Shown here piece by piece: positions 1-64,000 of a DNA stretch of 64,000 bases. Positions within the stretch are counted from its first letter, which is position 1. The number at the start of each line of letters is the position of its first letter. Source of the stretch: Homalodisca vitripennis (taxonomy: Eukaryota; Arthropoda; Insecta; Hemiptera; Cicadellidae); assembly GCF_021130785.1 (NCBI RefSeq), contig NC_060207.1, positions 192,904,001 to 192,968,000 on the forward strand, read 5' to 3'. Position numbers and translations under genes: made by a program. Under the pieces are notes generated by a model, which was given only the letters and a program-made list of their open reading frames with translations, made no database searches and was not told the origin of the DNA.

Positions 1-130
1 CTTACTCACTTATTGAGCTACCAGATAATAGCAAAAGTTTAGGAAAATGTATATATTTTAGCCTATAATTTATTTTTATTTTAAGAATAAAAATGTCATG
101 GAAACTTTAAAGTATAAAAATATAAAAAAT

Positions 131-170
131 CCTTCATCTCGAGTATTAGGCTTCACTAACGCTCAGCCAA
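131..170 (-). repeat. Terminal piece of a dispersed repeat family
   Basis: On the minus strand this reads TTGGCTGAGCGTTAGTGAAG followed by a CTAATACTCGAG-like stretch. The same end sequence, more or less decayed, occurs at 8,868-8,950, 11,805-11,885, 21,077-21,170, 22,226-22,350 and 45,640-45,761. This piece is short and truncated. Confidence 0.5.
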
Positions 171-1587
171 CGTAAATTTACAGTATAACATCCATACATT
201 TGTATTCGTATTTCAATAAATATTTAAGTACACTGTCATGTGCAGTTGTTTTGCAAAAGTAAAAAACTTTTCTGTTTATGAATCACTGATATTATAGCCT
301 GTAAATTGTAAAAGAACTTAAGAAATATCAACAAATAAACATTGACACTCTGCGCTCATAAGGGTTTCTGTCAATAATTAAATAAACAACGATATATTAT
401 TTCAAATGACTGATGTTTGTAGGGTTAGACTTCATGGAATGTGTTCGTTTATTCTAAAACAAGCAGTTAATGGAAATATCAGTGTTTAGTTAGCTCTCAA
501 CATAACGCGGATCTCCAAACCTCGTTTGAAGAGCAGAGAGAGAAAATACTTGCTTAGCTTATTTACTAACCCGGATTGCTCATGGCTATTCCTTGCTATT
601 AGTGTTTTCTGAAACGCTACGTTATGCGTTACTTAACGATCATATTTTTCCTATTATACACAAACTTATTTAAAAAACAATTGTTAATGTAACACGTCAT
701 ACTGTAAAATACTAGTACTTTTTAACTGTAATAATTATTTGAGTTATATGTTTTAAAATAAAAATATTACTAAATCTAAAATTGGGAAAGAACAGGACAT
801 TGAACATAATTTTAAAATATTATTATAGACTACAGATTTATAGCTATTACTTGATGACATATAATGTCATATTTCATAATTTTTGAAGATGTATGAAAAG
901 AACGTTTACCTTTCGTACGTGATCAAGCCAATAAACTGTATAATAAGTATGCTAAAAAAGGTAACCTTTAATTATATTCCTGATCTTAAGGTGTCTTGTT
1001 CGTCATTCAAAGGCATACTCGTATTTTACCAACACTTCAGCCTCCTATATTGATAATGCCAATTACGAGTTGAATGACAAGTATTAATACTTTTCCCTAA
1101 TTCAGGAAAAAATTGTAGCGAACAAGTTTCTTCCCTGTTTTGTGATTCCTGATTATAATGTTTTCTATCCCTTCAGCTACATACCCTTCGAGCTTCCATA
1201 TTTACCATAAAAACTCTGGTATATCTTTCTGTAGTTTCAGATTGTTATCAGGGTTGTTCTAAAAAGAGTGTGATGACTTGTATAACAGATTTGTGATTCA
1301 CATTGCAATAAATATTGTAAACACATTTATATTTTTTTATTTTTTGCGCCTCACTATTGAGAACAATTTTCAGACAACAGATTTTAACTTAAAACAAAAC
1401 TGGTGGCAATAAAAATGCCTGTCTATACGGGTAGTTGAAAGGGGAATATCGGTAAGGTTTTTGGTTTTATCTGACCAGTGTAACGGTATGGCTTTTTCGT
1501 GACAAATCCTGAATTCTTAGTCAGTTAATACGAAAATAACCGCAATTTACTATGTTATCCTATTAAATCATATGTTATTTCACTTTC

Positions 1588-1780
1588 AAACTAGTTATAG
1601 AGAAATCTCTAATTACATTTGGATTTCCTATAATGGATTTACTATTGGGATTTGCTATAATGAAAAAATGTAATCACAAAATTTGTATCAGACGCCAAAG
1701 ATTAGGGCATCAGGAATAAGCAAACGGGATATCAGCGTGATGAAAACACGAACAACGGGATTTGTTCGTGAAGCTTCGCT
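1588..1780. repeat. Block conserved in all three copies (copy A member)
   Basis: About 190 bp that align with 20,402-20,605 and 49,969-50,170. The best-kept core starts at 1,738 (TGATGAAAACACGAACAAC), with only scattered substitutions in the other two copies. In one minus-strand frame the core reads TNPVVRVFI and is open in all three copies. The substitutions are a mixture of silent and replacement changes, so coding is not shown. Confidence 0.6.
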
Positions 1781-2207
1781 TAACCTAACGTAACTGCTTT
1801 ATAAATGCATTTTGATAAAATATTAAAACCATATTTAAACTACAAGCCTCTGTTTGTAATGTTTTAAAACGTATTTCTTAATTCAGTTTTATTAAATTTG
1901 TATACTGATACTATAGTTATTCATGCAGCGTTGAATGATATGTTGCGTAAAATTCAGTTATCTTACAGCTGCCGAAGATACTTGTGTACAGTGATGACTG
2001 TACATATTTCCCAACTGTGACTTTAACGGTTAAAATTGAAAAAAAGTTAGTCAGGCTATCCTATGATACTAATTTAAAAACAAGTTTTTTAACGATTTCA
2101 CTATTCAACTGATTGCATTTAAATTATACATAAAAGTCTTAGGATTGAATATGATAGGAAAATTCCTGACATTTTCCAATTTTAAAGTGACAAATATGTT
2201 ATTTAAG

Positions 2208-2245
2208 ATTATTCTGATTATAAATTTATTTATAATCAGAATAAT
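2208..2245. repeat. Perfect inverted repeat, 18-bp arms, 2-nt spacer
   Basis: Arms at 2,208-2,225 and 2,228-2,245 are exact reverse complements separated by TT. They would form a very tight hairpin or cruciform. The composition is AT-rich but not a simple TA run, so the match is unlikely to be trivial. No flanking element is recognisable. Confidence 0.85.
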
Positions 2246-3189
2246 TTTGTTATACAATGTAATAATAAAATGAAATCTATTTGCACAGCAAGCTGAAATC
2301 TCTAAGGACTGAAATTTTCACACAATAACGTAAGCCTCCATGCGAATATGTTATAGCCAACTAATTAATTAAGTACTTTTAGACTTTTTCCTGTTTTATA
2401 AAACAAATCGTATTACTTGTACAGTACAAATAATTGTGTTCAGCAGCATAACTTGTTTCCATTGAACACCAGAACTATGGATTTTAAAAATGATTACAGA
2501 ATGAAAATATTCAAAATATAAATACGTAGTTTTGTGGGGAAGAACCTTTTGTTCAATATTAATTCAATATAATTCAAAATGTTCTCTTCAAGTATTTTTT
2601 AGATATCTTATATTAATAGAGATCTAATAGTAAAATCTAGCTAGCACAGTAAAACAACAGGAACAAGTATAAATCACCCTCAGATAGAAATAGAAACATT
2701 TATTGCTGCAGAGTTTTGTAGTATACCTAAATATCAAGAGAATATCAAATGATAATATATGAACTGTATGCAAGTACGTATGTAACAAATGTAAGCCTAT
2801 TTTTTACCACATCTTGATAGCACACAGCACTAGCTAGTCGATCTGACTATTCTCAAAATTATAAACAAGCACAATGAGTTAAAAAAATTCTTCTATGATT
2901 CGACAACAGCAGAATTAATCAGATTTAATTGCGTAGTATGAAACGGATAAATCTTGAAAGAGAAAGAAACACAGTTTTAAGTTTTTACTTTATTCAAATC
3001 AATTTACTATTAAGTTATGTATTACTAAAAAATTAGTAACTTATAATAATATATTGATTTATCACATACACCACTTCAATATATGAAAATCAATAATTAT
3101 TGAAAGAAATGTATTTAAGTAATAATAGCAATGAAACATGTTTGTATTTTTTGCCTGATTTCGAATTTTAAATTTATTTCCTTGTTTCA

Positions 3190-3340
3190 TTTAACGGTTG
3201 TAATAAAGGCTGCACACTTAGGTAGCGCCGGTAAGTGCCTTGATCCTTATTGCCATCGTTAACCAGGGGATTTTATTGCCTCTCTTAAAGATTGTAACAA
3301 ACTTTCATTAACACATTGTGCTTAGAGATATTACTTGGAA
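3190..3340. repeat. Block shared by copies A and C (A member)
   Basis: Aligns with 54,430-54,590; both contain a GCACACTTAGG core and a TTTTATTGC...CCTCTTAAAG stretch. On the minus strand both copies read LPKCAAFIT and then reach a stop codon at the same aligned position, with mostly silent differences. Each frame is closed again within about 20 codons upstream, so an exon end is only a possibility. The neighbouring 67-codon plus-strand frame (3,316-3,519) shows no recognisable motif. Confidence 0.5.
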
Positions 3341-5468
3341 ATCACCATATTAAGTCCCGCAAATTTAAATTATACCAGATAATTATATTTAGTTTTACAA
3401 ATATAAATTTTATTTTACATTTTATACCACAGACTGATATAGTTTTGGTCGTAAGCCAACTACAAAATGAAACTCTATTTAGTCAGGTGTATTCACACGG
3501 CTTTAGGTTTAAGGTGTAGATAACATGTAAAACTATATTATGCGAGAATACTAACTTTCATTAAAACATATTTTTTTATAAATAGCACGTTTTTATTTTG
3601 TGCAAACCCTTTACAGCAAACTCATAACATTGGTATAAAAATAACAATATTAGTGGTAATTTATAATAATATTAAACACAATAATAAGTAAGTTTTTTGG
3701 ATATGAATTATAAAAGCGTAGAGTAACTAAATAACGGTTGAAAGTACAGGAGTCTGAGAGGAAAATACTAACAGAGTCTAAGGACGTTATGACGTCTTAC
3801 TGGTAATAGATGTTAAAAAAATACACGGTATTACACTAATATATTTTAAGTAGTGGTTGGCTATTTTTATTAATTGGCAATACACTTCTAGTTTTGGAAG
3901 TCATAAATAATGATAATGTTTGTTATTAACAATGTTGTTGTCAATTTATTTGTTAATATGGTATATTGTGGCCTAGTGTAAATGACACCTGCATTAATAA
4001 CAGAGATCCCTTTTTAGTGAGGATTTAACAGTGAATTTAATAAGGCATAAAAAATTTATTAGGTTTATCTCTGCCAACAATTAATTTAAAAAGTGCATTT
4101 TAAATTATAATTTTTCTTAGTTACATTTTTCTACATTTTATCTGACATTAGATTTATTACATAAATGTAGGAATTCTGCAAATTCAATATGGAAATACCA
4201 CATTTCTTATACTGAGAAATAAGTTCTCAAAATTTTTTATTAAAATTTTTAAAATTTGAACAAATTATTGGATACAAATCATACTGTACTAAAACATCTA
4301 TGCTGTTGTATGAAATATATTGTTTTATGGTAGTAGGAACTAACATAAGGTAAGTTTATGGTTCTCGCCGAGTCTGTCTATTATTACTGCAACAAAGAAT
4401 AAACTTCCGGGTTGGATTGAGGCAGTTAAAGTTTATTAGATAGATTTTAACCAAGTGGTATTAGTTCTCCATGACAACGCTAAAATTTTTAGAGCCTGCT
4501 AAAACAATATATAACAAAAAAATTTATGGAAATATAATGTTTATGTAATCCTGCTAAGGTTTAGAGTTCTCTCAGTTTATTTTGCCATGGTTTAACTTTG
4601 TTGATATAAGTGATTGCATAGGACACAGAGTATTAATATACATCACCTATATAATACTTGATTAACGATTGAATACTGTATAACTACTATAACGTTAAGG
4701 TTATAGAAGTGAAAGAATTTATTTACTAAAATTATTATAAAGAATATACAGCTATGCTGAAGAAAGCTTCAAGTAATTTCTCCCTCATAATTAATTTCCT
4801 TCTTAATAATTTTCTTCCATTTATGACTTAAAATCTTGGTAAGTTAAAACAAAACATACTTCTTCTAGGGATCACAATCCCATTTACTCTACGGATATTT
4901 GATCGTAATGTAAAATGTTTTAGTTTTTTTTATTTAAGCCATAACGCATACGTGTGCCAAATTTATATTTAATAAAGTATCGGAAAGATGAAGTATTAGT
5001 GACTAATGAGTAAGGGGTTTGCCTTTTATATATAAAGAGATAATGTTTTAGCATAAAGTAACACGTTTTTTATAGTTCTTCTATAACTGTCATTAATGGT
5101 TCTATTTTGTTATAATTTTCATTGTTAGTTGGAGATAATTAAATTAATGAGATCTTGAAAAAATGCATTATTAAGCTAACGTCTTTAAAAGATGTTAATG
5201 TCAAGTTTGATGGTTTACCCGCCACTGTTAATGTTTTGTACTTCAATAAACCTGGTGAGAGTTCCTTGACACAGACCCGTGATTTCAGTTATAGCTTACA
5301 TTAATTATTTAAAGCACATTAATACAGAGGACTTATCTTATATGGAGTACTAGAATGAAACTGGTATTATGGTTTTAAAATTAAAATAACTAAAATTTAA
5401 TTTTGGGTCTAATTGCTTCATATAATTACAATATTAGAATTAATATATGTTGTACCCTGCGCGTTTTT

Positions 5469-5596
5469 CAATAATATTACATCCTTGCTTGTTTCATTCC
5501 ATTCGTTTTTTATATAATATAAATATAATGTTGAAGATGGAACTTATTGGTTTTTCTTATTCTATCACTAAATTAAAAATCACAAAACCAATAATT
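5469..5596 (+). repeat. Near-identical direct repeat, left copy
   Basis: A 128-bp stretch repeated at 6,791-6,915 with one 3-nt indel and very few substitutions. The copies lie about 1.32 kb apart. The DNA between them and beyond them is not similar, so this is not a tandem array. The pair could be terminal repeats of a small inserted element or a local duplication. No TG...CA ends are visible. Confidence 0.85.
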
Positions 5597-5847
5597 ACAC
5601 TTTTTATTTTGTCAGGCCTTTAGACCACAAGTCTTTTATCATTAGACAGTTCGCAAAAGTAAATACATTCTGTTTGAAACGCACTGGAATAATTAATACG
5701 AAAGCTGAAATCATTGATCCCAATTCTCAGAGATATAGAATATTTGTTTGAGCAACGTCAACCACAACACAGAACGACAAAGGCAGATAAGACGGCGATC
5801 CTAATCCATTGTTACAATCGGACCGCAGACAATCATCTCTGGACAAC

Positions 5848-5915
5848 AGTTCCACAGTTATACCGCAGATGACACACAAGGCCGTACTTTGTGGCTTAAG
5901 TTACTACTATAATAT
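5848..5915 (+). repeat. Single-copy relative of the 145-bp satellite monomer
   Basis: Contains the string CACAGTTATACCGCAGATGA and GTACTTTGTGG found in every unit of the array at 27,150-28,003. Only one partial unit is present here. It lies at the corresponding place in copy A, so the monomer predates the array. Confidence 0.7.
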
Positions 5916-6790
5916 TCTATGTGTGTGCTTAACATTAAATCTCCTACCTAACTACTGTAATGTTTTATTCTTCTAAGACATGTTGACTGCTGTATAAAAA
6001 TAACAAAATGCACACTCACATACATATAAAGTTTATTTTTTATTCTTCATATTCAAGCAGTCATAAACACGTATCGACTATTTTTATTTTTACATTTTTA
6101 AATCTTCTTTTTCACTACAAAAAACTTTGCGAATTTCTTTTACTCATACATACTAAATATAACATTAGTAAAATTAAATTTGTCTTTAAGATTAGCGTAA
6201 CAAAATGTTTGAAAAAATATATTATTATTATTAGTTTTTTTTTCAATTTCTGATCATTTAAACGAAACAAATTAACTATCATGTTGTTAAAATTGATTTA
6301 AGAACATCCAGATGACTTTTATTAAATACTAATCATTTGCCTTTTTTAATAAGATGTTATTTTGTCTGTAAAAAACACGTGGTTTCCAGTTAAGTCAGAA
6401 TAAAACCTTCCTGTTGACAATACATAAACTATAAAAGATGTCATAGTTCAAAGGGAACATTTTTTTCATTTCCATTACACTTCAATATCCTTTTTGTTAT
6501 AGAATGATAAAGTGCAAAGGTATGTAGACTGTGTGGTATGCTGTCTACTTACCTTCTTAAACAATTGAGGTTACTTTTGGCTCTACAATGAAATCTGAGA
6601 CTAGTCTAGAATATTTATTCCAAAGTAGATCTCAATAATTTTTCAACGTCTTTGTAACTAAAATAAACTAAAGAGAATATTATGTTAATTTGTATGGCAA
6701 TAGTTATATTATATATTTTTAAGCAGTTTCAAAGGCTAAGTCGGGATATTGTAATTTTATTTATTTCCTACGTCGCAATGTATACGAGTT

Positions 6791-6915
6791 CAATAATATT
6801 ACATCCTTGCTTGTTTCATTCCAGTTTTTTATATAATATAAATATAATGTTGAAGATGGAACTTATTGGTTTTTCTTATTCTATCACTAAATTAAAAATC
6901 ACAATACCAATAATT
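6791..6915 (+). repeat. Near-identical direct repeat, right copy
   Basis: Partner of 5,469-5,596. It lies inside a 107-codon open frame (6,682-7,005) that otherwise has no recognisable product, so that frame is not called as a gene. Confidence 0.85.
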
Positions 6916-7881
6916 TATACAGTAATTTTATACAATAATTTATCACAATACCAATCTACAGTATTTAACTATTTTAAGGAAGGATACATTTTACAAATTG
7001 TGTAAGACATTAAAGCCAACATTAAAATTTATGTCATAAACAAGTTTCTCTTACACTCTATATGTCCTTATTTGGAACGTCTACAAGTAGTTTCCATCCT
7101 TAAGAAGTAGTATCCTTCCGTAAGCAGTATGAATACAAGAGTAAAACTGCTGAAAATTAATACAGTTAGCTTTGCATTCCTAAACCAAGGGTATCAAAAT
7201 GAACAGAATAGTTATTTACTTAGGCAGGGTGTGCGATTGGAGATAAAGGGGCAGACAATCTACAACTATCAGTAAAGTGTGCTCTGGGGAGCATTCAACC
7301 AGGATTCCGTGAAGAATCTGAAATATCAGTGCAGCTCCTGATCAATGAAAATATGCCAGCACCTTTATTATCCTATTATTTTAACATGCCCACTTTATAA
7401 CTTTGTCATTCACATTTTCACCTAGAATACGTTGTCATTTACAACTATAATATACCTGGAGCGAAAGAAGTTAACACAATTGAAATATAAATATTAACAG
7501 AATAATGACATGGAAACTCTAGTAATTTCATCATATTCTTGAGATATAAAAAAGATTGATTTTGATCAAAATGTCTACAAAAGTATTTATTCATTAGAAC
7601 TTTAATTACTAATTATTATCATTATTAATATTTTAGTTATAATTATATTGCATTTATTATATTACCACTGCCAACAGAACGCCGCCGTCATATTCTCGTG
7701 ATTTAATAAAAACCTGGGATCAAATTTCTTATTCTCGGTCCTCATTGCTTCAAAGGTGTGCATATTTAAAAACATGGTAATAGTACGCCACACCACGTAT
7801 CACATTATAGGCTTTACTAAGATTGCAAGCGAAATTTAAAATCTGTAACTCGTTTCAAATACAATTATACAGAACAGATAT

Positions 7882-7957
7882 TCTATATATATATATATAT
7901 ATACAGGGTGTGTATATGTGTGTGTGTGTGTATGTGTGTGTGTGTGTGTGTGTGTGT
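7882..7957. repeat. (TA)n/(TG)n microsatellite
   Basis: A run of TA units followed by imperfect TG units, with TATG interruptions. Confidence 0.95.
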
Positions 7958-8138
7958 TTATTATTAAATTAATATTACAGTTAAAGTGTGAATTTTTACG
8001 TCAATTTGAATTGTATTATCTGGATAGGATAAAGTCTATGTTTAACAGTGATTGCAGAAAACAGTTCTAAACAAAATTTGTTCGCTTAGCTTACTCTCAT
8101 AAACTATAAGTGTATATTAAATTAATATATAAATATAT

Positions 8139-8425
8139 TTTTTGTCGCAGATCATATATATGTTTACAAAGAACAGCTGATTAAAAATTGAAAAGTCTCT
8201 TTCACTTAATAACATATGTTTTGATGCAATGCATTTCTTACCGGTATTTCTGTAACCAGTGGGGCGGAAGTCCTGAATCGGGAAAGGGATAAAAAGTATC
8301 CTATAACCTTTCTACAGATCAAGACGAACAAATTAAAAAAAAAATTAGGCGAATCCGTCCAGCCGTTTGTGAGTGATGCTGTTACACACGAACAGTTTTT
8401 CATTTTTATATAATATATATATATA
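8139..8425 (-). mobile_element. Truncated Helitron 5' end, inverted relative to the intact copy
   Basis: Read on the minus strand, this stretch matches the first roughly 280 bp of the Helitron at 58,701 with few differences: the AAAATGAA-type start, the ACTGTTCGTGTGTAACAGCA string, the AAACGGCTGGACGGATTCGC string and the run to TTTTGTCGC. The 65-codon frame at 8,206-8,403 is simply this non-coding Helitron end. The 5' TC terminus has been replaced by a microsatellite. No CTAG end or subterminal hairpin is visible to its left, so it is a truncated or rearranged copy rather than a complete non-autonomous element. Confidence 0.85.
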
Positions 8426-8434
8426 TATATATAT

Positions 8435-8506
<72 letters not shown>
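8411..8506. repeat. (TA)n then (TG)n microsatellite at the Helitron terminus
   Basis: About 26 bp of TA units followed by about 70 bp of pure TG units. The tract lies exactly where the Helitron 5' end (TCTATATATA in the intact copy) should be, which suggests it grew from the element's terminal TA run. Confidence 0.95.
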
Positions 8507-8508
<2 letters not shown>

Positions 8509-8867
8509 GGCAAAATTTAAATTATACAGATGATCTTACTCTAAATATCTTCCCGCATAATAATTCTGATTTTTGTTAATTGAGTTAGGTTTCATAGTTG
8601 GGTTTAGAGAACACAAGTTCCGGAGAGTTATAAATTGTATTAAACGCTAGAGTGCGCTCAAGTCAAACATTGTCACTGACATTATATTTTTACTTTCCAC
8701 TCTATCATTTTTAACTTTACTCTATGAATAAATGTGTTAAAGGTTAAATATCATATAATTTTACTATATTTTTTTTCTAAATTACTTATTCTGCAATTTC
8801 TTGTTACCAAGATATTTTGAAGCTTCATCCGAAACTTAAAATACATAGGTAATTTTATGTTAAAGAC

Positions 8868-8950
8868 ATCGTGCGGACAGTCTGAGAGAAATAAAAATTT
8901 GCCAGTCTCTCGAGTAATAGGCTTTACTAAATCTCAATCGATAAAAGTTG
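8868..8950 (-). repeat. Dispersed repeat relic
   Basis: Minus-strand member of the TTGGCTGAGCGTTAGC-ended family. It keeps the GGACAG...AGAAAT...CCAG...CTCGAGTAATAGGCTTTACTAA order seen at 45,640-45,761, but the end motif is decayed. Confidence 0.5.
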
Positions 8951-11804
8951 TTTTCTAGGCCTTATTAAAGAACTTTTATGTTAATTCCGAAAAGGAGAAC
9001 CCAGTTAACAGCTAAAATTTTACCCTGGCCCTCTGTACAACTGAAAGTGATCACTAGCCAATACTAAAGTAAACGAACTATACAATGCTTGGAATACTGT
9101 TTTCATCAGTGTTATATCTTAAGGTCACTCTGTATAAAATTGTTGAGAGAAAATACCTAAAATGAGATAAATGTTTCAAATAACTTATTACATTATCTTT
9201 AGTGCGTAATTAACCATATCGACACCTTAACGATGACATATTGAAGTAAAGTTTACTAATGTTTGCAACAAACGTTAAATTTCTCGTTTATCTGTATCTT
9301 ACATTTTATAGAATTTGGTAATCAATAATAATATAACTTCTCTAATAAAAAATCTTAAAACATGTGTGAAAAGAGTAAAAAATTATTATTTTAATGGCAG
9401 TTGTAATTATGGTATATAATATTTACTTTATTTTTCCAAATTAATATTGGAGAATGCCAAATTATCCAATTATTTTCTGCTGGTATAAATATTTCTTACA
9501 TAAAATATGTTCTTTTAAAATACAAATGTATAAAATAGTAAAAAGTTTCTCAATTATGTTTGTAACAGTAAATATTGAAGTGACGAGATGTTATAACCTA
9601 GAGACATCAACACTAACACAGGTTTGGTTTTCACTCACGTGGTTTACACTGAATATTTTCAGTCCATTGTGAGTTTTTATACCTGCAATGGAATCGGTTA
9701 AGCCATCCATATAGGCTTTGTAACACTAATTTTATTCTACCTTTTTTGTCATCCTTTTTTAACTAGACAAAGATGATAGCTAGCAAAGCAAATTCAATTT
9801 TTCCTAATCTATTATTTAAAAATAGTCCTCCTAAGATTTAATCTATTTATCCTTACTTTACTAATACCCTATTATTTTCAAGATCGAACAAAAATATATG
9901 TACTCGCAATTATCAATCATATCTCGCAGACGTGTCTGAGCGCTTGACGGGAGCAAACATTACTCATTAGTTATGTCAGTATTGTGAACACATAATCTAG
10001 ATATAACAGAGGTACTGTTATTGTGACTATAACACACATATGCTACCAATCAGCCTTCTGTTAGTATTCAAGTACCGGAGGCAGTGACACAACAAAGCAT
10101 TAAGAGGCTTTGCAGCTGCTTGTTCTAAGAGAACAAATAAAACTTGATAAAATCATATTGAGCCTGTACACACAGAACAACAAAAATATTATGGTTGATT
10201 ATTTTACGCAAATTAATGGCATAACACTTCTCCAACAACATTTTGGGTAGATAAGCTAGGTAATATATTTTATTATCATCCGGCGACAGAGTGTAGAAAT
10301 ACAACAAAATAGCAGTCAAGACTCTTAGCACATTAAGGGATGAATGAGTTTATCACTTAGATTTATGATTCGATGATGCCACATTGAGTGGCGCCAGTTA
10401 AACCCATCATTGTATTTGCAGACATAGGAAGTAATAATGGCAAGTTACTGAAGCAATAGCACCAATACGTCGCTTGATATTAGACAGCGACATCGCCGCC
10501 AGGCACAAATACGTGATCTGAACTCAGAACTTTGCTGCCGATAGTCTACAACTTAATTATGGCTCAAATAGCAACCTTTCTGTTGTGATAAATGTAAAAC
10601 CAGTTTGTCTGTATTTTTTATATCTGTTCGTGCTACAATGTACCTTTATAAAAAGAAATATTTTATCATTTCTAGTAAAAAAATAATTCTTCTTTGCAAT
10701 AAAGCATTGCGTAAACTGGTTTATGCTGAATATCAGCAACAACTTTTAATTTATCTGTAGTGAGTAATTGAATGGGTGCATAGATTTTATAGGATTTTTT
10801 ACGTAGGGATCATAACCTATAACTCCACTAGATAACATTTTCGACTAGTACTTTATCCATAGATAATAATAAAGAGGTAGGAAAAGAAATACTGAGAGAA
10901 GCCGCAGTATTTTGTAAGCTTTAGAAGGATTTTCCCGGCCAACCACTGAAATAGATCGATTATATCACCAACCGCCATCCTAGGCGACCTTAGTTTGTCA
11001 CATTTCTTCACATATGACTGAAATTCTGTGACTTTATTGCTGGTAAATAAGTATGTTAGCTATTTATTAAACACTTCCTTAGTAATTTAATATTTAACTA
11101 ATATTTGACAGTTCTCAATAAAATTGTCATACTTTCATTTAAGAGAAATAATCACATATAACTCCTAAGCGCCTACGAAAAATTTCAAATTTCAATAAGT
11201 GCAGTAAGGAAAATAATAAAAGTTTACACCCCCTTTACTGAGTGATAGGTTTAAACGATGCCACGACGCTCAAACAAATTCCATGGCTGGACTTGCACAA
11301 TCATAGAACTTATTCTTGTGTATGTACTAATGAAGTTTGAGGCAATTATAAGAGATGATCTTTTTTGTAATATTTTGACGCATTACCCATTCACATTTGT
11401 ATTTATTGAGTAATATTGTACCGTAATAGTTAAATAATGGAAGTTTCGGTGAGTTAAGGAGAGTACTAAAACGCAAGAAATCGCTGAAACTAAAACTTGA
11501 GTTGGCTTTCCGACATCTAGAATTGGCTTTCCATTATAACATATTTTTACTGCATAAATACGCTACAAATGTTATTATGTCACGTGTTAACAGTTTTGTG
11601 TTTTTACTCAGCTTGTTTACAAAAAATATTTATTCTGTTATTTTCTCTTTGCCTTCTCGGTTACCCTAAGACTAATGTAATTATATTTGCTAACGTTCAG
11701 CAAACTCATAGGGTATAAAATGAACCATAATCAAACTCTGAGCCTATATAGAAATGAAGCTTTCAAAATTTACAGTCTATAGGTCAGTTATGTTTCGAAA
11801 TATC

Positions 11805-11885
11805 GAGCGGACAGACATACAGAAATAAAATTTTCCAGCTCCATGAATAATTCGTAGGCTTCTATAACTCGCCATTCAACTATTC
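11805..11885 (-). repeat. Dispersed repeat relic
   Basis: Keeps GAGCGGACAGACATACAGAA and TTTTCCAGCTCCATGAATAA followed by GTAGGCTTCTATAACTCGCC. The layout matches the copies at 8,868 and 45,640. Confidence 0.5.
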
Positions 11886-12683
11886 TAAGTAAATTTAAAT
11901 ACCATAATCAGTAATAAAAAAATAATAAACAAACAAAAACAGCCTGCAGCTTTCATGATTCACTCTGTAGTATGTCAAAAAAATTAGTTAACTTCTATGA
12001 CAAATTTATCTACTACAGTCCTATAAAGCAATTAGGGAGCGAGGGGATTAGATGCAAAACAAGGTATATAACACCTTGATCTGATATAACACTACCTTGA
12101 TCTGATAGGTATATAACACTATAGTGATCTGAGAACTTAGCCCCATTTTTACTCACGTTGTGTCTGCCAAAGCGACAGCTCATATACAGTATATAAAGTT
12201 CAACATTACTCTTTTAAGCCATTTTTACTTGAGCCAAATTACAAAATTGAAAAACTTGCCTATATTTAATTCCTTTTATTTCTCTTCGAGTAATAAAATA
12301 TCGTTTAATATACTTTCTATTTTCAGGCAAGTTATCTAAAGATATAAAATGTACTATACATGTATGAGTAAATATTTTTTCCCCAACCAATAATTAATTG
12401 CACCACCTTTAAATAGTAAAAACATGCTCGCAAACGAATAAACTAAAACACTATGCCGTTTCACAAATGTGTTCGTGAAAAATCAATCTACTGACTTGTT
12501 GATCTTTACATTATATAACGTGTTACTCGTATCACAATACATGTCACTCTTAATTGATATATTTTTCTCCTAAATTACTCATGATATTCCAATCGCTATG
12601 CAAAACTATATATATATACTATATACTATATACTCGTATTTGAAACGTTTGTAGTGGACGACTATTTCACTTTGTGTAGACGA

Positions 12684-12794
12684 GAATACATTCCAGTGAC
12701 CTTGACCACAAATGTTTTAAACATCACGCCTCGCTGCTGCACAGGAAGTTGTAGTCGGAATCGTATATTTCCAAGAACGCTTGTTTCCTGAGCG
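12684..12794. other. 111-bp highly conserved island (copy B)
   Basis: Differs from 34,630-34,741 at only two substitutions and one single-base indel, while flanking DNA is much more diverged. On the minus strand one frame is open across the whole island. Both substitutions fall at third positions of arginine codons in that frame, and an AG preceded by a pyrimidine-leaning stretch lies at its start (the CTCAG at the high-coordinate end). The plus strand is also open in one frame in B. The island contains TGACCTTGACC, a nuclear-receptor-like half-site, near 12,697. It could be a small exon, a promoter or 5'-UTR region, an enhancer, or a younger repeat. I do not recognise any protein. Confidence 0.65.
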
Positions 12795-13060
12795 TGGACA
12801 GTACATAGAGATTGTGATATTTTTAAATGAGCAGTAACAATGAATTAGAGACCTTTGGGGAGATGTTTTCATCCGAATCTTTTATAATTATGTACTATTT
12901 ATTTTCTTTAATCAGCTGTGTGATGAGCGATTTAAATGTAAAAATAATAAAAAATATTATAAATATTGCTTTTGATCATTATTTTAATACGAGTAAGTGT
13001 AACAGTTTTAGAAAATATAACGGCTTTGGTTTTTGTCAGGCTGTTTTGTGTAAACAAGAG

Positions 13061-13080
13061 ATGCTTAACATGTTAAGCAT
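13061..13080. repeat. Perfect 20-bp palindrome
   Basis: ATGCTTAACATGTTAAGCAT is its own reverse complement. A second partial copy of the arm follows at 13,090-13,100. It sits at the end of an 88-codon AT-rich frame (12,827-13,093) that shows no recognisable domain and is not called as a gene. Confidence 0.9.
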
Positions 13081-14179
13081 GTTAGATGCTTAACATGTTT
13101 CTCCAAATAATAAAAATAGTTTTCATATATTAAATCATTAGAATTTGTTTATATGGTACTTTTAGTTATATTTTTGCAATAACAACTAAAATATTGCTGA
13201 AGTATAATTTATAAATTGGTTTTGTTTTAGCTAAATTCAATAATTACTACTATTTAAAACTATTAGGCATACTTTTCGGACTTTTCTATACTTTTGTACA
13301 AAAACAGTTTGTATAATCATTCTAAAATTTAAACTCACCAATATTTATTTATAACATTGTATAGTTTTCATTTTAAATGTTGACAGAATAAAAAGTTTTT
13401 TTTCTCAACACCGGGTTTCCTATGGACTTCATCACAAAATTGTTTAAATTATATATTTTAAATACTTGTAATTATACTTAGTGGAAACAAATAAACTCTC
13501 CTGCTTATCATGTATTCAGGGAAGCTATCATATAGAGCTAATTAGTTAATTTAACATAATAGAATACTTTCTAAATAGAAAATCGGTTAGACCACCTTAA
13601 GGATTTACAAACTCATTCCTGTACAATTTCAAGCTTATTTAAACAATATCGATACATAACAACAAAGCTAACGATTAATGGACTTCTTTTTGGAAAATTA
13701 TGGTTTGTGTAAGACAATATTGCATTACAAAATCAATGTTAATTAAGAAATTACAAATATGTCAGTACTGTCTTAACCTTTTGTGTACAATACTATCTTA
13801 GTATGAAAAACTCTTGTCCAATTATTGTAAAACAACCAATTCTAACCGATAAGGCTTGCATCGAAAATATTTGATTCGTAGTAAAAATATTTAATCAATG
13901 AGTCGAAATTATGTTCTTAAATATTGTTATGAATAAACCTCAAGGAGTTTTGATAAATATTAAGGCAACTATATCGTATAAATGAGGTAGCTAAGTGTTA
14001 AGTGTTAGAGAGGGCTTCTTAGCCCTAACTTCGCCTGGTGAAATAAGACATTCTTTACTTTTATTTTACTTTAGCTAATTTCTGATTAAATAATGAGCAA
14101 CATCTCAGAATTAAGTTTATTTAAATTTAGTTTAAAAATCCTTACAATGCCTCCTTATATAAATAAATCATCTATTGTC

Positions 14180-14420
14180 AAGCACACTCAGAATCGGAGT
14201 GCTTACCAAACGTGATTGCTCAGACAATACAACCTACGTGCCTACTAGCATGCAGGCCGAGTTAGAACGGAACATTAATCTAGGAGCTGAAATCCAATTA
14301 GCACAGCTTGAGCATACGACCTAGTTTTTCATGAAATGTAAAGATAAATTACCTCTAGGAGAGAAATTTATCGTCAATCATCCTGGTTTTGGTGGGGTCG
14401 AAATTGCAGGTTATCGTAAG
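14180..14420. repeat. Conserved block shared with copy C, including a 41-bp identical core
   Basis: Aligns with 35,995-36,220. The core at 14,326-14,366 is identical over 41 bases to 36,134-36,174, and indels occur just outside it. An open plus-strand frame in B is shifted in C, so a protein-coding explanation on that strand is unlikely. Confidence 0.65.
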
Positions 14421-17400
14421 ATAAATATTACCTCAGATAATTTTTTAGCTTTACACTCATGAAAACAACAATGAGAGGCGTCAATATAAGTTTACTGATA
14501 TTCTACCAACCCTAAGATAAATAGCAATTATCTGGCTGAAAATGACGATTCAGTCTCTTTACCCAAAAATCTATATAAGAATAAATTTAATTTCTTGAAC
14601 ACTGTTATTGAGACCTCGATCAATAATTTCTTTATTTATTCACAGAAAAATAGGTTTTAGAAATTGAAATTATTATGCGTGTCCTGATTGTTTTCGAATT
14701 AATGTCTCAGACATATATTTGAGAGCTCATATGTTTTTATCGTACTACTATTTTATAAATAGTAAAAAACATTGTAGGAATCTACAACGTCCTACAGAAT
14801 AACCACATGTTGTTGCCTGGCTTCAGCCACTATCCCATAGAATGCCTAGTCGTGGATTATTATGCTGGATTGGTAAATTTTCAATGAGACATATCCTATG
14901 ACTTTTCGACGTAAAATGTGTTGATATAAGGGTCTGAAAACTAACTTTATTCTTATGAAGAAATACACATTTCGCTGCATGCGTCTCCTAAATCTTCGTT
15001 ATTGCATCCTCTTACGTTCATTATATGTACGGCTTTTGGATAGTGAAATCGATAAAAACATGTGAAATCGACACAGTTTAGAACTTTACTCTTCATTTTT
15101 GTTGATAACTACATACTTTAAAATAGTTTTTACCGATGTTACTTTAAAAATGTAATTAAAACATTTGATTAACAAAATTAGTATGGCAAAATTATAATAA
15201 ATAAACTTAGAATTGTATATTTGAAAAAATAAAATAAGTGTCTGTTAACTTGAACAAAAGGAAATTATGTTGAAAGTAGCCCCTAAATGGAATTGTCAAA
15301 TAATGTTCATATGCTACAAGCCCAGCGTCGAGAAAATAATGTTATCAATTTTAAACTTTACTTTGTCCAAACGTTTAAATACGTTAGATAGCAATATTTT
15401 AATGTTGCACCCCATGTCTTTGAATATAAATATTCAAGAAAGTATCTAAGAAAAATAAGCTTTGGTATTAGGATGTTCAACTTTAATAGTAATTAAATAA
15501 TCTAATTCTAATATTTACCAAGTTAGGAATAATTAATATCACAAATGATATCCTATGGTTGAAAAGTGTGCACCGAATGTTTGAAAGTGGGGGAATTTGT
15601 GGATAATATAGGTTAGGACTACCTTTATATTACTAAATGATACTAATGAAATAATGGACTTGTAAATCATTCATTGTTACAATAAGATTTCCTCAAGTCA
15701 AGACACGAACATCTCCATTAGAACGTGAGCCGGATTATCAAAGTAAATCTGATGAAAGCGAGTAATGGAGTTTTCACTCTTTCAACAGGCCATGTCCTTT
15801 AATCTTCATATTGTTATTCTACTTTTAAGACCCTCATGAAAGTTAAACTGTTACTTCATCCACTTTACACGTAGCTCCTGCGTAACCTCGTTCTCTTCAG
15901 AACATTGGAGATAACCATTACGTTATTTTGTGTTTACTTCACGCAAATTCTCTATAGGCTGTAAGTATACAAGAAATTTGAGAGTATGCTGAGAGATTAT
16001 TTAATTCTTTATACATTTTTCCCTGTCAAATAAAATAAATCTAATAACAAGTTGTATATATCTTGTGTTATTGCTATAAGAAACGTGGATAGATCATTTG
16101 GAATATTTTAAAGAATTTCCTAATTATTGTATAGAGATGTGTTAGGGCGTATGAAGGATAACTAAAATATGTGTAACTTTATAATTTATCAGGATTTAAT
16201 ACTATGATTTGCAATAAGGTAGAAAATACCAACATATAGACCAACTTTATTTATAGAAACAACATTAATACTGTATCTATATCTAAGGCGTATAACTTAC
16301 CAAATACAATAAGCTTCTCCATAATGAAAAGGAAGTTTATTAGCTTGGGAATTAGTGATATGTGTTTGCAGCATGGCCAATACATAACAGCTAGTGCTTA
16401 TTGCGTATCTTAAACATTTGGTCAATGAGTTGCATCAGTGACGTAACTGCAAGAGGGATCATGAGAACAATCCTTCCTTGGAGTAAAAGTGAAAATAATA
16501 ATTTAAACTCTGAAACATTTGTATATTAACATATGAACTATTTTTGCACTATTAACATCTATATTAAAAAGCTTAAAACCAATACACGAAAATTCCTAAA
16601 AAAATTTGGAACAGTATGTTACTGAGCTCTGTAATATACAGAGATAGTATGTTCATTATCTCACTCAATGTAATAATGTTGTGCACTACGCGTAATTTCT
16701 ATTTCTTTGTAGAGTAATGTTTTGTTTACCCCACTGGCCGTTTACTCCCATATAATCGTGTCCAATTAATGTCCAACTATAAACGCTTTGTACTATCGGT
16801 ACTGTACTAAAATTAACATTAGGCTCAATGCCGACGTTGTTAAGCGTTTATGTTCACTATCCAGCTCTCGCCCTGGGCGGCTCTGTTTCCATGCTTCTAA
16901 TGAAAATTAACACTAATATGAGTGCGCCTTTCTAAATAATACTCTACTTGATTTAAAACCGAGCTTATCAGGTACCGCATAAATTATCGCTGGATAACAT
17001 CTCTGTTTCACTAAACCACATAATAAACGTTTTCAAACCCCCTCACCAGTTCTCTAAACTCAATGTGTAGTTCGGTGTAATTAATTATTTTGCATTAGTT
17101 AAACCGAATATGAACCATTTAATCGAACTTGGTGTTGCTGGTCCTGGGGAACAATTCAGTTCATTCTGATGCCCGACGCTTGAGTGCCTCATAACTCTGA
17201 TTGTTACCATTCAAATATTTGCTACCTGACCTCTCCCTACACTGAGAGTAGACTGAGCGCTTACCTTTTCCTCAATTTATAGCAATAGATGCCTTATTTC
17301 TTGTGTAACTAATAAAAATCAAAGCTAATAATTATGTTAATTTTAAAAATAATGCTTATTATCTCTTAACAAAAACAATAGCATACACTACTAACGTTTT

Positions 17401-18329
17401 TCTCAAATGTCTTGAACATACAGCATAACAGGTTATACTGTGTTTATTAAACAATAGCAGTTTCCTTATGGCTTCGCACGCAATTTGCTAGTAAAAACAA
17501 GCACATTATGGGAATATTCGTTTTCAATGACAATCACGACACTCCTGCGTTAGGTGATAATCACTGAAAAATATTCCAATCTCCTGATCCATTTTATACT
17601 TAAGTTTAAAGAGCAGTATTTTGGAGTCTTCAAGCTTGAGGAAATCATTTTTTATAACTACTGTGAATCAACTCGAGTTTTCTCGAACATTTCATGATAC
17701 ACGAGATCAGTAACAATTAAAATATTTCAGGCCTGCGAGGGAATCCTAAAGTAGAAGTTCTTAGTTTTTCAGCTAACACACTGTTGGTGTACTGAATAAT
17801 GGGTCTCTATGTCATTTTGAAACTTGAGTTGATGTTATATTGATACCCTGATCAAGAATATCACGTACGAATGTCTGAGAAGTATATTTCTATCAAAAAG
17901 TGTATTCCTATGGCCATTTTAGTTTATTCCGGTCTAAGGTATTTCTGGTGTCATATCTGTGGTTGCATTAAAGGCCTACTTCAGTCAAAAAACTGCTAAA
18001 ATGTATTTTATAACAGTCTTTAAATGTTTAGCAAAGGTTAGATAGTAAGTTATTTGATATTCCGCGCCTTCACAAGCGTTTTCGTAGGCTTTGCACGTCG
18101 TGTATGAGCACTTCTGGTCCGATTAAATCATTTATAAAGTCAAAGTTAAGTTTGCCATGTTGCTAAGATAAAGAAATACGTAAAAAAGTGTATATTTTTG
18201 CCCATTGTGACTTATTCAAGTCGTATTATTTTTTGTGCTGATAGTGCTTCTCAGGTTGGTTTTTTTTGTGCCGGTCTGAGAAGCCTTCTTCTGTCAAAAA
18301 ACAACAAGGATTCTTTTATATTATGACAT

Positions 18330-18385
18330 ATACAATATTCATAGCTATTAAAAATGGAGTTTTGCAGATGATTTACGGTTGTTGC
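18330..18385 (+). pseudogene. Trace of the LINE reverse transcriptase fragment (copy B)
   Basis: The GCAGATGATTTACGG stretch and the bases before it line up with the YADN-motif region of the LINE fragment at 47,900-47,930. The blocks downstream (18,395/48,070) continue the alignment. Nothing else of the LINE is readable here. The match is short, so this is tentative. Confidence 0.35.
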
Positions 18386-19504
18386 AGCTCATTAAAAACT
18401 TAATTACATCTCAAATCCCGCTTCAGAAGGAATAACTTTGGATACATTACATGGAACTCTCAATCAATCCAAAGAAGACCGTTTTAGTGAACGTAAAATA
18501 ATTGTATACAATATGAAACTTCAGCGAAGCGTGCTAAGCGACATATGGTGTGGTGTACTCCAATCCTGAATGTTTATATTGATAGTTTTAGTAATTGTAA
18601 TGACATAGAATGTTACTTTATTTTATCTACTCTTCTTCACAGTGTTCTCCGTCATCCTTTGATCCCTGCTGTCCTCAGCTGATCTCTAATACTGGTGCTG
18701 ATCCCCCACTATATCTCGTCATCAGTACATTCCACCATACTCGTATTTTTGATTCAACATAAATAATCCTTTATTTTTATTTTTAAATATAAAGTATTTC
18801 ACAATTCACAATTCACTGATGATAATTTTTCAATTAGAATATACAAATAATGGATCCCTTGATAGGATTAAATAACAATTTAACACCCCTGTCAGTGTAA
18901 ATGTTTCAGTGTATTATCAATAGCTTATTCAACTAATTGCTACATCCTAAGGATAATTAAGTAGTGTTAAATGGTAGCAGTATAGTAAAATAAAATTCAT
19001 TGGTCAAAATAAAATAAAACGAAGTACTCTTTGGATTGGTGTAAAACTCGTGTTTACACTGATTCAGTTTAAATGACTCAATAAATAGTTAATTTAAATT
19101 TTTTAAACAACTTAACGAATTATCTGATTGAGTTTAACACATTGAACCCTGAGCCTATAACATAGAATTTGCTCAGTATACAGGCCGTTTTTTGTGATTT
19201 TTAAAGATTTTAAATTATAAAGACATTGTTTTAACCTAACATATTATTTCAAATTAAAGATGAGAACACACAGTTTTAGAAAATGTGCATTTTTATGATA
19301 AAATAATTATTGGAACACAATTATAAAGTAAACAATATAATAGAAAAAAATAAAATTTGAAAAATTGTAACTTTGTATAAATGTTTTATTTTTCAACCAC
19401 CTAATGTTCTATAAATGTGTTTTTTATATAAAATTAACATAACAGAAAAGTATTATTCATGTTAGTACTAATGGAAGACCTATTATAATCATACTCAGCA
19501 TCAT

Positions 19505-19735
19505 TCACATTTTGATCATTAGGCCTAACCTCAAAATCTGGATCAGGATCATTGTTGTTGAGAAGCTCACACTACGATCCAGAGTCATAAATTTGACCAA
19601 AGATTCTTTCAAACTGAATAGTAGATGACCTTTATTTTCATTAAAAATTCGATCATCCTCCTCCAAATCATGCTCAGAATGTAACATCATATCACGCATC
19701 ATGCGCACCGTTATTTTGTCTAAATGATTACTCAT
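19505..19735 (-). pseudogene. Short ORF in the putative piggyBac-like remnant
   Basis: 76 codons beginning MSNHLDKITVRMM, with an acidic stretch around residues 20-28. No domain can be recognised. Position and orientation fit the start of a transposase whose remainder has been deleted or mutated. It may equally be a chance frame. Confidence 0.25.
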
Positions 19736-20061
19736 TTTACAAAATGATCAAGAAAAATAAAACTTGTATCACTAAGAAACCAAATAAAATAAATTAAACC
19801 ATCACTAAACCAACATTTATCACTTTATTCAGTAACAGTGGAACCTTGTTTATAAATAACAATGGTCGCATTACTGTGTCGTCTGTCGGTTACGTAACTA
19901 AGCAGTTGTGAAATAGTTTAAAATACTATTTTTACAGCTGCAAAACTGTTACTTGTCATAAATAAAAGACGTATAAATATAAACAATATAACATAGGAAA
20001 TAGTCTGAAACAACTAAACCCGATTTTTTACCGAAAGCCTAAACGTATTGAATTTAGTACC

Positions 20062-20130
20062 GGAGCCCGAGTATAGGTCGGGCTCCGTACACAATTGCGT
20101 GCGTGCTAGCCCGACCTATACTCGGGCTCC
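20062..20130. repeat. Compound GC-rich inverted repeat (hairpins within a hairpin)
   Basis: Arms at 20,062-20,084 and 20,108-20,130 are exact 23-bp reverse complements around a 23-nt spacer. Each arm is itself a hairpin: AGCCCGA pairs with TCGGGCT around a 7-nt loop. Two structures are therefore possible, one long hairpin or two small ones. Flanking bases extend the symmetry imperfectly. It stands out from the AT-rich surroundings and is missing from copy C, consistent with a transposon subterminal structure. Confidence 0.9.
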
Positions 20131-20401
20131 GTATTCAACTATACAGTTACATACCAACTATACATTTTAAACAAAAGGCATTATTTAAGGTTAATCAGGT
20201 TTTTTCAGGTCACCCTGATATATAACTTTAACGGAAACCAGTTATTATATCTTCATTCTTTTAACTTAAAAGTGTTGTTATAACAATTCAAAGTGTAATC
20301 ATATCCTTAGATTGTTACACAATAAATCACCCTGGGTTTGGGCGTTTGATACGTAAAGTACAGAAATACACTATTTCACCTGTGGATCTAATAATTAGTT
20401 T

Positions 20402-20605
20402 ACAACTAGTTCTAGATAAAACCACTAGTTACGATTATATTTACTACAATGTATTTTGCTATTGGTATAATGGCGTATTTGGGATTTGGTATACTGAAAA
20501 CCTGTAATCACAAAATGTATATATGATGTATCCGGAACTGTGCAAATGGGATATCAGCTTGATGAAAACACGAACAACAGGATTTGTTTTTGAAGTTTAG
20601 ATTTA
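20402..20605. repeat. Block conserved in all three copies (copy B member)
   Basis: Matches 1,588-1,780 and 49,969-50,170. The core begins at about 20,560 and contains GATGAAAACACGAACAAC. Confidence 0.6.
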
Positions 20606-21076
20606 CCTGCCGTAACTGATTTATATGTAACTACTTTCACAACACATTAAAAGTTGATATAAATTCCAAGCTTTCCTTATAGTAGTTTAAACTCTATTTC
20701 CCCCTATTCTTGTTTGAATTACAAACCTTTAATAGGGTGTTAATCTACAATTGTTGTAGCACAAATATATGATTGATATTAAATTTTATGTATAACCATG
20801 CTAAATTGTATTAGTTAAATATATTTTATCTTTGATTAATAAGTAATTTCGTCATTAAGTAAGAGAAATGTGTATATTAGAGAGCCAATGTCCTTAAATT
20901 ATTAAATGTTCTATTTTCAGTTCAGAGAGAAGGTAATGGAAAGAATCATAAATAGAAAGGACTCTACTGCATGCATTTTTTCTGTAACTTTAAGAAAGCG
21001 GCAGGATGATTAGCAGTGTAGTATATTTTTCATATAATTGTTTAAACGTGCATCCAATAAGTATTATTAAAAGTAA

Positions 21077-21170
21077 TTGGCTGAGCTTAGCATGCCTATC
21101 AATCGAAGGGCCATCAAAATAATTTATGTCTGTCTGTATGTCCATTTGTCTATTTGTGCTCGATATTACG
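21077..21170 (+). repeat. Dispersed repeat member
   Basis: Begins TTGGCTGAGCTTAGC and continues with CCTATCAATCGAAG and a TCTGTCTGTATG run. This is the layout of the family seen at 22,226 but decayed. Another TTTGGCTGAGCG end occurs near 21,280. Confidence 0.45.
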
Positions 21171-22225
21171 TAAATGAAATGACAGATCTACAACGACTTG
21201 ATAATTTGCTTGAAGTTTAATTTCTACCAAAGCAACAGTGAGTTGTGCACTGATTGAGGTGAATTTCAGCAATTGAATTTGGCTGAGCGTAAGTAAATAA
21301 TTTTACACTGGTTCTATTGGTAACGATTATGGTAACGAGAAAATAGCGAAAATTAGATTTTAAAGTGTGAAATATTAACACATGTAGCGTACCTATTTTA
21401 ACATCTTTCGGTGACTTTATGCGCAGACTTTTATTCAAAGGGGAAAAATATATTAGAGTAAAAAGTCGAAAGTATCCTTTGTAACATCCTCCCTAGCACT
21501 TGTATTATTTAAACACTGATATCAAAAATAACTAAATTGAAAAAACAATCTTATTTATAAAAAAATATATAAACTAGAATTATCTACGGTGGTAATTGAC
21601 CGACCATTGAATTTTGCTGTTCGTCATTGCAGCTTATTTCTCAAAGTATCCATTCTCTTTTCTGATTCTAATGGATATAATTATTTCTGTATGATTGGAT
21701 GGTTTTCTATCTGTTCACAGACCATCTAGAGAATGAAATGAGCTATATATTTAAATTTGTCATGTAATCTGAGAAAAGCCTGCTATGCGACACGTGTTGA
21801 GGCGTATTCTAACCTTGAAAATATAACGCATTTTATTCCAGAAATGCAGTAAATTATTCAATTATTACTTTTAAGTGGTCCAGATCCCATAATACAAAAG
21901 AATAATATAGAATAATCTAATCCTATTCCAAAGTAATGTTTACAATCAAAAATATGTATAGTACATGTATTATTTTTAATAGTTAATATATAACCATAAC
22001 TACAGGACAATGTTACTTCGATTCAAACTATTTTTTGTACAATACGTAACAAGTATTGCTAAGTTATAGGAACAAATTTTTATTATTAACAGCTTTTACA
22101 ATTAGCAACCTACGTTAGATGAATCATACATAAAATAAGATATAAAATAAATAAAATTTCACTCGAACTTAATAGAATATCAATACTATCGACTTTAGTT
22201 ACTCTAGATAAATGTATGATCTGAA

Positions 22226-22350
22226 TTGGCTGAGCGTTAGCGAAGCCGATCACTTAAGTGAGATGCTGGCCATTTTACATTTCTGTTTGTCTGCCTTTTC
22301 ACATGATATCTCTAAGACGAACTGATCCATTGACTTGAAAGTTTGTACGA
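22226..22350 (+). repeat. Dispersed repeat member with well-kept end
   Basis: Starts TTGGCTGAGCGTTAGCGAAG, then CCGATCACTTAAGTGAG, then a stretch with TTTCTGTTTGTCTGCC. This is the clearest plus-strand copy of the family. The inverted orientation of other members suggests a MITE or fold-back type repeat. Confidence 0.55.
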
Positions 22351-23603
22351 ATTACCATATCCGTATAGGCAACATTGAGTGTGATGACGTAGCATTCCAC
22401 TCTATAGTATTTGGTATAGTTTTTAAATTGGTCTTATTGGGAACAATGATGGTTAGCAATAAATTGAAGAATAAATTACTTTGTGAACAATCTAAGTATA
22501 ATTATATGCTATTGAACACGTTGAAGGCGGTGGTCGGACATTAGTACTATCCTAAAGCCCTGCTAAAGTCGTAGTAAATGTGTTATCACCGTATTCTGTA
22601 ACTAGTGAAGTGTCATATTTTAACATGCGCCATAATACCACACGGTTCCTAAGGAATTAAGCAATATACTTATTGTACAGTCATAAGAGATATTCAAATC
22701 TCTTGTGACATGATAACAGTTGGCGTATCCTGTCAAGCGGCGAACATGTTAGCCCAAAAACTACTTGGTAAATACTGTAACAGGCAAAAAAAATTATACA
22801 AGACCGTACGTAAACACGCACGCATTTTCTACTAACTCCTGGTCTAGTTTTACAAAAATTTGGTGTTGCTAGATTAAAATAGATAGTCAGAAACTCCTCT
22901 TTATACTAGTAAGTAATATATCTTACTCATAATAGTGGATAACATAAGACTCCATTAGTCTTCAGATGTATAAATTGTTATAGTATATTAGTATATTTAT
23001 AATAATTTTTACTTTTTCTTAGGTGTAATAAAAAGTGAAAAAGTATTTGCCCAGTTTTCTTGGGAAAGGTCGAATAAAATGAACTTACCGTACCTTTGTA
23101 TAAATCCATAACGGGAGACGAGAATTGCTAGTGTCAAACTTAAATATTTTGTGTAATTTGAGAGGTCAAGTAGAAGAACAAGAATGATGAAACAATTTCA
23201 TCACTTGTTTTCAACAAGTTTCTTGAAATTCTCATGACACTAAAGGTTAAAGCTCTCCTTTCTGTCTAGGAGTTTGTTGCGTTATAATTACTTATTTATT
23301 ATTTATAACTTCACTTGGGTTATGCTAACAATTCTCTAAATTCGTCGAAAGTTCAATATTTAAGTAAATCTTCTTTTAATACGTACTTAAGAAATTTAAT
23401 CAGTGAGTGCATATCTTCTAGTTGAAAATATTTAAGAATATATATTGTTTGTTTGTCAAAGTACATAGTTAAAATCAAATTTTGAAAATGTATCAGTGCA
23501 ACCACTGTTTAAGAGGAAGCTAAGGAATCTATTGGTGCAAGGGGCCTTTTACTCCGTTGGCGAGTTCGTGGACCGGGGAGGTTAGTTGGTACAACCGTTG
23601 AGT

Positions 23604-23616
23604 GGGGGGGGGGGGG
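23604..23616. repeat. Poly-G run (13 bp)
   Basis: Thirteen consecutive G residues. Similar shorter runs occur near 41,108 and 54,596. Confidence 0.95.
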
Positions 23617-24336
23617 TGCCAAGCTTTAGGCCTACACGATAAACCATAATGTTATCTCTATTTAAGTTTTGTTTTATTTGAGAATTAAAATTTTAAGTGC
23701 TTTCTTTTATTTGTTTAGTTTTACATATAACTTTGTAAAACATTACAGTATTACTTTATTTAAATACCTACACGACGCGTGCCATCCAATGTTGTAAAAA
23801 TTGTTATTACGGCAATAAAGACATTTATTGATTTATTTAGTACACTTAGAAAATATATAATTATGCAAAAAGAATATTTGTATGATTATTATCTTAAACC
23901 TGTAAAAATATTGCTTGGCGTCGTGTTCAAAATAAACAGATGCTTTATTTATTATAACCAACATTATTATAAACGTTGATATCCCGTCAAAACTCGAATT
24001 TCAATACACATAAAAACGTTAATGGATGGATCAGTCGAGTGTATGAAAAAATCTGATGGTTTTTTGAGTTTTCTGGCATTTTAAATACACCGAAACTAAA
24101 ACTTCTTGTTTTTTGTACAGATTTAGTTCAATCGCAAGATAACCAGATTAAAGAGGTTTTTACTTTGATATTCAACGTGACAATCATTCTTTTCAATCTT
24201 TTTTACTCGTCCCCTGTTGAGAGGTTAAAGTATCCGAGATCGACGGGAAAAAGTCGCACAAGAAGTTGAAATTTATTAAATTAAACGTTTATAAGAAATG
24301 CAATCCTTACACATTTGAAAATGTTAGTGACTTCTC

Positions 24337-24386
24337 CAGAAATCGAACCCGTGATCAGATAAAGAGCCGCTGTCTTACCCTTACGA
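24337..24386 (-). repeat. tRNA-like 3' half, probable SINE relic (copy B)
   Basis: On the minus strand a tRNA B-box-like GGGTTCGATT is preceded by a GCGGCTCTTT...-type anticodon-arm remnant. The better-kept counterpart at 55,372-55,431 sits at the homologous place in copy C. No full cloverleaf can be drawn, so it is not called as a tRNA gene. Confidence 0.4.
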
Positions 24387-25227
24387 TATTTTAAGTACGT
24401 AATTAAAGGATACAAATTTTACTGTTATATGACATGAATACTTTTCATAACATTTTATGTGACGATAGTTCAATTTTATTGAGACGCATACGTTTGTAAC
24501 ATAAAGTTCTCCTAATGTGTATTTTATGATTCTCCTAGACTGACAGTTACTGCTGTAATAACGTATACACTCCCGTTGTGAATTGAGTTATTAAATGTAT
24601 ATTTGATGGATTTCAGAATGGTACTACATATTTATCACCACACAATCCGATATGACTTGCAAGTGTACACTGTAATCAGAAACTGTTTTCGCTAGATAGA
24701 TTTAATCAGAATCATTCAGGTATTGCAAAAATTCGTTCAATTGTATTTTCCAGCAACTTTTAAATTAAAATGAAGCACAAAATCTAATTAACTAAAGAAT
24801 AATATGAAGGTAAACAACATTTGAGTTTTTATTAAGATATAGTTTATTGGAAATTAAAATTATGTTACACTAAAGAACTTATATACCAGTTGAAAAGGTT
24901 GGTTTATATTTTTAACCCCCTTATGTTTTTCAGAAAAAAAATTTCATTCAGATAAATAATCTCTACTTTTAAAGCAGTAATGTAATCAAAACTAATGACA
25001 ACTTCAACCTATTAGGGGCACATGGCTACAACTTTGAATATATTTAACGTAACATCGTATGACTATCTTCTTGTAAACTTTTATATTCGATCTTAAATCA
25101 TAAATCTTTACACCGTTTTTTAACTAAACAATCATTTATAGTTTAGATTAAAAAATTTAAACTTTTAAGCCTAAAGTATTACCTTTATAAAATTATATAA
25201 TTACGTTTATATATAACCGTTATATAT

Positions 25228-25972
25228 CGACCGTTTTATTGCTAGAAGAGGTTTATGCCGCAACATATATACTCTGATCAAGGCCGCAACTTCATTGGTG
25301 CTGCTCGTCAGCTTCAAGAAGTTTATTCTCTACTCAAGAACTCCACGCCATTGATCTCAGACCACTTAGCCAAGAACGAAATCCATTGGAACTTCAATCC
25401 ACCCTGTGCTCCGAACTTTGGTGGTCTCTGGGAAGCTGCAGTGAAGTCTACCAAGCATCATCTGAAGAGAATAATACAAAACCACCACTTCACTTCAGAA
25501 GAATTTTTCGACATTCTTATGCCGCATTGAAGCTGTTCTGAACTCCAGGCCGCTCTGCGCACTTCCATCATCACCTGACGACGACTTTAACTACTTGACT
25601 CCAGGCCATTTCCTCACTGGAGATCTTCTGCTGTCACGTCCAGAAGAGGACATCACTTCCGAGCCACTCAATCTTCTATCTCGTTGGCAACAAGTGTCTC
25701 GCGCCACTCAACACTTCTGGAAGAGCTGGAAGAAAGACTACCTCCACTCGCAAATCCAACGCCCAAAATGGACTGAACAAACTACAAATGTAAAGGAAAA
25801 TGACCTAGTATAAATGTACTCTAGCAATAGTGATCCTCTAACTTGGCCCCTAGGTAGGATTATCAAAGTGTTACCTAGCTCTGACCACATTGTTCGTGTG
25901 GTCCAAGTGAAAACCCCGTGAGGTATTGTAACCGTTCCTGTAAATAAGTTGGTTGTTTTACCTAATGTTTAG
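25228..25972 (+). pseudogene. BEL/Pao integrase C-terminal fragment (broken)
   Basis: The first long frame (from 25,255) carries the second catalytic aspartate in SDQGRNF and the catalytic glutamate in GGLWEAAVKSTKHHLKR, the spacing expected of a DD(35)E integrase. The next frame holds NSRPL and LTPGHFL and the C-terminal domain typical of BEL/Pao pol proteins, including WPLGRI and PVNKL near the end. Breaks are frameshifts near 25,252 and 25,518 and in-frame stops TAA at 25,811 and TGA at 25,919; the original stop is probably TAG at 25,970. The first catalytic aspartate and the zinc-binding domain are missing. The fragment cannot make a working integrase. Confidence 0.85.
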
Positions 25973-26146
25973 TCATAATCTCCTTAGTGTACATATAACT
26001 CCATTTTCTATTCATATTTAGCTCTTAATTAATAATAAATTGACTCAGGTATGTTTCATGACGAATGGTAAATTTTCTTCAATCATAACGTTTTCTTTTT
26101 TTCTTTTACTTGGGTCAAAAAATGTTTTTTTTTGGGTGGGGGGGAA

Positions 26147-26598
26147 TGTTCAGTACTTATTTCTTAATTAACGGCTGGTGTTGTTACTGACCCGAGATGA
26201 CGTCACCGACTCGCAGCCCCTTCTCCAACCCCTTCAAGATAAGAAGAGGCGGCTCTTTTATTCTCTCCGCAGGCGACGTACTGGACACACGCTGCTGCCC
26301 GCATTCCACCCCAATACATGAACAGTTGTCACGTTTATACAGCTCTATTTTGTTTTGTTTTTATGTATTTCAAGTCAATATAGTTACTTTATTTACCCTC
26401 TCGAAGTGAATCATTCCCCTTGTTGTCCACCGCTCTCCATCTACAAGACCTAGACAAGACTTCTGGTGATCCTGGACTCCCCGCTGCCCTGGCCGAGGAC
26501 CTCGACGACCCCGTTCTACGAGACTCCCCCAAGGTACATCACCAGTCGTTTTTATTTCGGCTATACCGCGGTTACGGCTCTTCCTCAAAGACTGTACA
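26147..26598 (+). repeat. BEL/Pao 3' LTR
   Basis: Starts TGTTCAGTACTTATTTC immediately after a purine-rich tract and ends near TGTACA, for a length of about 452 bp. It is richer in GC than its surroundings. The short frames inside it (26,197-26,409 and 26,420-26,776 plus, 26,370-26,588 minus) are not genes. The left end is well placed; the right end is inferred from the TG...CA rule and the alignment of the flank to copy C. Confidence 0.65.
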
Positions 26599-26776
26599 CT
26601 ATTATCTTTCAGTTGTAAAAAGTTTGATTTTTACTATGAAAAGGGCTTATAGTAAAGATATTTCCACTAGGAATAGAAGTATATTTAGTAATCCACATAG
26701 GTTACACAGGTTCTTTATACATCGTTTATCGTTTTCCAGTCTTATTCTTTACTATAACAAACCTTGTGACGGGTAA

Positions 26777-26809
26777 GGTAATCGAACCCGTGACCCAGTT
26801 AGAGAGCCT
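26777..26809 (-). repeat. tRNA-like B-box relic
   Basis: The minus strand reads GGCTCTCTAACTGGGTCACG then GGTTCGATTACC, closely matching the tRNA-like piece at 55,372-55,431. Confidence 0.4.
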
Positions 26810-27149
26810 CCAAAATTATTTTGAAATGTTGTTATAGTTTCCAAATGAATTAAAATAATTATACAGTTTATTGTGTGCACTTTTTAAAGTTTCAATTATG
26901 ACTTTGTGCTACGCCCTACGTCACTGTAATATATATCTTTATAGAATAATATCCTTAAATACGAGAATGTCACTACATCCCAATGTTCAGTACAAGAAAA
27001 TTAATAGGTTAATAATAGATATATGTTATTGAAATTTATACTATTGCATATACATTATAGGATTTACGGGATTGGATGTGTTTCAGCAATATTTTACTGA
27101 AATACGGACCGCTAACTACATATAAGACGGGTTATTCTCATTTGCTGTT

Positions 27150-28003
27150 ACAATGGAACCAATACAATAAGTTCAACTCTATGGTTACAGTTATACCGCA
27201 GATGACACACACGACCCGTACTTTGTGGTTTACTTCACTAGTTCAATATTCTCGGTCTATGCTTTACCTGGAATCTCTGAGCAGACTATTTGTTCCAGTG
27301 GAACCAATGCAATCAGCTGAACTCTATGGTTACAGTTATACCGCAGATGACACACACGACCCGTACTTTGTGGTTTACTTCACTAGTTCAATATTCTCGG
27401 TCTATGCTTTACCTGGAATCTCTGAGCAGACTATTTGTTCCAGTGGAACCAATGCAATCAGCTGAACTCTATGGTTACAGTTATACCGCAGATGACACAC
27501 ACGACCCGTACTTTGTGGTTTACTTCACTAGTTGAATATTCTCGGTCTATGCTTTACCTGGAATCTCTGAGCAGACTATTTGTTCCAGTGGAACCAATGC
27601 AATCAGCTGAACTCTATGGTTACAGTTATACCGCAGATGACACACACGACCCGTACTTTGTGGTTTACTTCACTAGTTCAATATTCTCGGTCTATGCTTT
27701 ACCTGGAATCTCTGAGCAGACTATTTGTTCCAGTGGAACCAATGCAATCAGCTGAACTCTATGGTTACAGTTATACCGCAGATGACACACACGACCCGTA
27801 CTTTGTGGTTTACTTCACTAGTTCAATATTCTCGGTGTATGCTTTACCTGGAATCTCTGAGCAGACTATTTGTTCCAGTGGAACCAATGCAATCAGCTGA
27901 ACTCTATGGTTACAGTTATACCGCAGATGACACACACGACCCGTACTTTGTGGTTTACTTCACTAGTTCAATATTATTGGTGTATGCTTTACCTGGAATC
28001 TCC
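27150..28003 (+). repeat. 145-bp minisatellite, six units
   Basis: The marker ATGGTTACAGTTATACC begins at 27,181, 27,326, 27,471, 27,616, 27,761 and 27,906, exactly 145 bp apart. Internal units are nearly identical, differing by single substitutions, while the outermost parts are more diverged. This indicates a recent expansion. Because 145 is not a multiple of three, the same peptide frame is staggered between units, which produces the overlapping 81- to 129-codon frames; these are not genes. Copy A holds one partial unit (5,848-5,915). Confidence 0.97.
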
Positions 28004-28053
28004 AATCAGATTCAGATTACTTTTGTGACAGGTTACCTCTAAATCATGTAATA

Positions 28054-28056
<3 letters not shown>

Positions 28057-28131
<75 letters not shown>
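28057..28131. repeat. (CA)n microsatellite
   Basis: About 75 bp of uninterrupted CA units directly downstream of the 145-bp array. Confidence 0.97.
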
Positions 28132-28134
<3 letters not shown>

Positions 28135-28985
28135 GTATACACAGACAGACACCAATAGATTTTTTATAATAGTATAGTGTATAGATTTAGAATTTTAGTT
28201 ATTTCCGGAAATTCGTATGGTCTTTGTGGAAAATGGGTAAAGGAAAAAGGTATCTCACATTGGTTTATTCAGCCATTTTACTTTCTTCCACGAAGAAAAC
28301 TACTTCTGGGCTCTCGTAATGAACGTAACCTTTTCATTTACTGTGTTTTTACGTCTAATCTTAATTTATGGTTTGTCATAGTTGTTAAAAAGATTTAAAA
28401 TAACCTGTTGGATTTATAAATAAACAGAATGTATCACTTTATTAGCACTTGTATTTTTTTGGTTGTCTTGACCTTCAGTATGATTACCTTTAATGAGTTA
28501 TTTCAAGTTCATGAAATCTAAATTGATAGTTTGTTTTTGTTAAAGGGATTTAAATCAAACATGCTGGACTTATAAACCAGTAAAAAAGTTATCTATTTAT
28601 CAGTAATATTTATTATTTCTTAAGTGACAAAAAGGTTTTGAATGTCACAAAAACAGCTAAAGTACGTTTAATTTTAAAACAATTTTAACATTCATACAAA
28701 ACATTCCTTTGTGAAAACTTTTACTATTTATGCTAAATTTTGAATATTTGATATGGTTTTCGCTATAAAATAGGGTAAGAGTGTCGAGTAACAAAGCTTG
28801 GCTGAGGTTGTGTGCAAAATGTCATGTCTATAACATCAAGAGCCACTTTGTCACATGTTATAAGAATAGCATAACTTTTCTGGTTTGTTTATACATTCTG
28901 GGGCAAACTACACTGGCCATTGCAAAAACCGATGCGTCACTTAAATCAGTATTGTCACATTACGAACCCCGAAACGATATTTGGG
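28132..28985. other. No feature recognised
   Basis: AT-rich DNA with two short frames (28,177-28,398 and 28,781-28,990) that show no recognisable motif. Confidence 0.5.
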
Positions 28986-29280
28986 CTTGAGGGTGACAGG
29001 TATAGTATATTGCGGAGGATGACCGGGTGGGTCAGCTCCCTTAGTGTTGCTAGCCTGGACATGGCGGAGTGCTGTGCCCTGCCCGCTTTGACTGTAACAG
29101 AATTGGCCTTTTCTTCTCCCAAGGTAACACCACTGAGACAATAGTGTCTCCACTACGTTTCTTCATAGGATCTCGAAACGACGCGGGATGTTTACTATCC
29201 CTAAACTTATATACATTCTGAATATTTCGTCCAGCCGGAAGCAAGCGCGAAAGTCCTTTTAGTGAGAGGCTTCCCAAATG
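28986..29280. other. GC-rich island at the B/C junction, unidentified
   Basis: Base composition is clearly richer in GC than both sides, and several overlapping 70- to 75-codon frames exist on both strands. None matches a family I recognise. It has no counterpart at 9.9-10.1 kb, so it is probably an inserted fragment (retroposed sequence or transposon piece) sitting at or near the duplication junction. Confidence 0.4.
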
Positions 29281-30724
29281 TTTGTCTTAAGTGAACAAAA
29301 CAAATTTATGAAATCATATTAAGCCTACACATACAGGTATACTGCAAAGCAAATTTAGGTTGCTTGTATTTGACGAAAATGGAATATTTTGTCAACAAAG
29401 TTATGGTTAGACACACTAATACATTTTTATATTATTCAACAACTGAGTGGCAGCAATACAACAAAATAACAGACAAAACTCTACATGTTTTAATGGAAGA
29501 AAGTATCACTTAGATTTATAATACAATAAATATTATGATTTCGCAATTTACCTAATGTTGTTTTTATTATTTAAACTGAATTATTTTAGTTCAGCATATT
29601 TATCATATGAGCACTGAATTTATTAAAATATTATTGTGCAACACTGAGTTCTCATTCTATATGTGGATGTAGGAACTAATAATGGCAAGTTACTGAAGCA
29701 ATAGCACTAGTACGTCGTTTGATATTCGACAGTGGCAGCGCCGCCAGGCAGTAGGACGTGGTCTGAACACACAACTATGCTGCACATATTGCTAACAACT
29801 TAATTAGGGCGCAAAGAGCATCACTTCTATTGTGATGAATGTAAATCCATTTGTTCTGTATTTTTTATACTTTTCACGCTACAGCGTACCCGTATAGTGG
29901 GAAATATTTTAACATTTTTCTTCTAGTAAAAAAATAAATGTTTGCAGTGAAGTGTTGTATAAACTGGTAAATATTCCACATTGGCACTAACTAATAATTT
30001 ATCTACAGTTAGTGATTGTGAACAGGTGTATACATTTTACAGGATGGGTTACATATTAATCACTATAAATGAATAAATTATGAATGAATAAATTATTTTA
30101 TTCCTTCCACAAACAACAAAGTTAATATTTTAAAAAATGAACATCCTGGAATTAACTGGCCACTTTTACAAGTATTGTGGCCAGTATAAACATAACAAAA
30201 TAAAATACACTGTTTGTGTCAGAGTCAAGTTTCTTAATGTGTTTTCAACAGCCGAGTCGCTCTCTATGGCATCTGTGTCTTAACACTAGCATTTGGCTTA
30301 TCAATACACTTCTATACCTTACTCACTAGATAACAAAAGGATTACAATATAAAACAAAGAAAAATTATGCTTCCATAGTAACAAGTAAAAATAAAAATAA
30401 AAACCCGGCAAATATACAGACACTGATTGAAAATCATTTTTATTAAGAAAATAAACATACTCATCTTATATTTTATTTAAATTAAAGTTACTGTAAATTA
30501 GTGCTAATTTGAATTTGAAGTTAATCATAAAACCAATTACACTCTTCAAAAGATTGTAAAAATGTCTTTAGCTTAAAAACTGAAAGAATTTATATTGTTT
30601 GCTAACTTTATTTTCGTATGGCAATCTATTAAAAAACTTGGGACCAACATAGGAAAAAGAATGTTTAAATGCAGACTTATTCACTTTAGGAATTCGGAAC
30701 ATTCGATTTTCTATACTTCTGGTC

Positions 30725-30940
30725 TCATATTTTTAGATCAGTAGTTCCCAAATTGCCACTTCTGAGATAAAAAGCCCTTAATACCTTAAAGATAAATAAA
30801 TTCTGCAAAGGCAATATTTTAAGTCGACAAAAAAGTGGGAAAGAACTATCTCTCCTCTGTTTGTACAAAATAATTCTCATAAAATGGTTCTGAACTACTC
30901 TTAACTTCTCTATTAAGTACTTATATGTTCCCCCCAGCAA
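30725..30940 (-). pseudogene. LINE ORF2 C-terminal region (fragment)
   Basis: Contains VVQNHFMRIIL and LPLQNLFIFKVL, the layout of the region after the reverse transcriptase in Jockey/CR1-like ORF2 proteins (LQNRALRII...ILPL). It is isolated by frame breaks from the reverse transcriptase. Confidence 0.65.
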
Positions 30941-31431
30941 ATAATACCGTATTCTATTCTTGAATTAACCAGAGCGAAATATAAAGTTCTTAACAAATCT
31001 TGATCGCAAAAATTCTTTAAAAAATAAAACTTTCTGATTGTTGAATTAAGTTTGTTTTTTAAAGTTATAATGTGATTTTCCCATGTTAATTTCTTGCTGT
31101 CAAAAATTACTCCTAAGTATATTTAAAGTAAGTATTTAAAATGGTCTTCTTTTTTAATTATCTTACAATTACAGTCATTTCTCCACAATTTAAAGCATGA
31201 TACTTAAGGTCTTGGTCAAAAATAAAATCATTAAAGTTAAAATTTACATACTGTGTTTTTTCAACATTTACCTGCATTTTATTTAATGTACACCAATTTT
31301 TTAAATAATAATAAATCTTCTAAAATTTGATTTTTTCCAGCACTTGCACATTTTTATTTGAATAGAACAAAGCAATATCGTCAGCAAAACGCACTAACCT
31401 TCCCATTAAAAATTTATTTCTAACAAATCAT

Positions 31432-31629
31432 TTATAAAAAATAAGGAAAAGTGTAGATGAGATTACACTTCCCTGCGGTAACCCCAGATGAAACCGGAAG
31501 TGGTGCACTGATGGACTGACAGACACGTACCCGCTGCTCCCTGCCCGTGATGAAACCACGGAACCAACTCAAGGCTACGCCCCGTACTCCCGCCGCCTCC
31601 AATTTCAACAGCAAAAGTCTCATGGTCAA
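31432..31629 (-). pseudogene. LINE reverse transcriptase fragment
   Basis: Carries LLLKLEAAGVRGVALSWF and GREQRVRV followed by SSGV, the conserved stretch leading to the QGS motif in LINE reverse transcriptases. The catalytic (F/Y)ADD region is expected at about 31,370-31,410, where QQYRQ-type decayed codons are seen; no intact frame survives there. Confidence 0.8.
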
Positions 31630-32274
31630 CTAAGTCAAACGCCTTTTTAAAATCAATAAACAGACCAGTTGATTTTTTCCCTTGATTTAAGCATAGAATA
31701 AATCATAGTTGTAAAGTTTACAAGAGACATCTTCATAGATTTACCTTTAACGAAAAAAAAATTGACTAATACTAAAATAACCTATATTATTTAAATAATT
31801 TATTAACCTAATCTTCATTATCTTCTCAAATATTTTTTGAAAACACAGAAAACAGACTAATAGGGCGAAGATCATGTAACTTAATTGATTTATTTTTCTT
31901 ATATATTGGAACAACTACGCTTGACTTTAGATTGCGAGGAAAAACACCAGTTGAAAAACTTAAAATTTATTATTTTAGTTACAACAGGAGATATTACATG
32001 AGAAATGCGCTTAATTAAAAAATGTATTAATATTATCCAAAACCTGCTGATTTTATATTATTTAATTGTTTAATAATTTTTTGAAACTTCATTTTCGTTA
32101 GTGGGAAGTATGAAAAAAAAGGTGATAACCTTTGCTGTAAAAGAAAATTATTATCTACATTGACGATTGATTAGACTGAACTTCAATTGAAGTATTGATT
32201 TACTATGTCCGCTACAACTTGTGGATCTGATAAAATTTCCCCCGCTATACAGTTCTACTTTTTCAACTGATCCT

Positions 32275-32538
32275 CTAGAGGTGGTTCCACTTAAAACTAT
32301 TTACAATTTTCCACTGAAGTGATGTATCTCCATTAGCTTCATTAATTTTTTTACGATAATAACTATTTTCTGTTGTGCTAATTTCATTTTGTAGATTTAA
32401 ACCAAATTTTTTATAGAAAGAACAAAAATTCGTATCATATGGCCTGGTTTTATAAATTCTATATAACTTTGTTTTCTTATTTAGCTTATTTAGTAATTTT
32501 GTGTTAATCCAGAGGCTAATTTTTCTTTGCTTTCTCAA
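32275..32538 (-). pseudogene. LINE ORF2 linker between endonuclease and reverse transcriptase
   Basis: A basic 87-residue stretch with SLWINTKLLNKLNKKTKLYR and YYRKKINEANGDTSLQWKI, as in the linker of APE-type LINE ORF2 proteins. It lies in the expected order between the endonuclease end and the reverse transcriptase. Confidence 0.7.
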
Positions 32539-32742
32539 GTTTACTTTTTGTTACTTTTTTTACAACTATTAATAGTATCGCATAAATATTTTAAAAAATC
32601 ATTAAAACAAACATTAACATTTTCAGTTATAAAACAACTATCCCAGCTTATATAACTCAGTATTTTAATACAACTTCATCAAAATCAATAATACTAAAAT
32701 CATGACTAACCACTATTGCTATTTACATGTTGATTAAAATTG

Positions 32743-33042
32743 TTAAATCACGGCACTTTTAAAAAATTGTTCTGATGACAAAATATGGTCTATACACGTT
32801 TGTGAATTAGCAGTGATTCTAGTAGGACCATCAATAAGCTGTGTAAAGCCGTTACTACTTAACATACTGAAATAACTTTGAACACTTTGTGTATTTTCTA
32901 ATGTATTTAAATTAATATCTCCAATTAAAACGGTACTGTTAGAAATTAATATTAGTTTGTTTGTAAATTCTTCAATAAAATCATTCTCAGAAAAAATTGT
33001 GTAGTCTATATATACATAAGAGGTTAAAAAACAAATTATCAA
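32743..33042 (-). pseudogene. LINE APE-type endonuclease, C-terminal part
   Basis: Residues VLIGDINLNTL and the LIDGPTRIT...CIDHIL stretch are the GDFN-like and SxIDHI-like motifs of the endonuclease of Jockey/CR1-type elements. The N-terminal catalytic part is missing because the element is 5'-truncated near 33,130. Confidence 0.82.
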
Positions 33043-34374
33043 GTTTTATTTTTTAAAAGTAAAGCATCAGCAGTCGTTAGATTAAAATTTAAATTTACTA
33101 CACAAATATCATATAATTCCATTACATAAGATTTTTTCGATTGCTAGGTACTCCATAGAAAATAAGGGGTAGGGAATATGCTGAGAGAAGCCGCAGAATT
33201 GTGTCAGCTTTAGAAGGATTTCCCCGGTTACCACTGGAGTAGAATGATTATATCACCAACCACCATCCTAGGTGACACTGGTTTCAGTCACATTAGTGCA
33301 CACATGACTTAAATGCTGTGACATGATTACTCTATAAATAAGTAGGTTAGTTGGTTCAATTTGTAAATTTTGGAATCACAAGGCATGTGGTAAGATCCTT
33401 GCACAGACTAGTATCCTAATCTCGTTTGTCTGTGGGGAGGGGCAGGATAAAGCTTAAATGAGCGTTGTCCACTAATTGAAAAATATAGTATTATTTTTAG
33501 AAATGATGAAGCAAATAAGATCATCTTTCGTTACTAACCACCTTGTAACTGTGTAGAATACTGAATCTGACAACATAACTTTTAAGAATTCACTGCAAAC
33601 AAGGCAGAAGTACGCCACACCAAATGGCTGAGCCAAACAGGTTTAGCCGAGGTCTATTGCTCATTTCATTCTGTGGACAGTTAGACTTCTTAAAAAAAGA
33701 CAATGTTTACACCCTCTTTACTGAGTAATAGGTTTCAGTGACGTAATAGGTAACTTCCATGGTTGGACATGCACAACCATAGAACTAATTATTGTCTATA
33801 CATAAATTAAGTTTCTAGCAACAGTTTAATAATTATACTGATGATATTTTATGAAATATCTCAGCACATTACCCAAATCTTTACTCATTAAGTGTTACTA
33901 CTTAAGTGTTCATCAGGAAGCTGTTTCATCTTGGATCCTAGAAGGGTGAAATTGGTTTTCGATTGGAATTTAGGTAGTTTAATTTAAAACATTTGGTCAC
34001 AGTCAAAGCAGATTAAAAAATGTTCTGGTTATTTCGCAATGATTATTATATATTTGGAACATAATGTTTCGGATAGATTAAGATCAGGACCAAAGAAACA
34101 TTGCTGAAGTTTAGTCATAGAAACATATCTTTCCTATGAAAAACATTATTATGAAACATGTAACTCCCTGGATCGTTTTTTTGTTTTTTTGTTTTGTTTT
34201 AAGTTTTCTACTTTTTAATTAATTTAATTTAAGTAATAAAGAATCATTTCATATTTGTCTGTCTTCAAGAAAGTTATCTGAAGATACACAGAGTAGGGCC
34301 TACTATACATATAAAGGAAACAATATTTTCCCAATTTATAGTTATTTGCACCCCCTTCAATAGTACAAAAAAAA

Positions 34375-34645
34375 AAAAAACACAACACGAATGGACTAAA
34401 ACAATACGTTATTTTGCAAAAGTCTTCGTATAAGCTCAAGTTTCTGACTTGCTGATCATTACATAATGTGTTACACGTGTTGCAATATAAGTTCATCTTA
34501 ATTGATATTTTATCCCTTCAAATACTCCTGATATTCAAATCGTAATACAACATGTTGTATAAATAAATCTTTCCTACGACACGATCCTTGTTGGGGTTTG
34601 TAGTTGAGTGAAACAGGTAGTGTACACGCGAATACATTCCAGTGA
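34375..34645 (-). other. Open minus-strand stretch continuing from the conserved island (copy C)
   Basis: In copy C the minus-strand frame of the 111-bp island stays open for about 87 codons (roughly 34,505-34,765), helped by the extra base in the nuclear-receptor-like site. In copy B the same frame is cut soon after the island. No product is recognised, and the frame may be open by chance. Confidence 0.2.
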
Positions 34646-34741
34646 CCTTTGACCACAAATGTTTTAAACATCACGCCACGCTGCTGCACAGGAAGTTGTA
34701 GACGGAATCGTATATTTCCAAGAACGCTTGTTTCCTGAGCG
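34630..34741. other. 112-bp highly conserved island (copy C)
   Basis: Partner of 12,684-12,794 with two substitutions and one inserted base. Here the nuclear-receptor-like site reads TGACCTTTGACC, which on the minus strand is a direct repeat of AGGTCA-type half-sites with one-base spacing. Copy B has lost one T. The possible explanations are given under the copy B entry. Confidence 0.65.
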
Positions 34742-35994
34742 AGGGCAAAATGTGGAGATTGGGATTTTTCGCATTAAACAAAAACAGTGAATTAGAGATT
34801 TTTGCATCCGGATAAGTTATAATCCTTTCTGTATGTTATTTATCTCCTTTAATAAGTTGTACCATGTGCAACTTAAATGTGAAAATTATAACAACACTGT
34901 AACAAATAATGCTTTTGAAACTTAATTTAACACAAGTACACGTAACATTTTAGACAATAAAAACTCTTTAGCTTTGCCAAATATTTTTTTTAAACAATAC
35001 TATTGATGATTAACATTACAGTTAAGAAAGTTAATTTATTAAAAGGTACCAGTTTGTTTGTATGCTATTTCCAAGTTATAATGTTGAAATGACAATTAAA
35101 ATATAGTTGAATTTAAGTTTCTAAATGAGTTTTTGTTTCGGTTAAATTCAATAAGTACCACTATTTAAAATTGTTAGATATGTATTTGAAGAGTTTTCTG
35201 TATTTTTTTATTAAAAACTGATTGTATGAGTATAATAAAATTGCTATTCGTCCAAGAGTTTTTATAAAATTGTGTATTTTTTATTTTGAATATTCATAAA
35301 ATAAAACAATTAAATTTTGTTATGCATCTGTTTTTCTTCGGGCTAGTTTACAACATTGTTTAAACGACTTACTATAAACATTTTTAGTTATAGTAGAGTA
35401 AACAAAGAAATTCTACTACTTATTAAGTATTCAGGGAATTCATCCTATAGAGTTTTGAGTTTAACATAATACAACGTTTTCCAAACAGAAATCCCTAATG
35501 ATTTCCCAATATTTATTCTAATATAAAATATTATTAAATATATCGTTAGAGAACAAAAAAGCTAACAATTTAATGAACTTTTCCTTTTTTTAAACTATCG
35601 TTCGTGTAATACAACATTGCGTTACATAATCAATGATAATTAAAAATAAAAACATTATTTTTCTAAAGTTTTTAACTTTTTGTGTAAAATTTTGCTATCT
35701 TAGTGATGGAAAAGCTTGTGTAATTATTGTTAAGTAGTCGATTCTAAGTGATGTCATACAACAAAAATAAGTGATTCGTAGTAAATATAGTCTAATGAAA
35801 GAGAAAAATCGTGGTAGTTTAATTTAGTTATTATTGGTACGCTTGAAGAATGTTGATAAAACTTAAGGCAACCAGAATGTATAAAGTAAGTATCTAATTT
35901 TGTATTTAAATTATACGTAATTTCACAGCATTACGTTTATTTACATAAACCTTTAAATCTTAATAATGCATGTAAATATAAATAATTCATGTCT

Positions 35995-36220
35995 TGTCAA
36001 ACACACTCAGAATCAGAGCGATTACTAAATGTGATTGCTCATACAACATGATCTACGTGGCTACTACAGTTAGAACGGAACAGTAATCTGGGAACTGAGA
36101 TCCAATTTGCATAGCATGAGCACAAGACCTAGGTTTTCATGAAATGTAAAGATAAATTACCTCTAGGAGAGAAACATTTTCATCAATCATCCTGGTTTTG
36201 GTTGGGGTCGAAATGATAGG
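35995..36220. repeat. Conserved block shared with copy B
   Basis: Counterpart of 14,180-14,420. It has the 41-bp identical core at 36,134-36,174 and a one-base indel just after GAGAGAAA. Confidence 0.65.
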
Positions 36221-36494
36221 TCATGGAAAGAGTTCCTACTATTTGTTCACTAAATTTTTTAGTTTGACTCACTTGAAACCAACAAATAGAGGAGTAAATA
36301 AAAGTTGACGGACTCGGTTAGCATTATTTGTACCAATTATTTGGCTGAACATAACGTTTTAGTATCTATATCTTATTTTGTGACAGATAAATTTATTATA
36401 TGCGTAACTGATGGTTGCTTTAAAAAGTTTATGACCACAAAAGTATATAAGAAGCAATTTAGGCTTTGTGCTTACACAACACAAATTGTGTAGG

Positions 36495-37560
36495 AAACAG
36501 GATTTTTCCGGACATTTGCCATCGTTCAGTGAAACAAGAAATCACTAACACTACGTTTCGAGATCTGCAATCTGATCTCTTCTTCAGGTAAAGAACTAAC
36601 CTAATACATAATTCAAACTAGGTTAAAATAAACAAATCTTACCAAAGCGTTGTGGCACGCCTAAGTCAGGAATCACAACCTACATGTTGTTTGTCAACTT
36701 CACTAACTCTATAAACATGCACCTTATAAAAAAACTATACAAAACACTAATCATTAAAACTTAACTACGGAATACAGGTCACAATACGACTTCACTCGTC
36801 TACTAACCACCTACGACTGACCAGAGGGACTAGCCAATGGTAATCGTCAAAGCTGGCTAAAACAAGATGGCGGAAATAAAATGGAAGGGGGACAGGAATG
36901 GGCCCTTTCGTTATTATTGGTTCATGCGAGATGAACTTCTCAAAACCATATTGTGACTCCGCATTGGTTTATTACAAATATCTGATCCGTTTGATACTTT
37001 TGGTTTTCTCTTTAGTTCATTTTTAGAATTGGCAACCAAAGCGGCCTAATCTCGACTGATGGTTGACTGATTGGTTCGTCTGCCAATTTAATGTATGTTG
37101 CCTCAATTAATTTCCTTTTGTATGTAAGAAATGTGGTTCCCGATGTATTATGTTGGCTTCATCCCAATTCATATGATGGTCTTCGGACCAACAATGGTGT
37201 GCAATTTTTGACTTTTCTGTGAGACCCTTTCTCGTGTTTTCTTTGTGCTCTTTTATCCTTACGTTTAGTGGTCTTTTTGTCTCGCCTATGTATTCCCTAT
37301 TGCAACTACATTTTATACTGTATACACAATTTTTGGAATCCTGTGTGCCATCTTTTGGTTTTGTTTTTACGAGACTTTGTCTAAGAGTGTTGTGTGTTTT
37401 AAACGCGGTTCTAATGTTGTACTTTCTACCTACTCTTCTAATTTTCTCCGATAATCCCGGCACATAAGGGATTGACATAAACGCAAATTTATCAAAATTC
37501 TGTTTTTCTGACTCAGGAATGATTCTTCTGGTTCGTTTGCACTTATTGCATATTTATTGG
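36495..37560 (-). mobile_element. 5'-truncated Penelope-like element
   Basis: On the minus strand it contains the end of the reverse transcriptase-endonuclease protein, about 0.6 kb of 3' untranslated DNA and a terminal part with TGAAGAAGAGATCAGATTGC and a CTCGAAACGTAGTG stretch, a layout common at the 3' ends of Penelope-like elements. The copy B counterpart (near 14,530) lacks it, so it inserted after duplication. The reverse transcriptase is absent. Confidence 0.85.
37107..37545 (-). pseudogene. Penelope-like GIY-YIG endonuclease fragment
   Basis: An open minus-strand frame with IPYVPGLSEKIRRV (the linker after the reverse transcriptase), then the GIY-YIG domain: CVYSIKC and REYIGETKRPL form the GIY and YIG parts, RIKEHKENT follows, and KIAHHCW...MNWDEANI carries the later conserved H and acidic positions. 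The frame extends upstream of the first methionine (37,478) to about 37,545, where it meets a stop. The reverse transcriptase palm is missing, so this cannot act as a complete element protein. The endonuclease domain itself has no internal stop. Confidence 0.85.
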
Positions 37561-37614
37561 AAACGATAAATTTGCTTAAGATGATTGCGATATTTTTATA
37601 AAAAATTAATTGAT

Positions 37615-37745
37615 GTTCCACGAGTTGATCACTGAAAAGCACGCCACATTGTTTAGCAAGCTTTACAACTGTAGTAGTACGTGCTTTGTAATGAAAAAGT
37701 TTGTCAAGGACAGCTCACGAAATTACTGCTATTCTTCAGTCATGT
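37615..37745 (+). repeat. Diverged local duplication, left member
   Basis: Aligns with 37,865-37,985: CGAGTTGATCACTGAAAAGC against CGAGTGGATCACTAAACCGC, then GTACGTGCTTTGTAATG against GTACGTCCTTCATAATGG, then GAAATTACTGCTATTCTT against GAGGTTACTGTTGTTCTT. The spacing is about 250 bp. The function is unknown. Confidence 0.6.
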
Positions 37746-37864
37746 TTTGTGATTGTTTCCTTTGCAGCCCAAATACTGATAAAAATAACAACATAATTAT
37801 CTAACTACAGGTCTATTTCAAATACGATAATATTTTTATTTCAAGCATTATTGTCCCAGCAGAA

Positions 37865-37985
37865 AACGAGTGGATCACTAAACCGCACGCATTATCGTTT
37901 AGAAAGATTTACTGTTGCAGAAGTACGTCCTTCATAATGGAAAGGATGGTCACGAGGTTACTGTTGTTCTTGTGCCAAGTTTGTG
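37865..37985 (+). repeat. Diverged local duplication, right member
   Basis: Partner of 37,615-37,745. Both lie between the Penelope-like fragment and the resumption of B/C collinearity at 40,335, so this DNA is particular to copy C. Confidence 0.6.
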
Positions 37986-38554
37986 CTTACTTCGAGATAA
38001 TATAAATAAACCTCCATACATCTCATAACTTATCCTAAAACGTTTTAGAAAACTCCAAATACCAATTAGAATTGTATAGTGCACATAAATTTGTTCCAGT
38101 ATACGTGTAAATGTGTTTAATTGACTAAATAATTTTTTTTTTTATCTCAGTGAGGAAATAAAATATGTTATTTGATATTAATTTCCAACAAAAAAGTGTG
38201 AAACAATATTTATATTTAAATTTGATAATTATGATAACTTTCATACAAAAACGGGTGCAACATATTAAAAAGGCTTAAGATCTCTTTTGTATTTGTGCTT
38301 TTATTAAAATGTAAGCCCTATTATAAACCCAATAAAAGGAAAGTTAAAAAGGTACTGAATTAGTTTACATAATTCAACATAATATAAGAAATTTATACTT
38401 TTCTCCTTCAGATCCACATTTGCGTTTTACTCCAGTTTTTTTTTTTCATTTTATAGCTTCAAAATATTTAGATGCGTTGATATATTAACGTTAAAAGTTA
38501 GTAAAAAGATATGAGAACGCAATAAATGTGCTTAAAATTAGTGAAAAGTTAGAT

Positions 38555-38850
38555 ATGTTTCGGTGGCACTGATGGTGAAAGACACGGCTTTGATTTCATT
38601 GGAAGCACGAAAGAATTCAAGACTGCATCTTCATATAAGTAATATGAGGACATCGACTGCCCTCAGTTCCTTGGAGGATCACCTTGCGAGTGCCGTCTAA
38701 TACGAGATCACAGGAACTTTTCGACCGGTCGCAGCAGAAGATATAAATTAAACTCTGCGATGGTTAGGAGCCAGGGAGTTGGAAGTGATTTCTTCAACAC
38801 CAGAGCTTCAAAATCAAGAAGGGCTATCATTGCACTATTCTCTTAAAAAC
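38555..38850. other. GC-richer island, unidentified
   Basis: About 300 bp of balanced composition in AT-rich DNA, with no long frame on either strand and no counterpart in copy B. It could be an inserted transposon piece or a decayed exon. I do not recognise it. Confidence 0.35.
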
Positions 38851-41069
38851 ACAAATGTAAATTACATATACATACACGTATAACACACATTCTAATTTAT
38901 GATAGTTATAAGTTTGTACATCAGTCAGAATTGCATTAAAATTTGATATAAATGTTCGTATTTAAAATCAAATAAGTCCTAATAATTTTGTTTTTTGTCT
39001 TCTGGCCTCGGTAGCAGTGACAAAAAAAGCAAATTCTGAGGGAATAGTCTACATTCTAAGCAAAATTTGAACGTTAATTAACTAAGCTATACCATACACT
39101 CATTCTTGCTGCACACTAATGAAATAAAACAGTGAGTAATATGTTTTAAACAGTAAAAACCAAATGGATGTTTGACTTGAACTGTGTCTCTAACAGAGCG
39201 AAGAACTATTTTCAGTATCATCTTCTGCCGGAACTGAAAATTTTGGTGTAAACCGATGATGTAATCTTTGAAATTATTATCATGAAACTTAACTCTATCA
39301 ATTTATTGTATTGTTTTCTAAAACATACCTCTTAAAAACATGCTCTAGAATGTATATTAGAAGAAACTAAAATGAAACGCCACACTTGCCTTTTTATATA
39401 ACTTTATATGCCATACTATCTAAAATTCTTAGTTGTGTGTAGTTTTCAAAATTTGTAAATATTGAAGGCTGGTTGAGAGTAAGACGTATTTGTTTGGATA
39501 ATGATTCTTGGTACACATTGTATATATTATACAATATGTGTCAAACTACTCTTTTCGTAATAACTTATGCATATTTCCTAATTACTACACTTATAAAACA
39601 GTTATTAACTATAAATTGTTATAATTACAGCAGTTATCTAACAATTTATTTAATGAAAAAAATTCTAGAAATTATATAGAATATGTTTTATAAACTCTTC
39701 AAAAAAAATTAGGAAATATTTCGATTTTATAATATTTATTTATTTAATATCACTTATATACTGTAGTAAAGAAAGACAAATTAATTATATAAACGTGCTC
39801 ATTTTAGCTGGAAGTGTTTAAATTAAATAGCATAGGTTTATTATTAGAATATTCTACATATTTTTGGGACGATTCTGCGAAGAGATAGCTTCCACTGATT
39901 TTCTTATCACAGTGACATTTTAGAAACCGTGATATGTTGGTCAGTTATGTTCTAACCGACAAGTTCTAATTCTAGTTGCATTCTAGTTAAAATTTTAGTT
40001 TCATCATTGTTCAAAGTGAATTATATTTACCATATAATAAATACATTAATAGTTCCTAATATTTGTTTTGGAAATCGAGGTTATTTCTGCAAATTCACCT
40101 ACTGTTTGTGAATTACTGTATCGGACATTTGAGAGCACGGATAATTTTTTAATATCAATATTTTAAAATGTTTTATGGTAATACTAAAATTGGGTGCATA
40201 CACTCATCTTGTATATAGAAAACTCCCATTCCTACACTTACCACTGTGATTGTAAAAATCTAAATGCGAATATACGTCTAATCAACCAAATAATAATAAA
40301 GGATAAATAAGTAACTAGAATTAGTAGTCTCAGTTACTATCCAACAGGGTGGCTATTCGTAGATTATATATGCTCAGTTGCTCAAAATTATTTTCTTACC
40401 AATTCTTACTCTTCGAATTAAGATCCGGTTGTGCTGGCAGCCATCTTGTCGTAATCCCATGGGAACAGGGTTAAAATTATTGGTAATCATAGGACGTCTC
40501 ATCTTACCTAATATTATAATCATCTGTAGTAATATTATACTATTGCAGGCCAAGAGACAGAGCTTGAAAGTGTGTAAGAGAGTATTAACGCTGTATATTG
40601 ATACAGCTGTTTGTTTAATGCCTAAATTCACTTTTATATAAATTTAAGTAGTCGCTTTACATTTTAAATAATAAATTAAAACATTTTATTAACAATATTC
40701 GTACAGTGAAATTTGAATAAACAAATTAGTTATAATAATAAATAAAAATATCATAAGGAAACTAAAAGAATCTGAAGCGCTTATATAATTGATTATAAGG
40801 AGATAATTCTGTTGTTAGGGGCTCCTGAATGGATTTTTAAAATAATGTTCGTATCCTACTTGCTCAATGTCGAGAATACATGTTATTAATTTTGACGCTT
40901 TACTTTATCCGTAAATAGGTTAGGCATAAATATTTTAATGTTGCATTCCTGGATTGGGGTATTATTTATACCTGAGATAATACCTTTGGTTTCAGGATGT
41001 GCAACTTAGACAGTAATTTGGAGATAGCTTTCACCAAGGTAAGAATCGTTAATATTACATATGTGATTT

Positions 41070-41410
41070 ATAATGGTTGAAAAGTGTGCTCCGGATAGTT
41101 GAAGAAGGGGGGGGGGTGGAATTTTGATTGATTTAGAGCGGGACTACTTTCTATTAATAATTAATAACTGGTCTTTTAAATCAGCCATTGTTACGATAGG
41201 ATTTACTCAACTCAAGACACGAACAACTCCATTAAAGCGTGAGCTGGATTATCTAAGTAAATCTTCGGAGGGCGAGTAATGGAGTTTTCGTTTTTCAACA
41301 GGCCATTTGCTTTAACCGTCATAATGTTATTCCACTTTTATTACGCTCATGAAAGTTAAACTGTTATTTTACTCACTTTATACGTAGCTCCTGCGTAGCA
41401 TCGTTAGGAC
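41070..41410. repeat. Well-kept block shared with copy B
   Basis: Aligns with 15,545-15,910. Both contain CAAGACACGAACA, GCGAGTAATGGAGTTTTC, TTTCAACAGGCCAT, CTCATGAAAGTTAAACTGTT and GTAGCTCCTGCGTA. No consistent open frame is visible on either strand. Confidence 0.7.
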
Positions 41411-42243
41411 ACTAGAGATAATTATTACGATATTTTGTGTTTAATCCATACATATTCCACACATGCCGTAAACATCTAATTTAAGGGTACAGTGAGAGGT
41501 TATTCAATTCTTTGTGCACTTTCTCACGTAAAACAAAATAAATCTAATAAAAAGCTGTATATATAATGTGTCATTGTTGGAAGAGCCATTGTGGATATAC
41601 TATCTTGAATACTCTAAAGGATGTCTTAATTATTATTGTATAGATATATTTTACAGCGTGTGCAAAAAAAACCTGAAATATTGCCACCTTTTCTAATTTA
41701 TTATGAATTAATACTGACATTTGTAATTATGTAAAAAATCACAGCCCATAAAAATTTATTTATATAATTTACAATACTACTGTATATCTAAATCCGACGT
41801 GTATCACTTTTAATGGTATAAAATCCATAAGAGATGGAAAGGAAGCTTTACAGCTTTTGACTAGTGGTATATTTTTGCGCCAATTTTAAATATTACATTA
41901 TACGTCGTTAGTAGTTAAAACATATACTCAATAATTTTAATCACTTACGGAACTCCAAAGCGTTTTAAAATAATTTTCTTCTAGAGGAAAGACCAAAATC
42001 AAAATAAAAATTCTGAAGTGCGTGTATACTAGCATATTCGATATTTTTTGTAAAATATGTATTTAAAAAAGCTTAAACCTGTACACCACATTTCGTAAAA
42101 GAAATCTGGTGCAGTATACTACAGAACTCTGTATTATACAGAGATGTGTTCATTTCCTCACTCAATATAATGGTGTTGTTTATATCACGTAATTTCCATC
42201 CATTCATGGATCAATGTTCTGTTTATTTCCCACTATGGCTAAC

Positions 42244-42298
42244 TGGTAAATAACGATTAACGCGTAAATAACGATTAACGCGTAAATAACTAAAAACG
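42244..42298 (+). repeat. 18-bp tandem repeat
   Basis: GTAAATAACGATTAACGC occurs twice in a row and then once in decayed form. Confidence 0.85.
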
Positions 42299-42367
42299 CT
42301 TGAATAAAAAGTTTGATCCCTCTTATTACATAATCTTATTCACCACAGTACTTTCAGTACAGAACAT

Positions 42368-42396
42368 TTATATATATATATATATATATAATATAT

Positions 42397-42480
<84 letters not shown>

Positions 42481-42525
42481 AATATATGGCTGCCGTAATA
42501 TATATATATATATATTACGGCAGCC
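42368..42525. repeat. (TA)n tract ending in a 38-bp perfect palindrome
   Basis: About 120 bp of TA and TATAAA units. At 42,488-42,525 the arms GGCTGCCGTAATA and TATTACGGCAGCC are exact reverse complements around a TA core. The minus-strand 73-codon frame of repeated Y-I residues here is only the TA tract. Confidence 0.9.
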
Positions 42526-42587
42526 ACTCTTCTGGATGTGTCAAGACGATTGATCTCAACGCACAGCCAAAACAATGTGGTGCCTTA

Positions 42588-42740
42588 TCATTCCTTAGTG
42601 AGCCATTTCCCTTTGTTGAGATCCGGTTTTACATTTCCAGTATCATGGAGGCGACTAGCAAGGCTTTGGAAAACTTTTTCCAAAATAATGTTCACGGTCC
42701 GGGTTACATTCAACATCGTGAAAGAGTTCTCAATGATTAA
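42588..42740 (-). pseudogene. Possible helix-turn-helix (DUF4817-like) fragment
   Basis: The minus-strand frame carries ILEKVFQSLASRLHDTGNVK, which resembles the helix-turn-helix domain found in many insect transposon-derived proteins (a hydrophobic helix followed by RLxDTGxVxP). The upstream helix appears to continue in another frame (NPDREHYF), implying a frameshift. Base composition is balanced, unlike the flanks. It is inserted next to the palindrome and has no copy B counterpart. The family call is from memory of the motif pattern and is tentative. Confidence 0.35.
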
Positions 42741-42889
42741 TGGTATATTTGACAGGCAATAATACACATCTTCACAGACACACCCAAAAGTTGACTGATC
42801 AACTAAAATAAATAAAATCTGATAATTCATAATTATTATACCCTATCATTTTTCCCAAACTTTACCTCAAAAAGGTACAGGAGTTCTTG

Positions 42890-43130
42890 AAGATAAGTTT
42901 ACCCATACCGGTAGTAACTGAAAATAGGTGGAATTGCTATTTGATTTATTATCAAACAAATCCATCACCATCACCAATGCCATTAATAGATAATTGTAAT
43001 CAATGTTTATATTTGGTAGAAATTCACATTTATAGTACACGGTACCTCTTACACAGAATGTTTTGAAAACAAGCAGTAAACACATTGAATATCCTAAGGC
43101 AAAGATCGAAGAACACAACTGCAATTTGCA
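42890..43130. repeat. Diverged local repeat, left member
   Basis: Shares GAATGTTTTGAAAA, TTGAATATCCTAAGGCAAAG and GAACACAAC-type strings with 44,835-45,050. Minus-strand frames of both contain an FALGYS peptide, but neither shows a recognisable domain. Confidence 0.4.
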
Positions 43131-43924
43131 ATAAGATTCTTCTACAAAAGGGCATCATATACGAATTTTAGGAAAATATAATTGCACATCTAAAATTGTT
43201 TATAATTTTTTTAAATCTTTATTACGAAAACTTTGATTTGAGGAAAAAATAAATGCAAATATAATAATAATAATAAACATTAAAAGAGTATATACGTTTC
43301 GGGAATCAGAGCAAATTAAGTGATTGTTTAAAAACTTTGCATCACGCATTATGTAGGGAACACAAAAATGATAATATATGTGAAGGTTTCCATTCACCAG
43401 ATCATGGAACATAGTGTCATAGTAGTTGGTGGAACTCAACGACCTAAGTGAACGCAGTCACAATGATGATAGCCTTTACTATGTGAAATCTATTGCCAGT
43501 GCATAAACAGCATTCATCTATATTATTTATAACTCTGGCAGAAAGGAAAGCTTAAAATTTATAAATTGAAATTCTAACAATAATAATACAGAGTTAATTG
43601 TTTCCATGGTGAAGTAAATACAAAATTTATTCTAAATTCCAAAATTGAAGCGTCAACATGCTAAAATGTTTAGGTCCAATATGAGTTTTGTAATCCCAGC
43701 TGTACCCCAATTATTTTTAATTACCCCCTACAAGAATAATAATAATTATCAGTTACAGAGATGACATTAGACTGTCGTAAAGTAAATACCCCAAGTCAGT
43801 TAATGGGCCAAGAAGAATGTGCCACCCCTGGTTCAAGATGGCCAGAAGTGAATGTATGGTACCAAGGTAGAGGGTGCAGTATAGAGAAGAGTGGATGATA
43901 TGAATATATTCCTGTGTTACCCTC

Positions 43925-44490
43925 TGCTAGTGCCAGTCTCTATGGAAGACAGCAGTGAAGACATTCTTTGTTGTATACGCTCGTTCATGTGGCTCTACTG
44001 ATCCCAGACTCCATGGAAGACAACAGTGAAGAAATTCTTTGTTTGATACGCTCTTTCCTGTGTTACGCTCAGCTGGTCCCAGAGTCTACGGAAGACAGCA
44101 GTGAAGAAATTCTTTGTTCGATACGCTCCTTCCTGTGTTACTCTATTGGTCAAAGACCCCATGGAAGGCAACAGTGAAGAAATTCATTGTTTGATACGCT
44201 CCTTCCTGTGTTAGGCTCTGCTGGTCCTAGACTCCATGGAAGACAGCAGTGAAGAAATTCTTTGTTTGATACGCTTCTTCATGTGTTACGCTCTACTGGT
44301 CTCAGGCTCCATGGAAGACAGCAATGAAGAAATTCTTTGTTTCATACGCTCCTTCATATGTTACGTTCTGCTGGTCCCAGACTCCATATAAAGCAGCAGT
44401 GAAGACACTCTTTGTTTGATACGTTCCTTCCCGTGATACGCTCTGCTGGTCCCAGACTCCATGGAAGGCAGTAATGAAGAAATTCGTTGA
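43925..44490. repeat. 75-bp minisatellite, about 7.5 units
   Basis: The marker GGAAGACAGCAGTGAAGA recurs at 43,944, 44,015, 44,090, 44,163, 44,238, 44,313, about 44,388 and 44,463, so most periods are 75 bp with early ones of 71 and 73. A 75-bp period is 25 codons, so a 25-residue peptide repeats in frame on both strands (for example GVWDQQ on the minus strand at 44,302-44,619). Units are diverged by several substitutions each, so the array is older than the 145-bp one. No host gene is shown. Confidence 0.93.
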
Positions 44491-44834
44491 AAGTAAGATA
44501 ACATTATTTTCGCTGTGCTCCCCCGAAGGTGCCTGACATCTTCCCTGAAAATTCCATAGCTGTTGCAATATTTGTATATTGTATACTTTGAATATATCTT
44601 GTACAGCTGGATCCTTCAAAATTCTATGTCAATGAGTAGTCTTAATTTTGTAAGTAACACAAGACTGAGGGGTGGCGGAGGGTTGATGTTCATTTAACTA
44701 TGTTTCATTGATATTGTAATTAAAATCGGGATAACTAGTTTTTGGACTTTGTTAACGCGTAGCTTCTAGAAATAAAATAGTTATATGTAATAAATAGAGG
44801 ATCTTAATAGAGGAATATCACATAAGAATGTTTT

Positions 44835-45050
44835 GAAAATGTAAGAGCAACAATCCTGTCTCTATTAAATTGGAAGCCTCTGCCTTTCTTTGGCAAACAA
44901 AAATAAAAATAAATATACATTTAATTGTTCATTATTTATGTCACAATGTCTAGCACAGCTAGGTTTAAAAGGATAATACAATAAGGACACTTTTGAATAC
45001 CCTAATGCAAAGGTAGGAGCACACAACGGCTTAATAAAAGCAATAAAATG
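44835..45050. repeat. Diverged local repeat, right member
   Basis: Partner of 42,890-43,130. The two flank the 75-bp minisatellite. Confidence 0.4.
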
Positions 45051-45639
45051 TTCTATCAAGATTAGTATTTATGGTCCCATTTCTCAGCCATCCAAGACAA
45101 AGCCAAACATTAAATAGAAAAGAAATTAGTTTTTATTGAGCTATTGGTAGGTGTAATGAACATCATACCTTGCTACTTGAATTTGTTATGTTTTTCCAAT
45201 TAGAAAAAAATCTATTTGAACAATTTGAAAAAATTGGAAATGTGCTAAAAAGTGACAACGGTAAAAAGCTTTAGAAATAGTACTTCTTTGGTAAACTTGA
45301 ATAATTTTTTTATTTTTAAACATCAAAACAAATTTTGCAGACAACTTTGGAATTTTGGACCACCCAATTTTTTGACTGTATACAAAAAGCGTAATAAATT
45401 TAAAAGTTATTAAAAAATGGGCTTTGGGTCGATCTACAATTTCATTTGAAAATCTTTGAATCCTTCTCCTACAAAAGTGCTATTTTGGAGTATTTTTGAG
45501 TGACAGCAGTTGATTCCCTGAATTCTTTGGGGTCTAAATATGGGCGTTTTCGTTCAAATGAAGAAAGTAGGTTTCTCGGTCCAGCCGCTATACATCGCGG
45601 ACAGGCGGTCTGACCCACCCTATAAATCTATAAAACTTC

Positions 45640-45761
45640 ATGCAACATTTCTTCAAAAAGTCTATAGGTCAGATAGTTTTCAAGATATTGTGTGGACAGA
45701 CAGAGATAGACAGAAATTCTTCCAGCTGCTCAAGTGATAGGCTTTGCTAACGCCCAGCCAA
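45640..45761 (-). repeat. Dispersed repeat member with complete end
   Basis: The minus strand begins TTGGCTGGGCGTTAGCAAAG, then CCTATCACTTGAGCAGCTGG, then AGAATTTCTGTC. This is the best-kept minus-strand copy of the family also seen at 22,226. The 65-codon frame 45,540-45,737 lies in this repeat and is not called as a gene. Confidence 0.55.
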
Positions 45762-46679
45762 TAACTGATCATAGTTGATATATTTATTTTCAGATACTCT
45801 AAATGAGTGAAACGTTTTCCGTCTGTCACTGTTAGAGGTCACAAGACAATTTAATTATATTTTTATTCAAAAACTTACATTTCTTGCTCTTCTCTCAGCA
45901 CTTTTTACTAAATACACGAAATATGAATTACTATAGTTATAAAAACTATTTATGAGACCTATATATCTTTTAATAAAAGAAATATAAATTTATAACCAAG
46001 CCATTTTAGTTTAAGTTATTTTCCAATTAGACACGAACTTATTCATTGAAGTGAATAAACATTGGTCTATGGGGAAGTAATTAAGCATAGTGTACAACAC
46101 CTGCTAGGCAGGCGAATGTTGTATTTAGAGTCAATCTCAGAAGCGCTTAGGTAACTGTGAATTGGTCTTTGTGGTCCTGCGCAATATTTATAAGAAAAGA
46201 TAAGCCTGCTAAGACTTCTGAGGATAGACATGGTGACTTTATGCCGGTTGATATAGCTGCACAACTTGGTAGTGTTTGTGTGCAAACTCATTTGAATTGT
46301 ATGTGGTACGGTTTAACCAATTGAATATCTTGATCGTACTCAATAAAATAAACAAAGCGTGTACAACAAACTATGCAATTTGTAAACTAAAATCAAAAAC
46401 TAAAAATTAAAATGAAATTTATGTTTTCAATAAAGTATTTATGTATTCATGAGAAAGCAATCACCCTTTCTATCTTTGCATAGGCCCCTACAAATATTTT
46501 ATTTCCATTCTTTTTTAAAATACATTTAATATAAGTGTGAAAAACTTCGTGTCATACATTTTTTTAAAGTAATTTTGTGAATTTGAAATTTTAAACAGTT
46601 GGTTTTAATTTTATACAGAAATTCTCCCTACTCGACACTTTGTATAAACTTGAAGGTATCTTTTAATTCTCAAATACAG

Positions 46680-46915
46680 TAACACGATGTCAACACGTGT
46701 TTCAAGACGCAATAAACCAGGCGAAGAGGAGAACCTAGCTTTTTATTCTATCTTGCTCTTCCTCTTCTACAAACATAAAGCCGAGGCTTTTCAGCTTGGC
46801 TGCGATCTGAATAGCTCAGCAACTCGTGTTTACTGTTTCGTGGATTATATCAACACCAACTGTTGCGGTTTGGCATCAGAACACCACGTTCCCAGCCAGC
46901 ATAACTACCTTTAAC
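46680..46915 (+). other. Balanced-composition ORF, product unknown
   Basis: A 75-codon frame from ATG at 46,687 to TAA at 46,914, with close to half GC in DNA that is otherwise below a third. It begins MSTRVSRRNKPGEEENLAF. No domain, signal peptide or membrane segment is clear. It has no detected counterpart in copy B. It could be a host exon, a captured fragment or part of an unknown transposon. Codons are more evenly used than in the chance frames nearby, which is why it is listed. Confidence 0.25.
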
Positions 46916-47199
46916 CGGTTCCAAGTTATGAATCAAATTATAAATATGCTCCTATCTTCTGTTGGGTATTAAAGTAATATTTCTGAAAAGCTTGAGCTAA
47001 GACATCATAAAACATCCGTTTGGGATTTAATCTAAAAGTCTGCACAAAATAAATACTTTAGGGGGTGATTTTATCCCGGTTGATATTGCAAAACTTAATA
47101 GTTTATTATAAATGATAAATACTGCCGATAATATGCATAGGACACTAATGTTTACGTTTTAAAAGTATAATATGACGATAAAAGAAATAAAAACAGTAT

Positions 47200-47940
47200 G
47201 GGTGGAAAATAGGGTCACTAAGAGAGACCTGATTGAAGTTGAGAAGAGGGTTGTGAGGAAAAATGACGTTAAATCTCTTATTGAGCGTTTTAATGATCAC
47301 AGAACAGTATGGGAGGAAAGTTAATCTGGAAATTCAGGGTTTTCCGGTTCGTGGGGAAAAGCTGGGAGACGAGAAGATTGATGAAGTGGTTAGAGACCTA
47401 GAAAGTGATACAAATGTTCCTTATCTTTCCGAGCAAGTTCAGAAACTGCTAAAATTGCAGTGCTATAGCTAGGGACGCATTGTTATTAGTTGTAAAGAAG
47501 GAATGGTTCTCCGATAAATCTTCAGGTCAGAAGATTTACTTTAGTGAAAACTTAACCTATTTCTGCTAGGAACTTTAAAGGAAGCTAAAACAAGAGCGAG
47601 GATACACAGATCGATAAGGGATGTTACATTCTAGCCCTCTTTATTGATTTGAGTAAATCATTTGATACAGTTGACAATGGGAAGATGGCTAAGGTACTGG
47701 AAAAAATGGGAATTACTAGACCTCCAATAGCCTAGTTGATTTCTTACCGGAATAACAGGCCATTTAGAGTGAATATCGAGCAAATATATAGTGAAAATCT
47801 ATTTTACAGTCTGGGTGTTTCATAGAAAAATTATTTGCGGGCAGTAATTTTTCATCTTTACATAAATAATATATTCAAAGTTATCAAGAATATTAAACTC
47901 TGGGGTTATGCAGATAATCTACGATTTATATAAGAGATGT
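47200..47940 (+). pseudogene. Internally deleted LINE: ORF1 piece joined to reverse transcriptase piece
   Basis: The left part reads QYGRKVNLEIQGFPV followed by an acidic helix, typical of LINE ORF1 proteins, with a coiled-coil-like basic stretch in another frame just upstream (47,213-47,320). From about 47,635 the reverse transcriptase begins: LALFIDLSKSFDTVD, then a KVLEKMGI stretch, the VIFHLYINNIF region, and GYADN at 47,904-47,918 where an active enzyme has (F/Y)ADD. The endonuclease between ORF1 and reverse transcriptase is absent, so there was an internal deletion. Several stops and frameshifts follow. A short trace lies at the corresponding place in copy B (18,330-18,385). Confidence 0.82.
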
Positions 47941-48069
47941 AGCCTCGATTAATGTTTGATATATAATATACAATAATACACATTTTAACACTTTTTTATT
48001 TCTTTTATTGCGTACAATGTACATTCCGAATTCGATGAATTCATCTTCCAATCTTTGATTGTTGTATTC

Positions 48070-48545
48070 CATATAAACTTAATTACAACTCAAGACATGC
48101 TTCAAAAGGAATATCTTTAGATGCGTGAAATCGACTCAATAATCAATCCCAGGATAACTGTTTTTATGAACATGCATTTAAGTAATAAATTTATAAAATA
48201 TGAAACTTCAGCGAAGCCTGCAAAACAATACCTGGTGTGGCGTACTTATATCTTTTTTATCTATAGGTTTCAGTTTCTATTCCAGATCATGTAATATATT
48301 GCTTCTATCATGTAATATATTGATCATGTAATATGTAGTTGTTCCACCTGCTCATTCTTCACGGTATCCTCCAACATCCTTTGATCTCTGCTGATCGATG
48401 CTGAGCTTTTTCGTCTTTGCTGAGTTTGCTTCTTTGAATGTATCCCCGCTTATCCTCAGCTGATCTATAATACTGGTGCTGATCTACTATATCTTTCCAT
48501 CGGTACATTCCACCATCTTTATAATCCTGCATCAACATCCTTCAT
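48070..48545. repeat. Block shared with copy B
   Basis: Aligns with 18,395-18,760. Both contain TATGAAACTTCAGCGAAGC, TGGTGTGG(C/T)GTACT, CATCCTTTGATC, CCTCAGCTGATCT, AATACTGGTGCTGATC and GTACATTCCACCAT. No open frame spans it. Confidence 0.7.
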
Positions 48546-49968
48546 TTTTATTTTCAAATTCCCAAACCTCAATGCATTGATGATAATTTTTAATTAGCAG
48601 GAAATGTATGAGTTTTTCCCTCGATTGGATGAAATAACTCTCTTCATCACCTCTGTCACAGAAATATTCAGTGTTTCACTGATGGCTAATTCAAGTTTCA
48701 TTATACGTAAGTAACTAACGAAGGAGTGCTAAATTGTAATAGCATAGTAAAATGTAATAATTTTAACATACTAATAATAAAAAAGTCATTTTAACTTTTT
48801 GAATTGGTGTCATTAACAATTATTTCAGTTTAAATAGCCCAATGAATCATTTATTTCAATTGTATTACCTGTCGGCACTAAAACTCAAGGTAATTTTTAA
48901 TTATAAAATAGTCTAAGGGAGTGGATATTTAACGATATAACACAATAGGCGTAAGCAATATACACTGTAAAAGGTTCGTATAAAATTTAGTTTTGGTTGT
49001 TTAAAAGTGCGTAATATTTATTTGTGTTTCAAATCGTAGCTTACTGCAAACAATGAAACAAAATACAACACGGCTAATTTACAAATGTATCCTCATAATA
49101 GGAATATAAGTTTAATCTACATTCGGTATTCTTTTACTCATAGAATATTTTTAGTACAGCGTTACAAATTCCAAGAACTTTTAGCCAAAAAACCAAAATA
49201 TAAACTGAGTACTTTTAGAATAAACAGAATACTTCTATTCAAATCCTAGAAAAAGACGAAAACTTATGGAATAGGCTTGTTAGGCGAGCTTGGCACGATG
49301 GGTGGGCCTGCACGTCTAGAACAATAATATTCGCAAAGAACATTAGAGTCATAATGTCTTTTTCTGCTACACATTTTATTATACAGCCATAGGAAATCGT
49401 TTAAACTCTTTTTTCGTGGAGCTATCATATAATACATATATATATTTATATATGTACTCATTAGACTAAAACTAATCTTATACCATTATTTTTTTGTCCC
49501 AGCCGTAATAAAATCCTTGCTACAACAATGCAGATTTTTTTAATACAAAAACATTTTTATATGCACCGTGCTGGATGTTAATCCGATTCAAAATTCTGGA
49601 ATGCTGTTATCTGCTTTGATCAAGTTCTCGTATTTTCACATACAGGGATTTTCCGGAAACCTGAATGTGTATAGGGTATCATCTAATTGAGTCTCAAAGT
49701 AAGTTAGATTTACGTTAGAACTGCACACAAACAAACACTCTTAAAGGTTAAAAATCTGTTACAGCTTCTCTTTAAGATCGCCCAGATAAATAACTCAAAC
49801 TAAACAAATTACTTTAACTTAATTTTTTATAATAACAAGTGTTGTAATAATAGTTTAAAACATATTCATGTGCTATTGGTACACAAGCAATCCTCCAAAG
49901 TTTGGGCGTTTGATATGAACATGACCACAATAGACCATTTTACAATTGGGAATCCAATAATTAGTTTG

Positions 49969-50170
49969 CAACTAGTTCTAGGGGATATCACTGGTTACGG
50001 ATAGATTTGCTACAATGGTTTACTATCGGGATTTGCTATAATGAAAACATTTAATCTCAAAATGTATATCTGATGTCAGATTAAGGTATCCGGAACTATG
50101 CAAGCGGGATATCAGTGTGATGAAAACACGAACAACGGGATTTGTTCGTAAAGCTTAGATTTAACTAAGG
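49969..50170. repeat. Block conserved in all three copies (copy C member)
   Basis: Matches 1,588-1,780 and 20,402-20,605. The core starts at 50,118 and is identical to copy A over TGATGAAAACACGAACAACG and the following GGATTTGTTCGT. Confidence 0.65.
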
Positions 50171-53100
50171 TAACTGCTTTATACATACATACACTTTCAT
50201 AACATTTTAAAACGTGGTATAATATTCAAGCCTCCATTTTAATATTTCAAACTTTATTTTCCATTTATTCATGTTTAAATTATGGTTGTTTCAATATGGT
50301 TTTAATCGACAGTTATTGAGCTTCATATATGCCTTTGATAATTAAATTTGATTTATTACTATACCAATTTCAATTATTTGAATATATTTTATGTTTTAAT
50401 AATAAATAATTTTGTAAATATTTTTGAAGTAGGCTACATCTAGATTTATTGAAAGGCATTGAAAAGAATCAGGAATTGTAAGGACAATGCCAAGTGTGTT
50501 TTAATGTAAATATTATATTATTAAACATACTTAAATTTGTATTTTCAAATTATCTATTTTTCAGGAATAATCTAATCTCTTAAAACTGTAACTATGATAA
50601 TAAAATTTGTGTTTTCCTAGTAGATGTATCGGGAAGAATTGTAAATATTTAATATTAACTACAGAAGAATTGCATTAGTTCGGTTCAATCAATTTTTTGC
50701 ACAAAACAAACAAACTTACGTTACATGAAATTTGACGAAGAATATTTAATATAAGCGAGAAAACAAGAAATTGCAATTTTAGCCAAACTTAAGAACTCAC
50801 TAATACTATCGTCTACAGTAATTTATTCTACCTCAATGTATCGTATGACTTATTTTCCGAGCTTTCTGAAGAGCCAAGAGAGCCTCGAAAATTTGTGTAT
50901 CCGTTCAAACAATATCTCGAAAAAGGTCTGACCTACGGACTTGAAAGTTTGAATGAAGTATCATATTGTTATGATACTTTGGGAGAATCTTCCAGATAAA
51001 CAAGCTAACCTCCGATACAAAGAGATAATAGGTAAATAGAGCCACTGGAAAATAGAGAGCTGTCAGTAGGTTAAGTGTATTTCTTTGATCCACCCGGTCG
51101 CTCCTCCCATTATATGAGCGGTGGGTGGGCACTGTGACCCTTCTCTACACATTTAGTAAGTTTTGGACTTCTCCACTTGAATTCTCTGGTTACATCAATA
51201 ACCTTTTAACGAGCTGTAGCGACGCAGCGAGTTGAGTTGACCTCCAAAAGTGAACTTGTAAAGTGACGAAATTATTGGTAATACTTGTAATCGTGACAAA
51301 TGGATTGTATTAATAATTATTGACTGTCAAACTGTAAATAGTCTCATGTGTAATTAGATAGTTAATTTTGTTAATAATGGATTGTGACAGAATAAATTAG
51401 TGGCAGTCATTGAGAATCGTAAAGAAGTACTTTATTAAAGCCACCCTAGTTTTAAGTAAATATATATATATTTATTTATTTATTTTTAAGATTAATAAAT
51501 ATTTAGTAAATTCAATATTCGCTGAGTTTTTTATTGAATCTGCAACAATATCGATAGGCAACATGATGGAGTTCGATGGTGAAGAGTTTTGCTTAGCGTT
51601 AGTGAATAGTTTAAAATTGGACCTATGGATAACCATGATATCATTTTCAACGCGCACTCATTTTATATTACCTAATAATTAGTAGTCTAGGTTTACAAGA
51701 ATGCAGTGCTGCTAGATTAAAACAGATGGTTAGTAAGTATACTGGTAAGAAATATATCTTACCAACAATAGTGGTAACATAAGAAACCATTATTTTACAC
51801 ACTACAAAAATTTACTTTAATATTTTTGTTATATATGTAATAAAAGTTAAAAAGAATATTTGCCCAGTCCCTTTCGGAAAGGCCTTATGAATTGGAACCT
51901 ACAATAGTTCTGAAAGGTTTAAATACGTAACGGGCATTTTACTGTCAAACTTCGGAACATTTAGTTTTATTTGAAAACTCTAGTAGAATAAAAAGAATGC
52001 TAAAACAATTCAAGTCAGTTGTTTTGAAACAAGTTACTTGAAACTGCCATGACACTAAAAGTTAAAGCTCTCCTTTCTGCCCAGGAGTTGCATTGCGATT
52101 ATAATATTTGTAACTTCATTTGGGTACTGTTAACTATTCTGTAGCGAGTAGGTTCGACAAAATGTGAAAATCATTACTCCCGCTTTTTATATGTGTATGA
52201 AATGTGAACGTTTTAAATTTTCCTTACTTCATAGCTACAGGAAATAAATATGTATAGATCTCTATAAGTTCTGTTCAAAAAGTATTTTAGTTATATGACA
52301 ATATACTAAGTACGTTAACAACTATCGGATAAAGATTGTAATTTTATAGTGTCATTTGATAATACAACGTTTTAAAATAAAATTTTAATAATCAGTATTT
52401 TGGAATACAAATAATTTAAACAGAGTCCGATATAGGTAGTGAGTTCATTTTTTCTAGCTAAAAATATTAAAACATAAATATTTATGGGCTTATATAATTA
52501 AGCAGTTTAAACCAGTGATGGTTTAGTTTATGTATCTGTCATTTTCAAGACCTTTAAAAATGTACACAATTATAAAATTCGGTCCCCGTTTATAATTGTA
52601 TGGTTATAGTTCAAAAGCAATCTAGATCAGTAAAATAGATTGGAGAACTATTTAATAGGTAATTTCGTGTAAGGTCGAATACTTATAAACAATATTAACG
52701 ACAATATCCTTTGCTTATTCTGCAGTATTCAATATATTGCTTGCATAATTGAGAATAGACGTTTACAATCTCCAATATGTATGAAATAATGCTGAAAACA
52801 CCTTGCAGTATAAAGTGTTAAGAAGCTTTGTAGAACGGATCTGATCCTAAGATCTCTTGAGTGGCAAAAAGCTCAAAAGTCTCCTTGTCCGCGGCACTCC
52901 ACAACAAAACGCGTCTCACTCCAGTGAAGTTTTGTAGGATTGAATAAAGAAGCTCATTGTACTATCCATTTTTAAGAGGCTGTACTTAAGTAGGTAACAA
53001 TTATTTCGTGTTTCTTGTTATAAATTAGTTTTTTGTTGGTTTTTAAAAACCTTCGTCGTCAATTATTTTGATTCCAAAGTCCTTAAGTATTAACATATTC

Positions 53101-53904
53101 GCTTGAATCGGTAGTGTAATTTGATTAATATACTGAGTTTAATTAAATTAAAATAAATACCATGAATTTATTTTAATTACGCGTAATGAAATTGTGCAAA
53201 ATAAATCAAAATAATTTAGTATTACGCCTTTAATACTCAATTTAAAAAAATTATGATATAGATAGAAATAATGCTATTTTAAACCTTAAATTACATTTAG
53301 ATTGGAAAATATATAAAATTTGGTTTAGAAATGTAAGTTAAATTTGAATATTAAATAAAGAGCATGTATTTAGCAGCTTTAATTTTTCTGTTTAAGTGAA
53401 AGTTGAAGTTTCATTGAATCACTCTTTCGTTTATTTCAGCGGAGCCATTAATTTAATTTTGATTTGATGTACAAAGATAGACTCAGTTTGTATTCCAAGT
53501 AAATATAGACGGAATAAATTTAATACGGAGTGTGATGTGGACAACACATCTTGGTCAAATAAATGGGTGCTTAGCCTAAAGCTCCTAATATTCTCCAGCA
53601 ATCCTTAGTAGTTTAAACAATTACAAATCTAATTCGACTAGTCATACAGTCTAATCGAACCCAGATAGATAAATCTATGTAAAGGATAAAAATGCGATAT
53701 TGCACGGTGACTATAACTATACCGTAATCCTACAGTTGTGAAACATGTGATACGTTGAAAGAGACCGATTTTGTACTATGGCTATGAGTCTTTTGTTATG
53801 CCGTTTGGTGAACATGTATTTTAGGGTAGCTCACTGATATTGCATTAGTCTCACTATTATAATACAGATGCAGTGAAGTATGAAACGCAATATATAAGTT
53901 TAGG

Positions 53905-54285
53905 AAATGGCAGGAATTACCAGGTCGTTGGGGGCAGAGAGCTCCCAGAGACCGGAAGTTACCAGAGGTTAGTAGCTGTTTGAAGCCAAAGACCGGGATG
54001 TATGTCAAATTCTCGTGAGCAAGGCTGGAAACTATCAGAAGCTGGGAGCTATTAAGAAGCTCAGAACTCTCAGAGGTTAAGAGCTTTAAGGTTTCTGGAG
54101 CTTCAAAATGCTGAGTGCTACCAGAAACCGGGAGCTCCTAAAGGTCTGAACCTCGTAGAGCCCAGGATCTCCCATAATTTGAATTCTGCCAGAGGACAGC
54201 TGCTGCCAGAGCCTAAGAACTGAAGAATTGTTAAATGTCTCAGCTTTCAGAGACAACGAGCAGCCTGAGGTCGGAAGTATAAAGA
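53905..54285. repeat. Degenerate GC-richer short-period repeat region
   Basis: Loose recurrences of CCAGAG(G/A)CC...GGAGCT-type words (for example ACCAGAGGTTAG, ACCAGAAACCGGGAGCT, GCCAGAGGACAGC, GCCAGAGCC) suggest a very decayed minisatellite. The minus-strand frames at 53,796-54,008 and 54,086-54,331 lie in it and are not recognisable proteins. Confidence 0.5.
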
Positions 54286-54429
54286 GTCTCATGATGTTTA
54301 AGGAATCAGATGGTTTAGTGACGGACTTCAAGCATTAATGAAGCTGTATTGCCTATTAACCACATCGAAACTCTTCCTGAACCTTGAGGCTGGTGAGGGA
54401 AAACATGTTGTTTTTAATTTCTTTCGTTA

Positions 54430-54590
54430 CTTTATTTGATAGGTGTAATAAAAGCAGCACACTTAGGCAGCGGCGTTAAGTACTCTCAGTTTTATTGCTA
54501 TTGCATCAATAACGAGGAGGTTTTATTGCGCCTCTTAAAGGGTGTAGCAAACTTGTATCAACACAATGAGTGTACAGGTATTACCTCACA
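54430..54590. repeat. Block shared by copies A and C (C member)
   Basis: Counterpart of 3,190-3,340; see that entry for the shared minus-strand LPKCAAFIT reading and its stop. Confidence 0.5.
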
Positions 54591-55255
54591 AGTAAGGGGG
54601 GGGGTGTAAAGGGGATCGGTCTCTACTTAAAAAAAACAAACAAACAAAAAACCTTTTATTTATCAAATTAATCCTGATGTTCAATTGATTGTAAATTTTT
54701 TACAAAATAGTAAATTATACTTATCAACAATGATATTTAACAATATATTTTTATGCAATACAAATTACTCTGTATAAGTTGTAGTTCGTAGTGTGATAAA
54801 TTATGAATTTTCGTATTGTCGAAAAAATTAAGTTATTATTTAACCAATTTAAAACTATATATTTAACATTATAGCTGTGAGTTGGTATATATTTTTGGAA
54901 CGGTTGACTTTTTACTTTTTGAAAATAGTTAAATCATTTTTTTAAATTATAGTTTTGCATAGTTATTTGGCTATGCAATGTTGTTTGGTTAGTAAACTGA
55001 TTCCTAAATCTATTCCTGATTCCGCAGCCTTATTACTACGGTTATGGTCGTGGTAATGTTTAAGTATATGTATGTATGTATATATGTATGTTTAAGTATG
55101 TCATACAAATATTCCTGATCCATGATATGAATAAGCATTTTAGTCTGTAAACATATATGCACTATTTTACAACAAATCACAAGGAGTTAGTCATATTAAC
55201 GACGTAGGCGTTTAAATTTGCAGTCCATAACCATTTCCAAATGTGTTTACTTCTC

Positions 55256-55300
55256 CAGGAATCGAACCTATGGCCTCTAAAACCATCCGAGAACGACGGG
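55256..55300 (-). repeat. tRNA-like B-box relic
   Basis: The minus strand ends GAGGCCATAGGTTCGATTCC, a B-box-like sequence in the same layout as the next copy about 115 bp downstream. Confidence 0.4.
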
Positions 55301-55371
55301 AAATCAGATATTTCAAGGCCATAGGCGTTTAAATTTACTGTAAAAAACAGTTTGTAAATTTGTATGACCTC

Positions 55372-55431
55372 CAGGAAACGAACCCATGGCCTCTCGGTTA
55401 GAGAGCCGCAGACTTACACCTGCCCTACGGT
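55372..55431 (-). repeat. tRNA-like region, probable SINE relic (copy C)
   Basis: The minus strand carries a CTCT/AGAG stem around a 7-nt loop (CTAACCG) followed by GGCCATGGGTTCGTTTCC. This resembles the anticodon arm and T arm of a tRNA. The D arm and acceptor stem cannot be formed convincingly, so a functional tRNA gene is not called. The matching piece in copy B is 24,337-24,386. Confidence 0.45.
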
Positions 55432-57620
55432 TAAGGTCGTAGTGTATTTAAGTACAGAATACAAATCTAAGTGTTCCATGATATTAATCATGTTTATAAC
55501 ATTGTTAGTGGTGATAGTTCCATTTAACTTAAATGCAATACGTTTGTAACGTAAGGTTCTCGTAATATAGTTTATGATTCTCTCAAACTGTGTCAATTAC
55601 TGCCTCAATAAAGCATACACTTCCGTTTTGAATTGAGGTAGTAAATGTATATTTGACGGATTTCAGTGTGGTACTACATCTTTATCACCACATAATCTGA
55701 TAAGACTTGCATGTGCTGGCTGTACGTAAACACTTTTTTTCCCAATTAAATTTGCCAGTAACATTCAGATATTGCAACACTGCTAAGATAAGTCATGCAA
55801 TATTATTTTAAAAATTTTAACATTAAAATATATCACAAAATCTGATTAAATAAATAACGTGTTTGAGTTAAACAGCATATGAACTTTTATAAAATTTGTT
55901 ATTGAATATTAATTGAAAATTAAAGTTATGTGACAATAATGACTTTGCATTTTTTTTTAACGAATGTTTACAAGGCTGTTCTATTATCTTAATTACACTT
56001 AAGAAACACATACCAATACTTACACCCTCTGTTTTTGTGAGGCCTTTCGATATTAAAAGTAAAGCAAGGCTATCGAAAGGCCTTACAAAGTAAAAGTTTT
56101 AAGTATTGAATTGTGTGTTTTATATGTAATTAAGTTAATAGTAGCCAATACAATGTCCATCTTCAACATTTCTGTTCTATTATCTCAATCTCCCTTTTGT
56201 CTTTACAATTAAAAAAGTTATATAACAATACAGAAGATTTTGTACTAAGACCATCTCTTGTGACATAAAAACTATTATTCCTATTTTTGGACGTTTAAAA
56301 CAGTATTTCAATCAAAAATAATAACAATTAATACTTATTACTAGTAAATAGCAACAATTTCAAACATATAAACTTAATGTCGTATGACCTTGCTAATCGT
56401 TCTTATTTCGTCTTAAATCCTTACCGATTTTTTTATCGAGACAATAATTCTTAGTTCGGATTCAAGAAACCAATCTTGAAGGCTAAATCAATTTGACGTT
56501 TACATATAACTACATAAACTATATAACTAATATCTTTCAGTCTTATAAAGATTCATTTTTATCATTAGAAGGGCTAAATTATTAAGAGATTTTAAAAAAT
56601 AATAAAAATCTATTTAGTAATATATATAGTTTAAGCAGATTTTCCCTCAATTTAGACTCTTTTACCCAAATTGTTATTTATTATAATAAACCTTTTTACC
56701 CTTAAGCCAGTTCAAGAACTGAACCTATACTTCCGAAAATATTTACAGCTTCCATATTAGTTACAATCAACATATAATAATTAATGGTTTCCTCCTCTTA
56801 CAGTTACAAATAAGAATGTGTGCTATGTTCCATATATCGTTACAGTAAAGTGTCCTTTAATACGAGTATGTCACGACATCCCAATAGTCAGTTAAAAAAG
56901 GTCAGTCAATAAATAAACAACAATGTTTAAAACTATCCATCACCCCAAAGTACTGTTGTTTTGTCAGTTACCAAAGAGTTGTACGTTTATCATTGTAATG
57001 AGTCCTTGGAGTCTCATCTAAGTGACGTAATGATATTAAATATTTTATTAAGGCTGTATTCATTCCATAGCTTTTTAATCTTTATTCAGAACCAAACTCT
57101 TATGCATGAGTGCGTGAAACCTGTTTAAAAGATGTACTACTATAAAGTTACATTATATGTACGCTATATGTTCCAATAAAACATATATATTTTAATACGA
57201 GAATAATAATTGTATATTCCTTTATTAAGATAAGAAAGAACTTAGTAATGAAAAAGTTTCACTATTTATCCACAAGACGTATAATTTTGTTTTTCTCATT
57301 AATAAACAAACCGCTGATAACTGTTGATAGTTGACTACATAGAGCCTGTTTTATTGCCAAGTTAATTGAAAATGTTGCCAATGTATTTTCCAAGGTGGTT
57401 ATATTTGTTATAAGAGTTAACTTTAAGCGTTTGTATTATTATTATTTACATATTATGCTATACGTTGCTATATTTTATTCTTTAATATGCTATAGTGTTT
57501 TATACGTACTATAGTGGATATACTGTGTCGTATAACAACCATCAATTATATTCAGACATATATGGGTCTTCGCTTGACACGAGCAAACGTTAATCATCAG
57601 TTATGTCAGACGTGTTAATA

Positions 57621-58700
57621 ACCAATAGATACATATCACTGGAACATTTATAAGGACTCATTTCATAATTTTCAGTTGTTTTATTTTGAAATACAGTAGC
57701 TACGGTTAGATGTATTTATAAAATTACTGGCAATATATTAATGGTGTAAGCTCAACAAAATATATTAGCCACATAAATAAACTCTAGGCTCTTACGTTTA
57801 GTTGTTTTCAAAATTAAAGTTTGAAAATTCAAACACGTTCACATCTTACCTGGAACTTACAAGATAAAATCATCCGACATTCGTAAAATCACCCTTAACT
57901 ATCGTAACCAAAACGGTCAGGAGTGTATCTATTCATATGGCGATCTCTACTAGGAAATTAATAAGAACAACAGTCTGACAAAATTGACGAGATACATTAC
58001 AGTTGTTGTAAATGATTAGAAATTAGTTATTCAACAATAATACCTGAGTTGCACACAGATAAACAAACTGGAATTGTAAGATTAAAATCATTACTTATAT
58101 ACTTCATTACTTCTCTTTGGCAAAATTAAATTTTCATACCGATATTAATATACAATTCTAAAAATTATTTACACACTGCAACTTGTGGAAATAACAGTTA
58201 GTTATATTTTACGTAAAGTTAAAGTTTATTCCAATCTGAAGTTCTTGTATAATACTAGTATCAAGCATTTCAATCAAGGGTTAAAGAAAAGTACAATTTT
58301 AATAATTCATTCATGATATTCATAAAGAACATTTTTTAAGTGAATGTAAATAGACCAATAGATCACTACTGTAAATAATATTGCCTACTTCTCTATTAAA
58401 AGGAATAAAAGCCTTACATAAAATTCGTAAAAGAACCCTTTCGTAACTCTTTTTAAAAATATCACATTAATGAAGCATGACCGTTTAAATGATAATTCTT
58501 ACAATTTCCATGACGACCCTAACACTAGTTATTTATAAATTCTTGAATATCGCGTTAATGCAACTTAGATAACGACTAAACAAAAATAACAGAAAGCGTC
58601 TAATTCCGACAAATCTAGGAAACAGTATTGTATATTTTATATTTAAAATCGTTAAAATTATTATTTAAGTATGACGTAAGCGTTTTTTAATTATTTTATA
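57621..58700. other. No feature recognised
   Basis: AT-rich DNA to the left of the Helitron. If a fourth tandem copy starts after 57,620, I cannot see it continuing here. Confidence 0.5.
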
Positions 58701-59272
58701 TCTATATATATAAAAATGAAACTGTTCGTGTGTAACAGCATCACTCACAAACGGCTGGACGGATTCGCCTAATTTTTTTTTTAATTTGTTCGTCTTGATC
58801 TGTAGAAGGTTATAGGATATTTTTTATCCCTTTCCCGATTCAGGATTCCGCCCCACTGGTTACAGAAATACCCGTAAGAAATGCATTGCAGCAAACATAT
58901 GTTATTAAGTGAAAGAGTCTTTTCAAATTTTTAATCAGCTGTTCTTTGTAAACATATATAATGCGACAAAAAATTGTTGTTATTTTTGACAGTAACTAAG
59001 TAAACATAAATATTTTTGACGTTTCTATGTAAACAAACATTTTTTGACATTTACAACGTGTCACAAATGTCAAATTTTTGATAAACGTGATTTGATATCT
59101 TTTTTACAATTTCCAAGAACAGTGTTATTTTCCATCAGTAAAAGGTTTAAAAAAATAGGCAAGTATTTTTGTTTTCTCATGTAAATATTCTTTGAAGAAT
59201 GTTTTTCTCAACATTTTTTTTACAGAATTCCTTTGAGCAGTTTTTTGACGAATTTTATTGGAAAATAACATA

Positions 59273-62200
59273 ATGCCGCCAAGAAAAAAAAGTGCTTTAA
59301 GCCGTCACAGCGCACGTGCGATAGCAACAAAACGAATTCGTAATAATCAAAGCAACGACCAGCGCGCAAAGGTAAACGAATTGAATCGAATACGAACATC
59401 AGCATCAAGAATGATGCTGTCGCAAGAAGAAAGAGAAACATCAAATTTGAATGATAGATTGAGAATGCAAAGTAATCAAGCGGTTGCAAACAGATCAGGC
59501 GATGCACGACTTCAACATGACATGTATAAACAAGCTTTTAATTACGATCCTTCAGCAGACTACAATCAACACCCAAAAATGAATATCGGTCACATGAATG
59601 TAACTTGCCCACATTGCCATGCACGGAAATTTCCAAACGAGGCACTAGGAATGTGTTGCAGCAACGGGAAGGTGTATCTGCTACCACTTCAAGAACCTCC
59701 TGAGCCACTTTTGTCTTTAACATCCGGAACAACTCCCGACTCTAAACGTTTTCTACAGGATATACTAAAGTACAACTCTTGCTTTCAGATGACATCTTTT
59801 GGGGCAACCAAAGTAGTGACACATGCGGGATACATGCCTACGTTTAAAATTCAAGGACAGGTTTATCATCAAGCCGGGTCATTATTACCTGAACGCAATC
59901 AAGATCCACGATTTTTACAAATATATTTTACCGGAAATAACGACATTCAAATTGATCAACGGTGTGGAAATATTCCAGGAGTCGACCGCAAAATCGTAGA
60001 TTCATTACAACAGATGCTACAAGAAAAAAACAATTTGGTTAGAATGTTCAAAAATGCTTTACAACGAATGCCAAGCGATGAATATAAAATTGTTATCAGA
60101 GCAGACAAAACACCAACAGGAGAGCACGAAAGACGTTTTAATGCCCCAACATCTGATGAAGTTGCAGTTATAATTGTCGGCAATGAATTTGATAAACGGG
60201 ATATTGTTCTACAAAAACGGAGTAATTTGTTGCAGCGCATTTCAGAAACTCACCGTTCTTATGATGCTCTACAATACCCGTTACTTTTTTGGGAAGGCGA
60301 AGATGGATACAATTTCAACATTTATCAGATTGATGCAGTGACACATGCCGCTACAAATAAAAAGGTTTCAGCAATGAATTACTACGCTTATCGTATAATG
60401 GTGAGAGAGGGGCATAATCATCTGTTACGTTGCGGACGACTGTTTAAACAAGTCTTGGTGGACATGTATGCAAAAATTGAAAGTGAACGTTTATCATTTC
60501 TGCGATGGAATCAGAAAAGACTACGTGCAGAAGAATATATTCACCTTAGGGACGCAATATCGAGAGATGCAAATGCAGAAGATATTGGAAAAATCGTCAT
60601 TTTACCTTCGTCATTTACCGGCAGTCCTAGACATATGCATGAATATACACAAGATGCTATGATGTATGTCAGAAGTTACGGTCGCCCGGATTTATTTATA
60701 ACTTTCACGTGCAATCCAAAATGGGTTGAAATTGAGTCCCTTCTGCTTCCTGGACAGACTGCGGGAGACAGACATGATCTGACAGCAAGAGTTTTTAAAC
60801 AAAAACTAACAAAACTGATGGATGCAATAGTCAAATTGAGAATATACGGGGAAGTTAGATGCTTCATGTATACTATTGAATGGCAAAAAAGAGGTTTACC
60901 ACATGCACACATTCTCATTTGGTTGAAAGAAAAAATTCATTCGGACCACATAGACAAGATTATATCAGCCGAAATACCAGACAAAGAAGAAGATCCTCTT
61001 TTATTTAACATAATCACTTCAAGCATGATTCACGGCCCTTGCGGAAATTTAAATCCTACATCCTCCTGCATGAAAGATCGACAGTGCACGAAAAGATATC
61101 CACGCTCTTTTTTGCTCGAAACTCAAACTGGACAAGATGGCTATCCACAGTATAAAGGAAGAAAACCAGAAGACGGAGGACATGTAGCAGTAGGCAAGAT
61201 CAAACAAAGAGAAGTGCAAATTGACAACCGTTGGGTGGTACCATACACTCCCTTGCTTTCAAAAACCTTCCAGGCACATATAAACGTAGAATACTGCAAC
61301 TCTGTCAAATCGATCAAATACATATGCAAATATATAAACAAAGGCAGCGATATGGCAATGTTTGGAGTCAGTAACGACAATGATGAAATAAGTTTATATC
61401 AGATGGGACGATACATTTCAAGTAATGAGGCAGTTTGGAGAATTCTGAGTTTTCCAATACACGATCGCCATCCCACAGTTGTCCATCTGGAAAACGGCCA
61501 AAGAATTACGTTTACACCCCAGAATGCGGCTCAATTGGCAGCCGATCCGCCACATACTACCTTGACTGCCTTCTTCAAATTATGCACCGAAGACCCGTTC
61601 GCAAAGACACTGTTATATCCAGAAGTTCCACAATACTATACGTGGAACATATCGAAAAAACAATTTTATCAAAGGAAACAAGGTGTTAAAGTACCTGGAA
61701 CAACGATAAGAAGAAGTGATGCTCTAGGCCGAGTATACACAGTACATCCTAACAACGCCGAATGTTTTTACTTGCGAATGCTTTTGCATGTTGTAAAAGG
61801 GCCGACATCTTTCGAACATATACGCACTGTTGAAGGTGAGGTTTGTTCCACATATCGACAAGCGTGCCAGAAATTGGGACTTCTAGAAGATGATCAACAT
61901 TGGGATACGGCATTGTCCGAAGCAGCTGCAATATCTATGCCCTGTCAGATGCGTCTTCTATTCTCAATTATTTTAACAACCTGTGCTCCATCCGATCCAA
62001 TGGCTTTGTGGGAAAAACATCGCGATTCTCTTAGCGAAGATTATTTATTGCAACTGCGTAGAACTGCGAACAACTTCGATTTGCAAATGTCAGATATTCT
62101 TTACAACAAAGCGTTAATAAATATCGAAGATACATGTCTGTCCATCGTCAACAAACCTCTTCAGGAATTAGGACTCCTTTCACCACCAAGAGACGACATT

Positions 62201-63652
62201 GACATAGTGGATACTGATGTTGTACGCGAGACCAACTACAATCGAGATGAACTACATAGATTTGTAGAGACTAACGTACCTCTTTTGGTAGGACAGCAAA
62301 GAACGTCATATAACATAATTATGGATCGAATTTCAACTCAAAAGGGAGGTATATTCTTTCTCGATGCTCCAGGGGGAACAGGAAAAACGTTCCTCATTAA
62401 CCTCATACTTGCACAAGTGCGAAAGAATGGCGATATCGCACTTGCTGTTGCGTCCTCTGGAATAGCCGCAACTCTTTTGGCAGGAGGAAGAACTGCGCAT
62501 TCAGCGCTAAAATTACCGTTGGATTTTTGTGCAACTGATACGCCAATTTGCAACATCAAGAAAAATTCTGGACAAGCCACTGTTCTAAAAACATGCAAGG
62601 TTATCATTTGGGTCGAATGCACGATGGCAAACAAAAAAGCTCTTGAGGCTTTGGATAGGACTCTGCAAGATCTGAGGGGTCAAGAAGCAACAATGGGAGG
62701 AGCACTCTTGCTACTAGCTGGAGACTTTCGTCAAACTCTTCCTGTTATTCCAAGAGGAACTCCAGCAGATGAACTTAATGCGTGTCTCAAGTTATCATAT
62801 TTATGGAGGCGAGTTCAGATATTGACGCTCACAACAAACATGCGTGTTCGCCTGCAAAGTGATGCGGCCTCACAAGAATTTTCGGAACGGCTTTTGCAAA
62901 TTGGAAATGGAACCTTCATGAATTCGCCAGGCAATTACTCCATAACATTTCCAGAGGACTTCTGCAATTTGGCTGAATCAATCAATGATGTTGTTAACAG
63001 TGTTTTTCAAGACATTGCCACTAATTACAAAAATCACGGATGGCTTAGAGAAAGAGCGATTCTAGCACCACGAAACGATCAAGTAACTAATCTAAACATA
63101 TCTATTCAAGACAAGCTACCGGGAGCTGTGACGACGTACAAGTCCATCGACACCGTCATTGATCCAGAACAAGCTGTACACTACCCTGTGGAGTTTTTAA
63201 ACTCACTTGAACCATCAGGAATGCCGTCACATCAATTACTCTTGAAAGTAGGATCACCGATAATGATGTTGAGAAACTTACGACCACCAAAATTGTGCAA
63301 CGGCACTCGACTAACCGTCAAAAATTTACATCCAAATATCATTGAAGCAACGATTTTGTCGGGAACATCTGCCGGGGAAGATGTCTTCATCCCTCGCATC
63401 CCCTTAATTCCATCCGACTTGCCATTTGAATTTAAGAGACTTCAGTTCCCCGTTCGACTTGCGTTCGCAATGACGATTAATAAGGCACAAGGACAATCAC
63501 TTAACGTCGCAGGAATCCATCTGGAACCCTCATGTTTCTCGCACGGTCAATTATACGTCGCTTGCTCAAGAGTCGGAAACCCGAAGAACCTTTATATTTA
63601 TGCTCCAAATAATACAACTAATAACGTTGTTTACCAAAACGCATTAAAATAA
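59273..63652 (+). CDS. Helitron Rep/helicase transposase (RepHel)
   Basis: Uninterrupted frame of about 1,459 residues. The ATG at 59,273 (MPPRKKSALSRHSARA) is chosen; the frame is also open from a TTG at 59,258, which is not a credible eukaryotic start. In order it has a Cys-rich finger (C112, C115, C128, C129), a Helitron-like N domain around YYAYRIMVR (about 365-430), the Rep nuclease with LFITFTCNPKW, the HUH motif PHAHI (H544, H546) and YICKY with two tyrosines (Y683, Y687), then a PIF1-type helicase: Walker A APGGTGKT (about 1032-1039), LLLLAGDFRQTLPVIP, TLTTNMR, and motifs V and VI near the end (TINKAQGQSL, QLYVACSRV). These make it a rolling-circle transposase that nicks, unwinds and rejoins DNA. 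Oddly, motif II reads WVECTM where Helitrons normally have WDEA(P/T)M: the Walker B aspartate is V1114 (GTC at 62,612). Confidence 0.96.
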   Translation: MPPRKKSALSRHSARAIATKRIRNNQSNDQRAKVNELNRIRTSASRMMLSQEERETSNLNDRLRMQSNQAVANRSGDARLQHDMYKQAFNYDPSADYNQHPKMNIGHMNVTCPHCHARKFPNEALGMCCSNGKVYLLPLQEPPEPLLSLTSGTTPDSKRFLQDILKYNSCFQMTSFGATKVVTHAGYMPTFKIQGQVYHQAGSLLPERNQDPRFLQIYFTGNNDIQIDQRCGNIPGVDRKIVDSLQQMLQEKNNLVRMFKNALQRMPSDEYKIVIRADKTPTGEHERRFNAPTSDEVAVIIVGNEFDKRDIVLQKRSNLLQRISETHRSYDALQYPLLFWEGEDGYNFNIYQIDAVTHAATNKKVSAMNYYAYRIMVREGHNHLLRCGRLFKQVLVDMYAKIESERLSFLRWNQKRLRAEEYIHLRDAISRDANAEDIGKIVILPSSFTGSPRHMHEYTQDAMMYVRSYGRPDLFITFTCNPKWVEIESLLLPGQTAGDRHDLTARVFKQKLTKLMDAIVKLRIYGEVRCFMYTIEWQKRGLPHAHILIWLKEKIHSDHIDKIISAEIPDKEEDPLLFNIITSSMIHGPCGNLNPTSSCMKDRQCTKRYPRSFLLETQTGQDGYPQYKGRKPEDGGHVAVGKIKQREVQIDNRWVVPYTPLLSKTFQAHINVEYCNSVKSIKYICKYINKGSDMAMFGVSNDNDEISLYQMGRYISSNEAVWRILSFPIHDRHPTVVHLENGQRITFTPQNAAQLAADPPHTTLTAFFKLCTEDPFAKTLLYPEVPQYYTWNISKKQFYQRKQGVKVPGTTIRRSDALGRVYTVHPNNAECFYLRMLLHVVKGPTSFEHIRTVEGEVCSTYRQACQKLGLLEDDQHWDTALSEAAAISMPCQMRLLFSIILTTCAPSDPMALWEKHRDSLSEDYLLQLRRTANNFDLQMSDILYNKALINIEDTCLSIVNKPLQELGLLSPPRDDIDIVDTDVVRETNYNRDELHRFVETNVPLLVGQQRTSYNIIMDRISTQKGGIFFLDAPGGTGKTFLINLILAQVRKNGDIALAVASSGIAATLLAGGRTAHSALKLPLDFCATDTPICNIKKNSGQATVLKTCKVIIWVECTMANKKALEALDRTLQDLRGQEATMGGALLLLAGDFRQTLPVIPRGTPADELNACLKLSYLWRRVQILTLTTNMRVRLQSDAASQEFSERLLQIGNGTFMNSPGNYSITFPEDFCNLAESINDVVNSVFQDIATNYKNHGWLRERAILAPRNDQVTNLNISIQDKLPGAVTTYKSIDTVIDPEQAVHYPVEFLNSLEPSGMPSHQLLLKVGSPIMMLRNLRPPKLCNGTRLTVKNLHPNIIEATILSGTSAGEDVFIPRIPLIPSDLPFEFKRLQFPVRLAFAMTINKAQGQSLNVAGIHLEPSCFSHGQLYVACSRVGNPKNLYIYAPNNTTNNVVYQNALK

Positions 63653-63705
63653 ACAAAAAACTTTTATAATAGATTTTATGATATGCTACGATGTATTAGT
63701 AGAGC

Positions 63706-63735
63706 AATAAATTAATTGGAAAAACGTATAATAAA
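63706..63735 (+). promoter_or_regulatory. Polyadenylation signals of the Helitron transcript
   Basis: AATAAA occurs at 63,706-63,711 and again at 63,730-63,735, 50 to 80 bp after the stop codon and before the 3' end of the element. Confidence 0.5.
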
Positions 63736-63781
63736 ATTAGTATTTCTTTTCGATGCTTGATTGATGTACCCCTCTCTACTG

Positions 63782-63802
63782 CCACGCGAGCGGAGCCGCG
63801 GG
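63782..63802 (+). promoter_or_regulatory. Helitron 3' subterminal hairpin
   Basis: CC-A-CGCG pairs with CGCG-GG around an 8-nt loop, with one bulged A. It ends about 7 bp before the terminal CTAG, at the usual place for the Helitron termination signal. Confidence 0.8.
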
Positions 63803-63812
63803 TTTAGGCTAG

Positions 63813-64000
63813 TTTTGTTTATTTAAGATGCGAAGCTGAAAAAAAAACCTCTCAATGCACTTAGTCCTAAAAGAACCTTTTGCGGTTGCTTCCAGATATT
63901 GAAGATAATTAACGGTAGGAGTAGGGTTCGTCTCTCGTAAAAATCTAGCAAAAAGGATAGAAAGCATTATATTTCAGTCATGTCATCTTGGAAGAACGAA
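63813..64000. other. Flank of the Helitron, no feature recognised
   Basis: AT-rich DNA beginning with the target T. No frame or repeat can be supported. Confidence 0.5.

Follow-up and report, generated by a model that had tools for sequence, protein, structure and literature searches.

Tandem noncoding copies in insects, when old, usually decay past recognition, and the segmental duplications usually catalogued are recent ones. Multi-kilobase tandem units are also known as macrosatellites, such as the 7.3-kb tRNA array of 9–43 units at human 1q23.3 (PMC4041453). Within the Hemiptera, the family of bicycle genes has been reported from aphids, phylloxerids and coccids (PMC9168663).

Here, we describe a tandem array in a 64,000-nucleotide stretch of contig NC_060207.1 (positions 192,904,001 to 192,968,000 of the forward strand; hereafter, the window) from Homalodisca vitripennis, the glassy-winged sharpshooter, a leafhopper that spreads Pierce's disease. 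We judge it probable, at roughly 0.75, that the array goes back to an old tandem segmental duplication, in which a gene-poor ~19-kb segment was copied, and that it is decaying outside a few islands that are constrained and perhaps regulatory. An old triplication of a gene-poor unit of this size, broken by inserted elements, had been proposed in a preliminary description, and our analysis supports it.

Three copies, all on the plus strand, can be delimited: the visible tail of copy 1 (1505–5956), copy 2 (10099–27027, an aligned span of 16.9 kb) and copy 3 (29261–56927, an aligned span of 27.7 kb, enlarged by insertions). Plus-strand BLASTN joins copies 2 and 3 through 11–12 collinear head-to-tail blocks covering 8.5 kb at 68–76% identity: the best chain has 12 blocks and 3397 bits at E ≤ 1e-5, whilst at E ≤ 1e-7 there are 11 blocks with 8497 aligned bases and per-block ungapped identities of 0.676–0.757. 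The minus-strand comparison of the same copies yields two blocks (105 bits), and copy 3 reversed without complementing, used as a control, yields a single match to copy 2 (46 bits). All eight two-way pairs of positions named in the preliminary description lie inside these plus-strand blocks and in one order, so that their collinearity stands; their distribution among the copies is revised, in that every one of them pairs copy 2 with copy 3.

The tail of copy 1 (1.5–6.0 kb) matches copies 2 and 3 in the same order but more thinly, with three blocks (396 bits) to copy 3 and two (240 bits) to copy 2, against 107 and 70 bits, respectively, on the minus strand and no matches at all in either reversed control. 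Few blocks support copy 1, since its upstream portion precedes the start of the window. The blocks are found at 1505–1932 (E 9e-58 and 7e-35), 3166–3336 (E 2e-24), 4263–4759 (E 4e-14 and 4e-7) and 5742–5956 (E 2e-22), and the third of these includes a collinear match, additional to the two-block chain, of 4263–4598 with 24401–24766 in copy 2 (E 3.8e-7). The first of them belongs to the three-way block already noted in the preliminary description, which is real and extends over 1505–1932, 20201–20857 and 49769–50420. The spacing, put earlier at about 19 kb, measures 18.8 kb from 1517 to 20338 and 19.2 kb from 10099 to 29261. Beyond copy 3, a short plus-strand segment at 57536–57658 matches 9907–10028 (66.7% over 123 columns; E 1e-9, and 6e-11 in a second comparison) and may be either unit-junction sequence or the first piece of a fourth copy; downstream of it, within the window, there is no further convincing block of a fourth unit.

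Some non-collinear matches are also present and stem from repeats, either simple or dispersed; 8495–8943 with 11317–11781 is one such match. An inverted pair at 8137–8423 and 58697–58974 (94%) and a short repeat family at about 8.8, 11.8, 22.3 and 45.7 kb are both dispersed and lie outside the main chain. The self-alignment is thus collinear, rather than made up of scattered matches only, and the near-empty reversed controls rule out chance or common repeats as the source of the collinearity. Adjacent copies in one orientation and collinear order, a similarity above chance and only a few non-collinear matches from dispersed repeats are among the marks of a tandem segmental duplication.

Copy 3 spans 10.7 kb more than copy 2 because of inserted sequence, which accounts for the difference. 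On the minus strand, the extra sequence at 30178–33692 (3513 bases, where copy 2 has 276) contains a decayed LINE-type reverse transcriptase, with an RVT_1 match at about 31245–31502, also on the minus strand (E 1.5e-9). A second minus-strand stretch, 36412–40330 (3917 bases against 216), contains an ORF at 37110–37553 carrying a GIY-YIG domain (PF01541, E 1.1e-6), which we take to be Penelope-like. Microsatellite and a 75-bp minisatellite are contained in the extra sequence at 42234–47987 (5752 bases against 1567), where the RVT_1 match near 47.6–47.9 kb reaches only E 0.052. The last stretch, 52209–55154 (2944 bases against 708), contains a degenerate minisatellite-like region and the first exon of the predicted gene LOC124354421, the protein of which maps at 100% both to 53.9 kb and to a Helitron at 60.0–63.2 kb; this gene is an example of copy 3 extra sequence joined to a Helitron. 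Copy 2 has extra sequence of its own at 24884–26586 on the plus strand (1701 bases, where copy 3 has 562), with a DUF5641 match, presumably BEL/Pao-type, at about 25679–25960 (E 9.3e-28). It ends in a plus-strand 145-bp tandem array (27146–28002; 5.9 units, 98% alike) whose counterpart in copy 1, at 5742–5956, is single and diverged.

With the window so rich in other elements, the unit itself might be a giant element, transposable or viral, of the 15–20 kb class, repeatedly inserted or tandemly amplified, and Polinton-type elements have a size range that includes that of the unit. We consider this improbable. Reading through copy 2 (10.0–25.0 kb, six frames) reveals no polymerase, integrase, ATPase or capsid domain, with the proviso that weak domains could escape such a scan, and when the window is aligned to itself at E ≤ 1e-5, no long inverted repeat pairs the unit ends. 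Three adjoining head-to-tail copies with one period would be unusual for insertions, and two patterns taken from the conserved islands described below have no exact match in viral contigs.

The copies are about 72% identical, and their divergence is put at about 27%. Copies 2 and 3 differ by about 0.26–0.44 substitutions per site, the Kimura two-parameter (K2P) estimate being 0.35–0.44 in two long alignments and the Jukes–Cantor (JC) estimate 0.26–0.38 over 353 three-way columns. Judged by these values, the triplication is old and its copies are strongly diverged. Neutral DNA that can still be aligned at such an age is unexpected in insects, which counts against the explanation that we favour. 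The divergence bears also on a long array of satellite or macrosatellite type in which homogenisation would be continuing, with the window at one end of it, a reading that would suit the tandem order, the regular period and the possible fourth unit at 57.5 kb. Such an array would consist of many near-identical, homogenised units, whereas the three copies visible in the window have only the identity given above, carry private kilobase insertions and show no sign of homogenisation outside the islands; we regard this reading as very improbable, and the very large satellite-like unit suggested in the preliminary description does not fit what the window shows. That haplotypes were placed side by side in the assembly has next to no probability: an earlier H. 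vitripennis assembly does have 8.6% duplicated BUSCOs, but a divergence of about 27% with many private insertions is far from the heterozygosity of about 1.2–1.7% given in the same account (PMC8496328). The 68–76% block identity excludes haplotype duplication, the check on which had been advised beforehand.

Identity along the copies is patchier than expected by chance: among 164 windows of alignment the variance is 21.5, against 10.0, with four windows at 46/50 or better where 0.1 would be expected. A few islands of about 70–220 bp have changed far more slowly than their surroundings. Island E2 (12674–12794 in copy 2, partner 34620–34741 in copy 3) is identical at 117 of 122 columns, against a background of 72%; its alignment contains one single-base indel, conservation is similar in several frames and on both strands, and its GC content is 0.45 in surroundings of 0.28. 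Island E3 (14260–14404, partner 36068–36214; 147 columns) is the second best-scoring conserved segment of its alignment and E4 (15663–15884, partner 41177–41397; 222 columns) the best of its own. Island E5 (20530–20597 in copy 2) is kept in the three-way alignment, within 1690–1810 of copy 1 and 50055–50180 of copy 3, with 59 of 74 columns invariant against a fraction of 0.59 outside, for an island chosen by eye. Of eight RNA foldings of E2 and E5, not one clearly surpassed its shuffled versions (best z −1.75).

We infer that the islands are constrained noncoding elements, and the odds are about even that they would serve as cis-regulatory modules or as promoters for noncoding transcripts. The high identity of E2 could also stem from gene conversion.

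The preliminary description had offered a tandem gene family with small exons as the other way of accounting for the array. No protein-coding gene belonging to the units themselves can be recognised. Codon-substitution scores over 15 and 25 codons fall inside the shuffled range, the best (7.4 for 25 codons, in E2) being at the upper end of shuffled maxima of 3.1–7.9. Conserved ORFs bounded by splice sites are no more frequent than in a reversed control (286 against 318), and those scoring above 5 number four against three; the top candidate (6.9, minus strand) is again in E2. Island translations (501 and 218 amino acids) have no match at E ≤ 10 in a protein database that includes the predicted proteins of H. 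vitripennis. Above cut-off, Pfam scans detected transposon domains only, although the read-through scan overlooked the GIY-YIG domain found by the ORF search and weak domains could escape it; below cut-off were PF22365, PF22609, LLGL, DUF7859 and RVT_1, and on ORFs GDH2_N, RVT_1 and Exo_endo_phos. Searches for tRNAs and Rfam families found none at gathering thresholds, and a lax Rfam scan of 10.0–25.2 kb returned five rows, all under gathering scores, led by a match to the microRNA family mir-3136 on an inverted repeat (20056–20135, minus strand; 34 bits against 86, E 5.5e-4).

Neither the coding and splice tests nor the protein searches thus lend support to such a family, with the reservation that power is low for short exons: exons of 25 codons, when simulated, often fail to outscore the background. 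A tandem family of fast-evolving genes, each split into many micro-exons like the bicycle effector genes of aphids, with introns and promoters that can still be aligned and exons too short and divergent to see, would accord with this low power for single short exons, with the tandem layout in a hemipteran, with conserved spots within long alignable noncoding sequence and with the two top scores of E2. We nevertheless think it unlikely, given the scores and searches above and the presence in the islands of indels that are not multiples of three; the part of the bicycle account used here, moreover, does not mention leafhoppers or Cicadellidae (PMC9168663). A small exon within E2, or small fast-evolving exons in the units, may exist.

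On the reading that we prefer, a segment of ~19 kb, lacking any recognisable protein gene, was multiplied head to tail into at least three copies, presumably through unequal crossing-over or through duplication during replication. The copies diverged thereafter and acquired the retroelement, GIY-YIG-element and minisatellite insertions observed in them; the bulk of the shared sequence is decaying, whilst a few islands have changed far more slowly. More tentatively, and with the odds against it, the unit might be an unannotated noncoding locus (a lncRNA together with its promoter, or else a regulatory domain), duplicated in tandem and maintained by selection over tens of millions of generations, E2 and the three-way island E5 forming its working core and the rest of the 19 kb being free to decay. 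A triplication that can still be aligned, and whose islands are almost unaltered, offers a within-genome comparison from which functional noncoding elements of a leafhopper could be identified. Among titles and abstract openings on segmental duplication in H. vitripennis or noncoding tandem duplication in leafhoppers, searched by topic rather than by gene name or coordinates, there is no paper on the array.

How, then, does the array compare with known systems? With macrosatellites, it shares a multi-kilobase tandem unit mostly free of ordinary protein genes, but it differs in having three visible, strongly diverged copies without signs of homogenisation or of variation in copy number. The likeness to the bicycle loci of aphids is that of a hemipteran locus that could hide micro-exon genes, although the leafhopper units give no exon signal and leafhoppers do not figure in the part of that paper drawn on here (PMC9168663). 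Older than the recent segmental duplications of the usual catalogues, about 27% diverged and without a detected gene, the array resembles low-copy tandem segmental duplications in its adjoining head-to-tail multi-kilobase copies, each of which has diverged independently and gathered insertions of its own.

The 64,000-base window (GC 0.318) was aligned to itself and then, at more sensitive settings, unit against unit. All eight pairs of blocks from which the preliminary description had proposed three diverged tandem copies lie inside plus-strand matches that keep a single order. Copies 2 (10,099-27,027, +) and 3 (29,261-56,927, +) are linked by a chain of 11 blocks covering 8,497 aligned bases, with ungapped identity of 0.676-0.757 per block; at E<=1e-5 the best chain comprises 12 blocks and 3,397 bits, against a single 46-bit match when copy 3 is reversed without complementing. 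At the same threshold the minus strand yields two blocks (105 bits). Copy 1 (1,505-5,956, +), whose upstream part would precede the window, has collinear matches to copy 3 (three blocks, 396 bits) and to copy 2 (two blocks, 240 bits), with no matches to either in the reversed controls. The spacing of about 19 kb also holds, at 18.8 kb from copy 1 to copy 2 (1,517/20,338) and 19.2 kb from copy 2 to copy 3 (10,099/29,261). A 123-bp match (9,907-10,028 / 57,536-57,658) marks either the boundary between units or the beginning of a fourth; no convincing further block was seen past 57,658 within the window.

Could the copies be haplotypes of one locus? About 27% of sites differ between them, against a heterozygosity estimate of 1.2-1.7% given for Homalodisca vitripennis (PMC8496328), and the copies are therefore not haplotypes. 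The same source gives 32.87% GC for its assembly, which is distinct from that holding the contig of the predicted gene LOC124354421.

Copy 3 spans 27.7 kb and copy 2 16.9 kb, the difference arising because the gaps between aligned blocks are unequal. Extra sequence in copy 3 lies at 30.2-33.7 kb (3.5 kb versus 0.28 kb in copy 2; reverse transcriptase domain), 36.4-40.3 kb (3.9 versus 0.2 kb; GIY-YIG domain), 42.2-48.0 kb (5.75 versus 1.57 kb; a microsatellite and a 75-bp minisatellite) and 52.2-55.2 kb (2.9 versus 0.7 kb), whilst copy 2 carries extra sequence of its own at 24.9-26.6 kb, which includes a DUF5641 domain. Beyond these Pfam labels, we take the inserted elements to be of LINE, Penelope-like and BEL/Pao type. 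At the end of copy 2, a 145-bp array (27,146-28,002; 5.9 units, 98% alike) grew from sequence present once in copy 1 (5,742-5,956); nothing corresponding to it was seen in copy 3. An inverted pair with one member on either side of the three tandem copies (8,137-8,423 / 58,697-58,974; 288 columns, 94% identical) is probably a young MITE-like element. An imperfect palindrome at 20,056-20,135, which scores 34 bits against the mir-3136 family model (cut-off 86 bits; E 5.5e-4), is probably a MITE-like hairpin.

To the right of copy 3, an open reading frame at 59,249-63,649 runs for 1467 codons without a stop and encodes Helitron_like_N and PIF1 helicase domains (Pfam), suggesting that this Helitron may have inserted recently. 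Its protein is 100% identical to predicted H. vitripennis protein LOC124354421 over 75% of the query, and the window is almost certainly the locus of that prediction. Residues 1-21 of the predicted protein map to 53,907-53,969 and residues 21-1110 to 59,978-63,247; the sequence fits an exon at 53,907-53,967 that is followed by a GT donor, and a second one starting at 59,979, after an AG acceptor, and running to a GT donor past 63,247. The predicted gene takes a short exon from the extra sequence of copy 3, putatively spliced to the long Helitron frame. No exact match to its final 27 residues occurs within the window, and the predicted last exon falls outside it. That exon resembles part (54020-54073) of a degenerate, minisatellite-like stretch at 53,907-54,300 (61% of 18 residues, E 0.03), weakly hinting that related sequence may lie further right.

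A tandem gene family with small exons had been suggested for the copies; tests of three kinds revealed none. When 64 ungapped runs (4,729 bases) were scanned by codon-substitution likelihood, the highest 25-codon score was 7.4, inside the range of best scores from 30 column-shuffled sets (3.1-7.9, mean 5.0); over 15 codons the highest was 5.3, the shuffled maxima being 4.3-6.8. ORFs that are conserved in both copies and bounded by splice sites or by start and stop codons came to 286, fewer than the 318 of the reversed control, with four versus three scoring above 5 and none in either above 7. Joined translations of the conserved islands (two queries, compared with candidate proteins limited to about 276-877 and 120-382 aa) matched no protein at E<=10. 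Six-frame read-through against Pfam, spanning the window outside 34.5-36.3, 41.3-42.2 and 57.2-59.2 kb and one minus frame of 25.0-29.5 kb, returned only transposon domains above cut-off, and overlooked the GIY-YIG domain that an ORF-based search detected. Detectable exons are absent; simulated 25-codon exons (omega 0.2) reach a mean score of only 5.7, so isolated small exons can hide.

Identity between copies 2 and 3 is more uneven than chance would produce. In 164 windows of 50 columns it has a variance of 21.5 against 10.0 expected, with four windows at 46 or more identical columns (0.1 expected) and eight at 27 or fewer (0.6 expected). The ten windows with at least 85% identity average 38% GC and the remainder 29%; over all windows identity and GC correlate weakly (0.15). 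Sharpest among the islands is E2 (12,674-12,794 / 34,620-34,741), which keeps 117 of 122 columns (p 5.6e-10 at a background of 0.75, uncorrected for the roughly 8,500 positions). Both top candidates of the codon and bounded-ORF scans fall here, on opposite strands; conservation is alike in several frames and on both strands, there is one single-base indel, and RNA folding is no better than in shuffles. A second island, E5 (20,530-20,597), persists in copies 1, 2 and 3 alike: 59 of its 74 columns are invariant, compared with a fraction of 0.59 outside it (p 1.4e-4, for an island picked by eye). Outside E5, three-way distances are 0.26-0.49 and, over 353 columns, unique changes are fewest in copy 3 (24); copy 1 has 51 and copy 2 has 42.

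The reading with the best support is that a gene-poor segment underwent tandem segmental duplication long ago and is now mostly decaying, with a few constrained noncoding islands. Tandem order, period, divergence, insertions and patchy conservation are all observed; the copies would presumably have arisen by unequal crossing-over or replication-based duplication. At an insect rate near 3e-9 per site per generation, the event would lie some 60 million generations back. The islands may be regulatory. E2 contains TGACCT(T)TGACC, CAGGAAGT and TTCCAAGAA, candidate motifs resembling binding sites of nuclear receptors, ETS and STAT factors.
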